A stretch of 64,000 nt of DNA from Parerythrobacter aestuarii (GCF_030140925.1 NZ_JARBWD010000001.1:1488001-1552000), one strand, 5' to 3'. Shown: positions 1 to 64,000, numbered from the stretch's first letter. A program made the numbers and translations. Notes: a model not told the origin generated them from the sequence alone.

Positions 1-2
1 CG

Positions 3-716
3 GACGGGGAAGGGCACCTTTGGGTGGCGCCCATTGAAGATGAGGACAGCCAGGCGAGTGAGCGCTGGATAGAATGGCTCTCCGAGAACGAGCGCAAGCG
101 CTATGAAGGGATCGTTCTGCCGGGGGCAAAGACCCAGTTTGCTGCCGGTCGGGCCTTGCTGAAGTCCCTCCTGTCGGAATATTGCCAAATCCATCCTCGG
201 GAATGTGTCATTCGCCCAGATCATCTGGGTCGGCCATTTCTTGAATTCCCAACTGGCTTTGAAGCCTTTGATTTCAACCTTTCGCACACAGGTGGAATGG
301 TTGTGTGCATGATTGCTAGGAATTGCAGATTGGGAGTCGATGTCGAGAATGTGCAAAGACGGCTAGAATACCCGACGCTCGCGCCGCTATTTCTTTCAGC
401 GGAAGAACAGGCCCGAATTAGCCGATTGCAGCCTGCAGAGCGCGACCAATCGCTGATCGAAACCTGGGTTACCAAGGAAGCCTATGCCAAGGCCAGAGGT
501 CTTGGATTACGACTTCCTTTGACAGGATTGATGTGCGACTTCACCAATAAGGTGCCAGAGGTGATTTTCTCAGAAGGATTCGAGCCAGATCCACCGTCTT
601 GGTGTTTCTGGCGATTTGATCAATACGGCTTCAAAATCGCAGTCGCCGCGTCATCCAATCCGCCACTGTCACGGGTCATTGTAAAAGAACGATGCCTTTC
701 ACAGGCTTCGATATGA
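3..716 (+). CDS. 4'-phosphopantetheinyl transferase, Sfp type (5' end outside window)
   Basis: Transfers the phosphopantetheine arm of CoA to the serine of carrier domains; in this window the obvious clients are the two carrier domains of the PKS at 31343-36904. Seen: the FNLSHTGG segment, the magnesium-binding GVDVE motif and the WVTKEAYAKARG motif, in the usual order and spacing. The frame is open from base 3 and reads DGEGHLWVAP, which resembles the normal start of Sfp enzymes, so the gene begins before the window; a GTG at 24 is the first start codon inside it and is probably internal. It ends 34 bases from the convergent dehydrogenase gene. A PPTase at the cluster edge fits a role in the pathway, but it could also serve other synthases of the host. 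Confidence 0.9.
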   Translation, partial: DGEGHLWVAPIEDEDSQASERWIEWLSENERKRYEGIVLPGAKTQFAAGRALLKSLLSEYCQIHPRECVIRPDHLGRPFLEFPTGFEAFDFNLSHTGGMVVCMIARNCRLGVDVENVQRRLEYPTLAPLFLSAEEQARISRLQPAERDQSLIETWVTKEAYAKARGLGLRLPLTGLMCDFTNKVPEVIFSEGFEPDPPSWCFWRFDQYGFKIAVAASSNPPLSRVIVKERCLSQASI

Positions 717-750
717 TCAAGACCAATCCAGATCGGGCCAATTGCAGGGA

Positions 751-1746
751 TCAGAAAGTCGACTCTGCATGCGATTGGGCTTTCTTCCATTCGCCGAGCA
801 GACGATTGATTTCGGCGTTCGAATCATTGGGTGCACCTTGGTTCTCCGTCGCCAAGGCGATCATGGCTTTCGCCAGCCCTCCATGAAGGTCAATCCGAGG
901 CTCGAACGGACCGATAAGGCTTTCCAGAAGGGTGAGATCGTAACGCTGATCCCAGCTCGACATTTCTGCAAGGAAGCAGTCAGGCCCCAATTTTTCTATC
1001 AACCAATCCGAGGGTATGCCGATTGGCTTGAAAATTCCCCCGACAGACTTGGCACACAGTTCATAATAATCGCGCCAAGATATGGTTTCCGGGTTAGCAA
1101 GCAGCACGGTGCGGCCGAATGCCTCGGGCCGCTCAATCAGTCTGGCGATCGCTGTTCCCGCATCGTTGGAGTGCAACACATTCCATAGTGCCGAACCATC
1201 GTCAGCCAGAACCGAGGGGCCCCCGGTCACCAACGGGGCTATCCAGTAGTCATCTTCAAACAATTGCCCGTCAAGATAACATCCCTCTCGGTAACATGCA
1301 CCAAGACGAAGGATCAACGATGAAACCCTTCCGCCGATGGTGGCATCGTTGAATACCTGCTCCATTTCGTATTTGGCTGACGCGTATTCGGTAAGAACTG
1401 AAACTTGCGAACTCTCTGTAATTGGCCGAGGAATTCCGCCGCCATTAACCAGAACAGTCGATGTCGTTACGATACGCTGGCCAATCGGCACTGCCTCGAT
1501 CAACTCCGCAGCTTCATCGGCGGTATAGCATGCAAGGTCGATAATGACCTCGAAGCGTTGCTGCTGCAGGAATTCCGAAAATGCGCCCTGCTTTCTATCG
1601 ATAAGAATAGTTGAAGCAGGCGTCTCGAGAAAGGCATGCGTTGATTGGCCACGGTGAAGAAGCGTGACTTCGTGGCCGGCCTGGATACATTGGTCGACGA
1701 CACCGACGCCTACCATTCCTGTGCCGCCAACTACCAAAACTCTCAT
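751..1746 (-). CDS. NAD(P)-dependent epimerase/dehydrogenase of the extended SDR family; possible AprD3-like reductase
   Basis: Seen: the dinucleotide-binding glycine motif GGTGMVGVG at the N-terminus and a YASAKYEMEQ segment carrying the YxxxK catalytic pair. The start is placed at the ATG at 1746 because the Rossmann strand MRVLVVGG begins there; the open frame runs on to 1818 but adds only a low-complexity arginine-rich stretch. Length 331 residues, usual for extended SDRs. Known: in apramycin and tobramycin clusters an NADPH-dependent reductase (AprD3) completes 3'-deoxygenation after the radical SAM dehydratase AprD4. Inferred: because an AprD4-like gene lies at 23481-24797, this protein is the best candidate for the reductase. 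Alternatives are a sugar epimerase or dehydratase; the SDR at 21580-22287 is a second candidate for the same step. Confidence 0.75.
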   Translation of the reverse strand: MRVLVVGGTGMVGVGVVDQCIQAGHEVTLLHRGQSTHAFLETPASTILIDRKQGAFSEFLQQQRFEVIIDLACYTADEAAELIEAVPIGQRIVTTSTVLVNGGGIPRPITESSQVSVLTEYASAKYEMEQVFNDATIGGRVSSLILRLGACYREGCYLDGQLFEDDYWIAPLVTGGPSVLADDGSALWNVLHSNDAGTAIARLIERPEAFGRTVLLANPETISWRDYYELCAKSVGGIFKPIGIPSDWLIEKLGPDCFLAEMSSWDQRYDLTLLESLIGPFEPRIDLHGGLAKAMIALATENQGAPNDSNAEINRLLGEWKKAQSHAESTF

Positions 1747-1860
1747 TGTCCGCCTGGTCCTCGGGCTAGGTCGAGTCGTCGGCCATGTTTCCTGTTGCAG
1801 CGGCTCTGTCTGCCGCATGGAAGATGGATCGGTTGGAAATCCGGAAGCACGGGACGCATC

Positions 1861-3021
1861 CTAACTCTCCATGCTCATCGCGCGCGCCTTCGGCCGCGAA
1901 GACGAGGACATGCGGTCAAGAACGCGTTCAATGACGGTCTTGTGCACGGGAATGAGGGGAAGCTGCGAGGAGCCTGCGACCTTTCCGATGTCTTCGAGCA
2001 GGACCATCGCGACTTCATCGGCTGCACAGGATATCCTGCCGCGCTTGTTATCCTTCAATATTAGCTCGTGCACCCGATCGAGTCTGACGCTGCTCGGAAT
2101 TCGTGTCGGGAGCCCGCACGCCTCCAGGAAACCGATATGATCTTCAGCGAGTCCGCGGCGGGCCACCCCGATCTCTTCGGCTACGTAGGCCGCAGCACAC
2201 ATTCCGATCGAAACTGCAAGGCCGTGCCTAATTGCATCGCTGCCATGCTGCTCAAGATCGGCCAGCTCTATGGCATGCCCCACAGTGTGGCCGTACTCGA
2301 ACACTACGGCAGGGCCCTGTTCATAGGGATCGTCCAGCATCACTTGCTGTTTGGCAATCGTACCCAACTCGATCAGGCGCAGCCAGGTGTCGTTATCCCA
2401 TGGCTGTGGCCGCCGGGCCAACCGGGTTATTTCCGACATCGTTTTGGGGGCTACAGACAAAGCGTTCTTTGCAAGTTCGGCGAGGCCGGAACGCCTTTCA
2501 ACCTCCGGTAAAGTCGAAAAGACAGGCGCGTCAACAACAATTGCCGACGCGGCCAGATAACTTCCAAACGCATTCTTTCCGTTGTCGGAATTCACCCCGT
2601 TCTTAAGAGAAATGACCACATCAGCAGCTGCAAGCAATGTGGTCGGAACATATACGACTCGCAGTCCTCGATAGATCAGATTGGCCACAAGTCCAGCAAT
2701 GTTGCAGACAACACCTCCGCCAAATCCGACCACCAATGTTCGCCGGGAAACCCCTGCCTGGATTGCCTCTTCGCAAAGCCTGTTCAAAGTTGTGAAGTTC
2801 TTTTCAGTTTCGCCTGCCTCCACAAGTAGCGAAACAACCGGTGCGTGTATTTCGAGGAGTCTCTGAATTTCTTCGCCATGCAAAGAATAAACAGTCTTGT
2901 CGGATATTAGCAAAATGCGATCTGTCGGCGGATCAACGTCTAACCATGAATGATCAGCTTCGCGGTCGAGCGACCAAAAATACGAAATGCGATGGTTGCC
3001 AAGGTCGACATTTGGAAGCAT
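1861..3021 (-). CDS. 2-deoxy-scyllo-inosose synthase (dehydroquinate synthase superfamily)
   Basis: Would convert glucose 6-phosphate to 2-deoxy-scyllo-inosose, the first committed step to 2-deoxystreptamine. Seen: the NAD-binding GFGGGVVCNIAG loop; SLKNGVN followed by GKN, as in BtrC/NeoC; and the three metal ligands in GLAELAKNA (Glu182), EYGHTVGHAIE (His245) and RHG (His266), numbered from the ATG at 3021. Dehydroquinate synthases usually have Asn-Leu or Asn-Phe before GHT; here it is Glu242-Tyr, and a glutamate there is a mark of deoxyinosose synthases. The epi-valiolone synthase type normally reads GHTWSP and is not matched. A TTG at 3045 is an alternative start; neither start has a strong ribosome site. 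Together with the aminotransferases and the glycosyltransferase it defines an aminoglycoside cluster. The C-terminus carries a serine-rich tail. Confidence 0.88.
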   Translation of the reverse strand: MLPNVDLGNHRISYFWSLDREADHSWLDVDPPTDRILLISDKTVYSLHGEEIQRLLEIHAPVVSLLVEAGETEKNFTTLNRLCEEAIQAGVSRRTLVVGFGGGVVCNIAGLVANLIYRGLRVVYVPTTLLAAADVVISLKNGVNSDNGKNAFGSYLAASAIVVDAPVFSTLPEVERRSGLAELAKNALSVAPKTMSEITRLARRPQPWDNDTWLRLIELGTIAKQQVMLDDPYEQGPAVVFEYGHTVGHAIELADLEQHGSDAIRHGLAVSIGMCAAAYVAEEIGVARRGLAEDHIGFLEACGLPTRIPSSVRLDRVHELILKDNKRGRISCAADEVAMVLLEDIGKVAGSSQLPLIPVHKTVIERVLDRMSSSSRPKARAMSMES

Positions 3022-3189
3022 GTAAGAGACATATCGCCAGGCCAAGTTTCAGTCTAGATGTTTTAGTCGTGTAGTTCCTTAATCAGTCACAGTAATGATG
3101 TGAATCCCAGAGGTGGCTTGGGAATCGACGGGCGAATAGGAAAGAGACGTGCGGGCTGGCATTATTTGGTGAGGAGGGTCGAAGAGTCG

Positions 3190-4218
3190 ATGCAAGCTCT
3201 CATAATGACGGGTTCGGGTCGCATGGCACTTGAGAACATCCCCGATCCCGAACCCGGCCCGGACGATGTGTTGATCGCGGTTGATGGGTGCACGATCTGT
3301 GGAAGCGACCTGCGCATTCTCGAGGGCAGCATGGACGGCGTGGATTATCCGCTGGTTCCTGGCCATGAGTGGGGAGGGAAGGTTGTAGACAGCGGCAAGG
3401 GGGCGTCTGATTTGGTTGGCGCGCAGGTTGTTGCCGATATTTTGCAGAGCTGTGGGAGCTGTTCAAACTGCCAGACCGGGTGGCGTAATCACTGCACAAA
3501 TCTCATAGAGCCGGGTTTGAGCGCGCAGGGTGCGTTCGCCGATTATATCGTTGTTCCGCGCCAATCGGTGCGCAAGCTTCCAACCGGTATCGATGCCAAC
3601 TTGGCATGCCTCGTGGAACCCATCGCGGTTGTCCTGCATGCGATCGCGCGCCAACCGGCATTTCATGGCGACAGGATTCTCATTATCGGTGGCGGTGGTA
3701 TCGGCCAGATGTGTTTGGCAGTGCTTGCAAGCAGGGGGCTTGGGCCAATTGCCTTGATCGATCCCAATGAAGGACGCCGTGCCCATGCAAAGGCGTTGGG
3801 AGCAAGCGCTTTTCCGTCTTGGCACGATTTTCGAGAGGAGGTTGTAGACGCGCTCGGTGGGGTACCCGACATAGTATACAACGCGGCCAACAAGGCGGGC
3901 GCATTGGTCGATGCAGTGGACGCCTGCAGGACACGTGGCCGGATCTGCCAGATAGGTTACACCGGCTCGGAATTCGGCCAGATTCGCCCAGCCGAAATAA
4001 TGGTGAAGGAGCTCTCGATTGTCGGGGCATTGTCTCCAACCGCCGACTGGAGTGCCGCGATTGATGTCGTCGCTCGTTGTGGTGAAACCCTTAGACCATT
4101 GGTGACACATGAGTTCGCGCTGTCGGAATACGAGCAGGCCTTCGCGATGATGCGAGACCGGAAGGAAGCGGCAATCCGCGTGATGCTCACCGGTGCAGCA
4201 GCTTCACGCCAGCACTAA
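3190..4218 (+). CDS. Zinc-dependent dehydrogenase, probable 2-deoxy-scyllo-inosamine dehydrogenase (NeoA/KanE type)
   Basis: Medium-chain alcohol dehydrogenase of 342 residues. Seen: catalytic-zinc segment CTICGSD, GHEWGG, the four-cysteine structural zinc loop CGSCSNCQTGWRNHC, a LVEPIAVVLHAI stretch and the nucleotide loop GGGGIGQ. The pattern VPGHEWGG with the cysteine loop and VEP resembles the NeoA family, which oxidises 2-deoxy-scyllo-inosamine at C-1 before the second transamination. The ATG at 3190 was chosen because MQALIMTG is the usual first strand and a GAGGAGGG lies upstream; the frame is open back to 3100. It faces the cyclitol synthase across about 170 bases that must hold both promoters. 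No BtrN-style assignment is needed if this enzyme does the step. General sorbitol/threonine-type dehydrogenase remains possible. Confidence 0.82.
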   Translation: MQALIMTGSGRMALENIPDPEPGPDDVLIAVDGCTICGSDLRILEGSMDGVDYPLVPGHEWGGKVVDSGKGASDLVGAQVVADILQSCGSCSNCQTGWRNHCTNLIEPGLSAQGAFADYIVVPRQSVRKLPTGIDANLACLVEPIAVVLHAIARQPAFHGDRILIIGGGGIGQMCLAVLASRGLGPIALIDPNEGRRAHAKALGASAFPSWHDFREEVVDALGGVPDIVYNAANKAGALVDAVDACRTRGRICQIGYTGSEFGQIRPAEIMVKELSIVGALSPTADWSAAIDVVARCGETLRPLVTHEFALSEYEQAFAMMRDRKEAAIRVMLTGAAASRQH

Positions 4219-4256
4219 ACCAATCGAGTGTGGCTCTGGCAGCATCGGGAAGTGCC

Positions 4257-5030
4257 ATGGAAACCGAATTAGACGACGTCATTTTCGAGCAAATCCCGCC
4301 TTCCAATGACGGGACAAATCCCAAGCTCTACGCTGAAAGGGCTTCCTGGTGGCCATTGATGTCGCCAAGATCCCACTACTGTAACGAGGCGGAATTTTTC
4401 ACTCTCCTCTTCAAGCAACATGGTGCGCCAAAAGCGGCCACTTTGTTGGAATTGGGGAGTGGCGGCGGTCATCTTGCATCATACCTAAGTGATGAATTTG
4501 TCATCACCCTGAGTGACCTTTCAGAGGGGATGCTCACGGCGAGCCGGGCATTGAATCCTGACTGTGAACATATCGCCGGCGACATGCGCAGTCTCCGGAC
4601 GGGGTGCGAATATGACATCGTCATAATCCACGACGCGATTCATTACATGACCACCCTGGATGACTTGGAGCGCGCTCTCATGACCGCTGCCTTGCATTGC
4701 AGGGAAGGCGGGCTCGCACTGTTTGTTCCCGATCATGTTGCCGAAACTTTCGTTCCCGGGACCCGCTGTCAGGACACCACGCTAGGCAAGAGGCGGCTGC
4801 GCTTCATGGAGACGGTCGACGATTTTGATCCAACGGACAATGCGTGCACTGCGGAACATGTCTTCCTATTCGAAGAACAGGGAAAGCCTCGCAAGATCAG
4901 TTACCAGCGGCTGACGTGGGGGGTGTTCAGCATCGACACCTGGCTGGCTGCCCTGCAGCGTTGTGGGTTTGAAGGAGAGGTTTTGGATGACGTTGAAGGT
5001 CGCCGTATCTTTCTGGCCAAGCGCACCTGA
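4257..5030 (+). CDS. Class I SAM-dependent methyltransferase
   Basis: Seen: motif I LLELGSGGGHLA, an acidic end of strand two (LSDLSEGML), the GDMRSL segment and a DIVIIHDAIHYM motif, all in the N-terminal half, followed by a region typical of small-molecule methyltransferases (GGLALFVPD). About 257 residues. The ATG at 4257 has GGGA a few bases upstream; a GTG at 4230 in the same frame is an alternative. It lies between the dehydrogenase and the exporter, all on the + strand and closely spaced, so the three are probably one transcript. The substrate cannot be read from the sequence; an N- or O-methylation of the aminocyclitol or sugar is the reasonable inference. Confidence 0.78.
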   Translation: METELDDVIFEQIPPSNDGTNPKLYAERASWWPLMSPRSHYCNEAEFFTLLFKQHGAPKAATLLELGSGGGHLASYLSDEFVITLSDLSEGMLTASRALNPDCEHIAGDMRSLRTGCEYDIVIIHDAIHYMTTLDDLERALMTAALHCREGGLALFVPDHVAETFVPGTRCQDTTLGKRRLRFMETVDDFDPTDNACTAEHVFLFEEQGKPRKISYQRLTWGVFSIDTWLAALQRCGFEGEVLDDVEGRRIFLAKRT

Positions 5031-5042
5031 GTTTGTCGGTCT

Positions 5043-6296
5043 TTGGCTGCTGGGCTGAAATATCGAGAGAAGACGACCGTTGCCGTCGTCGCATCCATCG
5101 TATTCATAGATATGCTTGGGTTGGGCTTGATCCTTCCTGTCATGCCAGGGTTGCTCGGCGAGCTTACCGGGGCCGGGCCGGCCGACGCAGCGGCTTATGG
5201 AGGGCTGCTCCTTCTCTCCTATGCTGCCATGCAGTTCCTCTTTGCGCCCGTCATCGGCAACCTCAGTGACCGTTTCGGGCGTAAACCAGTTTTACTCGCA
5301 ACGTTATTCGCATTGGCGATCGACTACTTGATAATGGCCTTTGCCCCCAGCCTGACCTGGCTGGTCATTGGAAGAATCCTCGCTGGGATAATGGGTGCTG
5401 CATGGGTCGCGGCCAATTCCTGCATCGCAGATGTGATGCCAGTCGATCGTCGGGGATCAGGGTTTGGCTGGATTGCCGGAGCCGGTGCAGCGGGCATCGT
5501 CCTCGGGCCGGTCGCCGGTGGAGTTACTGGTGAATTCGGGATCCGAGTACCATTCTTGCTCGCAGCAGGCCTTGCTTTGCTGGGAGCGATCATTGGCTGG
5601 TTCGTACTCCATGAAACTCTCTCCAAAGATGCGAGGAGTCCCTTCCGTTTGGCAAGCATCAACCCTCTGGCTGTTCTCTTTCGGGTTGCTAGAAATCCGG
5701 TCATTTCGACATGCCTTGTCGCAATCTTCCTGGTACAACTTTCGTCCCAGGCGCACATGTCCATTTGGGCTTTTTGGGGCGAGCAACGGTTTGGCTGGAC
5801 CCCGTTTCTGAGCGGCCTCACGGCATCAATGTTCGCTGTTGTTCTAGGGACTGTCCAGGCAGTGCTTACTGGTCCAAGCATTGCACGTTTCGGGGCACTT
5901 CCTGCGGCGATCGGTGCGCTTGTATTCGGCATTCCCTCGTACCTATTGCTCGCTTTCGCCCCTTCCATGGGTTTTGTGCTTCTCGCAATTGTGCTGGGCG
6001 GGTTGACGGGAATCGCATTTCCCGCGCTTCAGACCATGATGACCGCCCAGACCGACAAGAGTGCACAGGGCGAACTTCAAGGCGCGATAGGGAGCACGCA
6101 CAGCCTTTCAGCGATGGTCGGCCCGATTCTCATGACGCAGGTGTTTGCGCATTCAGCAGATGACCAGGGTGTTTACTTCCCCGGGGCGGCTTTTGTCCTG
6201 GCAACCTGTTTGCTCTGCATTGCCATAGTCCTCTTGCTATCACGCAAGAGCGAGATCGAACGGCGGGTTGGCGCAAGTGCGTCTACTGCCGACTAG
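5043..6296 (+). CDS. MFS drug exporter of the Tet/DHA1 type
   Basis: 417 residues with about twelve hydrophobic segments. Seen: the DHA1 motif A sequence GNLSDRFGRKPVLL between the second and third helices, preceded by AAMQFLFAPV, and GAGAAGIVLGPVAGG, which corresponds to the antiporter motif C region. These are hallmarks of TetA-like proton-driven exporters in the inner membrane. The only in-frame start after the preceding stop is a TTG at 5043, 13 bases after the methyltransferase gene, so the two are likely cotranscribed. Its stop overlaps the end of the convergent radical SAM gene by four bases. Inferred role: export of the finished aminoglycoside or a protected precursor. Confidence 0.88.
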   Translation: MAAGLKYREKTTVAVVASIVFIDMLGLGLILPVMPGLLGELTGAGPADAAAYGGLLLLSYAAMQFLFAPVIGNLSDRFGRKPVLLATLFALAIDYLIMAFAPSLTWLVIGRILAGIMGAAWVAANSCIADVMPVDRRGSGFGWIAGAGAAGIVLGPVAGGVTGEFGIRVPFLLAAGLALLGAIIGWFVLHETLSKDARSPFRLASINPLAVLFRVARNPVISTCLVAIFLVQLSSQAHMSIWAFWGEQRFGWTPFLSGLTASMFAVVLGTVQAVLTGPSIARFGALPAAIGALVFGIPSYLLLAFAPSMGFVLLAIVLGGLTGIAFPALQTMMTAQTDKSAQGELQGAIGSTHSLSAMVGPILMTQVFAHSADDQGVYFPGAAFVLATCLLCIAIVLLLSRKSEIERRVGASASTAD

Positions 6297-7273
6297 AAGG
6301 AAGCTTGGCTCCGCAGCTTTTCACGAAGTGACTGTACGATGGGCTTGTCCGATAGAAACTTGTGACAGAAGTCGCAAATACTCTTGTCACTGCAATTCTG
6401 CGGAACTCTGGCTAGCAACTCTTCATCGAGGTTATCGATGAGAAACTGATGTCCCTTTTGTTCGATCGCCCTTGCGATGACATTCTTCTGGTCCCGGCGC
6501 AGGACGGTCCTGGCATCTTCGCGGATCAGGTTTCCGCTGTATAGGGGGAGATCGCGCCGCGCATGGGACCCTCGCAGTGCACCTGCGCATGAAATGATGT
6601 CACCATTCGTCAGGACTGTCGCTCCGATGCTGTCGCATCTCTTGGTTTGCAGCAGTACGGCATCGTTCGAAATCGTGTCGCCGCGCCCGACCGAAAGCAG
6701 TTCCTCGTAGAAATACGGGATTCCTCGCTGACGCAGCTCAGACAGAATCCGATCGTCAGAGCCGACATCCTCCGAGGCGACAACCAGGATTCTGCAAGGC
6801 AGATCATGACGAGTCGCATGCTCGTGAATGCGGATACAATACTCAATCCCACCAAAGGGTTCGTGATAGCTGTCCATACTGATCGCGATGCAATCGCATC
6901 CTGCCTCAATCAGTTGGGCCATTCTGCGTTTGGTTCTTCTATCGTCGATCGCCCATGAGCCATTGGTCTCAAGGATGCTATGCATACCTAGATCGCTGAT
7001 CTTCTTTATGAGCCTGAGGATCTCCTTGTAGTAGAGCATTACTTCTCCACCCGTCAGATAGATTACGCGGTATCCGCAGGCGGCGGCGCTCTCGATAATG
7101 ACCTCGGCATCTCTCTCGAGCATTTTTTCGGTCCGGTCAGGGCCGGAAGAGACGAAACAATGTTTACAAGCGTAATTGCACTTCAACGTATAGATGAGGT
7201 ATAGGCGTTGGTGGTGGGGAGTATCGAGAAAGTAGTCTCGCTCGCTAGCCGATGACCCGTATGGCGTTGTCAT
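6293..7273 (-). CDS. Radical SAM enzyme, paralogue with C-terminal cysteine cluster
   Basis: 326 residues. Seen: the iron-sulfur motif CNYACKHC (Cys32, 36, 39), the glycine motif YLTGGEV, and near the C-terminus CSDKSICDFCHKF, which can hold a second cluster. Related by eye to 36917-37885 (both end in SICDFCHK and share an ETN plus SxDxxH core) and more distantly to the two genes that follow. Its ATG overlaps the stop of 7270-8358 in an ATGA, so the two are translationally coupled. It is the last gene of a run read from 11538 leftwards: aldo/keto reductase, SPASM radical SAM, then three paralogues. The reaction is unknown; a radical change on the aminocyclitol, on the acyl chain or on a peptide are all open. 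Confidence 0.85.
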   Translation of the reverse strand: MTTPYGSSASERDYFLDTPHHQRLYLIYTLKCNYACKHCFVSSGPDRTEKMLERDAEVIIESAAACGYRVIYLTGGEVMLYYKEILRLIKKISDLGMHSILETNGSWAIDDRRTKRRMAQLIEAGCDCIAISMDSYHEPFGGIEYCIRIHEHATRHDLPCRILVVASEDVGSDDRILSELRQRGIPYFYEELLSVGRGDTISNDAVLLQTKRCDSIGATVLTNGDIISCAGALRGSHARRDLPLYSGNLIREDARTVLRRDQKNVIARAIEQKGHQFLIDNLDEELLARVPQNCSDKSICDFCHKFLSDKPIVQSLREKLRSQASF

Positions 7274-8358
7274 GCCGACATCCCCCTTGGAGTATCGTTC
7301 TTGACCTGCAGGTCACGAAGAGTCCTTTTAAGACCCTCTTTTCGATCTGAGTGGAAAAGCTCCAACCAGTATTCGGTCGACGAGTAATACTCGCGCGTCG
7401 CAATCAGGCTGTTGTACCATTCTTGATGCTCGGGGTCGGCGCTTAGGTGAGCATCTACGATGGCTGGACTGGTCTCTTGCATTAGTCGGATCAATGGGTC
7501 GCCGGCTTCGCGGGTTAGGACCTCCTCGATTCCTTCCCTCCTGATGCTTCCAAGGGAGAACGGAGTGCCCTCAAACTCCTTGTTGTCGTAGCTGATATCC
7601 ACATTTGCAAAGCAGTCGCCCCTGGGCGATACTCCAAGGTGCATGGAACCGATATCATGCAACTCCGCCGGTATCCGCTTGGGAAAATAGCTCTTCAGGT
7701 CTTCGACGTCGTTTCCATTCAAGCTTAGCCCATCGGAAAAAAATCCCCTCGCTTCGAGATCGAGCTCCTTGACGATCTGCGCGTTCAGGGTGTGATCCGG
7801 CCCTGGGCAATAGTTGATTTCGCAAGTCAATCCCACGGCGTCACACGCATCGATTACGTTTCTTACTTTTGTGAGGGATATGAATGGCAAGTGGTACGCA
7901 TCTGCGCTCGGAAACAAACCATCGAGCCCGGCATCCTTTAGCTCTTGCGCAATGGAAAGCGCCTTCTTCTCACTCCCGCCCCAGTAGGCATTCGTGTCGC
8001 TGAAGACGGCGTACCCACGTGCCTTCGCTTCGCGGATCAAGTCGAGAGCGAATGGCAGATGAAGGAGGGGTTCGCCGCCTGTGAAAGAAACATAGTGTTT
8101 GCCATAGTTGCGCGCGATTTCGAGGAATGAAATCACTTCCTCTTTTTCTAGCCATTCTTTTCGGTAGGGGTTGGAACTCGTAATGCAATGAGCACAACTG
8201 GCATTGCATTGATATGTAAGTAGAAAGTCAATCTTGGTATGGTTCGGATATTCAAAGCATACGCCGTCGGCGGTCTCGTTTCGGTTTGAATTCTCCGTGA
8301 GGAAGCTCCCGTCAAACCGCCCGGGCTTTTCTTCGTCGCAGGAAGATAGGGAATTCAT
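7270..8358 (-). CDS. Radical SAM enzyme, paralogue without C-terminal cysteine cluster
   Basis: 362 residues from the ATG at 8358, which has GGGAG about eight bases upstream and lies four bases after the previous stop; the frame continues open to 8427 without a better start. Seen: CNASCAHC (Cys51, 55, 58), FTGGEPLL, and a core DTNAYWGG, FPSADAYH, CEINYCPGPD, DGLSLNG and GSMHLGVSPRGD that is repeated nearly step by step in 8363-9400. Unlike its neighbour at 6293 it lacks a terminal CxxC group, so probably only the SAM-binding cluster is present. The two genes look like a tandem duplication that diverged, suggesting either a heterodimer or two successive similar reactions. Confidence 0.85.
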   Translation of the reverse strand: MNSLSSCDEEKPGRFDGSFLTENSNRNETADGVCFEYPNHTKIDFLLTYQCNASCAHCITSSNPYRKEWLEKEEVISFLEIARNYGKHYVSFTGGEPLLHLPFALDLIREAKARGYAVFSDTNAYWGGSEKKALSIAQELKDAGLDGLFPSADAYHLPFISLTKVRNVIDACDAVGLTCEINYCPGPDHTLNAQIVKELDLEARGFFSDGLSLNGNDVEDLKSYFPKRIPAELHDIGSMHLGVSPRGDCFANVDISYDNKEFEGTPFSLGSIRREGIEEVLTREAGDPLIRLMQETSPAIVDAHLSADPEHQEWYNSLIATREYYSSTEYWLELFHSDRKEGLKRTLRDLQVKNDTPRGMSA

Positions 8359-8362
8359 CCGG

Positions 8363-9400
8363 TTATCTCCCGAGGGCAAGCGCATTAGAGTCAGGGGCGT
8401 TTGTTTCCCGATAGCTAATGGCAGCACGTGTCAGGGCGTCGCGAAACCGCTGCTCAGCCAATGCATCTAGATAGAACTCGGTGGCGGAGTGGTATGTCTT
8501 TTGACCGAATGTGGAGACGTATTCCTGTCCGACGATCGGATCGTTGCGCAATACATCATCAATGACATTTTTCTGCTCAGCCATAAGGTATTGCAAGACC
8601 GGATCCTCGGCTTCGCGTTGGAAGACCGCATCAGCACCGTCATCAAAAATATTTCCAAGATCGAATACCGAGCCTTTGAACTCATCGTATCTGTACGTGA
8701 TATTGCAATTGGCGATAGCATCGCCTCGCGGTGTGATTGCAAGATGGATCGAGCCGCAATCGTCGAGTGCATCGGGGCGTCGTTCTTCGAAAACAGGCTC
8801 AAGGTGGGAAACGTCTCTGCCTGACAGGATAAGCCCGTCAGTATAGAAGGGTTGTTCGTCGAGACCCAGCATCCCAATTATCTTGTTGTCTTTTTCGGGA
8901 TCCAATGAAGGATAGAAATTGATTTCGCAAACCAGGCCAAGTTTGGCACATGCTTCTGCAGCATACGCCACTCTCTCGGTCGGAACATACTCGGCGTGGA
9001 AAGCCGTTGCGCTTGGGAACAGGGCTTGCAGCCCGGCATCGCGTAGGCGGCTTAGGCGCTCGTATGCAATTTCGGGTGACTTGGCCCAGAACGCATTGCT
9101 GCCCAGGCAGCAATAATACCCCAATTTCGTCGCTTCAGTATAGATGGCTTCGATTTCTCGGCGATACATAAGCGGCTCGCCCCCGGAAATCATGAGCCAG
9201 TTCTTTCCGTACCGGGTTCCCTTTTCGAGAAGGGTTTTGACCGCGTCGAGCGTCAGTTTTTCGGTCTTGGATGGGTCTGATTCTGTGAGGCAATGCTCGC
9301 AGGCGGCATTGCACTTGTAAGTGTACAGAAGAAAGATCTTCTCGCTTTGTTTGACAGAGTCGTAACAAACACCCTCCTTGTAGTAGTATTCCTCTGCCAT
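8363..9400 (-). CDS. Radical SAM enzyme, tandem paralogue of 7270-8358
   Basis: 345 residues with a good ribosome site (AAGGAGA) eight bases before the ATG at 9400. Seen: CNAACEHC (Cys30, 34, 37), ISGGEPLM, GSNAFWAK, FPSATAFH, CEINFYPSLD, DGLILSGRD and GSIHLAITPRGD. Each of these has a counterpart at the same place in 7270-8358, which shows common descent. The region after PRGD (IANCNITY) is where SPASM proteins often carry cysteines, but only one cysteine is left here and there is no terminal CxxC. The conserved SATAFH/SADAYH segment is also found in 36917-37885 as SADAFH and may mark the substrate site of this subfamily. Function not assigned. Confidence 0.85.
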   Translation of the reverse strand: MAEEYYYKEGVCYDSVKQSEKIFLLYTYKCNAACEHCLTESDPSKTEKLTLDAVKTLLEKGTRYGKNWLMISGGEPLMYRREIEAIYTEATKLGYYCCLGSNAFWAKSPEIAYERLSRLRDAGLQALFPSATAFHAEYVPTERVAYAAEACAKLGLVCEINFYPSLDPEKDNKIIGMLGLDEQPFYTDGLILSGRDVSHLEPVFEERRPDALDDCGSIHLAITPRGDAIANCNITYRYDEFKGSVFDLGNIFDDGADAVFQREAEDPVLQYLMAEQKNVIDDVLRNDPIVGQEYVSTFGQKTYHSATEFYLDALAEQRFRDALTRAAISYRETNAPDSNALALGR

Positions 9401-9463
9401 TGTCTGTCTCCTTCTACGTTCCCTCGTGGAGCAAGCGAACCAGTTGTTAGCGTGGGGATAAAA

Positions 9464-10591
9464 TCATGCTCTCACTGCAAGACCTTCGCGCGAGCCCGAT
9501 ACGAAGCTGCTGGGATCTCCATTCGTTTCATCGAAAAGATCACAACAGCGCATGCAGGTGGGCAATAAATTCTGGGCAATCTCGTTGCGGAAATCTTCGT
9601 ATTTCTGGCCATGCCAGACTTCCGACATGCCTGTTTCCAGCACATTGCCGACTACGACATCCGGGTAGATCGTGCAGGGCGTAACATCGCCGTTCGGCAG
9701 AACGGTCGTTCGGAAAGACAGGACTTGGCAGGTTCGTTTCTTTGCCTGCTGTTCCCATGAGGGTTGGAAATAGGTGGCCAGTTCCTGCGGAGAGTACTCA
9801 ACCGGTTGCAGGTACAGGTCGAACGGCCAGTCTCCGTTCAGTCCGCTAATAATAGCCTCGAGTTCATCAGGCGGGATCCCTGCAACTTCACTATCGATCT
9901 GGAAACCTCGCCAGGAATTGAACTCGATCGCTAGCTTTTCAGACAGGACGCGTTGCGCCTCTAACCCTTCATGTTTGTGGACGAAGCTGGGAAGATTGAA
10001 GAACAACTCATCGATCTCAAGTTCCTCGGCAAGCCGGGCCATGTCGAGCAGGTCGGTGAAGTTGCGGTTAGTGATAGTATAGTTGAGGGCTACCTTGGTC
10101 GGAGCGTTTCGGTGAGCGATGCTCTGCTTCAAATGCCGTATTCCGGCAATCGAAGCAGCGAATGACCCAGTCCCTCTCAGGGCATCGTTCTTCTCCTCCG
10201 ATGAGCCATCGAGTGAAACATATATGGCATCGATACCTGCCTCAATGAGGTCGTCCGCGCATCGATCGAGGAACATGCCGTTGGTATTCATGTCGACATA
10301 GCTCGTCGACGCCTTCTTTATGTAGGAGATCATCGCGGGAAGATTTGTATGAAGACACGGCTCTCCACCCATGAGAAACACCGTCAACGGGTTACCTGCT
10401 TCAATCAGTGGGTCCACTGAGCGGGTAAAGACCTCCCAACTCATCGCACTGGCTTTGTTGGTTGTCATGTACGATCGTTCGACATCGGCCACTCCGTAGA
10501 GATAGCAGTGTCGGCATCGGAGATTGCAGGCATAGTTGACGTATAGCGTCAGTTGCTGCGGCAAAGGGCGCTGCGAGTCTTCCAGATTCAT
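9464..10591 (-). CDS. Radical SAM/SPASM protein
   Basis: 375 residues. Seen: CNLRCRHC (Cys22, 26, 29), LMGGEP, MNTNG and SLDGSSEEKND in the barrel, then a SPASM region with TCQVLSFRTTVLPNGDVTPC, GNV and LPTCMRCCDL. SPASM proteins hold one or two extra iron-sulfur clusters and act on peptides (sactipeptide or quinohemoprotein type) or on small molecules; BtrN of butirosin is a shortened relative that oxidises an aminocyclitol. The ATG overlaps the stop of the aldo/keto reductase gene by ATGA. It is not a close member of the four-paralogue family. Whether it acts on the cyclitol or on the small peptide at 18397-18651 is undecided. Confidence 0.85.
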   Translation of the reverse strand: MNLEDSQRPLPQQLTLYVNYACNLRCRHCYLYGVADVERSYMTTNKASAMSWEVFTRSVDPLIEAGNPLTVFLMGGEPCLHTNLPAMISYIKKASTSYVDMNTNGMFLDRCADDLIEAGIDAIYVSLDGSSEEKNDALRGTGSFAASIAGIRHLKQSIAHRNAPTKVALNYTITNRNFTDLLDMARLAEELEIDELFFNLPSFVHKHEGLEAQRVLSEKLAIEFNSWRGFQIDSEVAGIPPDELEAIISGLNGDWPFDLYLQPVEYSPQELATYFQPSWEQQAKKRTCQVLSFRTTVLPNGDVTPCTIYPDVVVGNVLETGMSEVWHGQKYEDFRNEIAQNLLPTCMRCCDLFDETNGDPSSFVSGSREGLAVRA

Positions 10592-11538
10592 TCGGGCGGC
10601 TCCAGGTCGAAGGGCTGGTCAAAAAGCGATAGGAAGGCTTGGGCTACTTCAGGGGGCAAGGGGTCATTTAGCGTCGGCTGCATGGCAGCTCGCAACTGAT
10701 CCGGGGTTCTTGTGCCTACCACCACAAACCGCGCCACGGGGTTACCGAGGAGGAAGCGCATTGCAGCAGAGTAGATGTCGAGGCCGTAATCCTCGCATAC
10801 TTCGGCCACGCGCTCGCGCGCAGACTCGCCTGCAGCGTACCATTCACGGCGATGGTCCCCGGCCGCGAAATCTTGGAGGTTGCGATACCTATCCGTCAGC
10901 CAGCCACCCGCTAACGGGCGGATTGCAATGAAGTCGACTTCACCAGATTCAATCTCTCGCGGAACTGGGTCCACAGGAACGGTCTGTCGGATCAATGACT
11001 GATCACCAACGACAAAGTCCAAATCGCATTGGAGGGCCAACGCCAGGTGGGCTGCACTTTGGATTTCGGCACCCAGCTTCCTGATTTTTCCAGCCCTGCG
11101 GGCCTCTTCAAGCCTGTGCCGCAAGCGTTTCCCAGGCTTCAATTGTTCCAGCACTTCAGTCATCGAGACTTGGTTGGGAACATCTTCCCGACTTTCGACT
11201 ACCTGGGCGAAATCGATGACCTCACGATCCAGCGCCGTCAAACTGCTGTCGATTCCCTCGGGCCCATTTAGCAGGCGATCGTTCTGCCCTTCGATCTTCA
11301 CGCAAACTTGTGAGTGCGCCCTTGCATCCCCGGTGAGGGTCTGACGCAGAAGCGAAAATGCGTATCCGTTCCCGTAATGTCCGGCGCAATGGAAAAGTCG
11401 AATGCCTGAGTCGAACGCTTCTTCGATAACCGCTTTGGCAGCGGAGGTGTCTTGGCGTTCATTATAGGTCGAAACGAGCGCCATCGTACCGAGTGCAATC
11501 GGGCAACAAGGTCGCGTGTAGTTGTTTTCCTTGTTCAT
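10588..11538 (-). CDS. Aldo/keto reductase family protein with altered catalytic tetrad
   Basis: 316 residues with the aldo/keto reductase outline: PIALGTMAL start, GIRLFHCAGHYGNGYA, a KIEG strand, a GKIRKLG segment and a late VVVGTRTPDQL. The normal tetrad is Asp-Tyr-Lys-His. Here Tyr55 and Lys81 are kept, but the aspartate position holds His50 and the usual histidine (after IDLYQ) appears to be valine (IDFAQVV). So it may not be an ordinary reductase; it could be a lyase, epimerase or a binding protein. It is the first gene of the run leading into four radical SAM genes and is coupled to the SPASM gene by a four-base overlap, which suggests they act on the same compound. Confidence 0.78.
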   Translation of the reverse strand: MNKENNYTRPCCPIALGTMALVSTYNERQDTSAAKAVIEEAFDSGIRLFHCAGHYGNGYAFSLLRQTLTGDARAHSQVCVKIEGQNDRLLNGPEGIDSSLTALDREVIDFAQVVESREDVPNQVSMTEVLEQLKPGKRLRHRLEEARRAGKIRKLGAEIQSAAHLALALQCDLDFVVGDQSLIRQTVPVDPVPREIESGEVDFIAIRPLAGGWLTDRYRNLQDFAAGDHRREWYAAGESARERVAEVCEDYGLDIYSAAMRFLLGNPVARFVVVGTRTPDQLRAAMQPTLNDPLPPEVAQAFLSLFDQPFDLEPPE

Positions 11539-11605
11539 TGAACAGGCCCGAAACCGCGTAGGTTCAGTGTTCTATCTAAGGGTTGTCTTGATTGCCAGTA
11601 TAATC

Positions 11606-11626
11606 GGCATTCTTTGGCCCAATGCC
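11606..11626. promoter_or_regulatory. Inverted repeat upstream of the aldo/keto reductase-radical SAM run
   Basis: Six-base arms GGCATT and AATGCC separated by nine bases, in the AT-rich 161-base gap between the glycosyltransferase stop (11700) and the reductase start (11538). On the - strand a TATACT lies just downstream of the repeat. It could be an operator or a weak terminator hairpin; there is no T-run, so I lean to an operator. Low confidence. Confidence 0.25.
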
Positions 11627-11699
11627 AAAATGTATTGTTACCCAAGAATTGTGGAAATTCTGAATTGCCCTGACTCGATTTGATTTTGAGTGCGTTTCA

Positions 11700-12971
11700 T
11701 TACGTCACTATGGGCAGGTCATCCATTTTCTTTGGCAGGCTCTGACCTATCAAGCTCTGATATATTCGGGTGAGCATCCGAGTAGCCGAAGTTTGGGAGA
11801 AGTACCTGTTTACGCGCTCGGTTGCCGCGTTGGTCAATTGCCTCTTTGAATCGGGCGAGGCCAGGAGTTCAGCAATCGATCGCGCCATCGATCCAAAGTC
11901 TCCGTCGGTCACAAGGACGCCGGCTTCGCCGTCAGCGAGGACGTCTGGAATGCCGCCTACTCTGAATGCCACGCATGGTATTCCGGCTGTCATCGCCTCC
12001 AGCAGGACGCTGCCGAATTCCTCATGTCGAGAAGGCAGTACGAATACATCACAACACGACAACGCGATCGCTACATCTTCATTCGGGATGTAGCCTGTAA
12101 CGATGAAGCGCGAAGCCAGGTCTTGCCGTTCAATTTCGTTCGCTAGTAGATCTCGCTCATTTCCGTCACCGCAAATCAGGAATACGGCATTTGCCAGCTC
12201 CGGGCTTTTCGCCAATTCGAGAAGGCCGCGCCATCCTTTTTCGCGCGCAATCCTGCCGACGTATCCTACCACAGGGCGATCCGAAGGTATGGCATGTCGG
12301 TTTTGAAACCGGGTCTTGGCCATGGGACCGGCTCGCATTCCGAAGGCTTGGGTATCGATGGAGTCCGGTACTACCCAAGTCTTTGCCGGGTTGATGCCGA
12401 CCAGGTCCTGAAGGCGCTTTTCGGTTCGCTGGGTCAGCGTGACAACCGCGTCCATTTTCACGAGGGCGCTGGCTTCCACCTTGCGGGCAAACATGTGTTG
12501 CAAGTGATCCAGCCGCGACATCGCATGATACGTGACCAGGCTCGAACAATGCACTGTGGCAATTGATGGGATACCGGTGCTCCGTTTGAGATACCGTGAA
12601 AGCAGAGGGGGAATAGAAACACCACTCCAGTGGCAGTGGATGACATCCGGCGTTTCGATATGGCCAATTTGGGAAAGTACGCCAGCAGCCCACGAGGAAT
12701 TAAGGTCGGCCATCCCGCGCAGCCTTGACCGGATAGGGAGAAGGGGGATGCGAACGCCGATGACCCTGGTCCTTTCGTCCACGTCCCACACCCGCGGGGC
12801 ACCGGGAATCTTAAGTGTCAGAATGGTCTGGCGAATACCGGCATGTGACAAGGCAAGCGTTTGTCGGTAGATTTGCGTCTGCATTCCGCCAATGGCATCG
12901 AACTTCACTGGCCATCCGCTGTCAGCGAGTTGGGGCCAGTAGAAATGAGGCGTCAATCGGAGGACATGCAT
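11700..12971 (-). CDS. GT4 glycosyltransferase, probable 2-deoxystreptamine N-acetylglucosaminyltransferase (NeoM/BtrM/KanM1 type)
   Basis: Would attach GlcNAc from UDP-GlcNAc to 2-deoxystreptamine, giving 2'-N-acetylparomamine. Seen: the N-terminal stretch HVLRLTPHFYW...WPVKFDAIGGMQTQI, which matches the distinctive opening of this aminoglycoside subfamily (LRLTPFF...EFDAVGGMQ in NeoM as I remember it); THC-type VHCSSLVTYHAMSRLDHLQH; the GYVGRIAREKGW donor motif; and PSRHEEFGSVLLEAMTAG, the retaining GT4 EX7E region. The ATG at 12971 is chosen because the family starts here; the open frame to 13046 overlaps the upstream gene. About 423 residues. It follows the methyltransferase at 12982-13797 by ten bases. 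There is only one glycosyltransferase in the window, so a pseudodisaccharide product is expected. Confidence 0.88.
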   Translation of the reverse strand: MHVLRLTPHFYWPQLADSGWPVKFDAIGGMQTQIYRQTLALSHAGIRQTILTLKIPGAPRVWDVDERTRVIGVRIPLLPIRSRLRGMADLNSSWAAGVLSQIGHIETPDVIHCHWSGVSIPPLLSRYLKRSTGIPSIATVHCSSLVTYHAMSRLDHLQHMFARKVEASALVKMDAVVTLTQRTEKRLQDLVGINPAKTWVVPDSIDTQAFGMRAGPMAKTRFQNRHAIPSDRPVVGYVGRIAREKGWRGLLELAKSPELANAVFLICGDGNERDLLANEIERQDLASRFIVTGYIPNEDVAIALSCCDVFVLPSRHEEFGSVLLEAMTAGIPCVAFRVGGIPDVLADGEAGVLVTDGDFGSMARSIAELLASPDSKRQLTNAATERVNRYFSQTSATRMLTRIYQSLIGQSLPKKMDDLPIVT

Positions 12972-12981
12972 GGCAGTGTCT

Positions 12982-13797
12982 TTAGCCTTGTTTGACCAAA
13001 ACAAGCCGCAAGTCGCGGTACAATGCCTCTGCAGCTGTAACGGCATGTCGAGAAAAAGACTTGTCTAGTTGGTCTTTGCAGAAACGGCGAGCGCACCAAG
13101 CGGGAATCGCGGGTGGTTCATAGGCGTAGCCGAACTGACGGGCTCCCTGAGCGCTTTCAACCCGGAACCCGGATTGCTGCGGAAGGGCCAGATGCTGAGC
13201 GAGGCTCAGTCTATTGATCCACGTTGAGGATTCGACGTACTCTGCCAAACGTCGACCGTCGCTTTCCCCGTTGAGTTCGATTGCGAGCTTCAAGAACTCA
13301 TACGGCTCAAGCACAAGATGGCTCCACGATGGCATTTTTGCACCGTCCCAGAAGCTGTAACACCCGCCGTCCAGTTCGACATTTTCGAAATGCATTCCGT
13401 CGGGAGCAGTCCAGATTGGACCATAGTGTGCGAAGATCGCGGCACCTGGACGCATCACTCCGGCTAGCTGCCTGTAGGCCGATTCCAAGGATTCGATATG
13501 CTGGAAACTGTTGCAGGCGAAGACAAGGTCAACGTCATGGATCTCATCCGGCAGGTCTTCGGCACAAGCCGGGATCCGCTGCTGATGACCTGTATGACCA
13601 GCGGCTGCGTGAGCAGGATCGACCGACCACCAGATTGCTGCATCCTTGGTCATTGAGGCAGGTATGCATCCTCCCAACTCAAGCACACGTTTGCCAGAGA
13701 TATCGAAATGCGCGAGAAAATCTGCAAGTACAGTCAATTCGTCGACAGCCAAATTAGCGTCGAGAATTTCAATTTGATCCGGGCTCAATTTTGCCAT
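12982..13797 (-). CDS. SAM-dependent methyltransferase-like protein
   Basis: 271 residues from the ATG at 13797, which has GGA seven bases upstream; the frame is open to a GTG at 13884. Seen: a motif I-like RVLELGGCIPASM, a second acidic strand WWSVDPAHAA, DVDLVFACNSFQHIESLESAY and MRPGAAIFAHYGPIW, the usual order of a Rossmann methyltransferase. Motif I has GGC in place of the common GxGxG, so SAM binding is plausible but not certain. It is immediately upstream of the glycosyltransferase and divergent from the GMC oxidoreductase across about 250 bases that should contain the promoters for both directions. Substrate unknown. Confidence 0.7.
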   Translation of the reverse strand: MAKLSPDQIEILDANLAVDELTVLADFLAHFDISGKRVLELGGCIPASMTKDAAIWWSVDPAHAAAGHTGHQQRIPACAEDLPDEIHDVDLVFACNSFQHIESLESAYRQLAGVMRPGAAIFAHYGPIWTAPDGMHFENVELDGGCYSFWDGAKMPSWSHLVLEPYEFLKLAIELNGESDGRRLAEYVESSTWINRLSLAQHLALPQQSGFRVESAQGARQFGYAYEPPAIPAWCARRFCKDQLDKSFSRHAVTAAEALYRDLRLVLVKQG

Positions 13798-14050
13798 TAT
13801 TTTCCAAGTCGCACGATTCGAGGCTCTCTGCACGGTGCCAACCTGTATTTGGCAATTGCCTTGTAATCGGTGCAGCATCCCCACTACAATAGAAAAAAAG
13901 TTCGGTTCAAGTTAGTCTGATCGTTTGCGGCCTTCGATGTGCAATTCGCCATTGGACAATAGGCACGCGCGTTCGTGTTTGGGGGATCGGGATGCGAAGT
14001 GCGATAAATCCGCAAGCGCTCCTCCCTTTCCGCTCGGGCCGTGAGAAGGC

Positions 14051-15628
14051 ATGGTAACGACTGGAATGACTGCAATCTACGAAAGTGATGTTTGTATCAT
14101 CGGGACCGGGCCCGCCGGTGCGATGGTCGCGACAAAGTTGGCCGGTGAGGGGCTGACTATCCATATGGTCGAACAGGGTGCGGCCGTCTCGCAAGCGAGC
14201 CTGGATGACGTAATCACGTCTTCCGAGCCAGCCTACGTCCGTTTGGAGAATGGTGCCTGGGGGCCTCTGGGCTACCCTTGGACGACTTGCAATATTGGGG
14301 GTGGCTCTGTCTTCTACGGCGCGGCCAGCTTTCGATTGAGGCGTGTCGACTTCGACCCTGCTCGTCATATTTCTTCCACAGACATCCCTATCGATTGGCC
14401 GATCGACTTTGAATGTTTGCGTCCACATTATGATGCCATCGAAAGTCAATTGGGCTTATCGGGGGCCCACCCCAGCGAAGACCCGACACATCCTGGCGGC
14501 TCGACTCCAGCCTTGCCGCCGTTAAGGCAAAGCCCGCAAGGGCGCCGGCTAAGAGCTGCCGCAGTCAACGCCGGCCTGTCTCCCTTTGCCACTCCGATGA
14601 TGATCGTCTCAGAGGACTTTGGTGATCGGAAGGGATGCGATTATTGTTCGCCGTGTATCGAGCACGTTTGTACTCGCGGCTCCAAATTTGATGCCTATCG
14701 CCATCTCTTGGCCCCGCTGGAGAGGCGAAACGAAATACGCATCTTCCCCAATACGAAGGCTGTTAGGCTCCGGGATGACGACGGGGGGGGAGGGGTGTTC
14801 CTCGAAGGGATAGATCCACACAGCGGCGTCCATACGCAGTTTCGCGCTCGCAGGTTCGTTCTATGTGCAAATGCAGTGCAAACTGCTGCGCTGCTTTTGC
14901 GGTCATCGGCAACCCTGCGCCACGGTACACCTGCCGGTCGCCAACTGGTGGGGCGCGGGCTTTGCATGAAGCTGAACGAGTACGTGGTGGGCTATCCCAG
15001 CGAGCCGGCTGATGGTCTGGATGACGGAGATCCATGGATAAAAGGCCACGGACCATTTTCTACCTTCGCGGTGACGGACTACTACGTGGACAGCGAATGT
15101 CCTACTGGTCTTGGAGGACTGATCTACGAGACGCGCCCCGGGTGGAAATATGGGATAGCTCCGGAGGACGACATCGCACGACTAGAATGCCTGGTCGGCG
15201 ATACACCTAGCTACAACAACCGGGTCCGGCTCAGTTCATCGACCGACAAGCATGGCATTCCCGAACTTATGATCGATTACCGTCCGCATCCGCAGGACTT
15301 GGCGCGCCTGGACTGGTTATGCGAGAAGGCCGAGACGCTTCTGGGTGCAGCGGGTTACCGAAGGAGTTGGCGCGAACCTGGCGGCTACATGCTTGGCAGC
15401 AGTCATTTCCATGGCACATGCCGCGCCGGCATCGACCCGGAAAAAAGCGTGATCGATGCGGAAGGCAGGCTGCATGAGCAAGAGCGGGTCTTTATCGCAG
15501 ACGGCTCCTACATGCCTTTCCCGGGAGCGGTTAACCCTACCCTGTCGATTCAGGCGATCGCTTCGCATGTAGCCGATGGGGTGCGCAAATCACTTGGGTT
15601 TGCACCTCAACAATTTGTGTGCCCTTAG
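14051..15628 (+). CDS. GMC-family FAD oxidoreductase, probable paromamine 6'-dehydrogenase (NeoG/BtrQ type)
   Basis: Would oxidise the 6'-hydroxyl of paromamine to an aldehyde for transamination. Seen: the FAD-binding CIIGTGPAGAMVA at the N-terminus, GGGSVFYGAASFR, a cysteine-rich CDYCSPCIEHVC segment, and a C-terminal catalytic region with SHFHGTCRAG, FIADGSYMPFPGAVNPTLSIQA (the His and Asn positions of GMC enzymes). 525 residues. The ATG at 14051 has AGAAGG only one base away; an ATG 15 bases later is an alternative start. It is the only gene in this part on the + strand and ends 35 bases from the convergent aminotransferase gene. The partner aminotransferase is 18775-20100. Confidence 0.85.
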   Translation: MVTTGMTAIYESDVCIIGTGPAGAMVATKLAGEGLTIHMVEQGAAVSQASLDDVITSSEPAYVRLENGAWGPLGYPWTTCNIGGGSVFYGAASFRLRRVDFDPARHISSTDIPIDWPIDFECLRPHYDAIESQLGLSGAHPSEDPTHPGGSTPALPPLRQSPQGRRLRAAAVNAGLSPFATPMMIVSEDFGDRKGCDYCSPCIEHVCTRGSKFDAYRHLLAPLERRNEIRIFPNTKAVRLRDDDGGGGVFLEGIDPHSGVHTQFRARRFVLCANAVQTAALLLRSSATLRHGTPAGRQLVGRGLCMKLNEYVVGYPSEPADGLDDGDPWIKGHGPFSTFAVTDYYVDSECPTGLGGLIYETRPGWKYGIAPEDDIARLECLVGDTPSYNNRVRLSSSTDKHGIPELMIDYRPHPQDLARLDWLCEKAETLLGAAGYRRSWREPGGYMLGSSHFHGTCRAGIDPEKSVIDAEGRLHEQERVFIADGSYMPFPGAVNPTLSIQAIASHVADGVRKSLGFAPQQFVCP

Positions 15629-15663
15629 GCTTCGCCTGATGAGGTTCGGGCTTCGGTGCTCTG

Positions 15664-16995
15664 TCATCCCCGACCGGAATGAAAGTGCTCTCGTGCGGAC
15701 CGAAAGGCAGCGGGAATAGCTTCCATTTTCTTGCCTTCCGCAAGCAGCGCGCGATGATGGACGATGACGGTGGTACGATGAATTTCGGCGCAATTGCTTA
15801 GTGGATCTGTGAATTCGAAGATTGCCGACCGGTGCTGGTCATTTACAGCATGACGCCTTTCTTCCGAGGCGCGCCAAAGCCGGTTTCTATTCATGGGCGG
15901 GTAAGTGCATGCCCATGGCAATCCGAGTTCAGCAGTAAGGTACTCAGCCAGCTGATCGGGAAATGCGTTACCGAAACTCTCCGGATCAAACCTCACCGGA
16001 AAGTGATAGACCGATTGGCGGTCGACCTGCTCGGGCCGTGACACCGTGCCAACGCCATCAATGTCGCCAAGTGACATCTCAAGGTACGCCAGCGCGGCCT
16101 CGCGATGAGCGATCTGTTCGTCTAGCCGGGCAAGGCCATCAAGCAATAGCGCCGCCTGAAATTCGGATAGCGCCATGTTGGTCCCAAGCACATCGCCGAT
16201 CTCGACCAAATCAAACTCGCCTGGCCGGGCTGGTGGGTCGCGATGGCGTCGACCATTGGCTCGGAGTTGCTCCAGGCGGGCGGAAAGCTCAGGATCGTTG
16301 GTACATGCGGCACCACCTTCGCCCGAAGTCAGTGGCTTGCCCTGATGCATACTGAATATCCCAATATGCCCATGGCCACCGACCTTTTGCCCGGCGTAAA
16401 TCGTTCCGTGACTTTGCGCGCAATCCTCGATCAAATAGATTCCGTATCGCTCTGCAACCGCTTTGATCTGTTCAATGTCACAGGTCGATGCATACAGATG
16501 GACGATAATGATCGCCTTCGTTCGAGGCGTGATCGCCGCTTCGATGGCCTCCGATGCGATGCAAAGGCTCCCTTTGTCGACATCGACTGGTACCGGAACT
16601 GCATTGACCGCTGTCACTGCTACGGCTGGTGCGACCCACGTAAGGCCGGGCACGATCACCTCATCTCCCACCCCTATATCCAGCGCAGCCAAGGCTGCGA
16701 CGAGTGCGCTGGAGCCGCTTGCCATTGGGATGCAATGCGAAACGCCCACATAGTCAGCAAAGGCTTCGGAGAAACGACGTTCCAACGGCGTAGCCTTGAC
16801 CGACGCGCCCGATATTGACCAACGGCCGCTCGTGTGAGCGTCAATTAGGAATTTGCGGGCTTGAGTCGTTGCAACCGGCCAATCCGGCCATCCCTGAGCA
16901 TCGAGCCGATGCGCTTCACCGTCGGCATATTGGAATGGAGCGCGATCCAGAAAGGCGGCTCTATCGGTTGGTGAAGACAGAGGTAAGTGCGTCAT
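15664..16995 (-). CDS. DegT/DnrJ aminotransferase, probable L-glutamine:2-deoxy-scyllo-inosose aminotransferase (BtrR/NeoB type)
   Basis: PLP enzyme of 443 residues expected to put the first amino group on the cyclitol, forming 2-deoxy-scyllo-inosamine. Seen: MASGSSALVAAL for cofactor phosphate, GDEVIVPGLTWVAPAVAV, IEDCAQSHG, and the lysine motif FSMHQGKPLTSGEGGA with Lys220. The form SMxQxKxLTSGEGG is typical of the cyclitol aminotransferases of butirosin and neomycin clusters. The C-terminal half keeps a RNRLWR segment. Its ATG overlaps the previous stop by ATGA, so it is coupled to the second DegT gene. One BtrR-type enzyme can do both transaminations in some pathways; here there are two. 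Confidence 0.87.
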   Translation of the reverse strand: MTHLPLSSPTDRAAFLDRAPFQYADGEAHRLDAQGWPDWPVATTQARKFLIDAHTSGRWSISGASVKATPLERRFSEAFADYVGVSHCIPMASGSSALVAALAALDIGVGDEVIVPGLTWVAPAVAVTAVNAVPVPVDVDKGSLCIASEAIEAAITPRTKAIIIVHLYASTCDIEQIKAVAERYGIYLIEDCAQSHGTIYAGQKVGGHGHIGIFSMHQGKPLTSGEGGAACTNDPELSARLEQLRANGRRHRDPPARPGEFDLVEIGDVLGTNMALSEFQAALLLDGLARLDEQIAHREAALAYLEMSLGDIDGVGTVSRPEQVDRQSVYHFPVRFDPESFGNAFPDQLAEYLTAELGLPWACTYPPMNRNRLWRASEERRHAVNDQHRSAIFEFTDPLSNCAEIHRTTVIVHHRALLAEGKKMEAIPAAFRSAREHFHSGRG

Positions 16996-18209
16996 CCCTG
17001 GGCTGCAGAGCTCGCACTATCAACACGGTTTTCTCTGGGCAAACGATCCAGGGCTGCCAGGGTACAGTCTACAACCCGGTCATCCAGCAAGATGCTGTGA
17101 TGGAAAACCAAGAGCTGATCGAAGATCTTCGAGGCGTTGGGTGCGGCGCGTTCAATCGTCGACAATGCCATCATCGGACAATCTTGCGTAGGCTCGTCAG
17201 TCTCATGGATCGGAAATTTGAGAATTTTCTCAAGCAGTGGGCCCATGCGCGCAGCCGGCGATGGACCGAAAACGCTTGGCGAGAGCGAGAAGGCGAACTC
17301 GTGGAAAGCGCGGGTGGTTGTCCCTTCGGAAGTCTGGAGGGGATCGACGCCGTCCAGTTTGGATAATTCCTCTGACAGGCGAAGTGCATTCTTTCTGCGT
17401 CGCCTGCTCTCTTCTTCGAACCGCTCCAGCTGTACAGGTACCAAAGCTGCTGCGAATTCGCTCATGCAGGCGTTGCCCCCCATCACATCTTGCTGTGGAG
17501 CGTAGGAACGGCCAGTTCCTCCTTCTCTCAAGTAACCGTCCGTTCGCAGTGCGTGCAACCGGCGGTAGTAGGTTTCATCTGCCGTAATAACGCAACCGCC
17601 TTCTCCAACGGCAATCATTTTCTCCTGATTGAGACTGAAGCAGGCCATGGCTCCAAAGGTGCCGACCGGGCGACCGTCAAAGGCTGCGCCATGCGCCTGA
17701 GCGCAATCTTCGATCAAGGTCAGACCATGACGCTCGCACAAGGGGACAAGCGCCGAAAGGTTCGCGAGCGCGCAATGGAGATGCACTGCAACTACAGCTA
17801 TCACATCAGGCCCGATCAATGATTCCACTGCAACCGGGTCGATGCAGCTCGTCAACGGATCGACATCGGCGAATACCGGCGTAGCGCCCGCACGCTTCAC
17901 CGCAGCAGCGGTGGCGAACCACCCAAGAGCTGGAACGATCACCTTTGCTCCGGGTGGAGGCTTCAATGCACGAACAGCAAGTTCGACGGCGGTTGTACCC
18001 GACGAGACCATCAATGCGTACGGGCTCCCGGCAAACGAGGCGAATGCCTTTTCAGCAATCTCCGTGCGCGAAAGATCGGCGCCAGGCGAACGGATGGTCC
18101 AAGTCGTGCTGTGCAGAATCTCCTCGAACGAATGCAAGACGGCATTGATGTCGGTCCGTGGCCAAACGGGCCACGGCTTGCCTTTCAGGACAGTCTCAAT
18201 GTCAAGCAT
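16992..18209 (-). CDS. DegT/DnrJ aminotransferase, probable second cyclitol aminotransferase (KanS2-like)
   Basis: 405 residues, same fold as the neighbour but clearly divergent. Seen: MVSSGTTAVELAVRAL, VIVPALGWFATAAAV, IEDCAQAHG and FSLNQEKMIAVGEGG with Lys197. In kanamycin-like clusters a second DegT enzyme converts amino-dideoxy-scyllo-inosose to 2-deoxystreptamine; that is the likely role. GAGGG lies upstream of the ATG at 18209. The order in this run (SDR, A1408 methyltransferase, deacetylase, class III aminotransferase, small peptide, two DegT enzymes) puts most cyclitol and 6' chemistry on one transcript. Which of the two DegT proteins does which step is not proven by sequence. Confidence 0.85.
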   Translation of the reverse strand: MLDIETVLKGKPWPVWPRTDINAVLHSFEEILHSTTWTIRSPGADLSRTEIAEKAFASFAGSPYALMVSSGTTAVELAVRALKPPPGAKVIVPALGWFATAAAVKRAGATPVFADVDPLTSCIDPVAVESLIGPDVIAVVAVHLHCALANLSALVPLCERHGLTLIEDCAQAHGAAFDGRPVGTFGAMACFSLNQEKMIAVGEGGCVITADETYYRRLHALRTDGYLREGGTGRSYAPQQDVMGGNACMSEFAAALVPVQLERFEEESRRRRKNALRLSEELSKLDGVDPLQTSEGTTTRAFHEFAFSLSPSVFGPSPAARMGPLLEKILKFPIHETDEPTQDCPMMALSTIERAAPNASKIFDQLLVFHHSILLDDRVVDCTLAALDRLPRENRVDSASSAAQG

Positions 18210-18218
18210 CGAAGGCCC

Positions 18219-18317
18219 TCAATATGCTAGCCGCATTCTCTCCAGCGGATTGAACGCGTTCATAATTTCGAAGAGGGCGGCTAGTGTGCTGACACGGACC
18301 GGAACCCTGTTGCTCAT
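18219..18317 (-). CDS. Possible 32-residue small protein
   Basis: A short frame from ATG at 18317 to TGA at 18219, ending nine bases before the start of the second DegT gene. It reads as an alanine/leucine/methionine-rich, probably helical peptide ending in NPLERMRLAY. No convincing ribosome site and no known family. It may be a chance frame in the 187-base gap, or a leader that couples translation of the aminotransferase. Confidence 0.22.
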   Translation of the reverse strand: MSNRVPVRVSTLAALFEIMNAFNPLERMRLAY

Positions 18318-18396
18318 CTCATCATTACCCAGGCCTGCAAGAACGATTAGCTTTCGGAAGCGATGTCTTGCTGACCTCTATTCGCCCTCCCGGGGA

Positions 18397-18651
18397 TCAC
18401 CACGACATAGTGCCCATGTCAGCCATCCAGCCGACTCTTGAGGATTCACGCAATTGTTTGGCAAGGCTGTTGTCTTGCAACACCACACTAACGGCGGCTT
18501 CCATGGCCACATTGATCGCCCGGATCGAGGGGTCTTCGGACCTCGCGAGCAAGGCCGCCCATTCCGCATCGAGCTTTTCCGGATTGTCACGAATAAACTC
18601 AGCAAGCTCCACTGCGAACTTACTGTTCTCGCGCATTTTGGATTTCTTCAT
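18397..18651 (-). CDS. 84-residue peptide of unknown function; candidate precursor peptide
   Basis: Starts at the ATG at 18651 with a strong ribosome site (AAGGGAGAG) about seven bases upstream, so it is likely translated; the frame is open to 18675 but that start lies before the ribosome site. The protein is basic at the N-terminus, then mostly helical with acidic and alanine-rich stretches, and ends in a glycine/methionine/tryptophan tail, VGWMADMGTMSW. It has tryptophans at 31, 75 and 84 and no cysteine. No domain is recognised. A leader-plus-short-tail layout is what a ribosomal peptide precursor looks like, and the cluster holds several radical SAM genes and a caspase-like protease, but a carrier or scaffold role is equally possible. 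About 120 AT-rich bases separate it from the aminotransferase upstream, so it may have its own promoter. Confidence 0.65.
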   Translation of the reverse strand: MKKSKMRENSKFAVELAEFIRDNPEKLDAEWAALLARSEDPSIRAINVAMEAAVSVVLQDNSLAKQLRESSRVGWMADMGTMSW

Positions 18652-18774
18652 AACCACTCTCCCTTGAGGTAACACGTCTATTGAAAGCTATCACGCACCG
18701 TCGAATTTTCAAGAAAATACAAAACTAACGATCCTTGCGACAGACTAAATCCGTTCTCTTGGGGGAGGGAACGT

Positions 18775-20100
18775 CTATCGGTCATCCTGATGCCAAACGT
18801 GCGGAATTTGATCGATTGGCAGGCGATAATCCACTAAGCCCCCAAATTCATGCAGCGTCCTGTAATTGAGAGCGACATCACTTGGCTTCCCGCTGCTGGC
18901 AATTGCCCTTTCCGGCCGGCGTGTGCGTACGGTCGTTATCGCAGAAGCCATGGTATCCAAGACCTTCTGAATGTTTGCTTGGGTATGAGCTACAGTGATC
19001 ATTTGCGCGTCAAACGGGTGTAGTAGGACGCCTCCCTTCCGGCATTCGGCAACGATGTCTTGCCATAGGTCTTCATCATCGAACAGGATATGGAACAGCC
19101 CAGGATGACGAAAGGCTTCGGCGACGACTCCCTGCTGTTCAAATACGGCGTTGAGGCCATCGACAAGCATGTGTCCGTGAGCAAAAAGTTGATCGTACCG
19201 ACCCGGTGCTCCCAGAACATCCAATGTGGCCAACGCAGCAGCAAACGGCGAGCGATCATGGTGGAACGTCCCGACGAGGTGTGTTTCTTCGCGGCGCGCC
19301 AAGATTTCCTTCCGACCAATGACGGCGGAAAGCGCGTGCCCGTTGGCCAAACCCTTGGCGATCGTCGCCATGTCGGGAATGACATTGCAGGCTGACTGAT
19401 ACCCTCCCAATCCATAACGAAATCCCGAAACAACCTCGTCGAAGATCAGGACGATACCGTGGGCGTCGGCTATCGCGCGCACCTCGAGGATGTAGTCGTC
19501 ATCGAAGAAGTTCGGCTCGGGTGTGATTATGATGCATGCGATGTCGCCGGGATGTTCGGCGATCGTCTGCTCGAGCAAGTTCAGATTATACCGAAAATCT
19601 ATGACGTCTGGGCATTTCTGCCGAAAGCGTGGAAATGGCGTAAGATGCCAATCATGCCACCCATGATAGCCGCTCGTAAGCACGATTGAACGGCCCGTAT
19701 GCAGTCTCGCAAGGCGGATTGCTGCCGTCGTGGCGCAGGAACCCGTTCTGAAGAACAGGGTACGCTCCGCACATGGGAACACAGCACCCAGACGTTCTGC
19801 CAACTCGAGTTGAAGAGGAGACAGCGTTGATGGAAGCAAACCTCCACCTCGGCGCAGTTCATGGCAGACCGCGTCGGTAACCTGTGGATGTCCATATCCC
19901 AACAGTATGGCACCTGAACTTGCGGTCATGTCGATGTATTCTCGCTCATCGACATCATAGACGTAAGCCCCATCTCCGTAATCTATTATGACCGGCAGTG
20001 TGGCTTCGAGATCAGCGCGCATGGAAGCAGTCGTGGCGGTCGCCCGCGCCAAGATTTCTTCTGATTGGGAGGATTTGGAGTATTGGCTAGCGTCGCTCAA
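18775..20100 (-). CDS. Class III PLP aminotransferase, probable 6'-aminotransferase (NeoN/BtrB type)
   Basis: 441 residues, glutamate-1-semialdehyde aminotransferase fold. Seen: FFRTGSCATTAAIRLAR, SGYHGWHDWH, IFDEVVSGFRYG and ATIAKGLANGHALSAVIG with the PLP lysine at Lys249. In neomycin and butirosin clusters such an enzyme aminates 6'-oxo-paromamine to neamine, and the matching GMC dehydrogenase is present at 14051-15628. It begins 30 bases after the deacetylase stop. A true heme-pathway enzyme is unlikely because of the context and the divergent C-terminus (extra 60 or so residues ending in HVWHQDDR). Confidence 0.83.
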   Translation of the reverse strand: MSDASQYSKSSQSEEILARATATTASMRADLEATLPVIIDYGDGAYVYDVDEREYIDMTASSGAILLGYGHPQVTDAVCHELRRGGGLLPSTLSPLQLELAERLGAVFPCAERTLFFRTGSCATTAAIRLARLHTGRSIVLTSGYHGWHDWHLTPFPRFRQKCPDVIDFRYNLNLLEQTIAEHPGDIACIIITPEPNFFDDDYILEVRAIADAHGIVLIFDEVVSGFRYGLGGYQSACNVIPDMATIAKGLANGHALSAVIGRKEILARREETHLVGTFHHDRSPFAAALATLDVLGAPGRYDQLFAHGHMLVDGLNAVFEQQGVVAEAFRHPGLFHILFDDEDLWQDIVAECRKGGVLLHPFDAQMITVAHTQANIQKVLDTMASAITTVRTRRPERAIASSGKPSDVALNYRTLHEFGGLVDYRLPIDQIPHVWHQDDR

Positions 20101-20130
20101 TTTCTTTTTCCCCTGATGAATTCCATCGCG

Positions 20131-20883
20131 CTACTTCCTGACCCAGTATCGCTCCACGGCAAGGCCATTCCCTAGCTTTCTCGCATGATTCTTGACACAC
20201 GAGCGAAGGTTGTTGTCGATCTGGCTCTCGTACACCCCAAGATTGCGGATCTTCTCGTCCAGCGCGGCTTCGATGTCGATATCGAGAGTGCCGGCGATAG
20301 CAAACCGGTCCGGTGTCGCAGACTGCCAATCGTGTTCTGCAGCGTAAGGCAGGTCCTGATAGAAAAGGACTGCCAGACCCGGGACTTGCCTCAATTCGTT
20401 TATGGCATCCGAGACAATCACATGATCGATATGGTTTCCGATCCCGGCTGGCCCGATCACCAGGTCGGGTCGAAACTGCATGACCCGTCCGTGGAGCGAA
20501 GCCTTGATCTGCTCGCGCCATGAAGCTGGATCGTGCGATTGCTCCCGCTCGCCGACATCGTCGTAATTCCTCAGGCTTGTATCCTCGAACGGCAAGACGT
20601 CACAGTCGGCTGCCAGCTGGCGGGCATATTTCATGTCTTCTCGCCTGCGGAGGGCGGTAACCGCCTCGACGTCTTTGACCTGGTTCACGGCATTGTGCGA
20701 GATCCAACGGCTTCGACCAAAGACCGTCAACAGCCCGATAGTGCTGGAACGATGCAGGTTCCATAACAGACCGCCTGCGGACAGGGCGACATCGTCCGGA
20801 TGCGGCGAAACAGCCAATACCCGCAATCCCAATGGGCCGGCAGTTAAACCCAGGACGGACTGCAGGACCTGTTCGTTTGTCAT
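20131..20883 (-). CDS. PIG-L family deacetylase, probable 2'-N-acetylparomamine deacetylase (BtrD/NeoD type)
   Basis: 250 residues from the ATG at 20883; the frame upstream of it overlaps the preceding gene and is not coding. Seen: VLAVSPHPDDVALSAGG with the zinc motif HPDD (residues 28-31), LLTVFGRS, a TALRRREDMKYA segment and the later GNHIDHVIV, which supplies the last zinc histidine. Removes the acetyl group left by the GlcNAc transferase to give paromamine. It starts ten bases after the stop of the A1408 methyltransferase gene, so the two are cotranscribed. Confidence 0.87.
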   Translation of the reverse strand: MTNEQVLQSVLGLTAGPLGLRVLAVSPHPDDVALSAGGLLWNLHRSSTIGLLTVFGRSRWISHNAVNQVKDVEAVTALRRREDMKYARQLAADCDVLPFEDTSLRNYDDVGEREQSHDPASWREQIKASLHGRVMQFRPDLVIGPAGIGNHIDHVIVSDAINELRQVPGLAVLFYQDLPYAAEHDWQSATPDRFAIAGTLDIDIEAALDEKIRNLGVYESQIDNNLRSCVKNHARKLGNGLAVERYWVRK

Positions 20884-20893
20884 ATCGAAGCGC

Positions 20894-21556
20894 TTAGTTC
20901 GCCAGAATCCGGGTCGATAGATGCAGCGACTGGCGATCGGCACCGCGTACCAGTTGGCGGCCCCACTGGCTCTTGAACGGCGGATCACCACTGAAGAGCG
21001 TCCGTTCAGGTCGGGCAAAGCCTGCCTCGACATAGGTTTCGAGCAATGACGGATCGGTGGCCGGATCGGTGCTTTCGGAAAATCCAAGCCGGTCGAGATA
21101 TTCCGGGTCCGTGAAAGTGCTGTAATTCAAGTAGATATCTACCCTGGCTCCCTGCTTTCCGCAGCCCTTTATCCGTTCGAGAAGCGTCTTTTGAGGGATG
21201 GAAACAATCTTCAGCAGCGATCCCCAAGGATAATTGATGGTGATGCGGTCGGCCAGGCCGGCGAATGGCCCCGGCAGCATTTCGGCAGTACCACGGATGA
21301 AGATGGCGTTGGGTACGCCGCCGCGCTTGATGCTGCTTTGGGCGGTACGAGCCGACTTCGCCATATTTTCCTTCACCGGATCGAGACCGATCCAGAGCCA
21401 ATCAGGCTCTTCACGGGCGGCTGCGATGACGAAACGGCCGTCTCCGGTGCCAATATCGAGCGCTACGCCACTGTAGTCCTCTGCCCGTTGGCGGAGCCAA
21501 TCCTCGTCAAGAGAAGAGGATTTTTTTCCAACGACGGTCTCGAAGTCTGCCGGCAT
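20894..21556 (-). CDS. KamB/NpmA-like 16S rRNA (adenine-1408-N1) methyltransferase, aminoglycoside self-resistance
   Basis: 220 residues, the usual KamB/NpmA length. Seen: the opening VVGKKSSSLD, motif I LDIGTGDGRF, LDPVKENM, GGVPNAIFIRGTAEMLP, NYPWGSLLKIV and SQWGRQLVRGADR. The PWGSLL tryptophan (Trp111) and the second tryptophan in SQWGRQL (Trp198) correspond to the pair that holds A1408 in KamB and NpmA. m1A1408 blocks 2-DOS drugs such as kanamycin, neamine and apramycin. The ATG at 21556 has GAGAGA upstream; the long frame back to 21847 is the antisense of the SDR gene region. It sits inside the biosynthetic run, 23 bases after the SDR. This is strong independent evidence that the product binds the ribosomal A-site. 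A generic tRNA methyltransferase is a poorer fit. Confidence 0.86.
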   Translation of the reverse strand: MPADFETVVGKKSSSLDEDWLRQRAEDYSGVALDIGTGDGRFVIAAAREEPDWLWIGLDPVKENMAKSARTAQSSIKRGGVPNAIFIRGTAEMLPGPFAGLADRITINYPWGSLLKIVSIPQKTLLERIKGCGKQGARVDIYLNYSTFTDPEYLDRLGFSESTDPATDPSLLETYVEAGFARPERTLFSGDPPFKSQWGRQLVRGADRQSLHLSTRILAN

Positions 21557-21579
21557 GAAAAATCTCTCGCTTGAATGAG

Positions 21580-22287
21580 TTAGATCGGAGCGGTTTTGAC
21601 GCCGGAGAGCGCGTGATAGATCGATCCCGGTGTCAGTTCCATCCGTTTGCTGATCATGCGCCTGATTGCGCTTGCCACTTCGGCGGGATCGTCCGGTGCG
21701 TCGGGGCCGCCCATATCTGTTCTCATCCAACCTGGATCGACGCCTATCATCCTGATGCCTTCGCGATGGAGGGCTGGCGCTGCATTTACGGTGAATGCCA
21801 ATGCGTAGGCTTTCGCAGCACAATAGTGCGGGTAGGTGCCTTCCCAATGGCGAGGGAAGGCCATGTCCGAAAGGACATTTACTATCAATGATCCAGTCGT
21901 CAGAAATGGGTGTGCCGCGTGGGTTAGCGCCGCCACTGCAAAGCCGTTCACCATGCTGATTTCCACCTGAAGATCATGGTGCAATTGGAGGAATGTGGTT
22001 TCTTCAGTTTCGCTGAAGCACCCGGCATTGTTTATGAGGCATCCGATCCTGGCCCCCTTCGGCAAAGCTCTTGGGAATATCTCAAGGATGTCTTGTGGCC
22101 TGGCCAAATCGGCCTCTGCAACAATGATCTGGCCCGATGCGGTGTCTAAGATAGGCGCGAGTCTGGCGGTACTTCTGCCGATCAGGCAAAGCGGCAAACC
22201 CTCAGCAGCCATTTGCGTTGCAAGCTCGTGACCGAGCCCCCGAGTGGCACCTGTTATTACCGTGAAATCGTTGATCACTTCACCCAT
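21580..22287 (-). CDS. Short-chain dehydrogenase/reductase
   Basis: 235 residues from the ATG at 22287. Seen: TGATRGLGHELA (cofactor loop), LINNAGCFS, the catalytic serine in VNVLSDMAF and Tyr/Lys in YPHYCAAKAYAL, then VDPGWMRTDMGG. A classical SDR, NADP-dependent by the arginine in the loop (inference). First gene of the - strand run that continues through the A1408 methyltransferase to the DegT enzymes. Possible roles: reduction after the AprD4-like step, or reduction or epimerisation of a sugar ketone. A TTG at 22344 is an alternative start. Confidence 0.82.
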   Translation of the reverse strand: MGEVINDFTVITGATRGLGHELATQMAAEGLPLCLIGRSTARLAPILDTASGQIIVAEADLARPQDILEIFPRALPKGARIGCLINNAGCFSETEETTFLQLHHDLQVEISMVNGFAVAALTHAAHPFLTTGSLIVNVLSDMAFPRHWEGTYPHYCAAKAYALAFTVNAAPALHREGIRMIGVDPGWMRTDMGGPDAPDDPAEVASAIRRMISKRMELTPGSIYHALSGVKTAPI

Positions 22288-22416
22288 TGTGCGAAAGGCA
22301 ATCCGTTCCTTTAGCCCAACGGCGCTCAACCACTCGTGCCGCAATTCACACAGTGGGCCGACCGTGCGACTTGGGCCGTACTAGCGCAGGGCCGAGAAAA
22401 GTGTCAATGTTAGGGG

Positions 22417-23421
22417 ATGAGGTCTAGCTTGCGGGATTGCTTGCTGCAAATCTATGATTTGGAAGCGCAAAAGATCGTTCCCGTCAAGGCGCGCTCACTC
22501 GAGCATTCCGCGTATCGGCTCGATACACAAACCGGATCGTTCTTCCTCAAACCGCTGCCAAATTATCGATCGCAGATTGACCTGGAAGGGACGATCAGAT
22601 TCCAGCAGGCGCTGTCTGAGCAAGGCTTACGAGTGGCAAAGTTCGTAGCGACGCGGAATGGCGATGTCTTGGGTGACATGCCGTTTGGCAAGGCGTCGTT
22701 GCAGTCTTGGCTAGAAGGTCGTCAAGGGCGGCCTGCATCGTGCGATGATTGTCGTGCGACACTGCTCGAACTTGATCGGCTTGATATCCTCGTTTCTTCA
22801 CCCACTGCCAGGTTCGACAGTGCATTTGGCCGGAGGCGACCACTCCATCCTTGGCCTGATACGAAAGGAGATTGGAGTCGGCTCTCCAAGCACATTGTGG
22901 ACATTGCCCAGCGCCACTCCGATCATTTGGGAAGGATAGCAGAAAGACTTCAGGACTCCGTAGCGATGCTCTCACATCGGATAGCCTGGCAACGATTGTC
23001 TTGTCGCTTGATCCATGGAGATCCGGGCCCGGGCAATACGATCTTTGAAGATCAGGAGGCTCATCTCATCGATTTCGATGATGCGCGGCTCGGCTATCCT
23101 CTATTTGACCAAGCCCGTGCAGTCGCGGAATACGCTGTCTTGCCGAGTGTCGGACCGAATGAACATTGCGAAGAAATCGAGATGAACTTCGTCGCGGAAA
23201 TGATTGCTCGCGGGTGCGCCTTGAGAAACCCCAAGCCAGCAGAGTTGGAGGCTTGGTCGCCTGCCGTGGGATTGTCGCTCTGCTACGTTCTGATTGCCAT
23301 GACCGATCTCGACTGGGAGATCTACGGACTTTCGGAACCACGACTTGTGGACGATGCAGAGGGGCTCGAGGCGCTTCTTTCACGGATCCTGGCGGCGATC
23401 TCACCGATCGTGTCCGGTTGA
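22417..23421 (+). CDS. Aminoglycoside phosphotransferase/choline kinase-fold enzyme
   Basis: 334 residues. Seen: a lysine in SFFLKPLP (Lys45) for ATP, the Brenner motif LIHGDPGPGNTIF (residues 198-210, catalytic Asp202 and metal Asn207) and LIDFDDARLGYPLFD (DFD at 219-221). This is the APH fold. In aminoglycoside producers such kinases either protect the cell by phosphorylating the drug or make an inactive phosphorylated precursor that is cleaved on export. The ATG at 22417 directly follows AGGGG, leaving little spacing; the stop just upstream rules out an earlier start. It is divergent from the SDR and convergent with the AprD4-like gene. Substrate position unknown. Confidence 0.82.
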   Translation: MRSSLRDCLLQIYDLEAQKIVPVKARSLEHSAYRLDTQTGSFFLKPLPNYRSQIDLEGTIRFQQALSEQGLRVAKFVATRNGDVLGDMPFGKASLQSWLEGRQGRPASCDDCRATLLELDRLDILVSSPTARFDSAFGRRRPLHPWPDTKGDWSRLSKHIVDIAQRHSDHLGRIAERLQDSVAMLSHRIAWQRLSCRLIHGDPGPGNTIFEDQEAHLIDFDDARLGYPLFDQARAVAEYAVLPSVGPNEHCEEIEMNFVAEMIARGCALRNPKPAELEAWSPAVGLSLCYVLIAMTDLDWEIYGLSEPRLVDDAEGLEALLSRILAAISPIVSG

Positions 23422-23480
23422 TCTCTTTCTTGTTCCCTTTTGCATGGGGAGCGGCAGCAGTTCATTCGCTTTACCGCTCG

Positions 23481-24797
23481 TCAGGCCGATCGCATCCAAT
23501 CCCGTGCCTCATCCATGATCTTGTTGACCGGTCTGTTGTTCGAGAGTGCGGAGCGCAATCGGGCTCCCAGAGCTGTTGCGAACTGAAGCTCTTCGAAATC
23601 CAGCCGATCGGTTCGGACATTCACATCATAACCCGTGAGTTGGTCGTGCTTGAAGGCGAGCCAGCCTTTCTCGTTGGCCTCCTTGTAGAATGCTGTCCCG
23701 GGATAGGCCGTGATCGTTGAAAGGTTAAACTCTTCCGGGCGAAGGTCGAGACGGTCAATAAACTCAAGTGTGCCGACAATATTCTCGCGGCCATCGCCGA
23801 CCAACCCGATTACGAAAAGGAACTCAATGTGGATGCCGAGCTCTCTAGCCTGGTCACGGATCGCTACGACCCGGTCGAGATCGAGATTCTTCCTGGTGTT
23901 CCTTTGTTGGCTGCTGGCCTCTCCGCTTTCGATCCCAATTTCGATGCCGCGGCAATTGGCTTTACGCATATGATGCAAAAGCTCGGGCGTCAGGCGATCC
24001 AGCCTGGTTTCGCACCACCAGGGGATCGATAAACCAGCCAACAGCAATTCAGAGCAAAAGTCGCGGGTTCGGTTCATATCCATTGAAAAAACCGGATCGC
24101 GAAAGACAACGCCACCGATACCCAATGATTCGACTTGGGCAAATTCCGCTAGCAATCGATCCAGTGAAACTGCCGAGAACTTGCTGCCTTCAGCTGCTGG
24201 ATAGGGGCAGTAATAACCACAGGGATAAGGGCACCCGTATCCGGCGTTCATGGTGGTGATGGTTTCTGCCTTGGAATCCAATCGCCGTAGTGGTTCGAAC
24301 CGGTACGGTGAATGGTCCAAAAGGCTGCGATCAATTGGTAGCGCTAGATGGGAAGGCTGCGCGCTGCCAAGCAGAAATTCCGCAGCGTCCGCCAGGTTCC
24401 GGGGCGACACCAGCAGATCGGCGCCTGACTTTTCAAGTATGGTCCGGGTAATGTCCGGATCGGTAAGGGAGGTAACGATAATCAAGCGCTCGGCCTGTGT
24501 CCGATGCCGCAGGTTTCGAGCAAACGAGGAGTCTTCGACCAGAGTGGGCAGCGACAGGGTCACCACCAATCCATCTGGCCTTGCCGCCGGGAGCTGAGTT
24601 TCTTGAGCCTGCCAATCGAGTATCAGCGTGTCCTTGCCTGCCGCACGGAGAATGGTCCCTAGTCGGAGCAATTCCAGCGGCGGGAAGAAAATTGTCCCAG
24701 CCTGATCGGGATCGAGGACATCACCGTATCCGCCCGAATACGACCGAACCAAACGAGTGCCGAGAGTACTTGGAGCGTTGACAAGCAAATAGGTCAT
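23481..24797 (-). CDS. AprD4-like radical SAM enzyme with CX3CX3C motif (predicted 3'-dehydratase)
   Basis: 438 residues. Seen: an N-terminal Rossmann-like domain of the cobalamin-binding shape (LLVNAPS, LLRLGTIL, LIIVTS) without an obvious cobalamin histidine motif, then GYGCPYPCGYYCPYP with cysteines 189, 193 and 197 spaced CX3CX3C, and CRGIEIGIESG in the barrel. Known: AprD4 of apramycin synthesis is a radical SAM diol dehydratase with CX3CX3C that acts on paromamine and, with the reductase AprD3, removes the 3'-hydroxyl. This spacing is rare, most relatives being CX3CX2C. Predicted outcome: lividamine or nebramine. Divergent from the CHAT protein by 59 bases. Confidence 0.8.
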   Translation of the reverse strand: MTYLLVNAPSTLGTRLVRSYSGGYGDVLDPDQAGTIFFPPLELLRLGTILRAAGKDTLILDWQAQETQLPAARPDGLVVTLSLPTLVEDSSFARNLRHRTQAERLIIVTSLTDPDITRTILEKSGADLLVSPRNLADAAEFLLGSAQPSHLALPIDRSLLDHSPYRFEPLRRLDSKAETITTMNAGYGCPYPCGYYCPYPAAEGSKFSAVSLDRLLAEFAQVESLGIGGVVFRDPVFSMDMNRTRDFCSELLLAGLSIPWWCETRLDRLTPELLHHMRKANCRGIEIGIESGEASSQQRNTRKNLDLDRVVAIRDQARELGIHIEFLFVIGLVGDGRENIVGTLEFIDRLDLRPEEFNLSTITAYPGTAFYKEANEKGWLAFKHDQLTGYDVNVRTDRLDFEELQFATALGARLRSALSNNRPVNKIMDEARDWMRSA

Positions 24798-24856
24798 AGT
24801 TCTTTCTGAAAAAACCTATCGTCTTGCCTGCGAGAAATACGAGCTAAGAGCGAACT

Positions 24857-26599
24857 ATGCTGCACGCGAACGAAGCTAACAGATCACCAGAGCGCTGCAT
24901 AGCAGCGATGTCGCCCGAGCTTACGGGCATTGCAGAGCGGTTTGCTGATTTGGTCGATATGCCTCTGGCGAATGAGGCAAAGGATAGTTCGTATTCCAAC
25001 GTCTGGGCGATGTTGGTTCTCGCTAAAGACTGGAGCCCCCGTGTTGCCAGGATTCTGCGGGGCGGCAATGATAGAATATCGGCCCCGGGCCTGATCCTGG
25101 CGATCGACGAAGCCGATGCGGAACGGCAAGTCGACCGATGGATTGAAGCGGCTTCACAGCCTGTGAAACCGGCCATGACGAGCCTTGAATTCCGCATATC
25201 GGAGCCGGGCGATATTCGACCTGCGGGACCAGGCCAACTCATCGCCGGGAACGCCACAAGTGGACCAGTCTTGCGCGCCTTGTTCAGCGCAGGGGCCGAT
25301 GTGGTCAGGATTGCAACGCATGGCGATGGGTTGGATGCTTCGCTTGGGCAGGCGGGCCCGCTTTGCGCTTTGGCCGGAAGGCGTCCCGAAGTCTTGTCGA
25401 ACTTGGAAGGTCCATTGCCAGCCTGCCTTGCGCAAGCAAGATGCTATCGTATGGATTGCGACGTCGAAGAAGCGTTGGATAGCGGACATTTGGTGTCTCC
25501 GTCCGAGGTCAATGCGCGTGTGGTGATTCTAGATACGTGCTCTGGATCGCATTTTTCGACCGCGTCGTTCGACGGTAGCCTCAGCCTTGCCATGTCGCTC
25601 CTCGCTGGCCCCAATCCCCCGGTTGTCATTACGCGATCAGGCATTTCCTTTGGTTATGCGGAAGCGGATCGCCAATTGATGGAAGACCTTAGGAAAGGTG
25701 CTACGATCGGCGAAGCGGTTGCGCGTTACAATGTTTCGAAGGAGCCGCAACGGATCGGGCGTGATTACCTGATAATCGGCAACCCGGCTGTGCGCGTCGC
25801 GAGCCCCTCAGGTGTTGTCAGCACCCACAACGCTGAGATGACCGTCAGGCTCCGGGACCCTGCGCTACCTGTGCGATCGGGTAGGGGCAAGAAAGTGCCG
25901 GTGAACTCTAGAAGCTCTTGGCTTGCTAACATTGCTGCGCGGGCTTGCGAATCTAGCGAGTTGAAGCGGCTGGACACTGCCACAAGGGCGAAACTGAAGG
26001 CACTGGCGAATACTCTTCAGCGCTCCGGGCTGCACGGCAATGGCAAGTCTGTATCCCCTGTTGCGATCGAGCGGTCCCAAGCCTCGCTAATCCGACTTGT
26101 TCCGTTACTGGGGCGCGATGCGTTGACGGATCTATGGGAAGCGCAGGCGGGCATGCATCTGCACCGCTTCGGGAAATGCGCAGCTTGCGGGGCGTTGGAA
26201 ATGACTTTCCACGCGCGCATTTCCAAAGCTGAGGATCGCACTCTGGTTATATGCGAAGCCTGCGGTCTCATCGCCGACAGACCGGCGAGTTGGCCAAAAT
26301 CACAGGTGCTTGCGGTCACTGGCAACGGCACCGTCGTTATACCGAAATTGCTCCGTGCTCCTGACACCGTAATGTCGCTGTATGCCTACGATATGCGCCC
26401 GGCAAAGCTATTGGAGAACAGACCATTTGCGAAGACTGTGCGCTTGCCGTTGCCGGCGGCATCCGGACCGTTCCAGATAGGCTATTGGCTTTACCGGGAT
26501 GGTGCCATCGCAGTCCATTACTCCAGGGTCTATCTCGACAAGGAGACGGAAGCAGGAGGGCGCTGGGTCGTCCCCAAATGTTCTCCAACACAAGTGTGA
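24857..26599 (+). CDS. CHAT/caspase-like protease domain protein with C-terminal zinc ribbon
   Basis: 580 residues. Seen: VVRIATHGDG with the histidine of a clan CD protease (His155) and VVILDTCSGSHF with the cysteine (Cys228), followed by LAMSLLAGPNPPVVITRSG and a GATIGEAVARYN helix as in CHAT and gingipain-like domains. Around residues 440-475 a CAACG...CEACG pair can bind zinc. The N-terminal 100 residues and the C-terminal 100 are not recognised. No signal peptide, so cytosolic. Such proteases are unexpected in an aminoglycoside cluster; cleavage of the peptide at 18397-18651, or control of a partner protein, is inference only. It is followed by a 150-base AT-rich gap before the assembly-line genes. 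Confidence 0.72.
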   Translation: MLHANEANRSPERCIAAMSPELTGIAERFADLVDMPLANEAKDSSYSNVWAMLVLAKDWSPRVARILRGGNDRISAPGLILAIDEADAERQVDRWIEAASQPVKPAMTSLEFRISEPGDIRPAGPGQLIAGNATSGPVLRALFSAGADVVRIATHGDGLDASLGQAGPLCALAGRRPEVLSNLEGPLPACLAQARCYRMDCDVEEALDSGHLVSPSEVNARVVILDTCSGSHFSTASFDGSLSLAMSLLAGPNPPVVITRSGISFGYAEADRQLMEDLRKGATIGEAVARYNVSKEPQRIGRDYLIIGNPAVRVASPSGVVSTHNAEMTVRLRDPALPVRSGRGKKVPVNSRSSWLANIAARACESSELKRLDTATRAKLKALANTLQRSGLHGNGKSVSPVAIERSQASLIRLVPLLGRDALTDLWEAQAGMHLHRFGKCAACGALEMTFHARISKAEDRTLVICEACGLIADRPASWPKSQVLAVTGNGTVVIPKLLRAPDTVMSLYAYDMRPAKLLENRPFAKTVRLPLPAASGPFQIGYWLYRDGAIAVHYSRVYLDKETEAGGRWVVPKCSPTQV

Positions 26600-26750
26600 T
26601 CGCGGTTCGAAAACGCACCGCTATTGTCCCGACTATATAGAAGATAACTAACAAAAATTAGGCGAAAAGCAGCGATATCATCTGCTTGACTGACTTTGAA
26701 AAGAGTATAGCCTGAAAAAAGCGCGATTAACGTCCGTCACAGGATTGGAC

Positions 26751-28160
26751 ATGGCGAATTTGAATAAGGCCCAGGATGATTTTGTTTCTGCCTACATCAG
26801 GCAGCGGTTGGGAAATTTGCCACGAGAAGAAGTGTCGCGCCAAGGCGCTGGCCGATCACTTTTTTCCTTCAAACAACAAGAATGTATCGCTGCTGAAGAA
26901 TGCGATCCGTTAGCGCGTGAATGCTCGAAGCAATTCATAATACTCTCTGTCGATGGGGCGATCATCGACCAAATGGTCCTCGCCATCAAAGACGTAGTCT
27001 CGTTGCAAGACGCCCTGAGGTTGAAGGTGGCCCAACGTGGTGGCGGCGGTTACGATTCTCAGCGCCACGAGATGAAGGATTTCCAAGTACATGTAATTTA
27101 TGATCCGGAAGCTGATGACCAGGCTGTGATGGATGCGCTCACGCACTTCGCACTTGCGGACTACAGTCTTCTGAGTGGTGGTTGGTTATGTCGAGCTGCC
27201 ATATTTTCGCGTGGTCGAGGTTCGTTCTGGATTTGCTTTGCTGTCCATCACATTGTTTTTGACTACTGGTCGCTAGGTCTTGTGGCCACTGGCCTGAAGC
27301 AGGCTTACGCTGACCGGCTTGCGGGGAGGGCGCATGGGCTACGCAAGTTGGCGCGGTCCTATGGAGAGTTCGCTGAATGGCAGCGAAGCCCGGAATTTTC
27401 TGATCGAGCTGCCCGTGAAATACCGGTTTGGCAGAAGCTCTACGATGGATACGAAAGGCCATCGCGTCTTTCACTCCGTGTCAATAATCCTGGTGCGTTC
27501 AGGCAGGGCCGTTTGGAAGTTCTCTTGTCTCGAGACAAGGTAACCAAGATCCGTCAACTGGCGCGTCATTGTAAGACGTCTTTCTACGCGGCCGCAATGT
27601 CGGCGTTCTTGCTCACGCTCGCCAAATTCGAAGCAGAGAAGGTTGTCCTTGTTGGTATGCCGGTGGTCGGGCGGCCGGATATTTCGTTCTACAAGACGAT
27701 AGGACTGTTTGCGAACAATCTTGTCGTGCCGTTTGTGATCGACAAGACGGCTGCAGCTGAAGAATTTGTGCAGGATGTTTCGGCGCGAATAAAGTTATCA
27801 ATGGCAAATCAATCCATACCGGGCAGCAAGATACAGGAGGCCGTTGGTAGTAGTTCGAGCTACCAGTTCATGTTTCTCCTTCAGGTCGCCGATGAAGTTT
27901 TACCGGAATTTCAAGACGCTGAGGCCCGGCTAGAAGCGCTGGAGGTCGGTCATAATACTGGTGCGAATTTCGGCGAACTTTGTTTGAGTCTTGTGGCCCC
28001 TGATGGATCAATGGCCGTGGATCGGGATGTATCCGGTTACATTGATTTCAATGGAGGTCTCTATCGCTCTCAAGATGTTGAAGAATTTTGGCATGCCATG
28101 GGCCAGATAGTCGACGACCTGAATGCGCGCATTGTGAAGCCGGAGCGATCCGATGCCTAG
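26751..28160 (+). CDS. Stand-alone NRPS-type condensation domain
   Basis: 469 residues, about one condensation domain. Seen: the catalytic HHxxxD motif as VHHIVFDYWS (residues 166-171), LSRDKVTKIRQLA, FYAAAMSAFLLTLAKF and the GMPVVGRPDISFYKTIGLFANNLVVP region that corresponds to motif C5. The ATG at 26751 has AGGA at good distance; a TTG six bases earlier is less likely. There is no adenylation or carrier domain in the protein. First gene of the + strand block with the monooxygenase, ligase and PKS. Because the PKS has no thioesterase, this protein is the best candidate to release the chain by forming an amide (or ester) with an amine such as one of the aminoglycoside. Confidence 0.85.
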   Translation: MANLNKAQDDFVSAYIRQRLGNLPREEVSRQGAGRSLFSFKQQECIAAEECDPLARECSKQFIILSVDGAIIDQMVLAIKDVVSLQDALRLKVAQRGGGGYDSQRHEMKDFQVHVIYDPEADDQAVMDALTHFALADYSLLSGGWLCRAAIFSRGRGSFWICFAVHHIVFDYWSLGLVATGLKQAYADRLAGRAHGLRKLARSYGEFAEWQRSPEFSDRAAREIPVWQKLYDGYERPSRLSLRVNNPGAFRQGRLEVLLSRDKVTKIRQLARHCKTSFYAAAMSAFLLTLAKFEAEKVVLVGMPVVGRPDISFYKTIGLFANNLVVPFVIDKTAAAEEFVQDVSARIKLSMANQSIPGSKIQEAVGSSSSYQFMFLLQVADEVLPEFQDAEARLEALEVGHNTGANFGELCLSLVAPDGSMAVDRDVSGYIDFNGGLYRSQDVEEFWHAMGQIVDDLNARIVKPERSDA

Positions 28161-28274
28161 GAAGTGAGAGTCTGAAGCGCTCATGCAAATTAATGACAAC
28201 AATTGCGCAGAATAAGTCGTATTGTAGAACAAATGGTTATAATTGAGGGTTGAAAACTATTTCGGAGTGAAAGT

Positions 28275-29558
28275 GTGAAATTCGGCGTTTTCTTCGAACT
28301 TCAGAATCCACGACCATGGTCGGAAGGCTGTGAACTCCAACTGTATCACGAAGCGCTCGACCAAGCGGAGCTGGCCGACAGGATCGGGATACAATACTGT
28401 TGGGCTCAAGAGCACCACTTTCTTGAAGAGTACTCGCATTCGACAGCACCTGAGGTTTTTCTTTCGGCGGTCAGCCAACGAACTGAAAGAATCCGGCTCG
28501 GACATGGCATCTGTCTAATGCCCCCGAAATACAATCACCCCGCTCGTATAGCGGAACGTGTATCGGCGTTGGACCTGGTCAGCCGCGGACGCGTAGAGTG
28601 GGGTACCGGGGAGTCTAGCTCGCGGATCGAGCTGGAAGGTTTCGGGGTCGATTTCGTAGAGAAACGCAGTATGTGGGCAGAGGCTCTCCGCGAGACCTGC
28701 CTGATGATGAGCTGCACACCTTATCCTGGGCACGTCGGCAAATACTTCTCAATGCCGGCCCGTAACGTCGTTCCAAAGCCTGCGCAAAAGCCACACCCAC
28801 CCGTCTGGGTTGCATGCACCAATCGCGATACGATGAAGTTGGCAGCGCGCTTGGGGCTGGGGGCCCTAACTTTCGCCTTCATGGATGCATCCGAAGCGCG
28901 CTGGTGGGTCGAAGAATACTACGAGATTTTTGAGCGAGAGGTGAGACCAATAGCGCGGTCGGTAAATCCGAACATCGCGATGTTGGGAGGCCTGATGTGC
29001 AGACCAGATGGTGATGAGGCACGCCGGATGGGCTTGGAGGGGCAGCAATTCTTCAAGTACGGTTTGGCGCATTACTATCGCTTTGGGTCGCACGTTCCCG
29101 GGCTCACGAACATCTGGGAGAACTTCCAGAACGCTCCGCGGGAGCCAATGGCTGGGATTGCTGGAGTCGGCAGTCCGTCAGAGGTAACAGATGCCTTTGC
29201 CGCGCTTGAGGAAGCGGGGGTCGATCAGGTCATCCTGCTACAGCAAGCAGGAGGATACAAACACGAAGACATTATGGATTCCCTGCAACTCTTCGGAGAG
29301 GAAGTCCTACCGCAATTTCTTCGACGCGATGAGGAGGCGTCCGCTCGAAAAGCCGAGCGACTGAAAGCCCCGATCGAGCGTGCGTTGGCGAACCTTCCGG
29401 AAATTCCCGACCGTGAAATAGCGCCTGTCGATGCCTATCCATTGCTTGCGAAGAAAGAAGGGCATCGCGAGGAGATGGCACCGAAGCGTTCACTCGACAG
29501 TGTTTCCTTCTGGAAGAATCACATCGTCGGCAAGTCTCCGGTCAGCGACCAGGATTGA
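28275..29558 (+). CDS. Luciferase-like flavin-dependent monooxygenase
   Basis: 427 residues. Seen: MKFGVFFELQNPRPW, DRIGIQYCWAQEHHFLEEYS, RIRLGHGICLMPPKYNHPARIAERVSALDL and WGTGESSSRIELEGFG, the standard bacterial luciferase-family layout that uses FMNH2. The start is the GTG at 28275, with GGAG seven bases upstream. It is three bases before the ligase gene, so both belong to one transcript. In butirosin synthesis a related enzyme (BtrO) hydroxylates a carrier-bound acyl chain, and luciferase-like enzymes are common next to PKS genes. Likely role: hydroxylation of the carrier-bound chain. Needs a flavin reductase, none of which is seen in the window. Confidence 0.85.
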   Translation: MKFGVFFELQNPRPWSEGCELQLYHEALDQAELADRIGIQYCWAQEHHFLEEYSHSTAPEVFLSAVSQRTERIRLGHGICLMPPKYNHPARIAERVSALDLVSRGRVEWGTGESSSRIELEGFGVDFVEKRSMWAEALRETCLMMSCTPYPGHVGKYFSMPARNVVPKPAQKPHPPVWVACTNRDTMKLAARLGLGALTFAFMDASEARWWVEEYYEIFEREVRPIARSVNPNIAMLGGLMCRPDGDEARRMGLEGQQFFKYGLAHYYRFGSHVPGLTNIWENFQNAPREPMAGIAGVGSPSEVTDAFAALEEAGVDQVILLQQAGGYKHEDIMDSLQLFGEEVLPQFLRRDEEASARKAERLKAPIERALANLPEIPDREIAPVDAYPLLAKKEGHREEMAPKRSLDSVSFWKNHIVGKSPVSDQD

Positions 29559-29561
29559 GGG

Positions 29562-31346
29562 ATGCGCGGAGTCTCGCCACCTGAAAATGCAGGTCTCCCC
29601 GATCTGCTCCGTCATTGGGCAAGACACGGAGGAGACCGTCCGCTCTATCGCCACCTCGTCAATGGCGAAGATAGGGAAGAAGTATTGACCGCCGGCGAAT
29701 TCCTGCGCCAGGTCAACTTGCTGTCGGACGATCTTCGGGCGCGGTATGAGCCCGGCACACGCTTGCTGCTTATGTTCCCAACCGGGCTGGAATTCTTAGT
29801 GGCGTTCTGCAGTGCGCTGTGCGCAGGAATGATTGCCGTGCCAATTCCGGCGGTGGGCCCGAACCGATTTGCGCGAGCGGTTCCCCGATTGCTCGGCATT
29901 GTTCAGGACTGTCGTCCCGGTGCGATTCTCACCACTCCCGCTCTGTCCGTCATGCGGGCAGTCGCGGCCGAGACAAGCTGGGAGCTTGCAGTCCCCGATT
30001 GGCGCTCCGTGGTGCTTGATCCTGCAGACCCGCGAACTCCAAGCGACCACTTTGCTCACAGCGCGGCCGAGGATATCGCATTCCTGCAATACACTTCTGG
30101 GTCCACGGCAGCGCCCAAAGGCGTAATCGTGACGTTTGATAACCTTCGGAACAATCAGCGTGCGATTGGTGACCTGATATCCCGAACCGATCGACCAACG
30201 CAGTCAGTAGCAGGATGGCTCCCCCATTATCATGACATGGGCCTGGCAGAGAAGATCTTCGGGCTTTTTCACGGTGTTCCAACGACGTTCTTTAGCCCAG
30301 CGCATTTTGTCCAGAAACCTGTTCGTTGGTTGGACATGCTTTCAAGGTACAAGGCGTCGACGACTTGTGCACCCAACTTCGCCTTGGAAGTGTGTGCTAA
30401 ACGCATTCCTGAGGTTCGTCGCGGCGATATCGACTTGAGCGCGCTGAACTATCTGATTTTGGGTGCCGAGCCGATCGCCGCTTCTACGCTCGATCGCTTT
30501 GCTGCGACATTTCGCGACTGCGGATTCCGTTCTTCATCCTATCTCCCATCCTTCGGAATGGCTGAGACAACAGTGCTCGCCACCGGAGCGAGTCTGCGCG
30601 AGCCAGTCGTCAAGTCGATATGCAAGGAAGTGAAAATCGGCAGTTTGGTCTACCCGCCACCCAACGGAAACACGGATACCCGGCGTGTTGTCAGTTGCGG
30701 TCCGCCGCCGGAAGGTCACAGTGTTGAAATCGTAGAACCCGAATCAAAGGAAATACTCGCGGAAGGTTTTGTAGGGGAAATCTGGTATCGTGGCCCCAGC
30801 GTGGGAGCTGGATACTGGCAAAGCGAACCCTCCGCTGTCTCAGGCTTCAATGGAACATTGGCAGACGGTCGGTCGGGCTACCTGCGTACAGGAGATCTTG
30901 GTCTACTGATCGATCAGGAGCTCTTCATTGTTGGCCGGATCAAAGACGTCATAATTACAAGAGGGCGCAACATTTTCCCTCAGGACATTGAGCACTACGT
31001 TGCAGCAAGCATTGACGGAGTATCAGCGCACGGAGTTGTAGCAATTGGCAGCGCGCCGGAGGAAGCAGAGTCGGAAGCTGTCGTGATACTTGTGGAGGCG
31101 CATCGAACGCTATGCTCCACACACGATAATTATCGCCTTCATGAAATTGCCATGGAGATTCACAAAGAGATTCAATCGGAGTTCGAGATTACCGTTCAAG
31201 AGGTAGTCCTCGTGGGACCGAACCGGCTTCCAAAAACGTCGAGTGGCAAGCTGCGCAGAATGGCTTGCCATCAACAATGGAAAGAAGAGTTGTTTCCAAG
31301 GCTCGCTGACAGCCTTTTGCAGGACCAAGGGGAAGTGCGGGTATGA
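29562..31346 (+). CDS. Fatty-acyl-AMP ligase (FAAL)-like adenylating enzyme
   Basis: 594 residues of the acyl-adenylate superfamily. Seen: LQYTSGSTAAPKGV (P-loop-like), GWLPHYHDMGLAEKI, YLRTGDLG, GRIKDVIITRGRNIFPQDIE and the C-terminal lysine motif KTSSGKLRR. The combination GWLPxYHDMGL and GRxKDVIIxRGRNxFPQDIE is typical for FAALs, which load fatty acids on carrier proteins without CoA. The stop overlaps the PKS start by ATGA, and the PKS begins with a carrier domain, so the ligase probably loads that domain. The exact acid (chain length, amino or hydroxy substitution) cannot be read from the sequence. Confidence 0.9.
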   Translation: MRGVSPPENAGLPDLLRHWARHGGDRPLYRHLVNGEDREEVLTAGEFLRQVNLLSDDLRARYEPGTRLLLMFPTGLEFLVAFCSALCAGMIAVPIPAVGPNRFARAVPRLLGIVQDCRPGAILTTPALSVMRAVAAETSWELAVPDWRSVVLDPADPRTPSDHFAHSAAEDIAFLQYTSGSTAAPKGVIVTFDNLRNNQRAIGDLISRTDRPTQSVAGWLPHYHDMGLAEKIFGLFHGVPTTFFSPAHFVQKPVRWLDMLSRYKASTTCAPNFALEVCAKRIPEVRRGDIDLSALNYLILGAEPIAASTLDRFAATFRDCGFRSSSYLPSFGMAETTVLATGASLREPVVKSICKEVKIGSLVYPPPNGNTDTRRVVSCGPPPEGHSVEIVEPESKEILAEGFVGEIWYRGPSVGAGYWQSEPSAVSGFNGTLADGRSGYLRTGDLGLLIDQELFIVGRIKDVIITRGRNIFPQDIEHYVAASIDGVSAHGVVAIGSAPEEAESEAVVILVEAHRTLCSTHDNYRLHEIAMEIHKEIQSEFEITVQEVVLVGPNRLPKTSSGKLRRMACHQQWKEELFPRLADSLLQDQGEVRV

Positions 31347-34300
31347 ACGCTCCGGAAGTCGTTCGCTGGCTGAGAGAATATCTTGTCGCCAAATACCCGC
31401 TTCTCGAACGTGAGTTTGACCCGAACCTTTCGTTTGCCGCGCTCGGATTGGACTCGCAAGTCGCGCTGGAGATGCTTGGGGAACTACAAGATCGGCTGGG
31501 TCGCAACATAAGCCCGGCTCTTTTGTACGATAGCCAGTCGATCGCCGATTTCGTCGCGATGTTGTCCATGTCGCCTGACATGCCAGAGGAGCCCATAGCG
31601 TCAGCAACTCCAGATGAACCGGTAGCCATCGTGGGAATGTCCTGTCGGTTTCCCGGATGTGAAGATGGCTTAGGTTCCTTCTGGCTTTGCTTGCAGAACG
31701 GCCATGATCAGATTCGAGCTTTTTCTGAACTGGAACGGCCGGCAACGGACGTCCTGCCGCACCGGCGAGCAGGCTGGTTGGCCGACATCGACAGATTTGA
31801 CGCTGACTTCTTTGCCATCCCACCGCGGGAGGCTCGAGCGCTCGATCCCCAACAGCGAATGCTGATGGAGCTGTCCTGGAACTGCTTTGAGGACGCGCTC
31901 ATTGATCCCAGGAAATTGAGAGGCAGAAATGTTGGGGTTTTCCTTGGGATATCAACCAGCGAATATAGTGACCACCAACCTCGCAATGCCGATGCGTCGA
32001 GCATTACAGGGTCGGCACTCAGCATTGCAGCCAATCGTCTGTCCTATTTCTATGACTTTGGCGGGCCCAGCCTGGCAGTTGATACTGCATGCTCGTCGTC
32101 GCTGGTTGCAGTACATCTGGCATGCAATGCGATCAGGCGAGGGGAGGCAGAACTTGCCTTGGCTGCAGGTGCCAACCTCATTCTCAATGAAAAAGTCAGC
32201 CACGCTTTCGAGGCAGGCGGCCTGTTGTCTCCGACCGGGCGCTGCAATACCTTCGATGCTTCGGCGGACGGCTATGTGAGAGGTGAGGGGGCTGGTGTCG
32301 TTCTGCTCAAACCGCTGAGACAGGCGATTGCCGACGGCAACAAGATCTATTCGGTCATTCTAGGCAGTGCGATGGTTCAGGATGGTCGCACGAACGGATT
32401 GATGGCTCCAAGCGGCCGCGCGCAGCGCAAGGTGATCCGGGAAGCCTGCGCGCGAGCCGGATTGAAGCCCTCGCAACTGGATTATGTTGAAGCCCATGGT
32501 ACCGGAACAAACTTGGGTGACCTTATCGAGCTGAGCTCGATGGAGGCAACGGTCGGCACGGCTCGTGGTGCTGGCAAGTGTCGAATTGGTTCGGTCAAGA
32601 CCAATATCGGCCACCTCGAAGCGGCAGCAGGGATAGCGGGGCTCATAAAGACCTCGCTTTGCATGTTCCATGAGACATTGGTGCCATCTATCAACTTCCG
32701 CGAGCCCAATACGAACGCAGGGCTGTCGGAAATGGGACTTGAGGTTCAGGTTTCGCTTGAGCCCTGGCGACGAGAAAATCCTGATACCTTGGCGGGACAT
32801 GGTCACGCGCAAGTCGATTCGAGGTATGCTGGTGTAAGTTCATTCGGCTTCGGTGGAACCAATGCGCATGCGGTGCTCACGTCGCCGCCTCGACGTGAAA
32901 ATGCGAAGCCTGCTGCATTTCCCGCGGTCTTGCCGTTGTCAGCGAAGTCGGAAGAGTCTCTCAGCCGGCTGGCAGGTGCCTACGTTGATCTTCTGGAGCA
33001 GCCCGAGCCGCCGGTATTTTCACATCTCATCGACGCTACCAGGCGACGTCCGGCGGCGGCACCGGTTCGGGTGGCCATCAGTTTTCGCGATGAGGAGGCA
33101 CTACGGCAAGAACTCAGGCAGGTTGAACAGAATCCGCATGGAAAGTCGTCTCAACCAAGTATCCAGAACAATGGGCCAGTGTTTGTCTATTCCGGGCAAG
33201 GGACGCAGTGGTCCGGCATGGGACGAGGGCTCTTCCAAGAGGATCCGATCTTTCGCAATGAGTTATTGCTGGTCGACGACCTAGTCAGGGAACACGTTCG
33301 CTGGTCATTGGTGGAGATGCTGTTCGACGAAGCGAATGCGGCGTCGCTTGCTCGCACTGAATTCGCGCAACCAGCGCTTTTCGCCATACAGTATGCGCTT
33401 TCAAAATCGCTCGGCTCTTTCAACGTAGAACCAGTGGCGACAATCGGTCACAGCGCTGGCGAGTACGCCGCGTTGGTCCAATCTGGCATCATTGAGCTCA
33501 ATGAGGCTGTCGGTCTGGTCGTCGAGCGTGCATCCTTGATGGCTGATCGCGACGATGGAGCGATGTTGGCAATATCGGGCCAGTCAGAGGAAGAGCTTTC
33601 CACCATGATTGTGGAGCATGGCCTGCCAATCGACATTGCATGTCGTAACGCGCCGCGCTCATTGGTAATTTCTGGTCGACGCGACGCTGTCAAAGAGCTC
33701 GGTCGGGTGATGGCAGAACAAGGCATCGCCAGCTTGCCTGTTTCGGAAGACTATGCCTTCCACAGCCATTTGTTGTCCGATCAGGCTGATCGATTTGCTG
33801 CAATGGCCAAAAGCGTCTCGCCGCACTCAGGCAATCTCCCCTTCTATTCGAGCGTCACGGGTGGACGGCTTGAACAGCTTCAGGATTCCTATTGGCGGTC
33901 CAGCATCGTTGGCGCTGTGGAGTTCGAGAATGCTGTCGGAGCGGCTTTGGCCGATCAGCATACGCATTTCATAGAAATCGGGCCAAAGCCTGCTCTGTTG
34001 GCTCACATCAGGAAAATCGGCGAGAGCCAGCAGGTTGCGGCCCACACTTTCGCAACGTTGAAGCCGGGCAGTCCGGATACCCAACAAATTGCAACAGGAT
34101 TGGCTCGGCTGTTTGAGAGCGGAGTTGACGTCCGCTGGCATCGGCGTTTCGAGACGATTGTCAACAACACTGCCATTCCCACCTACCCTTGGTCGGACAT
34201 GCGCTTCTGGCAAGTACCATCACTGGGCACACAACTGCCGGGTGAAGGCCGATTTGTCCGTCAGACACTCCAGATTGCAGGCACAAATCGGCGCGTTTCG

Positions 34301-36904
34301 ACGATACGCATTGATGGGAATCTGGGCGAAAATCTGAAAGATCACGTCATCCATGGCCGGGTTCTTCTTCCCGCAGCTGCCGTGATAGAAATTCTCCTTG
34401 AGGCTATCGAGACATCAGGTTCAAAGTCACGGCCTCAGGTCATTCTTGATGAGATTGAATTCCACACTCCTTTGGAACTGTCAGGGGAAGGAAATGACCT
34501 TCAAGTCGTTCATGAAGCCATGGGCGATGCCGTTTCTCTTGGAGTATTTGCCCGGGGCAAGGATGAGACCTGGATAAGCATCGCGACAGCGCGTGCGCTC
34601 ACAACAGAATCTTCACCGCGAGAGAATGGTATCAATCCGGATTCGGTCAAGGAATTCTCCTATGAGATCATCGAAGGTGCCGACCTGTACGAACGCCTGC
34701 GGGAAGTCGGCTATGAATATGGTCACTCGTTCAGACGCCTTGACCGGGCCTGGCTCGATGGCGATTGCGCGGTGGCCAACGTAGCGACCGGGCACGCCCA
34801 ATCGTTCATTTGTGACCCGATGTCGCTTGATAGCTCCTTTCATCTGGCAGGGGTCTTCGCCAGCCGTGACGGCTCTGACAAAACAATGTTTGTTCCAACG
34901 CGGGTTGGCCAACTTTCTGTTCAGCGAAAAGCCTTGGGACCGTGGACGGTTGCAATGCAGCTTACCGAGCGCACTTCTTCATCGTTCACCGTCGATTGTG
35001 AGCTGATCGACGACAAAGGTGTTTGGGCTCGCATAGAGGGACTGCGATTCAACCCGCTTGCGAACCAACCTCGAACCGATACCGGTCGTGTCGATGCTCT
35101 GGAGTTCTACAACGTAGGATGGTTGCCATGGGTGCCCAGCGCCAGGCTCCCCGATCTTGCAGGTGAATGGATTGTTCTTACCAATGACACAAAGTTGGGA
35201 AGTACCATTGCAGGTTCGTTGAAAGACCGAGGCGCCGGGAGCACGGTCGTTACCCCGTCCCCCGTTTTCGAATGTTTCGGCGATCGAAGTTTTGGAATGG
35301 ACTTCGGCTCAGCCGAGGATTTGCATAAGCTGTTTTCTACGGTCACGGCCGATGGGAAGCGCATCGGCGGCGTCGTCTATTGTGGACTGCTTGATGGCAA
35401 CGCCACCGCCACCGCCACCGCGATGCCGGCATGCAGCACAGGGCCGGTTTTCCTCCGGGAATTGATTCATGCTCTGATGGCGGTCGGAGCCGGTGGATCG
35501 GCGCACGTTCATATTGTTACAGAGGCTTGCCAGCCGGTTGTAGAGAAGGATGTTCGCAATCCTCGTCAAGCGGCAATATGGGGGTTTGCAAGGGCGGTCC
35601 CTTTCGAACATCCCGATCTGCGATGCACCCGCATAGATATCGGCGACAGCGCGAACGAGCGAGAGGTTGCCACCTTGTGTTCCTTGCTTGGCCTGCCCGA
35701 TAACGAAGATCAATTTGCGATCCGCGGAGATCGGTCCTTTGTCGCGAGGTTGCTTGAAGGTGAGATCCAACCCAAGCAGACCGCCCTGGACCAGATGCCT
35801 GAAACGGATGGCGTGTGCCTTGTAACAGGGGCAACCGGGGCTCTTGCGATCCATGCCGCCCGGGCGGCCATAGCAGCTGGCTATCGAAATCTGGTTCTGT
35901 TGGGCGGTTCGAAGGCAGTGGATCTCGATCAGGACGCATGGATGGAACTTGGACGCCATGCGAGGATGGCAGCCCTAAAATGTGATCTACGCGATCAAGC
36001 GGCGGTTCGGACGGCAATCAAGGATATCGAGGAAACGGACGGCCGGATTGTTGCGATTGTCCACCTTGCTGGCGTGCTGGACGATGGAGCTATTGCGAAG
36101 CTGACGCCGCAGCGCATCACGAATGTAGTTACAGCGAAGGCGGATGGTCTCTGGTTCATTCTCGATGCTGTCGGAACGGACGCGCTCAAAACGGTAATGC
36201 TGTTTTCGTCGGCAGCAACCATTCTTGGTTCACCCGGTCAGGCCAGCTACATGGCAGCTAACGCAGTCTTGGATGCGACAGCGCATTTTCTTTCCGGCCG
36301 GGGGATATCGGCGACCAGCGTGAATTGGGGGCCCTGGGAAGGGCCGGGTATGGCGAGCGATATAACAGCCAGAGAAGGCAGGAATTCTCAGCTGGCGAGA
36401 TCGATTAATCCAGCACAGGCCGTTGATCTCACACGAACACTGCTTGAGTCAGATGAAGTGCAGGTCGCCATTCTTCCCTTTGACGTGAAACCCTTGGTCC
36501 AATTCTATCCCAGCATGCGCGGCCTCGAGTTCTTCGAGAAGATCATGAACGACGATATGGAGGTTTTGCGTAGCGATGGGGGGCGTGAGCAATTGTACAA
36601 GCGGCCCAATCTCGACACGCCCTTCGTGGCTCCCGAGACGGAACTTGAACGCTACATCGCTGGCCTTTGGAGCAGATCGCTAGGTATGTCGGATATCGGC
36701 ATAAACGACGAATTTTTCGCACTGGGTGGGGATTCAGTATTTGCCGGTCAGATCATCTCGGAGCTTGTCGCCACTTTCGATATTTCGCTGGATCTAGAGC
36801 AGGCATTCGACACCTTTACCATTTCCTCTATTTCGAAGTTGATCGAGGAAGCGATCGCAAAGAAAGCGGATGCGGTACAGGTCCATACCAATTCGGGCGC
36901 ATGA
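31343..36904 (+). CDS. Type I modular PKS, one module: ACP-KS-AT-DH-KR-ACP
   Basis: 1853 residues. Domains in order: ACP (about 1-85, LGLDS); ketosynthase (about 90-530) with Cys250 in DTACSSS, His385 in EAHGTGT and His424 in KTNIGHLEA; acyltransferase (about 610-930) with Ser704 in GHSAGEY and a YAFHSH motif, which favours malonyl over methylmalonyl; dehydratase (about 990-1270) with HVIHGRVLLP at His1001 and Asp1163 in LDSSFH; ketoreductase (about 1490-1690) with TGATG, the LDD motif at 1579-1581 (B-type) and Tyr1636; ACP (about 1735-1835) with Ser1798 in LGGDS. No enoylreductase and no thioesterase, so one extension to an alpha,beta-unsaturated or hydroxy chain and no self-release. The gene ends 12 bases before the convergent radical SAM gene. 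Confidence 0.92.
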   Translation: MNAPEVVRWLREYLVAKYPLLEREFDPNLSFAALGLDSQVALEMLGELQDRLGRNISPALLYDSQSIADFVAMLSMSPDMPEEPIASATPDEPVAIVGMSCRFPGCEDGLGSFWLCLQNGHDQIRAFSELERPATDVLPHRRAGWLADIDRFDADFFAIPPREARALDPQQRMLMELSWNCFEDALIDPRKLRGRNVGVFLGISTSEYSDHQPRNADASSITGSALSIAANRLSYFYDFGGPSLAVDTACSSSLVAVHLACNAIRRGEAELALAAGANLILNEKVSHAFEAGGLLSPTGRCNTFDASADGYVRGEGAGVVLLKPLRQAIADGNKIYSVILGSAMVQDGRTNGLMAPSGRAQRKVIREACARAGLKPSQLDYVEAHGTGTNLGDLIELSSMEATVGTARGAGKCRIGSVKTNIGHLEAAAGIAGLIKTSLCMFHETLVPSINFREPNTNAGLSEMGLEVQVSLEPWRRENPDTLAGHGHAQVDSRYAGVSSFGFGGTNAHAVLTSPPRRENAKPAAFPAVLPLSAKSEESLSRLAGAYVDLLEQPEPPVFSHLIDATRRRPAAAPVRVAISFRDEEALRQELRQVEQNPHGKSSQPSIQNNGPVFVYSGQGTQWSGMGRGLFQEDPIFRNELLLVDDLVREHVRWSLVEMLFDEANAASLARTEFAQPALFAIQYALSKSLGSFNVEPVATIGHSAGEYAALVQSGIIELNEAVGLVVERASLMADRDDGAMLAISGQSEEELSTMIVEHGLPIDIACRNAPRSLVISGRRDAVKELGRVMAEQGIASLPVSEDYAFHSHLLSDQADRFAAMAKSVSPHSGNLPFYSSVTGGRLEQLQDSYWRSSIVGAVEFENAVGAALADQHTHFIEIGPKPALLAHIRKIGESQQVAAHTFATLKPGSPDTQQIATGLARLFESGVDVRWHRRFETIVNNTAIPTYPWSDMRFWQVPSLGTQLPGEGRFVRQTLQIAGTNRRVSTIRIDGNLGENLKDHVIHGRVLLPAAAVIEILLEAIETSGSKSRPQVILDEIEFHTPLELSGEGNDLQVVHEAMGDAVSLGVFARGKDETWISIATARALTTESSPRENGINPDSVKEFSYEIIEGADLYERLREVGYEYGHSFRRLDRAWLDGDCAVANVATGHAQSFICDPMSLDSSFHLAGVFASRDGSDKTMFVPTRVGQLSVQRKALGPWTVAMQLTERTSSSFTVDCELIDDKGVWARIEGLRFNPLANQPRTDTGRVDALEFYNVGWLPWVPSARLPDLAGEWIVLTNDTKLGSTIAGSLKDRGAGSTVVTPSPVFECFGDRSFGMDFGSAEDLHKLFSTVTADGKRIGGVVYCGLLDGNATATATAMPACSTGPVFLRELIHALMAVGAGGSAHVHIVTEACQPVVEKDVRNPRQAAIWGFARAVPFEHPDLRCTRIDIGDSANEREVATLCSLLGLPDNEDQFAIRGDRSFVARLLEGEIQPKQTALDQMPETDGVCLVTGATGALAIHAARAAIAAGYRNLVLLGGSKAVDLDQDAWMELGRHARMAALKCDLRDQAAVRTAIKDIEETDGRIVAIVHLAGVLDDGAIAKLTPQRITNVVTAKADGLWFILDAVGTDALKTVMLFSSAATILGSPGQASYMAANAVLDATAHFLSGRGISATSVNWGPWEGPGMASDITAREGRNSQLARSINPAQAVDLTRTLLESDEVQVAILPFDVKPLVQFYPSMRGLEFFEKIMNDDMEVLRSDGGREQLYKRPNLDTPFVAPETELERYIAGLWSRSLGMSDIGINDEFFALGGDSVFAGQIISELVATFDISLDLEQAFDTFTISSISKLIEEAIAKKADAVQVHTNSGA

Positions 36905-36916
36905 GCTGGTACAGCT

Positions 36917-37885
36917 TCATACGTGGGTTCGAGATTGCAGGTATTCCAGACGTCGCTCATCTTCGAAGCATTTGTGACAGAAATCGCAGATCGAAGTGAA
37001 TCGCGCCTTCTCCAAACCTGCAAAGACATCCTCTGAAGCGACCAGCCTACGAAAATAGGTTGGCGATGACTCATCGTAGAATTCTCGCAAGAGAGAGGCC
37101 TGCTGATGTGCACTACCTATGTCGATTTCCGATGCGTCCTTTGCAGTGTACCGGATCGGAGCAGGGCTGAGTGCTTCCTTGGCGGCGTTGATTTCGCAGC
37201 ATGAGTAAATTTCTCCGTCAGCGTGCAAAGTCATCATCAAGGCATCACAATCCGGAAGCTCGGATAAAGCGAAGCTCTGTTCTCCTACCAGCTGCTGGTC
37301 GCTTGCCCTGCCTACATCCAGCAGAGGATTAATGATCGGATCTATCCCGGCGACCTCCAACGCGGTCAGAATATCGTCATCGATCTCCTGCTCCCCACAA
37401 GGGCAGAAATTCACTTCGACGAGCAAGCCCAGGTTGCGTGCTGCTTTGGCAGCGTTGATTGTCTTCCGGAGAGGCATTTCGCGAGTGTGAAACGCGTCTG
37501 CGCTTAGGACCAGGGCGGCTAATCCGTCTTGTTTTAGTGGCCTTAACCGATCTTCTGCTTGTTCGATCGAGCGAGCCCAATAGGCGTTGGTTTCAATGTC
37601 GACCGCATAGCCCAGATCATGGGCGGCGGTGACGAGCTCACTCAGTCGATTGCTGTCGAGGAAGGGCTCCCCGCCACTGAATATCACGTGTCGCTTCCCC
37701 ACGGCCCAGCCATCGCGTAGCGCTTTAAGTACGGCGGCCGTATCCAACCTTTCCGTTCGCGAGGGGTTCGCCGCGACATTGCAGTGCCAGCAGGACAAGT
37801 TGCATTTCAGGAGCAGGTTGATGGCAAGGCGCTGAGAGATCGGGAATCGATCCCAGACTTTGTCGCGCTCAGTCTTTTTGTGCAT
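36917..37885 (-). CDS. Radical SAM enzyme, fourth member of the cluster paralogue family
   Basis: 322 residues from the ATG at 37885, which has GGAG upstream; the frame is open to 38071 but that part overlaps the previous gene. Seen: CNLSCWHC (Cys28, 32, 35), IFSGGEPFLDS, ETNAYWAR, SADAFH and VEVNFCPCGE, then CDALMMTLHADGEIYSCCE and a terminal SICDFCHKCF. The ETNAYWAR and SADAFH segments are shared with the genes at 7270-9400, and the terminal CxxC with 6293-7273. It overlaps the end of the unknown gene 37869-38762 by 17 bases. Last of a three-gene run read from 39756. Confidence 0.85.
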   Translation of the reverse strand: MHKKTERDKVWDRFPISQRLAINLLLKCNLSCWHCNVAANPSRTERLDTAAVLKALRDGWAVGKRHVIFSGGEPFLDSNRLSELVTAAHDLGYAVDIETNAYWARSIEQAEDRLRPLKQDGLAALVLSADAFHTREMPLRKTINAAKAARNLGLLVEVNFCPCGEQEIDDDILTALEVAGIDPIINPLLDVGRASDQQLVGEQSFALSELPDCDALMMTLHADGEIYSCCEINAAKEALSPAPIRYTAKDASEIDIGSAHQQASLLREFYDESSPTYFRRLVASEDVFAGLEKARFTSICDFCHKCFEDERRLEYLQSRTHV

Positions 37886-38762
37886 GGCTTGCAACTCCGA
37901 GATACTTGTCCAAATGCCTGAGATCGAAGAGGGCATACCGGTAATCGGCGTCCTCAGTCCGAACGCGAAGCGCGCTCGCCCCCACTCGTCTTGGCAGGGC
38001 GCGATACACTCTCCACATCTGATGGCCGGGTTCAGACTCTTCGGGCAGGAATGGAAACTGATGGAGAGCAAATTTTCGAAGTTTGCGAGTCTTCATGAAA
38101 GCGGCAATTCCACGCAGCAAGATGGCAAGCCAATCTCGTTGGAATACCCGTCGAAGCGTGCGTATCGTACTGACGGCACCAAGACCTTCGACCGGTCCTC
38201 TGCCGATAGAAATTTCGTCGCCGTTCCTGATCTCGGTGGGCTGTCGTGATTGCATCAAATAGGAATAGCGCGCAGCAAGGTCGCTCTGGATTCCCGACAC
38301 GTACAATGTATCGCCGTCTGTCGAACCGATCGCATAACCAACATAGCCCGGCATGCCAGCATCCATGAAATTCCAATCGGCCGCTTCAAACAATCGTTGC
38401 GGTAGCTCAGGGCAGTTTTTTAGGTAAAACCGCAGCGTCACTGCTTCACCGAACTTGGCGAAGCGTTCTCCAGCGTAGTCGTCACACAAGCCCAGCATTG
38501 GGACGACCTCAAAATCGTTCGTCTTGTTACGATATCTGACAGGCTCGCCCAAGGGTGCCGTATCGTTCATGCTTCGCAGCAGGGTTCCAAGCGTCACGCC
38601 CCGCCGACGCGCAATCTCGCTCCGGTCATCCTCGGAACAGATCGTTGTGGCATATTCTGTGCGGCGTGCCCCCAGATACTCGTTCATTGTAACATGACGG
38701 CAGAAAAAATCCTGCTCGCTGGTGGCCTTGTATTGTGTTTCGCAGGGTTCTGTTGCTGGCAT
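37869..38762 (-). CDS. Conserved-looking protein of unknown function between two radical SAM genes
   Basis: 297 residues from the ATG at 38762, which has GGGGGG about eight bases upstream; an ATG at 38687 is an alternative. No family recognised. Features seen: no signal peptide or membrane span, a few scattered cysteines, a central stretch with PGYVGYAIGSTDGDTLYVSGIQ, and a basic C-terminal third with several arginines and RRVGASALRVRTED. It lies 16 bases after a SPASM radical SAM gene and overlaps another, so a shared substrate or complex is likely. A GNAT-like or similar acyltransferase fold was considered but no motif supports it. Confidence 0.7.
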   Translation of the reverse strand: MPATEPCETQYKATSEQDFFCRHVTMNEYLGARRTEYATTICSEDDRSEIARRRGVTLGTLLRSMNDTAPLGEPVRYRNKTNDFEVVPMLGLCDDYAGERFAKFGEAVTLRFYLKNCPELPQRLFEAADWNFMDAGMPGYVGYAIGSTDGDTLYVSGIQSDLAARYSYLMQSRQPTEIRNGDEISIGRGPVEGLGAVSTIRTLRRVFQRDWLAILLRGIAAFMKTRKLRKFALHQFPFLPEESEPGHQMWRVYRALPRRVGASALRVRTEDADYRYALFDLRHLDKYLGVASHAQKD

Positions 38763-38778
38763 TGTCGAAACCCCCCGA

Positions 38779-39756
38779 TCAGTGATGGGCGAACAATGCC
38801 CTGTCGCTCTCTTGCAGGAGAGGCATCAGGGAACCTACCAGCCATTCAGCCTGGTCTTTTCGTGGCAATTTGCAGCGGGCGCACATGGGCGGGATCGGGC
38901 GCGCCTCGAGAACGGCACGTTTGCGCTGCTTGAGTGTTTCCCAATCATCGGTGAGCACCGATCCCAGGGGTATGCGGGAGCCGTTGAAGTAGTCGCAGCA
39001 ACACATCAGGCACTCGCCGTTCCAGCCAAACGTTAGGCTGAAAGCGACTTCCGTGCACCAGATCGGCTTCGAGGTATCCGGTGCCTCAATCTGGTCAGGC
39101 AGATATTGTTGGTATTCGGCCGGAAGTTGATCTGCGCGGTTCCACAACTTGCCTCCAGTCAGACCGCAGGCGACTCCTCTACTTGTCCAGAACTCAACTA
39201 TCTCCTTGTCAGTGCTCTTGATTTCCGGAACACCCACCCACTCTACCTTGAATGGTACTCCAGCCACGCGCGCTGCTCTCGCTGTCTTGATGACGCGGTC
39301 GAGCGATCGCTCATATGGCAGCCGCATTGCCGCTTCATACTCGTCCTGCGCGATACCCCAGAAACTACACGTTATCGATGCTGGTGCGACCTCCATCAGC
39401 TCTTCGATGCGCTTTGATGTAAGGGCACTGGCGTTCGTAATGATATGGAAGTTCTCTGTGTGCCCCTTGATCTGTTCCAGCAGCTGAATCGCATTTGAGT
39501 TCAGGAAAGGCTCCCCACCTCCTGCGATTGTTATTCTTGGCAGGTCATCCAAAGGCAAGTCGGCGAGCGGACGGTAGTCCTCCAAAATAGCTGCACGAAT
39601 GGCAAGGATCCGCTCAAGTGTAACTGAGTCCAAACGACCCTGTGCTGGTAAATTGTCGCGCGGGCAAGCTACGCAATTTGCATTGCATTGGCTGATGAAC
39701 TCTATTTCAATCTCGGTGGGCAATACCCGTTCGGCAAGCAGTCCAGGTTTTCCCAT
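38779..39756 (-). CDS. Radical SAM/SPASM protein at the right end of the cluster
   Basis: 325 residues with a good ribosome site (GGAGG) seven bases before the ATG. Seen: CNANCVACPRD (Cys24, 28, 31), IAGGGEPFLN, IITNAS, a C-terminal SPASM region with WCTEVAFSLTFGWNGECLMCCCDYFNG, GSV and PPMCARCKLPR. The substrate cannot be deduced. It is the first gene of a three-gene run (SPASM, unknown, radical SAM) that ends against the PKS gene, and the last recognisable gene of the biosynthetic island. Confidence 0.85.
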   Translation of the reverse strand: MGKPGLLAERVLPTEIEIEFISQCNANCVACPRDNLPAQGRLDSVTLERILAIRAAILEDYRPLADLPLDDLPRITIAGGGEPFLNSNAIQLLEQIKGHTENFHIITNASALTSKRIEELMEVAPASITCSFWGIAQDEYEAAMRLPYERSLDRVIKTARAARVAGVPFKVEWVGVPEIKSTDKEIVEFWTSRGVACGLTGGKLWNRADQLPAEYQQYLPDQIEAPDTSKPIWCTEVAFSLTFGWNGECLMCCCDYFNGSRIPLGSVLTDDWETLKQRKRAVLEARPIPPMCARCKLPRKDQAEWLVGSLMPLLQESDRALFAHH

Positions 39757-40331
39757 TCAAACCTCCGGTCAAACAGCAACAATATACATCTTGCCTGTGG
39801 TTCATAATGAAATACACCCGAACATAATAATCTGCTACATGAAAACTAATTCAGTTGTCGGCTGACTGCGGAATAAAAGCGCCTTTTTGATGAAATAACG
39901 GCATCAAGTCGCTTTGCGCCGTAGATTTTGGAGTGTTGATGCTCCGGGGCCCGCTTCGCCAAATGCAAGAATCTTGCCGTTTTCGAATGACCGCAATCTA
40001 GTCGATCAAACTTGGTAAGCGCGAGGAGCGGCTCATACTGCGCTCTCGTTGTACTGGTGCACAAGCGAACAGCGCACGAGTCGAAATATTGAGAGTGGTC
40101 GCCAGGAGATCCTGTAGTCCCCGTACCGAACTCATTGAGTCCTGGCTGGGATCCTGTCGAACTTGGCCAAGCCATGGTTGATAGTCTGCGAAACAGACTC
40201 AAATCCGTCGAACAGTTTGCGATCAGGCTAGGTATGGCGCGTGCGCTTCGCTGGCTGTTTTCCGGCCAGTGTAGGGCGAAGTTCCATGGCTGAATGCGTG
40301 AGCGCAGCGTCGCCCAGCGAGGTGGTCAGCC
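39757..40331. other. 575-base region without a convincing gene; probable island boundary
   Basis: Lies between the last radical SAM gene and the DUF11 operon. The left 90 bases are AT-rich and include a perfect 11-base palindrome TTCATTATGAA, in the place where the promoter of the radical SAM run should be. A 118-residue frame on the - strand (39846-40202, TTG start) matches nothing and lacks a ribosome site. On the + strand a 39-codon frame at 40174-40293 reads like a protein fragment (NRLKSVEQFAIRLGMARALR) but has no recognisable family. GC rises on the right side. No insertion sequence, tRNA or attachment repeat was found. Confidence 0.5.
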
Positions 40332-42539
40332 TTACTCAACCATGTAGCGGGTGCGCAGCGTGAAACTGGTGCTCGCCTTGAACTTACCCGAAGGCGTGAG
40401 GCGAATGTGGGTTATGTTGGTGTCGCAGCCATCGGCGTCGGCGGTAGGGGCGTAGGTCCAGCTGGTGCCACCGTCACTGGAAAACTCCAGATCGTCTGCA
40501 GTATTGCCGAGCGCGACATAATTGTAGGTCAGTCCTGAGACGGGAGACCCGTCGGTAAAGGCAACCGGCAGGCCGGTGCCATTGGCATCGAAGCAGATCT
40601 TGGCATTGGCCGGGCCGGCATCGGTGATCACTACCGTATCGGTATCCGCAGGCGAGATGCCGGCGTTGGAGACCGTGATCAGGTAATCGATCAGTGCGCC
40701 CGGAATCGCTTTGGGATTGGTCGCACCATTAACCGGATCCGAAGAGACCGAGCTGATCTTGGTGACAGACAGATCCGCATAGGGATTGCAGAAGGTAATG
40801 TCGTGGATGGCGATTGCCTGCCCGTCTGGATCAGAGGGGGCAGTATTGGCGTTGCCATAGATGATGGTGATGGCGTCGACCGCCTGCGTAAAGGTCACTA
40901 CCACGTTGCCGTCACTCGAGGTTTCAGCTGAGCCACCGTCACCTACGGCAGTGTTGCCGATCACATAGTTGACCACGCCATTTGTCAGCGTGGGGTAGAC
41001 GGTGGTCCCCTGGTAGCTGCCGACCACCGTCAACCTGTCGGCGAAGTCATTCGCGGCATAGTCGATATCGAACACCGTGAACTGCAGGCCCGGAACCGCC
41101 GTCGAGAGGGCAATGCTCGTGGTTGCCGTTTGATAGATGTCAGCGAAATCCAGGTACTGGTGCAGCGAATTCCCAGGCGTTGCCTGGCCGCCGGTGTTGG
41201 CGGCGCTGAGCGTCGGCGACTGGCCGCCAAAAGTCGGGTCGCTTACCCACGTGCCGCTGGACGAAAGGGTGAAGTCGAGCGTGCCGATATTACCTAGCGT
41301 GTAGGAATTGCTGAGCGAGCCAGCGGTCCAGCTGCGGGTGTCCCAATCGAACAGGGTCGAGCCGCGCGGGCAGGAGAGCGTGGGCGGGGTTCCAGCCGTT
41401 CGCGTGCCCTGCACGGTGAAGGCAGCCGAAGCGTAGTCATCCTCGGTAGAGAGCGAGTTTCCAGGCGAGGAATCGGGATCGTAGCTCGAACTGGACGCTA
41501 CATAGGCAATGTTAGTGACAGTCACGCCTGCTGGAGCTGCGACTGTGCCTGTTATGGTCAGTGTTCGAGTGACCCCCGAAGAGATGGAACCTACATTCCA
41601 TAGGCCGGTCGAGCTGTTGTAGGTCCCCGTTCCAGTCGCGGAAACGAAGGTAAATCCATCGGGCAGGATGTCGCTGACCGTCACGCTGGATGCGGTTTGC
41701 GGCCCGGAGTTGGTCACGCGTACCGTGTAACTTACCGTCGAGCCGATTGTCGGCGCGGTGTTGCTGACACTCTTGGTTACCGAGAGATCTGAAGTGTTGA
41801 TACCGCTCTGCTGCCAGGTGAAGTCGGACAAGCCGATATATTGGTAGTCACCGGAAGGATTGCTGCCCGGGCTGCCCTGGCCGAACAGGTAGCGGATGCG
41901 CACCCGCTTCACCGTGGTCGTGCCGAAATTGACCGCGATATTGCCCGTGGTGCTGGTGATGCCGCCCGAGTAGTTGGTGCCGTGGAAGCCCGCCTGTCCG
42001 TTGATCGTCGTCGTACCAACCGCGCTGCCAAGCGTATAGGAGCCCCCAAGGTTGCGCAGGTTCTGCCAGCTCCCGCTCCCGGTATCGTATTCGATCACCA
42101 CAGCATCATGGAAATAGGGATTGGCAAGGTACCGGTCGACATTGGCCACGGTGAAACGCAAGTTCGTTACGGCACTGCCGAGCGTGTAAGTCGTTTGGAA
42201 ATAGTCACCCGCATCGAAGACGGAATGGTCCATGCTGTAGATCAGCGTGCCGGTCTGGCTGCCGATCTGGCCAGTGTAGTAGGCCAGCATCTGAGTCGAA
42301 TAGTAGTTCGTGAAATTGGCGTCGTTGCTGTCGCCATCGGTCACGACCGCTGTGTTGACCGTCAGCGTGTTCACACCGAGGTTCAGCGTAGTGCCGTCGC
42401 TGACCGCCGACATGTTGACCTTGCCCAGCGAAGTCCAGTCAGCCGTGACGGTGGTCTGAGCGTATGCAACCTCAGGCCGGATCGCGAAATTCGCGAGCAA
42501 CGCCAAGGTGGCGGCGAAGACAATTCTCAGCGCGCTCAT
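40332..42539 (-). CDS. Secreted DUF11-repeat surface protein
   Basis: 735 residues with a signal peptide ending in VAYA. Seen: two long beta-rich N-terminal parts rich in Ser, Thr, Gly and Asp, and DUF11-like repeats beginning DLSVTKSVSNTAPTIGSTVSYTVRVTNSG and DLSVTKISSVSSDPVNGATNP; the second repeat shares SDPVNG.TNPKAIPGA with the protein at 47725-48756. Typical exported beta-sandwich protein, probably at the cell surface. No sortase or LPXTG motif, as expected for a Gram-negative. Its start overlaps the stop of the 1722-residue gene by four bases, so it is the last gene of the operon. Confidence 0.8.
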   Translation of the reverse strand: MSALRIVFAATLALLANFAIRPEVAYAQTTVTADWTSLGKVNMSAVSDGTTLNLGVNTLTVNTAVVTDGDSNDANFTNYYSTQMLAYYTGQIGSQTGTLIYSMDHSVFDAGDYFQTTYTLGSAVTNLRFTVANVDRYLANPYFHDAVVIEYDTGSGSWQNLRNLGGSYTLGSAVGTTTINGQAGFHGTNYSGGITSTTGNIAVNFGTTTVKRVRIRYLFGQGSPGSNPSGDYQYIGLSDFTWQQSGINTSDLSVTKSVSNTAPTIGSTVSYTVRVTNSGPQTASSVTVSDILPDGFTFVSATGTGTYNSSTGLWNVGSISSGVTRTLTITGTVAAPAGVTVTNIAYVASSSSYDPDSSPGNSLSTEDDYASAAFTVQGTRTAGTPPTLSCPRGSTLFDWDTRSWTAGSLSNSYTLGNIGTLDFTLSSSGTWVSDPTFGGQSPTLSAANTGGQATPGNSLHQYLDFADIYQTATTSIALSTAVPGLQFTVFDIDYAANDFADRLTVVGSYQGTTVYPTLTNGVVNYVIGNTAVGDGGSAETSSDGNVVVTFTQAVDAITIIYGNANTAPSDPDGQAIAIHDITFCNPYADLSVTKISSVSSDPVNGATNPKAIPGALIDYLITVSNAGISPADTDTVVITDAGPANAKICFDANGTGLPVAFTDGSPVSGLTYNYVALGNTADDLEFSSDGGTSWTYAPTADADGCDTNITHIRLTPSGKFKASTSFTLRTRYMVE

Positions 42540-45500
42540 CGACCAAGCCCCAGGAACGAGAAGGTATCGGCATCGAACTTGGCCCGGACAGCCACGAACA
42601 CGCCTTTGTCGGTATTGCGCGATGCCGAAAAATCTTCGTCGCGGAAACCGGTAATGTTGTAACCAACAGTAACCAGCACGCCATCTGCCGGTACGAAACC
42701 GACCTGCGGTCCGACCGAGAAGCTGGTGGTACCATCGTCGACATTGGCCCGCACGGTGGCGCTGCCGCCGATTTCGAGACGTTCGCCGATGCCGATCCGG
42801 GCATCGACGCCGGCGAGGGCCGTGAAGCTGCCGAGGTCGAAGCCTTCGAAGCGGTCGAAATTGTAGCGCGCGCCCAGGAACAGGCCGAACTCGTCGCGGC
42901 GGGTCATCAGGCCATCGTCATCTTCGCCTTCGGGCGACCAGTTGGTCGAAAGGCTGGCGATGAGGCGGCGCGAGGTGGCATCGCCGTCGACCAGCAGCGT
43001 GGTGCGCCCGACCGGGCCGGTTTCGCCGGCCACGGCGCCCGTCACCTGGTCGCTGCGGTACTCGAGCTTGCCGAGGAAAGCGACTTCGGATTCGTCCGGA
43101 CGGTGGGCGAAGGCGAGGGTGGCATCCATGATCTCGGTCGAAGCGCCGTTGACGCCATCGGCCTTGGTCCAGGTGAAGCCCGAGCCGACCACACTGCCTT
43201 CGCCAAGCTGGCGGATGGCGCCAAAGGTGAAGCCTTTGCGGTCAGCAAACTCGCCGTCACGGTATTCGCCGCGCGCGGTCGCGCTCCAGCGGGCCTTGCG
43301 CCAGGCAGCGCCGAGCGTGACGGCGGTGAAATCCTCGAACAAGAGGTTATCCTGCCCGATCGGTCCGCCGTTGGCGACCGGCTGGGCCGGGTTGACAATA
43401 TCAGCGAGGGCAGGGGAGCTGCCCAAGGTCTTGTTGCCGTCGACAGTGGCGTCGATGGTCAGTGTGGGCGTCACTTGGAAGGTCTGGGCGAGACCGTAGG
43501 CAGCGAAACTGCGGTTCCCGTACTCGCCGATGCCCTGCTGGCCAAGCGTGGTTATGACCCGGCCACCCTGCCACGGAGTGACCTCGACGCCGCCTCGCAC
43601 TGTGCGTGCGTCGATGGTGTCGCCATTGGCGATTTCATAGGAACCGATCAGCTTGACCGCTTGCGAGACAGCATAACGTGCCTCGAACCTGTGGCGAGCC
43701 GGCAGGTCGACCGAATCCGGGCCATCAAGCGCGATGCTCGTGGCTGCGCTCAGTTCGAGCTTGTTGTCGAGCAGGCGCTGCGTCGCACCGGCTTCGAGCA
43801 GGGTCGACGTGTTGCGGGTCCCGTCGGCCAGCCGATCATTGAAGTGCGAGATACCCAGGCGCAGGTCGGTATCGTTAGAGCGGTAGCCCAGCTGTACCTG
43901 CGCCGCGCGGCGGCGGCCGATGTCGGCCAGGCTATCGTCCTGCCACAGGCTGGTGAGCACGCTGAAGCGCTCGGACAATTCGTAGCGGGCATCGAGGCCG
44001 AACTTGCGACGACCGAGTTCGGCGTTGTTCTGCTGGCCGACGCCATACTGCTGGTCAACCGAGCGGGCGTAGGCGAGCACGTCGAGTTTGCCGGTCTGGT
44101 GATGGGCTTCGACCAGCCAGCCGTTCGAAGTATCGCCATCGCGCTTGCTGAAAGCGAGCTCGGCGCGGATTTCCGTGGCCTCTCCTACGCGAACCCGGGC
44201 ATCCACGGCACCGATGTTGGTGCGCGAAGCGTCGCCCTGGTCGGAGATGGCTGTGGCGCCGATGCGGACGTCACCCGACTTGCTCGTCCAGTCGGCCCGT
44301 AGGCCGCCGTTCCATTCGCCGCCGCGGGCCTGTCCGGTTTCGTATTCGATCACGATGAACTGCGGGTTCAAGTCGAAATCGCGGCTGGTGATCGGCTGGC
44401 TGAAGGTGATTGTGCCCGACAGGACATCGACATCGTAGTCGATGAAGCGGGTCAGAGTGCGCGAGCTGACGATCAGCTCGGAACGAAAGCGATCGCGCAC
44501 TTCCAACGTCACGGTTTCGCTGTTGGCCACGATAGCGCGGCTGGACAGGCGATAGGGGCCGCTGAGGCCATTGCCCTGGATCTCGTCGCGGCGGAAGCGG
44601 GTGCCGATCTTGGCGGCAAAGGCCTTGGCCCGGACTTCGCCGAAGCGCGCCTCTGCCTTCATGCCGGTCGCGGTCCGCTGGTAACGGGCGAGGCGGGTGT
44701 CATCGAACCCTGTCTCGAAATCGCCATAGAGGGCGAAGAAGGTGGAGGTTTCGATGCGGACGTAGAGCTTCTCGCGCGAAGGCGCGTCGAAGCGTCGGCT
44801 CGAGCCGTCGGCGAACACGGTGTAATAGGCATCGGGGTCAAGCGTGCCCAGCACGCGCTGGTCTTCGCGCTGCTTGGCGCTGTCATACGCCAGCGTCATG
44901 AGGTACTTACCCAGCACGCGGCCCTTGGCATAGAGCGCCACGCGGGCCTTCTCGCCCAGGTCGCTGTCGAAATTGCCGGTGCGCTCCATGTTGTCGGCTA
45001 CGGTGCGAGCGCCGATCGAACCCTCGGCAAGGCCGACGATTGTCCATTCGATATCGCCGGGAACGACCCATGCATCGATGGCTTCGCGGCGCTGGATGGT
45101 GGTCCCATTGTCGAAGTTGAATTCGAGGCGCAGTGAACCGCTGACCATGGTCGGGGCGAGCTCGATGCGGGCTAGGCCCTGGTCGCCCTCGATCACCCAG
45201 CGGGCCGAAGAGCTGCCGATACCGGTCAGCTGGCGCAGTTGCTGCAGTTCGATCTGCGACGCACTTTCAAACGGCTCGTTGACAGTGAACTCACCCGAGA
45301 CGCCTTCGCGGACAGGGCGGCCGTTGCGATCGGTCAGGCGAACCACGGCAACTGGGCGGGTGACGCCATCGGCGACCAGCACCGACTGTTCCTCTACCAG
45401 CTCAACCTTGGCCGGCTGTGAGGTGAAATACACCACCCGCTCGAGCGTGTCGTTGATGCCACCCATCGAATTGACGATCTCGGCCTTCAGCACGGTTCGC

Positions 45501-47704
45501 TCGTCGTCCAGCGGGATGCCGCGCCACAGGCTGACGGCAAAGGGACCGTTCTGCGCCGCCTTGGTGCCGTCGAAGGCATAGGGATCGACCGGCTTGCCAT
45601 CGACATAGAGATTGATCGACTGGCCCTTGCGGTGGCGGAACGCGACCTTCACGGCAGGTGCGCGCGGGTTGGCGTCTTCAGCGGGCGTAAGCCAGCCATC
45701 GGGGCCGTCGCCGAGCGCCAGCCAATCCTGTTCGACAGCGCTTGCTGCTTCTTCCGGCTTTGCAAACGACAGGGCAGAGCGCTGCACGGGAAGTGTGGCT
45801 CCGGCCAGCGAAGGTCGGTCGAGAGCAATGCCATCGCTGGTGACATCGACGGGCAGCGCAGCGCTATCGACCTGCGAACCGGCATTGAGACGGCGTTCCT
45901 CCCTTGCGGCCGTTAGGGCGGCAAGGACATCTTCAGGGATCACGGCATGGAAATCGGCTTCGATCAGCGAGCCGCCCTGGCCAATGACGAACCGCGAATT
46001 GGTGCTTCCGGCATTGCGGCTGGAACGGCTGCAGTCAACGAACTCGCCGCCTTCGGGCAGGGTCATCCGTGCGGCCTGCACGACGTGAGTGCCGGGCACA
46101 ACGCCTTCGAAGTGATAGCGTCCATCGGCATCGGTCACGGCAAAGCTGCCGTCTTCCATCATCACGCGTACACCGGGAATGCCTATGCGGTTCTCATGGA
46201 TCGAACAATCGCCCGCAGTGATCCGGCCAATGATGGTCATGCGCCCCGCGATGGTGTCGCGCTCAATGTCCAGCGATGCGGATGCAGTTGCAGTCCGCCC
46301 CAGCGAATCAGTGGTTTGTGCACGGTTGATGGCTTGCCCTGGGGGGGCGTCGGCACGCACGACCATGGCGTAGGTCACACGCCGCTGGTCGCCGCCCTGG
46401 ATGTCCCCGAGCGAGAAGGCAAGGGTTCGGCCGTCGTCCGAAACAGTAGCGGCAGCAGGCGCTGGTTGACCGTCGATGCGGATCGAATCCGTGCGGATTC
46501 GAAGCCATGGCGAGGGCGTGTCGACGAGCACGACATTGCGTTTGACCCGCTCGAGATCTGAATTGCGGGCGACGATGGTGTAGAACACGGCATCACCAGG
46601 CTGTGCCTGCTGGCGTGAGACATTCTTGCTCAGGCTGATGTCCAGGCTTGGCCGGTCGAGCGGGATATCGATCTGGATCGGTACCGGGCTATCCAGCACC
46701 AAGGTCCCACCATACGATGCATCTTCGATGATGAAGGCCCCGCCGTCCGGCCGCGTCAGCCGAGCAAGTTCATCGGGCGTAACCACCGATGGGGCTGTGT
46801 AAGGATCGGGCGGCTCGATAACCAGGCGGTATTGCCCAAGGAACGTGAGTGGGAACCAATACTCACCAGGCTCCATCGGGTAGACGTTGCCGGCTCCGTC
46901 CGTGATAGGCTGACCCGAAATAACTGTTGATGGCCAAGGGGTTACACCATCCTCGGCAAAGACCGTTGCTGGCTGGCCGGTGACAGCATCGACCAGCGTG
47001 ATGCGCGCGCCGGAGACGGGCGTGCCGGTCTCGCTGTCGAACACAACGCCGAACGGATCGGCCAGGACATCGACGTCGGCATGGACGATGACGTCCGTGC
47101 CATCGGGTGTCAGTGCTGAAATGCCGATCACAGTTCCGCGCGCAACACTCAATTCGCAGTCACCGGCAACAGGTTGCGGCGGCATGCGTCGCGTGGCGAT
47201 CCGGCCCATGAAAACGCCGGTGTTTTCACCGGTTTCATAGACGATCAGCTCTTCCCGGTCGCCTGTACTGGTCTGGATTTCGACCCGCAGGCTGTCGACT
47301 TGCGAGGAATCCGTGTTGGCTGCGGCGGCAATGATCTCGAAAATGACGAATTCGCCAGCCCGATACGTGCTGGAAGGGGTGATCGAGGCCGTAACGGCAG
47401 GTGCTTCGCTAGCCTCGCCGCCAGATCCGGTCGATTGGCTGGCTCCGCACCGAGGATCGGTAAAGGTGACCTCGTTGCCGGTTCCGATAACCGAAGTGAA
47501 AGTCGTAATTTGCGGAGGGAGGGGCTGCACTGTCACCGAGACGGTGTTGGATTGGCCCGCATCCGCTTCACCATCGAACTGCCAGCTTGCAAAGGCAGTG
47601 TTATCAATGGTTTGGGCACTGGCCCCACTCATAATGCAGACAAGCGACAGCAACGCTACGAATAGCGCTGCTGCCGCCTGCTTGAGTGGGACCAGTGTGC
47701 TCAT
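42536..47704 (-). CDS. Very large exported protein with DUF11 and carboxypeptidase-regulatory-like domains and probable outer-membrane barrel
   Basis: 1722 residues, signal peptide ending in GASA. Parts: N-terminal beta domains; a DUF11-like section near 355-480 (SLDISLSKNVSRQQAQPGDAV); a carboxypeptidase-regulatory-like section near 490-560 (IPGVRVMMEDG, TDADGRYHFEGV); a middle with Ig-like segments; and a C-terminal third of alternating polar and hydrophobic strands (RFSVLTSLWQDD, AAQVQLGYRSND, LRLGISHFND) that looks like an outer-membrane beta-barrel. Final residue is not phenylalanine, which is less usual for a barrel. Probably an outer-membrane anchor or usher for the smaller DUF11 proteins encoded with it (inference). 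Confidence 0.78.
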   Translation of the reverse strand: MSTLVPLKQAAAALFVALLSLVCIMSGASAQTIDNTAFASWQFDGEADAGQSNTVSVTVQPLPPQITTFTSVIGTGNEVTFTDPRCGASQSTGSGGEASEAPAVTASITPSSTYRAGEFVIFEIIAAAANTDSSQVDSLRVEIQTSTGDREELIVYETGENTGVFMGRIATRRMPPQPVAGDCELSVARGTVIGISALTPDGTDVIVHADVDVLADPFGVVFDSETGTPVSGARITLVDAVTGQPATVFAEDGVTPWPSTVISGQPITDGAGNVYPMEPGEYWFPLTFLGQYRLVIEPPDPYTAPSVVTPDELARLTRPDGGAFIIEDASYGGTLVLDSPVPIQIDIPLDRPSLDISLSKNVSRQQAQPGDAVFYTIVARNSDLERVKRNVVLVDTPSPWLRIRTDSIRIDGQPAPAAATVSDDGRTLAFSLGDIQGGDQRRVTYAMVVRADAPPGQAINRAQTTDSLGRTATASASLDIERDTIAGRMTIIGRITAGDCSIHENRIGIPGVRVMMEDGSFAVTDADGRYHFEGVVPGTHVVQAARMTLPEGGEFVDCSRSSRNAGSTNSRFVIGQGGSLIEADFHAVIPEDVLAALTAAREERRLNAGSQVDSAALPVDVTSDGIALDRPSLAGATLPVQRSALSFAKPEEAASAVEQDWLALGDGPDGWLTPAEDANPRAPAVKVAFRHRKGQSINLYVDGKPVDPYAFDGTKAAQNGPFAVSLWRGIPLDDERTVLKAEIVNSMGGINDTLERVVYFTSQPAKVELVEEQSVLVADGVTRPVAVVRLTDRNGRPVREGVSGEFTVNEPFESASQIELQQLRQLTGIGSSSARWVIEGDQGLARIELAPTMVSGSLRLEFNFDNGTTIQRREAIDAWVVPGDIEWTIVGLAEGSIGARTVADNMERTGNFDSDLGEKARVALYAKGRVLGKYLMTLAYDSAKQREDQRVLGTLDPDAYYTVFADGSSRRFDAPSREKLYVRIETSTFFALYGDFETGFDDTRLARYQRTATGMKAEARFGEVRAKAFAAKIGTRFRRDEIQGNGLSGPYRLSSRAIVANSETVTLEVRDRFRSELIVSSRTLTRFIDYDVDVLSGTITFSQPITSRDFDLNPQFIVIEYETGQARGGEWNGGLRADWTSKSGDVRIGATAISDQGDASRTNIGAVDARVRVGEATEIRAELAFSKRDGDTSNGWLVEAHHQTGKLDVLAYARSVDQQYGVGQQNNAELGRRKFGLDARYELSERFSVLTSLWQDDSLADIGRRRAAQVQLGYRSNDTDLRLGISHFNDRLADGTRNTSTLLEAGATQRLLDNKLELSAATSIALDGPDSVDLPARHRFEARYAVSQAVKLIGSYEIANGDTIDARTVRGGVEVTPWQGGRVITTLGQQGIGEYGNRSFAAYGLAQTFQVTPTLTIDATVDGNKTLGSSPALADIVNPAQPVANGGPIGQDNLLFEDFTAVTLGAAWRKARWSATARGEYRDGEFADRKGFTFGAIRQLGEGSVVGSGFTWTKADGVNGASTEIMDATLAFAHRPDESEVAFLGKLEYRSDQVTGAVAGETGPVGRTTLLVDGDATSRRLIASLSTNWSPEGEDDDGLMTRRDEFGLFLGARYNFDRFEGFDLGSFTALAGVDARIGIGERLEIGGSATVRANVDDGTTSFSVGPQVGFVPADGVLVTVGYNITGFRDEDFSASRNTDKGVFVAVRAKFDADTFSFLGLGR

Positions 47705-47724
47705 TGACGCTCAGGCTGCCGCGA

Positions 47725-48756
47725 TCAGTTGATCGTGGCCCGGAAATAGAGCGTGCGGGTTACGCCAGCGGCGATGTCGCTGAGCGACCCGCTGACTTCA
47801 CCTGCAGAGAACGAGCCGCCCGACGAACCATCGGCCTGGCAAACGCCGCCGCCGTCGACTGTACCATCGACAAAGATGCCGAAGGTCGCGTCGTAGGTAA
47901 CGTCAGCCGGCAGCGTATCGCTGACAGCAACGCCGGTGGCCGTAGCACTGCCCGAAGCGTTTGAAACGGCGATACAATATTCGATCGTCGCCCCAGGAAT
48001 CGCCTTGGGATTGGTCGTACCGTTGACCGGATCGCTGATGATGGTGCTGGTCTTCACCGCCGACAGGGCAGCCGCCGAAACGGTATAGCTGTCAGTGTCG
48101 GAGAAGGCACCGTCGTTGGCGGCATCGGTATCGCCGGCACCATCTGCGAGGACGGTATCCACGCCGGAGGTGTTGGCACCCGCAGTTGCCGTCAATTCGG
48201 TACCGAGCGAGCTCGCGGTTCCACCAGCATGCGCATCGGCGGTCAGGATGACTTCCGAAACGTCGCCGGTTGCCTGTCCGAGCGGAACATCACCAACAAC
48301 GAACACCGTGACGGTCTGGTCTTCGGCAATTTCGTCGAGATAGGTGACGAGCGTGTCGCCGGAATCGAACACACCATCGCCATCATCCAGGTAGATCTGG
48401 ACGCTGGTCACGTCGAAATCGTCCGAAGTCGGCTGGGCGACGGTCAGAGCGAGGTCGATCGTGTCGTTCGACAGGTTGGTAACGGTAAAGGTGGTCACCG
48501 CCTGGGTCTGTCCAGGCGAGACACTGGTCGTGGCCGAACCAACCTCGGCAACCGTCACGTTGACCTTGCGGTCGACCGTGAAGGTGTCCGAAGCAGTAAC
48601 GGCAGTCTGATCCACTCCGCCGACCTGGAAGTCCACAGTGACGGTGTTGGTGATCAGATCACCAGCGGTCGTCCCCGCGGCCAGGGCAGGCGAAGCACTG
48701 AATGCGATGAGCGCGAAGGAGCTCACGGCACCCAGCAGTTGCTTGCTGCGTTTCAT
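47725..48756 (-). CDS. Secreted DUF11-repeat protein
   Basis: 343 residues, signal peptide ending in ALAA. Low in basic residues and rich in Asp, Thr, Val and Ala, with a DUF11-like repeat near the end (TSTIISDPVNGTTNPKAIPG), nearly the same as in 40332-42539. Part of the same operon, 20 bases before the large gene. Likely a structural surface or extracellular matrix component. Confidence 0.75.
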   Translation of the reverse strand: MKRSKQLLGAVSSFALIAFSASPALAAGTTAGDLITNTVTVDFQVGGVDQTAVTASDTFTVDRKVNVTVAEVGSATTSVSPGQTQAVTTFTVTNLSNDTIDLALTVAQPTSDDFDVTSVQIYLDDGDGVFDSGDTLVTYLDEIAEDQTVTVFVVGDVPLGQATGDVSEVILTADAHAGGTASSLGTELTATAGANTSGVDTVLADGAGDTDAANDGAFSDTDSYTVSAAALSAVKTSTIISDPVNGTTNPKAIPGATIEYCIAVSNASGSATATGVAVSDTLPADVTYDATFGIFVDGTVDGGGVCQADGSSGGSFSAGEVSGSLSDIAAGVTRTLYFRATIN

Positions 48757-48827
48757 GGTACTGGTCCTCAGTATTGCCCTCGCGCGAACCCGACCGCCCG
48801 CGAGGATTGGCGGTTATCGACCGCTTC

Positions 48828-49307
48828 TCAGCGGATGATTGCTGGATATTCGAGGCGTCCCTTTTCGCCGGGCTGGACCACGGCGAGGGTCCAACGGACA
48901 TGGGTTACGTCGGCAGCGCTTGCAGCCCGCGTCACCATGTCGTCGGATGCGACTGTCAATTCGGCGAGTGTTCCCCAGCTCTTGCCGCCATCGACCGAGA
49001 CGACCAACGCCGGATCGGCATCGTCGGCGAGCCGCACAGCGGACGGGAGGGGGTTTGTTACAACAAACTTTTCAACGGGTTCAGCGCCAGTATTGTGGTA
49101 TTCCGTGCCAAAGATCAGGCGATCTCCCGGTACCACGACATCCGGCTTCACCAGTTCGGTGGAGCTGTTGCCAGCATCGTCGACGACGGTCTTCTCGACC
49201 ATCACGTCACCGGACAGCTGGAGCGGCTGCTGGGCCAAGGCCGGCGCGGCCGGAATGGCAAGCACGAGTGCTGCAAAGGCGCCGAGTTTGAAGAGATTAT
49301 TCATCAT
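48828..49307 (-). CDS. Small exported protein of the DUF11 operon
   Basis: 159 residues, signal peptide ending in ALAQ. Central part reads like a single beta-sandwich repeat (VKPDVVVPGDRLIFGTEYHNTGAEPVEKFVVTNPLP), the same logic as a DUF11 unit but in a stand-alone form. Lies 12 bases after the next gene upstream, so cotranscribed. Function unknown; possibly a periplasmic or surface subunit. Confidence 0.72.
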   Translation of the reverse strand: MMNNLFKLGAFAALVLAIPAAPALAQQPLQLSGDVMVEKTVVDDAGNSSTELVKPDVVVPGDRLIFGTEYHNTGAEPVEKFVVTNPLPSAVRLADDADPALVVSVDGGKSWGTLAELTVASDDMVTRAASAADVTHVRWTLAVVQPGEKGRLEYPAIIR

Positions 49308-49319
49308 TTTAACAATTCC

Positions 49320-50300
49320 TTACTCGTCGATCTTCACGTCGAATGTGATATTCTGGGTGGTGCCACCTGCGACGGTGCCCAGGTCAACGGAAATCCCGGT
49401 TGCCGTTGCTTCGCCGGCATCATCGCCGGACGCATCGGTGAGCGAACCGCCATCGAGGGCCAGCGAGCTGGTGACGTAGGTGGTACCGACGGGGAAAGCG
49501 TCTGTGACAACCAGGCTGTCGACCGATCCGCTGCCTTCGACGATGGCGCTAATGGTATAGGTGATGGTGGCACCGGGGACCGGTGCGGAGCCACCGAATT
49601 GGTCGGTTACGACGGCTGATTTGACGAGTTCTACCGTGGTGATGCCCACTAGAAGGGCGCCATTGTCGCTATCGTCGGCACCGCTGGCACCCACGATTGC
49701 GTCGGAGCCACTTTCGCCAGCACCGGCGAAGGTCGTTCCTGGCGCGCCTGTGCCCGTAACGGCCTCGGCGATGAGCTCAACTTCGCTTGTATCGGTATCG
49801 ACGGCGGTAGCGGGAACCGTCACCAGGACGAAGACCGTCAGCGTAGCGTCAGGGTCAAGGACATCGGTGGTCTCGGGTCCCGTCAGGATCTGGTCGATAC
49901 CGTCGTCGTAGACCCCGTTGCCATTGGTATCGACCGCAATCCCGTCGACAGTGGCGTCAAAGTCGTTCCCGGCAACCGCAGGGTTTGCAGTCAGAGTGAA
50001 GGCTTCCGGTCCATTGCCGGTGTTGGTGATTTCGAAAGTGAGAACGTCCGTGCCGGGACGCGTTGCGATCGGGCCTGAATCCAGCGAGGCAACAGTGACA
50101 TCGAGCAACTCGTCGACACGGATCGTAACCGTATTGGAATCGACGGTTTGTGTGCCATCGGCCGTCTCATAGGTGGCCTGCGCAGTGTTTTCGATCAAGG
50201 TTCCTGCATCGACTCCGCCAGCAATCGCAGCCGAAGGCATGGCGAGTGTGAGCAGTGTGCCGATAGCGGTCGAACGAAGAAGTTTTGCGGTCTTTTTCAT
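49320..50300 (-). CDS. Secreted DUF11-like protein, first gene of the surface operon
   Basis: 326 residues from the ATG at 50300, where a typical signal peptide begins (MKKTAKLLRSTAIG, ending in AIA); the frame extends to 50330 but adds a cysteine-rich stretch before the signal. Acidic, beta-rich, with VPGATITYTISAIVEGSG near the end as in the other DUF11 proteins and an Asp/Asn-rich DTNGNGVYDDG loop that may bind calcium. The promoter should lie in 50301-50520; a TATGAT-like -10 is visible on the - strand near 50380 without a clear -35. Confidence 0.75.
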   Translation of the reverse strand: MKKTAKLLRSTAIGTLLTLAMPSAAIAGGVDAGTLIENTAQATYETADGTQTVDSNTVTIRVDELLDVTVASLDSGPIATRPGTDVLTFEITNTGNGPEAFTLTANPAVAGNDFDATVDGIAVDTNGNGVYDDGIDQILTGPETTDVLDPDATLTVFVLVTVPATAVDTDTSEVELIAEAVTGTGAPGTTFAGAGESGSDAIVGASGADDSDNGALLVGITTVELVKSAVVTDQFGGSAPVPGATITYTISAIVEGSGSVDSLVVTDAFPVGTTYVTSSLALDGGSLTDASGDDAGEATATGISVDLGTVAGGTTQNITFDVKIDE

Positions 50301-50520
50301 GCCGCAAAAATCGCAGAAACTGGTTAACAACCCCCTTTCGGTTGCCCCCTAATTCGCATCCCCGATGTAAAATCCTGTATCATAAACGCCCGGAAATCCG
50401 CGAGTTCTTGTACATTTCCGCCAAACGGGAGGGTTCGGCAGGTTAGCTTCCAAGATAGGTTAACGCGGTTGCGACTTTCTTGCCGATTTCTTCAAAGCTG
50501 TGCGGCCCGGGGCATCGATA

Positions 50521-51702
50521 CTAGCCAACCTGCTTCGCGACCGTTGCAAACACATCCACTGCGCGATCGATCTCCTCGCGGGTTATGGCCGAGGACATCT
50601 GAGTGCGAATGCGAGCCTGACCCCTGGGTACGACCGGGAACGAGAAGGCGGTGACATAGATCCCGGCTGCCCGCGCGCCAGCCGCGAAATCGGCCGCTTT
50701 CTTGGCATCGTAGAGCATGATCGGGATGATCGGGTGCTCGCCGGGCAGGACGTCGAAGCCGGCTTCTTCCAGCTTGCCACGGAAGTAGGCAGTGTTGTCC
50801 CACAAGGTTGCACGTTGCTCGCCGCGGCGGGCGAGTTCGAGCGCCTTGATCGACCCGGCGACCACTGGCGGGGCGACCGAGTTCGAAAACAGGTAGGGCC
50901 GCGAGCGCTGGCGCAGCAGGCCGACCACTTCCTTGCGCGCGCTGGTGTAGCCGCCGCTCGCCCCGCCGAGCGCTTTGCCTAGCGTGCCGGTGGTGATGTC
51001 GACCCTATCCATGCAGCCACGATATTCGTGCGTCCCGCGGCCGTTCTCGCCCAGGAAGCCGGTAGCGTGGCAATCGTCGAAGTGGACCAGCGCGTCGTAT
51101 TTCTCTGCCAGGTTGCAGATCTCATCGAGCCGGGCGATAAAGCCGTCCATGGAGAACACGCCATCGGTAGTGATGAGTTTGAAACGGGCACCCGCCGCAT
51201 CAGCATCTTTCAGGCATTGTTCCAGCTCGCCCATGTCATTGTTGGAATAGCGATAGCGCTTTGCCTTGCTGAGGCGAACGCCATCGATGATGCTGGCATG
51301 GTTGAGCGCATCGGAAATGATCGCGTCTTCCGGCCCCAGAAGTGTCTCAAACAGCCCTCCATTGGCATCGAAGCAGGAGGGGTAGAGGATCGTGTCCTCA
51401 AACCCCACGAAGTCGGAGATGCTCGCTTCCAGCTCCTTGTGCTGGTCCTGCGTGCCGCAGATGAAGCGAACCGAGGCCATGCCGAAACCGTATTCGTCGA
51501 GTGCGGCGCGGCTGGCGGCGAGGATTTCGGGATGGTCGGCAAGGCCGAGGTAGTTGTTGGCGCACAGGTTCACGACCTCGCGGTCGCCCAGTTCCACCGT
51601 TCCGCTCTGAGGCGAAGTGATCTGTTGTTCGTGCTTGGTCAGGCCCTGTTCCTCGATCGAATCGAGTTCAGCGGCCAGGTGCTCGTAGAATGCGGTGCTC
51701 AT
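50521..51702 (-). CDS. kbl: Glycine C-acetyltransferase (2-amino-3-ketobutyrate CoA ligase)
   Basis: 393 residues, PLP-dependent, splits 2-amino-3-oxobutanoate with CoA into glycine and acetyl-CoA. Seen: [37 protein letters not shown] and the lysine motif [15 protein letters not shown]. It follows tdh by four bases, the standard two-gene threonine degradation operon. Cytosolic. Nothing links it to the aminoglycoside cluster. Confidence 0.96.
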
Positions 51703-51706
51703 GGCT

Positions 51707-52735
51707 TTATTCCTCCCAGTTCAGCACGACCTTGCAGGCTTCGCCTGACGCCATGGCGGCAAAGCCTTCCTCGAAGCGGTCGACCGGCAGGCGGTGAGTG
51801 ATGATCGGTGACAGGTCCAGCCCGGACTGGATGAAGACCGACATCTTGTACCAGGTCTCGAAGATTTCGCGGCCGTAGACGCCCTTGAGCGTCAGCATGC
51901 TGAAGATGACCTTGTCCATGTCGATGGTCGGCTTCTCTGCCGGCAGGCCGAGTATCGCCACGCGCCCACCGTGCGCCATGTTGTCGATCAGCGAAGCGAA
52001 GCCGGGTTGCGAGCCGGACATCTCAAGCCCGACATCGAAGCCTTCGCTCATGCCGAGCTCTTTCTGGATATCCTTGATGTCGCGCTTGGTGGGGTTGACG
52101 GTCGCTGTCGCCCCCATGCGGGCGGCGAGGGCGAGGCGATCCTCGTTGAGGTCGCTGACGACAATATGGCGCGCCCCGGCATGTCGGCAGACGGCTGCGG
52201 CCATGATGCCGATCGGGCCGGCTCCGACGACCAGCACGTCTTCGCCCAGAACGTCGAATTGCAATGCGGTGTGCACGGCATTGCCGAAAGGGTCGAAAAT
52301 ACTTGCAATATCGAGATCAATATCTTGATTATGAACCCAAAGATTAGCTGCGGGAAGCACCAGATACTCGGCAAATGCACCCGAGCGATTGACCCCGATT
52401 CCCTGCGCATCGGCGCACATGTGGCGGCGGCCGGCCATGCAATTGCGGCACCGGCCGCACACGACATGGCCTTCGCCCGAGACGATCTGGCCGATCTCGA
52501 AACCGGAGACATTGTCGCCGAACGCGACGATCTTGCCGACGAATTCGTGGCCCACCACCATGGGCACGGGGATGGTTCGCTGGGCCCATTCGTCCCAGTT
52601 CCAGATATGCATGTCGGTGCCGCAGATCGCGGTGCGCAGGATCTTCACCTTGACGTCATTGGGGCCGATGTCGGGTTCAGGGACATCCTGCAACCATAGG
52701 CCTTTTTCAGCCTTCGCCTTGACCAGTGCCTTCAC
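51707..52735 (-). CDS. tdh: L-threonine 3-dehydrogenase
   Basis: 342 residues, zinc and NAD dependent, oxidises threonine to 2-amino-3-oxobutanoate for Kbl. Seen: [24 protein letters not shown], the four-cysteine zinc loop [15 protein letters not shown] and [14 protein letters not shown]. The start is a GTG at 52735 with a GGAG about nine bases upstream. Family-typical length and order with kbl. Confidence 0.96.
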
Positions 52736-52841
52736 TTTTTCACTCCTGAGAATTGCAAGCCGCGCACCGCCACCTGTGGGTCGCGACGCGGTCTCGCTTC
52801 AATGCCCGGCCCTATGCCCGACAGCGGAGCTGGGGACAACG

Positions 52842-53645
52842 CTAACCGCCGGTGAAATTGGGCGGGCGTTTTTCCATAAAGGCATCGACCGCTTCGGCGT
52901 GGTCGTCGGTCGTGTGGGCGAGCGCCTGGTAGGCAGCCGATAGCTCGAGAATATCCGACATGCGGCTGTGCTGCGCCTCGCGCAGGAGCCGCTTGGTGAG
53001 TCGCAGCGAGCGGGCCGGGTTGGCGGCGATGCGTTCCGCGATCTCCAGCGAGGCGTCGAGGAGTTCCGCATCGGGCACCACCCGGCTGACGAGGCCGAAG
53101 CCCTTCGCCTCTTCGGCCGAATAGCGATCCCCCGTAAGGAACATTTCAGCTGCCTGCGAATAACCGACCACGCGCTGCAGCGACCAGGCACCGCCATCGC
53201 CCGGGACAATCCCGACCTTGATGAAGCTGGCGGAGAATTTGGCGCTTTCTGCCGCCAAGCGAATATCGCACAGGCAGGCGAGGTCGCAGCCGAGGCCGAC
53301 GGCATGGCCATTGACCGCCGCGATCAGCGGGACCTCGCAATCCATGAAAGCGCGGGTTATGCGCTGGACCCCGCGGCGATAGTTGCTGCGGGTCTCATCG
53401 GGCTTGTCGCGCGGGCCGATCCCGCTCTTTTCCTTCATTGCCTTGATATTGCCGCCTGCGCTGAAGCCCTTGCCGGTACCGGTTAGGATGGCGCAGGAAA
53501 CGCCCGTGTCGTCCCCGATGGCGTGGAGTGCGGCGATCACATCCTCGCAATCCTCCTGCGTGCCAATGGCATTGAGCGTTTCCGGGCTGTTGAGCGTCAT
53601 GATCGCGACCTTGCCGCGTTCTTCCAGCTTTACGAAATCGCCCAT
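52842..53645 (-). CDS. Enoyl-CoA hydratase/isomerase (crotonase family)
   Basis: 267 residues. Seen: MTLNSPETLNAI, GTGKGFSAGGNIKAM (oxyanion hole), AVNGHAVGLGCDLACLCDIRLAA and VGIVPGDGGAWSLQRVVG. The GDGG... region has Asp where many hydratases have a second glutamate, so the precise reaction (hydration, isomerisation or other) is open. Good ribosome site (AAGGAGA). Divergent from the acyl-CoA dehydrogenase pair, with which it forms a beta-oxidation-type locus. Confidence 0.9.
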   Translation of the reverse strand: MGDFVKLEERGKVAIMTLNSPETLNAIGTQEDCEDVIAALHAIGDDTGVSCAILTGTGKGFSAGGNIKAMKEKSGIGPRDKPDETRSNYRRGVQRITRAFMDCEVPLIAAVNGHAVGLGCDLACLCDIRLAAESAKFSASFIKVGIVPGDGGAWSLQRVVGYSQAAEMFLTGDRYSAEEAKGFGLVSRVVPDAELLDASLEIAERIAANPARSLRLTKRLLREAQHSRMSDILELSAAYQALAHTTDDHAEAVDAFMEKRPPNFTGG

Positions 53646-53752
53646 ACTGTCTCTCCTTGTCGCTTTGCCGCTTCCCTAGCAGCACTTTTGTTGGTGACCA
53701 GATATTGCGACCAGAGCTTGCACCCACACGCGCTTTTGCGCATCAGGCGTGG

Positions 53753-54892
53753 GTGCAGACTTTTGTCATCCATCCCTTCGAAACGCCGCCCGATGCAATC
53801 GGCTGGCGCAAGCGGGTGCGCGCCACGGTGAGCGATTTCATTCGTCACCAGGCGCCCGAAAAGCTGGCCAATTGCTGGTCGGTCGCCGATCCGGAATGCT
53901 CGCGTGCGATGGGGCAGGCGGGGCTGGTCGGCATGCTGTGGCCGGAGCAGTATGGCGGGCATGAGCGCGACCCGCTGGAGCGCTACATCGTGCTGGAGGA
54001 AGTGCTGGCCGCCGGAGCGCCGGTCGGGGCGCACTGGATCGCCGACCGCCAGACCGGCCCGCTGCTGCTGCGTTATGGTACCGAGGCGCAGCGGGAGAAA
54101 TACCTGCCCGGCATGGCGGCGGGCGAGCTATACGCCTGCATAGGCCTGTCCGAACCCAATGCTGGCTCGGATCTTGCGGCAGTGCGCACGACCGCTCGCA
54201 AGACCGACAAGGGTTGGCTCATCAACGGGCAGAAGATCTGGACCAGCGGTGCGCATTATGCCCATGTCATGCTGGCTCTGGTCCGCAGCGAGGAAGGCAG
54301 CGAGCGGCAGCAGGGGCTGAGCCAGTTCCTGATCGATCTCGACACGCCCGGCATCACTATCCGCCCGATCATGGACATGTTCGGGACTGCCGAATTCAAC
54401 GAGGTCTTTTTTGAAGACGTTCTGGTCCCGCATGAGGCCTTGGTGGGGGTCGAGGGCGAGGGCTGGAAACAAGCCACCGCGGAGCTGGCGCTGGAGCGCT
54501 CGGGCCCCGAGCGCTATCTTTCCAGTCACGCCCTGCTGGCGGCGCTGATCAACGAGCTCAATCCCAGCTACCCGCCCGAGATTGTGGGCCTTGTCGGCAA
54601 GCTGTGGGCCGACATGTGGACCTTGCGGCAGATGTCGATGTCGGTCGCGGCCAAGCTGGCCAGCGGGCAGGACCCGACAGTGGAAGCGGCCATCGTCAAG
54701 GACCTGGGCAATAGCTACGAGCAGGAAATGCCGGTAGCAGTGCAGGCGGTGCTTGAATGCGACCTTGCGAACGACCGCCCAATCGAGCGGATACTTTCGC
54801 TATTGTTGCAAACCTCTCCGAGCTTTTCGCTGCGCGGCGGGACCAGGGAAATCATGCGCGGGATCATTGCCCGGGGGCTGGGCCTCAGATGA
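53753..54892 (+). CDS. Acyl-CoA dehydrogenase
   Basis: 379 residues from the GTG at 53753 (AGG upstream); the frame is open back to 53657 but the extra part does not look like the family. Seen: LWPEQYGGHERDPLERYIVLEE, ACIGLSEPNAGSDLAAVRTTA, WTSGAHYAHVMLALVR and a late SLRGGTREIMRGIIARGLGLR. FAD enzyme. The catalytic glutamate usual near the C-terminal region of this subfamily is not obvious in the ERSG segment. Overlaps the next gene by ATGA, so the two products probably form a heteromer, as in sterol-degradation-type dehydrogenases. Confidence 0.88.
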   Translation: MQTFVIHPFETPPDAIGWRKRVRATVSDFIRHQAPEKLANCWSVADPECSRAMGQAGLVGMLWPEQYGGHERDPLERYIVLEEVLAAGAPVGAHWIADRQTGPLLLRYGTEAQREKYLPGMAAGELYACIGLSEPNAGSDLAAVRTTARKTDKGWLINGQKIWTSGAHYAHVMLALVRSEEGSERQQGLSQFLIDLDTPGITIRPIMDMFGTAEFNEVFFEDVLVPHEALVGVEGEGWKQATAELALERSGPERYLSSHALLAALINELNPSYPPEIVGLVGKLWADMWTLRQMSMSVAAKLASGQDPTVEAAIVKDLGNSYEQEMPVAVQAVLECDLANDRPIERILSLLLQTSPSFSLRGGTREIMRGIIARGLGLR

Positions 54893-55848
54893 GCGAGAAC
54901 CAGGCCCAACTGGTCGAGATGGCCGAACGCCTGTTCGCTGAGCTGCGCGGACTGCCTTTCGAGCAGGCGTGGCCGCGCATCGAGGAGGCCGGGTTCGGGC
55001 TGATGATGATCCCCGAGGAAGACGGCGGATTCGGGGGCGATTTCCGTGACCTCGGCGCGGTCATGCGGCTCGCCGGGATGCATGCGCTGTCAGCGCCGCT
55101 GGGCGAACATATCCTAGCGCGGCATGTCCTGCACCAGGCCGGCGTCGAAGCACCCGACGGGATGCTGTCGCTGGCGGAAAAGCATGGCGCGCGGGTGCCG
55201 TGGGGCCGTTTTGCCGCCGGAGTGGTAGTCGAGCATGACGAGGCTGCGCTGCTCGTCAGCGGCGCGATCGAAGAAGGCAGCAATCCGGCTGGAGAGCCGC
55301 GCGATGGCCTGCGCTACGAGATTGATCAGGCTACGCCGCTCGGACCGGCGTATCCGTTGTTCGACTGGGTAGCCTGGCTGCGGGTGTGCCAGACCGCCGG
55401 AGCGCTCGATGCCGCGTTGGCGCTGGCGATCGAGCATTGCAGCCAGCGCACCCAGTTCGGGCGACCCTTGTCGAAATTCCAGGCCGTGCAGCAAAGTATT
55501 GCCCTGATCGCGTGCGAGGCAGCGGCGGTGAATTGCGCGGCGCAAGGCGCGGCACGGGCGCTCGACTATGGCGGCGCGCGGTTCGAAGTGGGGGCTGCCA
55601 AACTGCGCGCCAACCGGGCGATCGGCACGGGTACGGCGCTGGCGCACCAGGTCCACGGTGCCATCGGCTTCACCCGCGAATATCCGCTCAACGAGTTGAC
55701 CCGGCGCATGATGGGCTGGCGCAGCGAGGGTGGCACCGATGCCTACTGGAGCCTGTGGCTGGGCCGCCATGTCAGCATGATGCATTCGGTCGAGATGTGG
55801 GACCAGCTCACTCTGCGGTCCGATCTGATGAATCAAGACCTCATTTGA
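54889..55848 (+). CDS. Acyl-CoA dehydrogenase, second subunit type
   Basis: 319 residues, shorter than usual; starts at the ATG that overlaps the stop of the first dehydrogenase. Seen: FGLMMIPEEDGGFGGDFRDLGAVMRLAGMHALSAPLGE, RTQFGRPLSKFQAVQQSIALIA, and HGAIGFTREYPLNELTRRMM. The middle beta domain is reduced, which is typical of the small partner in alpha2beta2 acyl-CoA dehydrogenases. Substrate unknown. Confidence 0.88.
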   Translation: MSENQAQLVEMAERLFAELRGLPFEQAWPRIEEAGFGLMMIPEEDGGFGGDFRDLGAVMRLAGMHALSAPLGEHILARHVLHQAGVEAPDGMLSLAEKHGARVPWGRFAAGVVVEHDEAALLVSGAIEEGSNPAGEPRDGLRYEIDQATPLGPAYPLFDWVAWLRVCQTAGALDAALALAIEHCSQRTQFGRPLSKFQAVQQSIALIACEAAAVNCAAQGAARALDYGGARFEVGAAKLRANRAIGTGTALAHQVHGAIGFTREYPLNELTRRMMGWRSEGGTDAYWSLWLGRHVSMMHSVEMWDQLTLRSDLMNQDLI

Positions 55849-55915
55849 GGGCTGCATAGCTATCCATAGGCCCGGTGCCTTGCATGGTGCCTCCAAGCCG
55901 CTATGCCTGTGATCC

Positions 55916-56647
55916 ATGTTGCAGCGCAGCACTCTCCCGCCGCCTCCGCCGCTCGCCGAGCTGGAGCGGGCGGCGTTGTTCCTCGATTTCGACGGGACGC
56001 TGGTGGAGATTGCCGAAGGGCCGGATGCTATCAACGTGGGTGAGGGGCTGGGTGCCCGACTGGAAGCGCTGGCTGGCAGGTTGGGGGGACGGCTGGCGCT
56101 GGTTTCCGGGCGCAGCATCGACAATTTGACTCAGTTCCTCGGACAGCTCTCGCTGCATCTCGCCGGATCGCATGGCGGGCATGTGCAGTCGCATGATGGC
56201 GAGGAGTTGCAAGAGGCGGAGCCTTTGCCGCCGGCAATCGGCGAAAGCCTTGGCCAGTTCGCGCAGGCTCATGGCCTCCTCTACGAACGCAAGTCGCATG
56301 GAGCCGCGCTGCATTATCGCGGCAAACCCGATCTCGAAGGGGAAGCGCATCGTTTCGCGGGCGAGCTGGCGGAGGAGCATGGCCTCGCCACCAAGTCCGG
56401 CAAATGCGTGATCGAGCTCGTCCGGCCGGGTGCCGACAAGGGGGGAGCGGTGCGATTGCTGATGGAGCGGAATCCTTTTGCGGGCACGACGCCGATCTTC
56501 ATTGGCGACGATGTGACTGATGAAGACGGCTTTGCCGCCTGCCATGCGCTTGGCGGGTTCGGTATCCTGGTTGGCGACCGCCCTGAAACCGCTGCCCGCT
56601 ACCAACTCTCCACCGTGAAAGACGTTCATGCATGGCTGAACCTGTGA
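55916..56647 (+). CDS. otsB: Trehalose-6-phosphate phosphatase
   Basis: 243 residues, HAD phosphatase. Seen: LFLDFDGTLVEIAEGPDAI with the two catalytic aspartates, LALVSGRSIDNL, GSHGGH, VRPGADKGGA and FIGDDVTDEDGF. Makes trehalose from its 6-phosphate. Overlaps the GH15 gene by 16 bases; otsA follows. Together they form the osmoprotectant block common in sphingomonads. Confidence 0.94.
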   Translation: MLQRSTLPPPPPLAELERAALFLDFDGTLVEIAEGPDAINVGEGLGARLEALAGRLGGRLALVSGRSIDNLTQFLGQLSLHLAGSHGGHVQSHDGEELQEAEPLPPAIGESLGQFAQAHGLLYERKSHGAALHYRGKPDLEGEAHRFAGELAEEHGLATKSGKCVIELVRPGADKGGAVRLLMERNPFAGTTPIFIGDDVTDEDGFAACHALGGFGILVGDRPETAARYQLSTVKDVHAWLNL

Positions 56648-58443
56648 CTGCAGACCTTGAACTTTGGCCTATCGGCAATTGCCAGGTCTCAGGCTTGATC
56701 GACCGCACTGGGGCGCTGGTGTGGGGCTGTGTCCCCCGGGTCGATGGCGATCCGGTGTTCTGTGCACTGCTCAATGGCGATACACGAGACAAGGGCATCT
56801 GGCGCTTCGAGCTGGAGGGGCAGGTCTCCGCCAGCCAGCACTACATCCGCAACACGCCGATCCTGATCACCCGGCTGGAGGCCGAAGACGGCAGCGTGGT
56901 GGAGGTGCTCGACTTCTGTCCGCGCTATGAAGGCAAGGGGCGGATGTACCGCCCGGTCGCCTTCGGCCGGATCGTGCGCCCGATTGCCGGCAATCCGCGC
57001 ATCAAGGTCGTGCTGCGGCCTATGAAGAACTACGGCGCGCAGACGGTCGAGACGACCAACGGCACCAACCATATTCGCTACCTAGTCGGACCACAGGCAT
57101 TGCGGCTCAGCACCGATGCGCCAGTCGGCTATGTGCTCGAACAGCGTACATTCCGGGTCGAGGACGATTTGCATTTCTTCCTCGGGCCGGACGAACCATT
57201 TGTCGGGAACCTGCGCGAAGAAATCCGGCGGATGGAGCAATCGACCCGCAAGTACTGGCAGCAATGGGTGCGCGGGCTCGCCACCCCGTTCGAATGGCAG
57301 GACGAGGTCATCCGCTGCGCCATTGTGCTCAAGCTGTGCCAACATGAGGAAACCGGGGCCATTGTCGCTGCGCTGACGACCTCGATCCCCGAGGCCGCGC
57401 ATTCGGAGCGCAACTGGGACTACCGCTACTGCTGGATTCGCGATTCCTATTACACCGTGCAGGCGCTCAACCGGCTGGGTGCGCTGGATGTGCTCGAGAA
57501 ATACCTCGGCTACCTCAGGAATATCGTCGACGGTGCCAAGGGCGGGCAGATCCAGCCGCTCTATTCGGTGATGGGCGAAAGCGAGCTTGATGAGCTCACT
57601 GCCGCACATCTTGCCGGCTATCGCGGCATGGGCCCGGTGCGGCGCGGGAATGCCGCCTACAAGCAGGTGCAGCACGATTGCTACGGCCAGATCGTGTTGC
57701 CCACTGTGCAGGGCTTTATCGATCGGCGCTTGCTGCGGATTGCCGACGATCGCGATTTCGAAAGCCTCGAACAGGTCGGCGAAATGGCGTGGCAGATGCA
57801 CGACCAGCCCGACGCCGGGCTATGGGAATTCCGCACGCGGCAGGAAGTACACACCTATTCCGCTGTAATGAGTTGGGCGGCTTGCGATCGATTGGCCGGG
57901 ACCGCCGAACGCCTCGGCAAGCCAGAACGCGCCAAGCTGTGGCGCGAACGGGCCGATGCCATCAGGGCGAAGATCGAGACCGAAGCCTGGGTCGAAGGCG
58001 ACGGGAATGGCAGTACGGGACACTACAAGGCCAGCTTCCAAACCGATTATCTCGATGCCAGCCTGCTGCAGATGATCGACCTGCGCTTCCTGCAACCCAG
58101 CGATCCGCGCTTCCAGTCGACCTTCGCTGCTATCGAAAAGGAACTGCGCCGCGGCGAGCACATGCTGCGCTATGCAACGGAAGACGATTTCGGTGCGCCG
58201 GAGACTGCTTTCAACGTCTGCACTTTCTGGCTTATCGAAGCCTTGCACCTGGCTGGTCGCAGCGAGGAAGCGCGCGGATTGTTCTGCACCATGCTCCAGC
58301 ATCGCACCGGTTCGGGCATGCTCAGCGAGGATCTCGATTGGGAGAGCGGCGAGCTATGGGGGAACTTCCCGCAGACCTACTCGCTGGTAGGCATAATCAA
58401 CTGTGCCGGGCTGCTGTCCCGACCCTGGAGCGAAGTGAGGTGA
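56632..58443 (+). CDS. Glycoside hydrolase family 15 (glucoamylase/trehalase-like) protein
   Basis: 603 residues. Seen: an N-terminal beta domain (PIGNCQVSGLIDRTGALVWGC), NWDYRYCWIRDSYYTVQAL (catalytic-domain start with WIRD), and a late GSGMLSEDLDWESGELWGNFPQTYSLVG, which holds the catalytic base region. Sits between otsB and otsA. In such operons the protein is often a trehalase or glucoamylase that balances trehalose level; the sequence alone does not decide. Confidence 0.9.
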   Translation: MAEPVTADLELWPIGNCQVSGLIDRTGALVWGCVPRVDGDPVFCALLNGDTRDKGIWRFELEGQVSASQHYIRNTPILITRLEAEDGSVVEVLDFCPRYEGKGRMYRPVAFGRIVRPIAGNPRIKVVLRPMKNYGAQTVETTNGTNHIRYLVGPQALRLSTDAPVGYVLEQRTFRVEDDLHFFLGPDEPFVGNLREEIRRMEQSTRKYWQQWVRGLATPFEWQDEVIRCAIVLKLCQHEETGAIVAALTTSIPEAAHSERNWDYRYCWIRDSYYTVQALNRLGALDVLEKYLGYLRNIVDGAKGGQIQPLYSVMGESELDELTAAHLAGYRGMGPVRRGNAAYKQVQHDCYGQIVLPTVQGFIDRRLLRIADDRDFESLEQVGEMAWQMHDQPDAGLWEFRTRQEVHTYSAVMSWAACDRLAGTAERLGKPERAKLWRERADAIRAKIETEAWVEGDGNGSTGHYKASFQTDYLDASLLQMIDLRFLQPSDPRFQSTFAAIEKELRRGEHMLRYATEDDFGAPETAFNVCTFWLIEALHLAGRSEEARGLFCTMLQHRTGSGMLSEDLDWESGELWGNFPQTYSLVGIINCAGLLSRPWSEVR

Positions 58444-58449
58444 TATGAG

Positions 58450-59826
58450 GTGAGCCGGCTGGTCGTCATTTCGAACCGTGTTGCGGTGCCCAAGGCCCGC
58501 GGTGCGGCGGGTGCGCAAGGCGGGCTGGCAGGTGCGCTCAACTCGGCGCTGAAGAAATTCGGCGGCATCTGGTTCGGCTGGTCAGGCCAGGAAAGCGAGG
58601 ATCGCACCGGCAATATCAACCTCCAGCGCAACGATGGCGTGACCACTGCAACCATCGACCTCTCGACCCGCGACGTGGACGAATATTACAATGGTTACGC
58701 CAATTCCACGCTGTGGCCACTGTTTCACTATCGGCTCGATCTCACAGAATACGAACGCGAAACCGGCAAGGGCTACGAGCGCGTCAACGAACGCTTCGCC
58801 GAATGTGTCGAAGCGCTGATCGAGCAGGATGACCTCGTCTGGGTCCACGACTACCACCTGATCCCGCTGGGCGAACGCTTGCGGGCGAGGGGCCTCAAGA
58901 ACCGGATCGGCTTCTTCCTCCACATCCCGTGGCCGCCGACCCGGCTGTTCGTCTCGCTGCCATTCCACGAGCGGCTGGTGAAGACGATGCTGCATTACGA
59001 CGTGATCGGTTTCCAGACCCAGGAATGGCTGGAGAGTTTCCTGCATTATTGCGCCAAGGAGCTGGGTGCCGAGGTCAACGAAGCGACTGGCGAAGTTACC
59101 CATGAAGGGCGCACAGTGCTGGCGAAGGCCTATCCCATCGGTATCGACTGGGATCACTTCCAAGCCCAGGGCGAAACCGGCGAAGCGCGACAGGGCGCGC
59201 AGCGGCTGCTTGCCTCGACCCGGCATCGTACGGCCATGATCGGGGTCGACAGGCTCGACTATTCCAAGGGATTGCCGGAGCGGATCGACGGGATCGGGCG
59301 CTTCTTCGACCAGAATCCGGAGCGCGTGCGTGACCTGGTCTATATCCAGATAGCCCCACCGAGCCGCGAGGACGTCGAAAGCTATCAGAAAATCCGCAAC
59401 ACGCTCGAGCAAAAGACCGGCCAGATCAACGGTGCCCGCAGCGAAGTCGATATTGTCCCGATCCGCTATGTCAACAAGGGCTACAGCCACGCTGAGCTGT
59501 ACGGATTCTTCCGTGCGGCCAAGATCGGGATGGTCACGCCGCTTCGCGACGGCATGAACCTGGTCGCGAAGGAATATGTTGCGGCGCAAGACCCGGACGA
59601 TCCCGGCGTGCTGATCCTCTCACGCTTTGCAGGGGCGGCGGCGCAGATGCCGGATGCTGTGTTGGTCAACCCGCACAGTCCGGATGATCTCAGCCATGCG
59701 ATCAAGACCGCGCTCGACATGCCGCTGGAGGAGCGCAAGCGGCGGTATCAGGCCATGATCGGCACAGTCCGCGACGACAATGTGCAGGAGTGGACAGCCA
59801 GCTTCATTGGCGACCTGAAGGGCTAG
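58450..59826 (+). CDS. otsA: Alpha,alpha-trehalose-phosphate synthase, UDP-forming
   Basis: 458 residues, GT20. Seen: LVVISNRVAVP, GGLAGALNSAL (UDP-glucose loop), LVWVHDYHLIPLGERLR, GFFLHIPWPP, IGVDRLDYSKGLPERI and TPLRDGMNLVAKEYVA. Starts at a GTG seven bases after the GH15 stop. Joins UDP-glucose and glucose 6-phosphate; OtsB completes the pathway. Confidence 0.96.
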   Translation: MSRLVVISNRVAVPKARGAAGAQGGLAGALNSALKKFGGIWFGWSGQESEDRTGNINLQRNDGVTTATIDLSTRDVDEYYNGYANSTLWPLFHYRLDLTEYERETGKGYERVNERFAECVEALIEQDDLVWVHDYHLIPLGERLRARGLKNRIGFFLHIPWPPTRLFVSLPFHERLVKTMLHYDVIGFQTQEWLESFLHYCAKELGAEVNEATGEVTHEGRTVLAKAYPIGIDWDHFQAQGETGEARQGAQRLLASTRHRTAMIGVDRLDYSKGLPERIDGIGRFFDQNPERVRDLVYIQIAPPSREDVESYQKIRNTLEQKTGQINGARSEVDIVPIRYVNKGYSHAELYGFFRAAKIGMVTPLRDGMNLVAKEYVAAQDPDDPGVLILSRFAGAAAQMPDAVLVNPHSPDDLSHAIKTALDMPLEERKRRYQAMIGTVRDDNVQEWTASFIGDLKG

Positions 59827-59830
59827 GGCC

Positions 59831-60298
59831 TCACACAAAACGCCGCGTTGGGATATGCGGTTGGTTCTCCGCTCGTATGCCGTTGGATTGGGCCAGAAAC
59901 TCACGCAGGTCGCGATGCTTGGGGCCTTCGGCTCGCGCTGCCAGCACCTGGCGGATCTTGAGCAGCATGAACTTCTGGTCGAACGGCTTGCGAATATAGT
60001 CCTGCGCTCCGTTGTAGCGTGCCTGCTCTTCGTCGCTCGCGCCGCTCATGGCGGTAAACATGATCACCGGCAGGTCGTAAAGGCTTGGGGAAGCGCGGAT
60101 TTGGCGCAGCACTTGCGCTCCGGACATGCCCGGCATGTCCTGGTCGAGCAGAACCAGGTCAGGTCGCTTCCAGTTTAGAAGTTCAAGCGCCTTCTTCCCG
60201 TCTGTGACCCAACCACAGGCGTGGCCGCCTGAAATCAGGATTTCCGCCGCCAGCTCGGCAATCAGCTCGTCATCGTCGACTATCAGGATATGCGCCAT
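59831..60298 (-). CDS. Single-domain response regulator (CheY-like receiver)
   Basis: 155 residues. Seen: LIVDDDELIAELAAEIL with the acidic pocket, LVLLDQDMPG with the phospho-accepting aspartate in the DQDMPG turn, VIMFTAMS with the threonine and YIRKPFD with the lysine. No output domain; the last 35 residues are basic and disordered-looking. Strong ribosome site (AAGGAG). Convergent with otsA, four bases apart. No histidine kinase is nearby. Confidence 0.92.
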   Translation of the reverse strand: MAHILIVDDDELIAELAAEILISGGHACGWVTDGKKALELLNWKRPDLVLLDQDMPGMSGAQVLRQIRASPSLYDLPVIMFTAMSGASDEEQARYNGAQDYIRKPFDQKFMLLKIRQVLAARAEGPKHRDLREFLAQSNGIRAENQPHIPTRRFV

Positions 60299-60447
60299 GG
60301 GCCCCGGCTCCTTGGGATTTGGTCATGCCGCGAGGATAGGCGGGAGTATGGCAAGCATCCGGAAACCGTACCCTAGGGATTTGTCCTGATAGGCGCAGAC
60401 ACAGCGGTGCTTGTGTCATCCGGATTCGTCATGCCAAGGCAGCGCGC

Positions 60448-61227
60448 ATGAAATCCGATCGCGTCCTACCGCTCGAGCATGTCCACAATTTCCGCGACTA
60501 TGGTGGCTATGCCATCCCCGGCGGAGGCCGTGTGAAGCGCGGGCTGCTGTTTCGTTCAGGCCACCACGCCGAAGCCAGCGAGGCAGACCTTCAGGCGATG
60601 GACGCGCTGGCGCTGGCGCATGTCGTCGATTTGCGCGGGAATGGAGAGCGGGCGGGGCAGCCGGTCAATCTGCCCGGCGGCTTCTCAGGTGAGCTGCTCT
60701 ATTTCGATGGCGAGACAGCCGGGCTCGGCCATCACATGGAAGCGGTGGAAGGTGCCATGACGGCAGAGGATGCCCGCCAGGCGATGGAAAGGCTCTATTC
60801 GGCGCTACCGACGCGCACAAACCTGTTGTGGATCATGCGGCGGTATTTCGATGCCTTGGCGAAGGGGGAAGGGGCGAGCCTGGTTCATTGCCATGCGGGC
60901 AAAGACCGCACCGGCATGGCGGTTGACCTGTTGCATCAAGCATTGGGCGTTCACCCCGACGATGCGATGGAGGACTTCCTTCTCACCAACAAGGTGGGCG
61001 ACCAGGAAGCCCGCATCGCGCAAAGTGCCCCGACCATCCGCGCCCGCTACGGTGATGTCGATGATGAGACCGTACGCGTGGTGATGGGCGTCGATGAGCG
61101 TTACCTGCTGGCCGCGCGCAAGGCGTTGACGGAACAATACGGTTCGGTCGAGACGTTCCTTGAAGAGGCGCTCGGGGTGGACGAAGCAAAGCGAGCCGCG
61201 CTGCGCTTGCATCTGGTGGAAAGCTGA
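60448..61227 (+). CDS. Tyrosine/dual-specificity phosphatase family protein
   Basis: 259 residues. Seen: the N-terminal HNFRDYGGYAIPGGGRVKRGLLFRSGHH that is typical of the bacterial tyrosine phosphatase (PTP-like, DUF-type) group, VVDLRGNGER, and the active-site loop HCHAGKDRTGMAVDLL with the cysteine and arginine of CX5R. Function likely dephosphorylation of a protein or phosphoinositide-like substrate; not resolvable. Upstream of trxB by about 85 bases. Confidence 0.88.
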   Translation: MKSDRVLPLEHVHNFRDYGGYAIPGGGRVKRGLLFRSGHHAEASEADLQAMDALALAHVVDLRGNGERAGQPVNLPGGFSGELLYFDGETAGLGHHMEAVEGAMTAEDARQAMERLYSALPTRTNLLWIMRRYFDALAKGEGASLVHCHAGKDRTGMAVDLLHQALGVHPDDAMEDFLLTNKVGDQEARIAQSAPTIRARYGDVDDETVRVVMGVDERYLLAARKALTEQYGSVETFLEEALGVDEAKRAALRLHLVES

Positions 61228-61313
61228 CCACATCGGCTGGACGGGCGCCGCGCCCCGTCGCAAAGGAACTTCTTTCGCGGGCAACCGCTCCGCGCGCTGA
61301 CAGGACACTGACA

Positions 61314-62279
61314 ATGGCTACCCACCGTACCAAGATGCTCATCATCGGCTCCGGCCCGGCCGGATATTCAGCCGCCATTTACGGCGCGCGGGCGATGATG
61401 GAACCGATCGTGGTGCAGGGCATCCAGCCCGGCGGGCAGCTGACCATCACCACCGATGTCGAGAACTATCCCGGCTTCGCTGACGTGATCCAGGGCCCGT
61501 GGCTGATGGAGCAGATGCAGAAGCAGGCCGAACATGTCGGCACGAAGATGATGTGGGATACCATCGTAGAAGTCGATATTGCCGGGGGCTCGCCCTTCCG
61601 CGCTGTTGGCGACAGCGGTGATGAGTATATCGGAGATGTGCTTGTCATTGCGACCGGAGCGCAGGCCAAATGGCTGGGCGTGCCGGGCGAACAGGAACTG
61701 GGCGGCAAGGGTGTGAGCGCTTGCGCCACCTGCGACGGGTTCTTCTATCGTGGCAAGAAGGTCGCAGTGATCGGCGGTGGGAATACCGCAGTCGAAGAGG
61801 CACTGTACCTGACCAATCACTCCGACGACGTGACGCTGATCCACCGGCGCGACGAGTTGCGCAGCGAAAAGATCCTGCAGGAACGGCTGTTCAAGAACCC
61901 CAAGATCTCGACGCTCTGGAACAAGACCGTCGAGAGGTTCGAAGCAGGCGAGAACGGCACTCTGGGCCATCTCGTGCTCAAAGACACCCAGACGGGTGAG
62001 GCCTCGACCCTGGAAGTCGATGGTGCCTTCGTTGCGATTGGTCACGCGCCGGCAACCGAATTGTTCAAGGGCAAGCTGCCGATGGACGAAGGCGGCTACC
62101 TGCTGACCGAACCGGGCTCACCGAAGACAGAGGTTCCGGGCGTCTTTGCGGCCGGCGATGTGACCGACCACACCTATCGCCAGGCCGTCACGGCAGCGGG
62201 TATGGGTTGCATGGCTGCGCTCGATGCCGAGCGATTCCTCGCCACGCTCGAGTTCGCTGAGGCTGAAGCGGCGGAATAG
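61314..62279 (+). CDS. trxB: Thioredoxin-disulfide reductase
   Basis: 321 residues, FAD and NADPH enzyme. Seen: IIGSGPAGYSAAIYGARA (FAD), GGQLTITTDVENYPGF, the redox pair in SACATCDGFFYRG, VIGGGNTAVEEALYL (NADPH) and VFAAGDVTDHTYRQAVTAAGMGC. Standard length. Followed by two hairpins that can end transcription. Confidence 0.96.
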   Translation: MATHRTKMLIIGSGPAGYSAAIYGARAMMEPIVVQGIQPGGQLTITTDVENYPGFADVIQGPWLMEQMQKQAEHVGTKMMWDTIVEVDIAGGSPFRAVGDSGDEYIGDVLVIATGAQAKWLGVPGEQELGGKGVSACATCDGFFYRGKKVAVIGGGNTAVEEALYLTNHSDDVTLIHRRDELRSEKILQERLFKNPKISTLWNKTVERFEAGENGTLGHLVLKDTQTGEASTLEVDGAFVAIGHAPATELFKGKLPMDEGGYLLTEPGSPKTEVPGVFAAGDVTDHTYRQAVTAAGMGCMAALDAERFLATLEFAEAEAAE

Positions 62280-62292
62280 CCCCAAGGATTCA

Positions 62293-62312
62293 GCCCCAGC
62301 GTAGGCTGGGGC
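62293..62312. repeat. Palindromic hairpin, 8-bp stem with 4-base loop
   Basis: GCCCCAGC-GTAG-GCTGGGGC directly after the trxB stop at 62279 and before the convergent MAPEG stop. It resembles the short GGGA/CCCAGC palindromes scattered between genes in sphingomonads. Possible bidirectional terminator, though no T-run follows. Confidence 0.6.
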
Positions 62313-62346
62313 CTCCTGAAACTAATGTGCAGCCAGTTTGTGGGCG

Positions 62347-62366
62347 GTCCCAGCCTGCGCTGGGAC
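62347..62366. repeat. Second palindromic hairpin, 8-bp stem with 4-base loop
   Basis: GTCCCAGC-CTGC-GCTGGGAC, 34 bases after the first hairpin and of the same CCCAGC/GCTGGG type. The two together fill most of the 98-base gap between the convergent trxB and MAPEG genes, as paired copies of a short intergenic repeat would. Confidence 0.6.
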
Positions 62367-62377
62367 ACACCGCAACG

Positions 62378-62824
62378 TTACATGTGAATGTCGAACAGGA
62401 ACAGGGTCGCGTGCAGAATAAGCGCGATCAGTACCAGGCTCGACAGTGCGAACAGGATGAAACGCACCAGCACCTTGTTTGCGGTAACCTGGACCAGCGA
62501 GTGGATCACCCGCAGCCCCATGTACATCCAGCCCAGCAAGGCATTGATCCCATCGCCCTGGCCGACAATGGCGAGGGTGATGGCAATAGCATAGAACACC
62601 GTTGGTTGTTCATGCAGGTGATTGTAATTGTGCGCTTTCCACTGGACGTTAGCAGGCAGGACCGCATCCAGGTCCTTGCCCGTGCCTCCAGTGAGGTTGG
62701 CCGTGTCTATTTCAGGCGCTTTGTTCATCGCCGGGATGCGGGTGGCGTACATCCACAGCCACATCACCATCGTCCAGATGGCGAGCGCAACGACAGGTTG
62801 AAGAATGGCCATGCCGGTGGTCAT
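62378..62824 (-). CDS. MAPEG family membrane protein
   Basis: 148 residues from the ATG at 62824; the longer frame to 62986 overlaps the next gene and is not the start. Seen: four hydrophobic segments, an AHNYNHLHEQPTVFYAIAI stretch (the MAPEG pattern with NxxxxxEQP) and LRVIHSLVQVTAN. Inner-membrane protein of the glutathione-S-transferase-like family; reaction unknown. Overlaps the second MAPEG gene by four bases. Confidence 0.88.
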   Translation of the reverse strand: MTTGMAILQPVVALAIWTMVMWLWMYATRIPAMNKAPEIDTANLTGGTGKDLDAVLPANVQWKAHNYNHLHEQPTVFYAIAITLAIVGQGDGINALLGWMYMGLRVIHSLVQVTANKVLVRFILFALSSLVLIALILHATLFLFDIHM

Positions 62825-63270
62825 GCAAGAACTCCAGGATTGTGGAACAGGGTTGCCATCACTGCACGGATCGCAAGCGCAGTCAGAACGATGGTGGAAA
62901 CGAGGAAGATCAGGAAGCGGACGCTGACGACATTGACCAGCGCTTGCCACAGCGAATGGACGATGCGCAGCCCGACATAGCCCCATGCCAGCAGCACGTC
63001 TGTCCCCGTGGCACCCATCATGGCGAGGATCAGGACGGTCGGATAGAAGATCGTCGGCTGTTCCATCAGGTGGGCGTAGTTATGCGACTTCCAGTTGACC
63101 TTGTCGGGGATCACCCCTTCCAGGTCCTGGCCGCGTCCGCCGGGCTTGGCTTCTTTCAGGTCCATCCCTGACTTGGCCATCGCTGGAAACCGCGTCCCCG
63201 CAGTCCAGAACAGCATGATGATTGACCAGACGACCAATACGGCGGCCGGCGCGAGCATTTGTGCTTGCAT
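62821..63270 (-). CDS. MAPEG family membrane protein, tandem copy
   Basis: 149 residues with a strong ribosome site (GGGAGGGGAG) before the ATG at 63270. Seen: SHNYAHLMEQPTIFYPTVL and LRIVHSLWQALVN, matching the neighbour at the same positions, four membrane segments. A clear tandem duplication; the two may form mixed trimers. Confidence 0.88.
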   Translation of the reverse strand: MQAQMLAPAAVLVVWSIIMLFWTAGTRFPAMAKSGMDLKEAKPGGRGQDLEGVIPDKVNWKSHNYAHLMEQPTIFYPTVLILAMMGATGTDVLLAWGYVGLRIVHSLWQALVNVVSVRFLIFLVSTIVLTALAIRAVMATLFHNPGVLA

Positions 63271-63332
63271 GGGCTCCCCTCCCTTGTGAAGCGCAAGTGG
63301 TGGCGGGGGCGCTGGCGATTGTCAAACGCAAC

Positions 63333-64000
63333 CTATCCTGCGGCAATCGTCTCCGCATAGCTGGCCGCATCGGTATTGCCGCCGGTGAGCATGATCACCG
63401 TGTTCTGATCAAGCGGGACCTTACCGGCGAGGGCGGCGGCAAGTGCGGCAGCGCCACCGGGCTCCACGACCAGCCGCATCTTCGAAAATGCGAAACGCTG
63501 GGCCGCACGGACTTCGTCATCGGTGACAGCTACGCCGGCATCCGAACGGTCCTTGAGCACAGCGAGATTGATCGGCTTGGTGGCGGTTGGTTGCAGCGCA
63601 TCGCAGATTGTCTTCGGCGGATTGGCACCGACCGACACGATCTCGCCGGCTTCGATGGCTTGTCCGACCATGTCCCACCCAACGGGCTCGACCGGGACGA
63701 TGGCACTTTCTGGGCAGGCCAGCGACAGGCCCGCAGCTAGCCCACCGCCGCCGCAGCAGGCGAGTATGCGAGAGGGTTCACGCCCCAACTGTTCGGTGAT
63801 TTCGATACCGGCGGTGCCTTGGCCCTCGATCACCCATGGGTCGCCAAAGGCATGGACCAGCGTGCCGCCCTGTTGCTCGATCAGGCTTGCCGCCACGGCA
63901 TCACGATCCTCACCCGGGCGCTCGTACAGCACGATCTCTGCACCCAGCGCGGCGGTCGCGTCCAGCTTCACCTTGGGCGCATCACGCGGCATGACGATGG
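63333..64000 (-). CDS. Threonine dehydratase-like PLP enzyme (N-terminal part outside window)
   Basis: C-terminal 222 residues of a fold type II PLP enzyme. Seen: IVMPRDAPKVKLDATAALGA at the window edge, ILACCGGGGLAAGL (phosphate-binding glycine loop), EPVGWDMVGQAI and VVEPGGAAALAAALAG, VIMLTGGN. The PLP lysine lies outside the window. The pattern MPRDAPxVK is typical of threonine/serine dehydratase and racemase family members; the exact substrate is not fixed. Confidence 0.85.
   Translation of the reverse strand, partial: IVMPRDAPKVKLDATAALGAEIVLYERPGEDRDAVAASLIEQQGGTLVHAFGDPWVIEGQGTAGIEITEQLGREPSRILACCGGGGLAAGLSLACPESAIVPVEPVGWDMVGQAIEAGEIVSVGANPPKTICDALQPTATKPINLAVLKDRSDAGVAVTDDEVRAAQRFAFSKMRLVVEPGGAAALAAALAGKVPLDQNTVIMLTGGNTDAASYAETIAAG

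Follow-up and report, generated by a model that had tools for sequence, protein, structure and literature searches.

The window, a 64,000-nucleotide stretch of Parerythrobacter aestuarii DNA, holds at positions 1-39756 one compact block of 30 genes (Table 1). We read it, with a probability of roughly two in three, as a fortimicin/istamycin-type-related core that would make a deoxygenated pseudodisaccharide aminoglycoside, which would then be N-acylated by a fatty acyl-AMP ligase (FAAL), polyketide synthase (PKS) and condensation-domain line. An acyl-bearing product, which would be an uncommon sort of antibiotic, is predicted because the encoded enzymes have actinomycete-type aminoglycoside enzymes as relatives and a fatty-acid/polyketide line is interspersed among them; gene content, homology, clade membership and uniform composition are directly observed. 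An earlier note on this DNA had proposed an aminoglycoside-type cluster adjoining a PKS/condensation block in a sphingomonad; the cluster and its host, with the PKS/condensation block lying inside the cluster, are borne out by Pfam and PDB matches, trees and the host 16S rRNA gene (92-93% identity to the top-ranking records, from Novosphingobium, Sphingomonas and Sphingobium). The enzymes it had named, 2-deoxy-scyllo-inosose synthase (DOIS), two DegT aminotransferases, zinc dehydrogenase, GT4 glycosyltransferase, PIG-L deacetylase, GMC dehydrogenase and class III aminotransferase (AT3), are all present as open frames with Pfam or PDB matches.

Extent and composition of the block

GC3 is uniformly low across the block (0.54-0.68) and stands at 0.73-0.79 in nine right-flank genes; positions 1-39756 are likely to be acquired DNA. 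Among 397 sampled genomes of the host's family, the only DOIS-level match was the P. aestuarii block itself, and in control DOIS-bearing loci (e.g. L050, L054, L059 and L069) the 30 proteins matched the DOIS gene only. This rarity, together with an orphan gene whose 580-aa product matched no other protein at E <= 0.001 (7997 candidates scored, from 5.8 billion), would suit imported DNA that is decaying and has ceased to yield a product. Such decay is nevertheless very improbable, since internal stops are absent from all 30 frames and the catalytic motifs sought are found, those of the AT and C domains in variant form. Start sites were re-set from domain onsets for the NpmA-family methyltransferase (about 21538 rather than 21847), PIG-L (about 20826) and YydG-like D (about 37843), and the phosphopantetheinyl transferase (PPTase) start lies at about -9, just beyond the window edge.

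Table 1. Genes of the block, with window positions; fractions refer to the five fortimicin-type actinomycete clusters described in the text, percentages to protein identity
Positions	Strand	Protein	Evidence
3..716	+	4'-phosphopantetheinyl transferase (PPTase)	PF01648 52 bits; GC3 0.54
751..1818	-	NAD-dependent epimerase/dehydratase	PF01370 57.5 bits
1861..3021	-	DOIS	BtrC homology; DOIS clade
3100..4218	+	Zn-dependent dehydrogenase	PF08240/PF00107; 5/5, 33-36%
4230..5030	+	SAM methyltransferase 1	PF13649 39.7 bits
5043..6296	+	MFS exporter, Tet(A)-like subfamily	PF07690 152 bits; NF012174 288 bits (cut-off 475)
6293..7273	-	YydG-like radical SAM A	TIGR04078 98 bits; CxxxCxxC
7270..8427	-	YydG-like radical SAM B (real start inside frame)	TIGR04078 76 bits; CxxxCxxC
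8363..9400	-	YydG-like radical SAM C	TIGR04078 55 bits; 2/5, 38-41%
9464..10591	-	Radical SAM/SPASM	PF04055 + PF13186; 5/5, 34-36%
10588..11538	-	Aldo/keto reductase	PF00248 95 bits
11700..12971	-	GT4 glycosyltransferase (putative pseudodisaccharide formation)	Homology; tree
12982..13884	-	Methyltransferase 2 (MT2)	5/5, 30-32%
14051..15628	+	GMC/FAD dehydrogenase (putative 6'-oxidation)	PF05199; with fortimicin-type in tree, 97
15664..16995	-	DegT 1 (L-Gln:DOI aminotransferase)	PDB, 336 bits vs 171 for next kind
16992..18209	-	DegT 2 (putative second cyclitol amine)	PDB, 226 bits vs 157 for next kind
18775..20100	-	AT3 (putative 6'-amine)	PF00202 151 bits; tree
20131..20826	-	PIG-L-type N-deacetylase	PF02585 52 bits; 5/5, 28-36%
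20894..21538	-	NpmA/KamB-family 16S rRNA A1408 methyltransferase (putative self-resistance)	PF24675 NpmA 213 bits (cut-off 60); PDB 4rwz 129 bits
21580..22344	-	SDR, putative AprD3-like partner of AprD4	102 bits/36% to SDR in AprD4-bearing S. tenebrarius cluster
22417..23421	+	APH-fold kinase (resistance or biosynthesis)	PF01636 67 bits; HGDPGPGN
23481..24797	-	AprD4-like radical SAM diol-dehydratase	NF033070 332 bits; PDB 6fd2 284 bits; CX3CX3C
24857..26599	+	580-aa protein, family not recognised	Orphan
26745..28160	+	Free-standing condensation domain	PF00668 127 bits; HHIVFDY
28275..29558	+	Luciferase-like monooxygenase	PF00296 170 bits
29562..31346	+	FAAL	PF00501 178 bits; NF004509 370 bits (cut-off 775)
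31343..36904	+	PKS module ACP-KS-AT-DH-KR-ACP	Pfam domains; active-site motifs
36917..37843	-	YydG-like radical SAM D, likely epimerase	TIGR04078 92 bits; 5/5, 38-43%; invariant Cys
37869..38762	-	U297, Pfam-less	5/5, 37-47%
38779..39756	-	Radical SAM E	PF04055 44.5 bits

The aminoglycoside core

The best NCBIfam model for the cyclitol synthase is AroB (228 bits, under that model's cut-off of 305), an identity contradicted by its placement within the DOIS clade, separate from AroB, and by its best solved relative, the 2-deoxy-scyllo-inosose synthase BtrC (188 bits vs 117 for the best dehydroquinate synthase). The host's own AroB, at C1:1602767 outside the block, falls in the AroB clade. For both DegT proteins, the top three PDB matches are all L-Gln:2-deoxy-scyllo-inosose aminotransferases. 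GT4 scores 378-404 bits against five fortimicin-type glycosyltransferases vs 119 bits for the best NCBIfam GT4 match, and clusters with those five at support 99/97 in a tree built without outgroup GT4s. The earlier note had held that the aminoglycoside reading would fail if the cyclitol synthase grouped with dehydroquinate or epi-valiolone synthases and the glycosyltransferase with unrelated GT4 enzymes; in the trees the two proteins fall in the DOIS clade and the aminoglycoside glycosyltransferase clade.

Fifteen clusters were compared for non-overlapping homologues of the 30 genes. Five actinomycete clusters (Saccharopolyspora kobensis, Streptomyces sp. MUM 203J and three Actinokineospora), which we ourselves read as fortimicin/istamycin-type, yielded 13, 12, 11, 11 and 11; the AprD4-bearing Streptoalloteichus tenebrarius cluster 9, two further Streptoalloteichus loci 7, six Gram-negative loci 6, 6, 6, 6, 4 and 3, and Microtetraspora 5. 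Reference clusters for fortimicin and istamycin lie outside this set, and the label of the five derives from a homologue in one known producer, compared without its locus, and from the production of sporaricin by S. kobensis ATCC 20501. The producer's homologue belongs to the U297 family of 65 proteins and comes from Micromonospora olivasterospora, the fortimicin producer (PMC6804068).

Eleven window genes are common to all five clusters: DOIS, DegT 1, zinc dehydrogenase, SPASM radical SAM, YydG-like D, U297, GT4, MT2, GMC, AT3 and PIG-L. This core, with its two radical SAM enzymes and U297, points to a fortimicin/istamycin-type pseudodisaccharide, as in fortimicin (astromicin), istamycin and sporaricin, and the NpmA family occurs in the same genomes. 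A product of this type would contain a 1,4-diaminocyclitol (fortamine or 2-deoxyfortamine). The shared proteins are, however, just 28-49% identical to those of the window, whose host is an alphaproteobacterium, and the window additionally has a second DegT, an AprD4-like/SDR pair, extra YydG-like enzymes and the acyl operon. Branches are long for the window GT4 (1.02), GMC and AT3 (range 1.02-1.25).

A 2-deoxystreptamine (2-DOS) core of neamine or nebramine kind, with different roles for the radical SAM enzymes that recur in fortimicin-type clusters, could also be built from DOIS, DegT, GT4, PIG-L, GMC and AT3, a six-gene set found in Gram-negative bacteria too. Moreover, two DegT genes suit aminations at C1 and C3, and AprD4/SDR homologues occur in Streptoalloteichus clusters, whose known products contain 2-DOS. 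We nevertheless consider such a core unlikely, as GT4 and GMC join the five fortimicin-type clusters, away from the neamine-type, and as SPASM radical SAM, YydG-like D, MT2 and U297 are present in 5/5 of these and were not found in the ten other clusters, nine of them stretches of only about 21 kb. AT3 joins ten actinomycete rows at 100, separate from the Gram-negative rows, with which one actinomycete, Microtetraspora, is placed; in none of the GT4, GMC and AT3 trees did the window protein group with Gram-negative neamine-type cluster proteins. Thus, the enzymes of the neamine-type route proposed in the earlier note are there, but 'neamine-type' is too simple a name for the core, because gene content and trees put it with the five fortimicin/istamycin-type clusters.

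Other systems resemble the block in part. The apramycin-type S. tenebrarius cluster shares AprD4, SDR, KamB-family methyltransferase, DOIS, zinc dehydrogenase, GT4, GMC and two DegT (9/30), but the 40 kb read contains no homologues of the SPASM radical SAM, YydG-like enzymes, U297 or acyl operon. Gram-negative 2-DOS-like clusters (Pseudomonas, Photorhabdus, Trinickia and Xenorhabdus) share DOIS, DegT, GT4, PIG-L, GMC and AT3, whereas in the six Gram-negative loci the homologues include no acyl operon, and GT4, GMC and AT3 fall in clades other than those of the window. In butirosin biosynthesis (Bacillus), whose BtrC and DOI aminotransferases are close solved relatives of window proteins, a carrier protein likewise supplies the acyl side chain that an amine receives: BtrI bears the AHBA chain during assembly and BtrH transfers it; the window has FAAL-PKS and a condensation domain instead. 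The earlier note's picture of such clusters as mainly actinomycete and Bacillus is not supported, as gene sets for the neamine route turned up in our scan in Pseudomonas, Trinickia, Photorhabdus, Xenorhabdus and Roseateles, and a 2-DOS-like cluster of Pseudomonas Ps639 is in print (PMC8719888).

Every reaction given here, like the product and its activity, is predicted from sequence. DOIS would convert glucose-6-phosphate to 2-deoxy-scyllo-inosose, to be aminated by DegT 1. GT4 would add GlcNAc, PIG-L would deacetylate after that step, and GMC and AT3 would install the 6'-amine. Oxidation of the cyclitol by the zinc dehydrogenase or the SPASM radical SAM enzyme (eight invariant Cys) may permit a second amination by DegT 2. 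YydG-like enzymes may invert ring carbons, and two methyltransferases may add methyl groups. All four YydG-like proteins score below the TIGR04078 curated cut-off of 300 and are therefore named YydG-like only; D matches the YydG structure 8ai6 at 64 bits. U297, present in all five fortimicin-type clusters compared, is a candidate that can be tested for an unassigned step, and its predicted model is at most weakly GNAT-like.

Predicted deoxygenation and resistance genes and the acyl operon

The AprD4-like protein falls under the NF033070 curated cut-off of 500, hence its name; its CX3CX3C motif reads CPYPCGYYC vs CPYPCRFYC in S. tenebrarius. With the SDR it may remove a sugar hydroxyl (3'). A clear AprD4 is lacking from the five fortimicin-type genomes, of which four give 48-90 bits and one gives no match.

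The KamB-like methyltransferase recognised in the earlier note is confirmed by the NpmA Pfam match. It belongs to the wider Pfam family only, being under all four NCBIfam cut-offs (NpmB 116/460, WarA 99/305, KamB 88/350, NpmA 73/470). The NpmA family is above cut-off in all five fortimicin-type actinomycetes and both Streptoalloteichus, and in 0/8 Gram-negative DOIS genomes. The closest relatives of the window gene (50-51%) are genes in alphaproteobacteria without DOIS, so the methyltransferase alone is no mark of production. It would shield the host ribosome, while export of the product would fall to the MFS pump. The APH-fold kinase has no direct similarity to fortimicin-type cluster proteins at 1e-6; APH genes occur in two of those clusters.

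The FAAL-PKS-condensation block anticipated in the earlier note was confirmed by Pfam. Its operon (24857-36904) lies between AprD4-like and YydG-like D/U297, with a GC3 (0.54-0.61) equal to that of the core genes. Active-site motifs are found in the PKS, ACP and condensation domain; the AT motif, YAFH, is ambiguous, and in HHIVFDY of the condensation domain Y replaces G. As none of the five actinomycete clusters has a FAAL, PKS or C-domain homologue, the operon is tied to the sugar core by position and composition. That absence, and the fact that FAAL-PKS-C lines also produce lipopeptides, would fit an aminoglycoside cluster that happens to adjoin an unrelated one for a lipid or polyketide. 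We think this decidedly unlikely, given that aminoglycoside genes flank the operon on both sides at the same GC3 and that the C domain stands alone, with no amino-acid adenylation domain among the block's Pfam matches, so that the acceptor amine would have to come from elsewhere. Thus bracketed, the operon probably forms one pathway with the core, and from nesting, composition and active-site motifs we infer that it would N-acylate the aminoglycoside. After activation of the carrier proteins by the PPTase, FAAL would load a fatty acid onto the N-terminal ACP, the PKS module would lengthen it by one unit, and the condensation domain would move it off the C-terminal ACP and onto an amine, in place of fortimicin's glycyl group.

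FAAL-PKS lines are also known for cell-surface lipids, and the sugar core might serve a surface glycolipid or capsule cyclitol rather than an antibiotic. The chance of this is slight: the block itself encodes an A1408-family methyltransferase, an APH-fold kinase and an MFS pump, and the 11 core genes are common to actinomycete clusters whose genomes carry the same methyltransferase family.

A possible natural lipo-aminoglycoside

Taken to its most specific form, the acylated-aminoglycoside reading becomes tentative, at somewhat less than even odds: a natural lipo-aminoglycoside of fortimicin type, 3'-deoxygenated by AprD4/AprD3-like enzymes, with a PKS-extended acyl for the glycyl group, from an A1408-shielded alphaproteobacterial maker. 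To our knowledge it would be the first natural one; semi-synthetic lipid-linked aminoglycosides have been pursued as a means of restoring activity against resistant bacteria. Gram-negative 2-DOS-like clusters were known already from Pseudomonas; new are a fortimicin-type core, an A1408-family methyltransferase and an acyl line, all in an alphaproteobacterial host. The block may belong to a small branch of such pathways within the alphaproteobacteria, as metagenome proteins and a Propylenella MAG hint. If the reading is true, it would provide an aminoglycoside-acylating C domain, radical SAM ring editors and an AprD4-like deoxygenase, along with a new chemotype. Fortimicin-type chemistry, self-resistance included, would then have passed between actinomycetes and alphaproteobacteria, and such a transfer would inform the origin of A1408 methyltransferases.

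Core enzymes and type of the cluster

The cluster is real and intact-looking. The earlier note had called it an aminoglycoside cluster, which stands, and had typed it as neamine-like, which was slightly off, since gene sharing and trees make its core most likely fortimicin-type. Among solved structures, its cyclitol synthase (DOIS) matches BtrC best, at 188 bits, with dehydroquinate synthases reaching at most 117 bits, and AroB is its top NCBIfam model (228 bits, under the cut-off of 305). In a tree of 101 rows built by a quick method, DOIS lies inside a clade of 82 (tree value 98) with Streptoalloteichus loci, its nearest rows being the metagenome proteins P0002 and P0003 (54-56%; 99), and the genome's own AroB falls apart from it in the AroB clade. 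On this position, a reading as dehydroquinate synthase was rejected. An epi-valiolone synthase was also rejected, given the place of DOIS in this clade, in a tree not knowingly including epi-valiolone synthases, and its 80 bits to the solved cyclase 4p53, which we take to be such an enzyme, versus 188 for BtrC. The cyclitol synthase thus groups with the aminoglycoside type, as had been proposed. A 2-DOI synthase of S. hindustanus has reportedly been characterised earlier.

The glycosyltransferase GT4 matches the five fortimicin-type actinomycete enzymes with 378-404 bits versus 185-258 bits for those of Streptoalloteichus, and clusters with the five at 99/97 in a tree of 29 rows. The claim of an aminoglycoside glycosyltransferase was therefore not refuted, as GT4 sits in an aminoglycoside clade of this tree and has 119 bits at best with an NCBIfam GT4 model. 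GMC joins those five (97), and AT3 falls in a set with ten actinomycete rows (100); in both trees long branches meet, those of the window proteins among them. For DegT_1 and DegT_2, the three best solved relatives of each are L-Gln:2-DOI aminotransferases; their tree was left out of the argument because neither protein falls inside any set bearing a tree value.

Features discussed, in window positions
Feature	Position	Strand	Content
DOIS	1861-3021		cyclitol synthase
GT4	11700-12971		glycosyltransferase
GMC	14051-15628
DegT_1	15664-16995		aminotransferase
DegT_2	16992-18209		aminotransferase
AT3	18775-20100		class III aminotransferase
Methyltransferase	20894-21538		NpmA family
SDR	21580-22344
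AprD4-like	23481-24797		unusual CX3CX3C motif
Acyl operon	24857-36904	+	orphan protein, condensation domain (HHIVFDY), luciferase-like monooxygenase, FAAL, PKS
Orphan protein	24857-26599		580 aa
YydG-like D	36917-37843
U297	37869-38762		no Pfam match
DUF11-domain genes	40332-50330		four, right of block; one of 1722 aa; GC host-like
Acyl-CoA dehydrogenase-like frames	53657-55848		two, overlapping; first with N-terminal and middle domains, second mainly C-terminal domain

Scanning GTDB contigs with a DOIS alignment yielded the best 80 of 98 loci, and the 30 window proteins were compared by tblastn with 15 chosen clusters, counting non-overlapping matches. Over 40 kb, Streptomyces MUM 203J shares 13 homologues, Saccharopolyspora kobensis 12, three Actinokineospora 11 each and the AprD4-bearing S. 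tenebrarius cluster 9; over the shorter stretch of about 21 kb used for the nine others, two further Streptoalloteichus loci share 7 each, P. brassicacearum, Trinickia, Photorhabdus and Xenorhabdus 6 each, Microtetraspora 5, Mitsuaria 4 and P. entomophila 3. Eleven window genes are common to all five fortimicin-type clusters; this label, like apramycin-type, was assigned here to loci without a named product. S. kobensis ATCC 20501 is presumably the sporaricin producer.

The U297 family comprises 65 proteins (E <= 1e-5; 7998 candidates scored), 11 of which carry an organism name: ten actinobacterial, including Micromonospora olivasterospora, and one from a MAG of Propylenella, an alphaproteobacterium. 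PMC6804068 gives M. olivasterospora as the fortimicin producer; according to PMC11405602, the cyclitols of fortimicins and istamycin are fortamine and 2-deoxyfortamine. In a quick tree, the window protein, the Propylenella protein (P0182, on a 131-kb contig) and three others make up a clade of five rows (97), separate from the other 60. Judging from this homologue, Propylenella may hold a second pathway of the same sort.

Predicted deoxygenation and methylation, and the acyl operon

The AprD4-like protein scores 332 bits with NF033070 (cut-off 500) and 284 bits with the AprD4 structure 6fd2, and the SDR is 36% identical to an SDR of the S. tenebrarius cluster. With the AprD4 model, the genomes of the five fortimicin-type clusters reach 48-90 bits or give no score; the pair is therefore extra to the fortimicin-type gene set. 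In YydG-like D, whose top solved relative is YydG, nine cysteines, the CxxxCxxC triad included, are invariant across all six homologues; we infer that it would epimerise the ring.

The methyltransferase is a Pfam NpmA member, yet under all four NCBIfam cut-offs. Among 15 genomes tested, 7 score above the cut-off of this family, namely all five fortimicin-type ones and both Streptoalloteichus; none of the eight Gram-negative DOIS genomes does. The gene shares the cluster's contig in MUM 203J and lies on a separate contig in the other four. Nine of 385 alphaproteobacteria carry the family, the source genome included; in the remaining eight DOIS is lacking (at most 123 bits, if there is a hit), and two of them hold the nearest relatives of the window gene (50-51%). 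Genes over cut-off in such DOIS-less genomes were seen at L121, L122 and L124-L126. Alphaproteobacterial genes of this family are possibly a reservoir of A1408 methyltransferases. KamC has reportedly been described from Saccharopolyspora hirsuta.

The acyl operon is flanked by the AprD4-like gene on one side and by YydG-like D, U297 and radical SAM E on the other. Its PKS retains KS (DTACSS, HGTGT, NIGH), DH (HVIHGRVLLP) and KR (YMAAN) motifs and both ACP serines; its AT has GHSAG and an ambiguous YAFH. By tblastn, no homologue of FAAL, PKS or condensation domain was found in the five actinomycete clusters; one A. pegani frame resembles the luciferase-like monooxygenase (52 bits). Going by its position and its GC3, equal to that of the core, the operon probably belongs to one pathway with the core. 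No other member of the orphan's family was found among 5.8 billion proteins (7997 candidates scored), and its structure model (pLDDT 36) is not usable. By eye, it shows a caspase-like His/Cys pattern (ATHGDG ... LDTCSG), on which we make no caspase claim, and two CxxC pairs near the C-terminus. Separately, in Acetivibrio loci L076 and L080, homologues of FAAL and weak ones of the condensation domain lie close to a gene resembling DOIS.

Borders of the block

The source genome (3.02 Mb, three contigs; the window is positions 1488001-1552000 of contig 1) is that of a sphingomonad by its 16S gene: in a plasmid collection, the best 12 of 532 records include Novosphingobium resinovorum at 93.3% identity and Sphingomonas and Sphingobium sequences at 92-93%; one further record has a best place of at least 99%. 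In 2-kb steps, GC is 52-58% over positions 1-40000 versus 59-66% beyond, and GC3 draws the border sharper: 0.54-0.68 (mean 0.60) in the 30 block genes (PPTase to radical SAM E), 0.73-0.79 (mean 0.77) in nine chosen right-flank genes, and 0.65-0.83 in 13 mechanically listed left-flank frames, among whose identified genes SpoU has 0.75, a DEAD helicase 0.73, LigT 0.80 and YceG 0.73. This contrast with both flanks places the block between about -9 (PPTase start) and about 39.8 kb and makes its acquisition likely. No second copy of any part of at least 13 bases of the nearest tRNA lies in the window or the 18-kb left flank, the two block edges share a single 13-base match, and neither an integrase, among six upstream frames scanned, nor att repeats were seen. 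SpoU, the gene next to the block, lacks an ortholog in the four genus-mates (best 30%).

Distribution and novelty

Only the source genome exceeds 139 bits for DOIS among 397 genomes of the family (itself counted), 111 bits for the AprD4 model among 296 of the order, and noise for U297 among 385 of the class, where one other reaches E 8e-4. Two candidates from the wider order, G039 (155 bits) and G045 (144 bits), were rejected as DOIS, both lying in the AroB clade. In the cyanobacteria Moorena and Oscillatoria, single loci (L020, L029) combine DOIS, DegT, PIG-L and weak GT4 homologues and are, by gene content, possible aminoglycoside clusters.

No alphaproteobacterial aminoglycoside cluster was found among the best matches in open-access PMC titles and abstract openings. 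A Pseudomonas 2-DOS-like cluster has already been published (PMC8719888), as has an istamycin match from Arctic metagenomes (PMC8767328). What appears to be new is the predicted combination, in a Gram-negative host, of three parts: a fortimicin-type core, deoxygenation of the apramycin type and acylation by a lipid/polyketide line.
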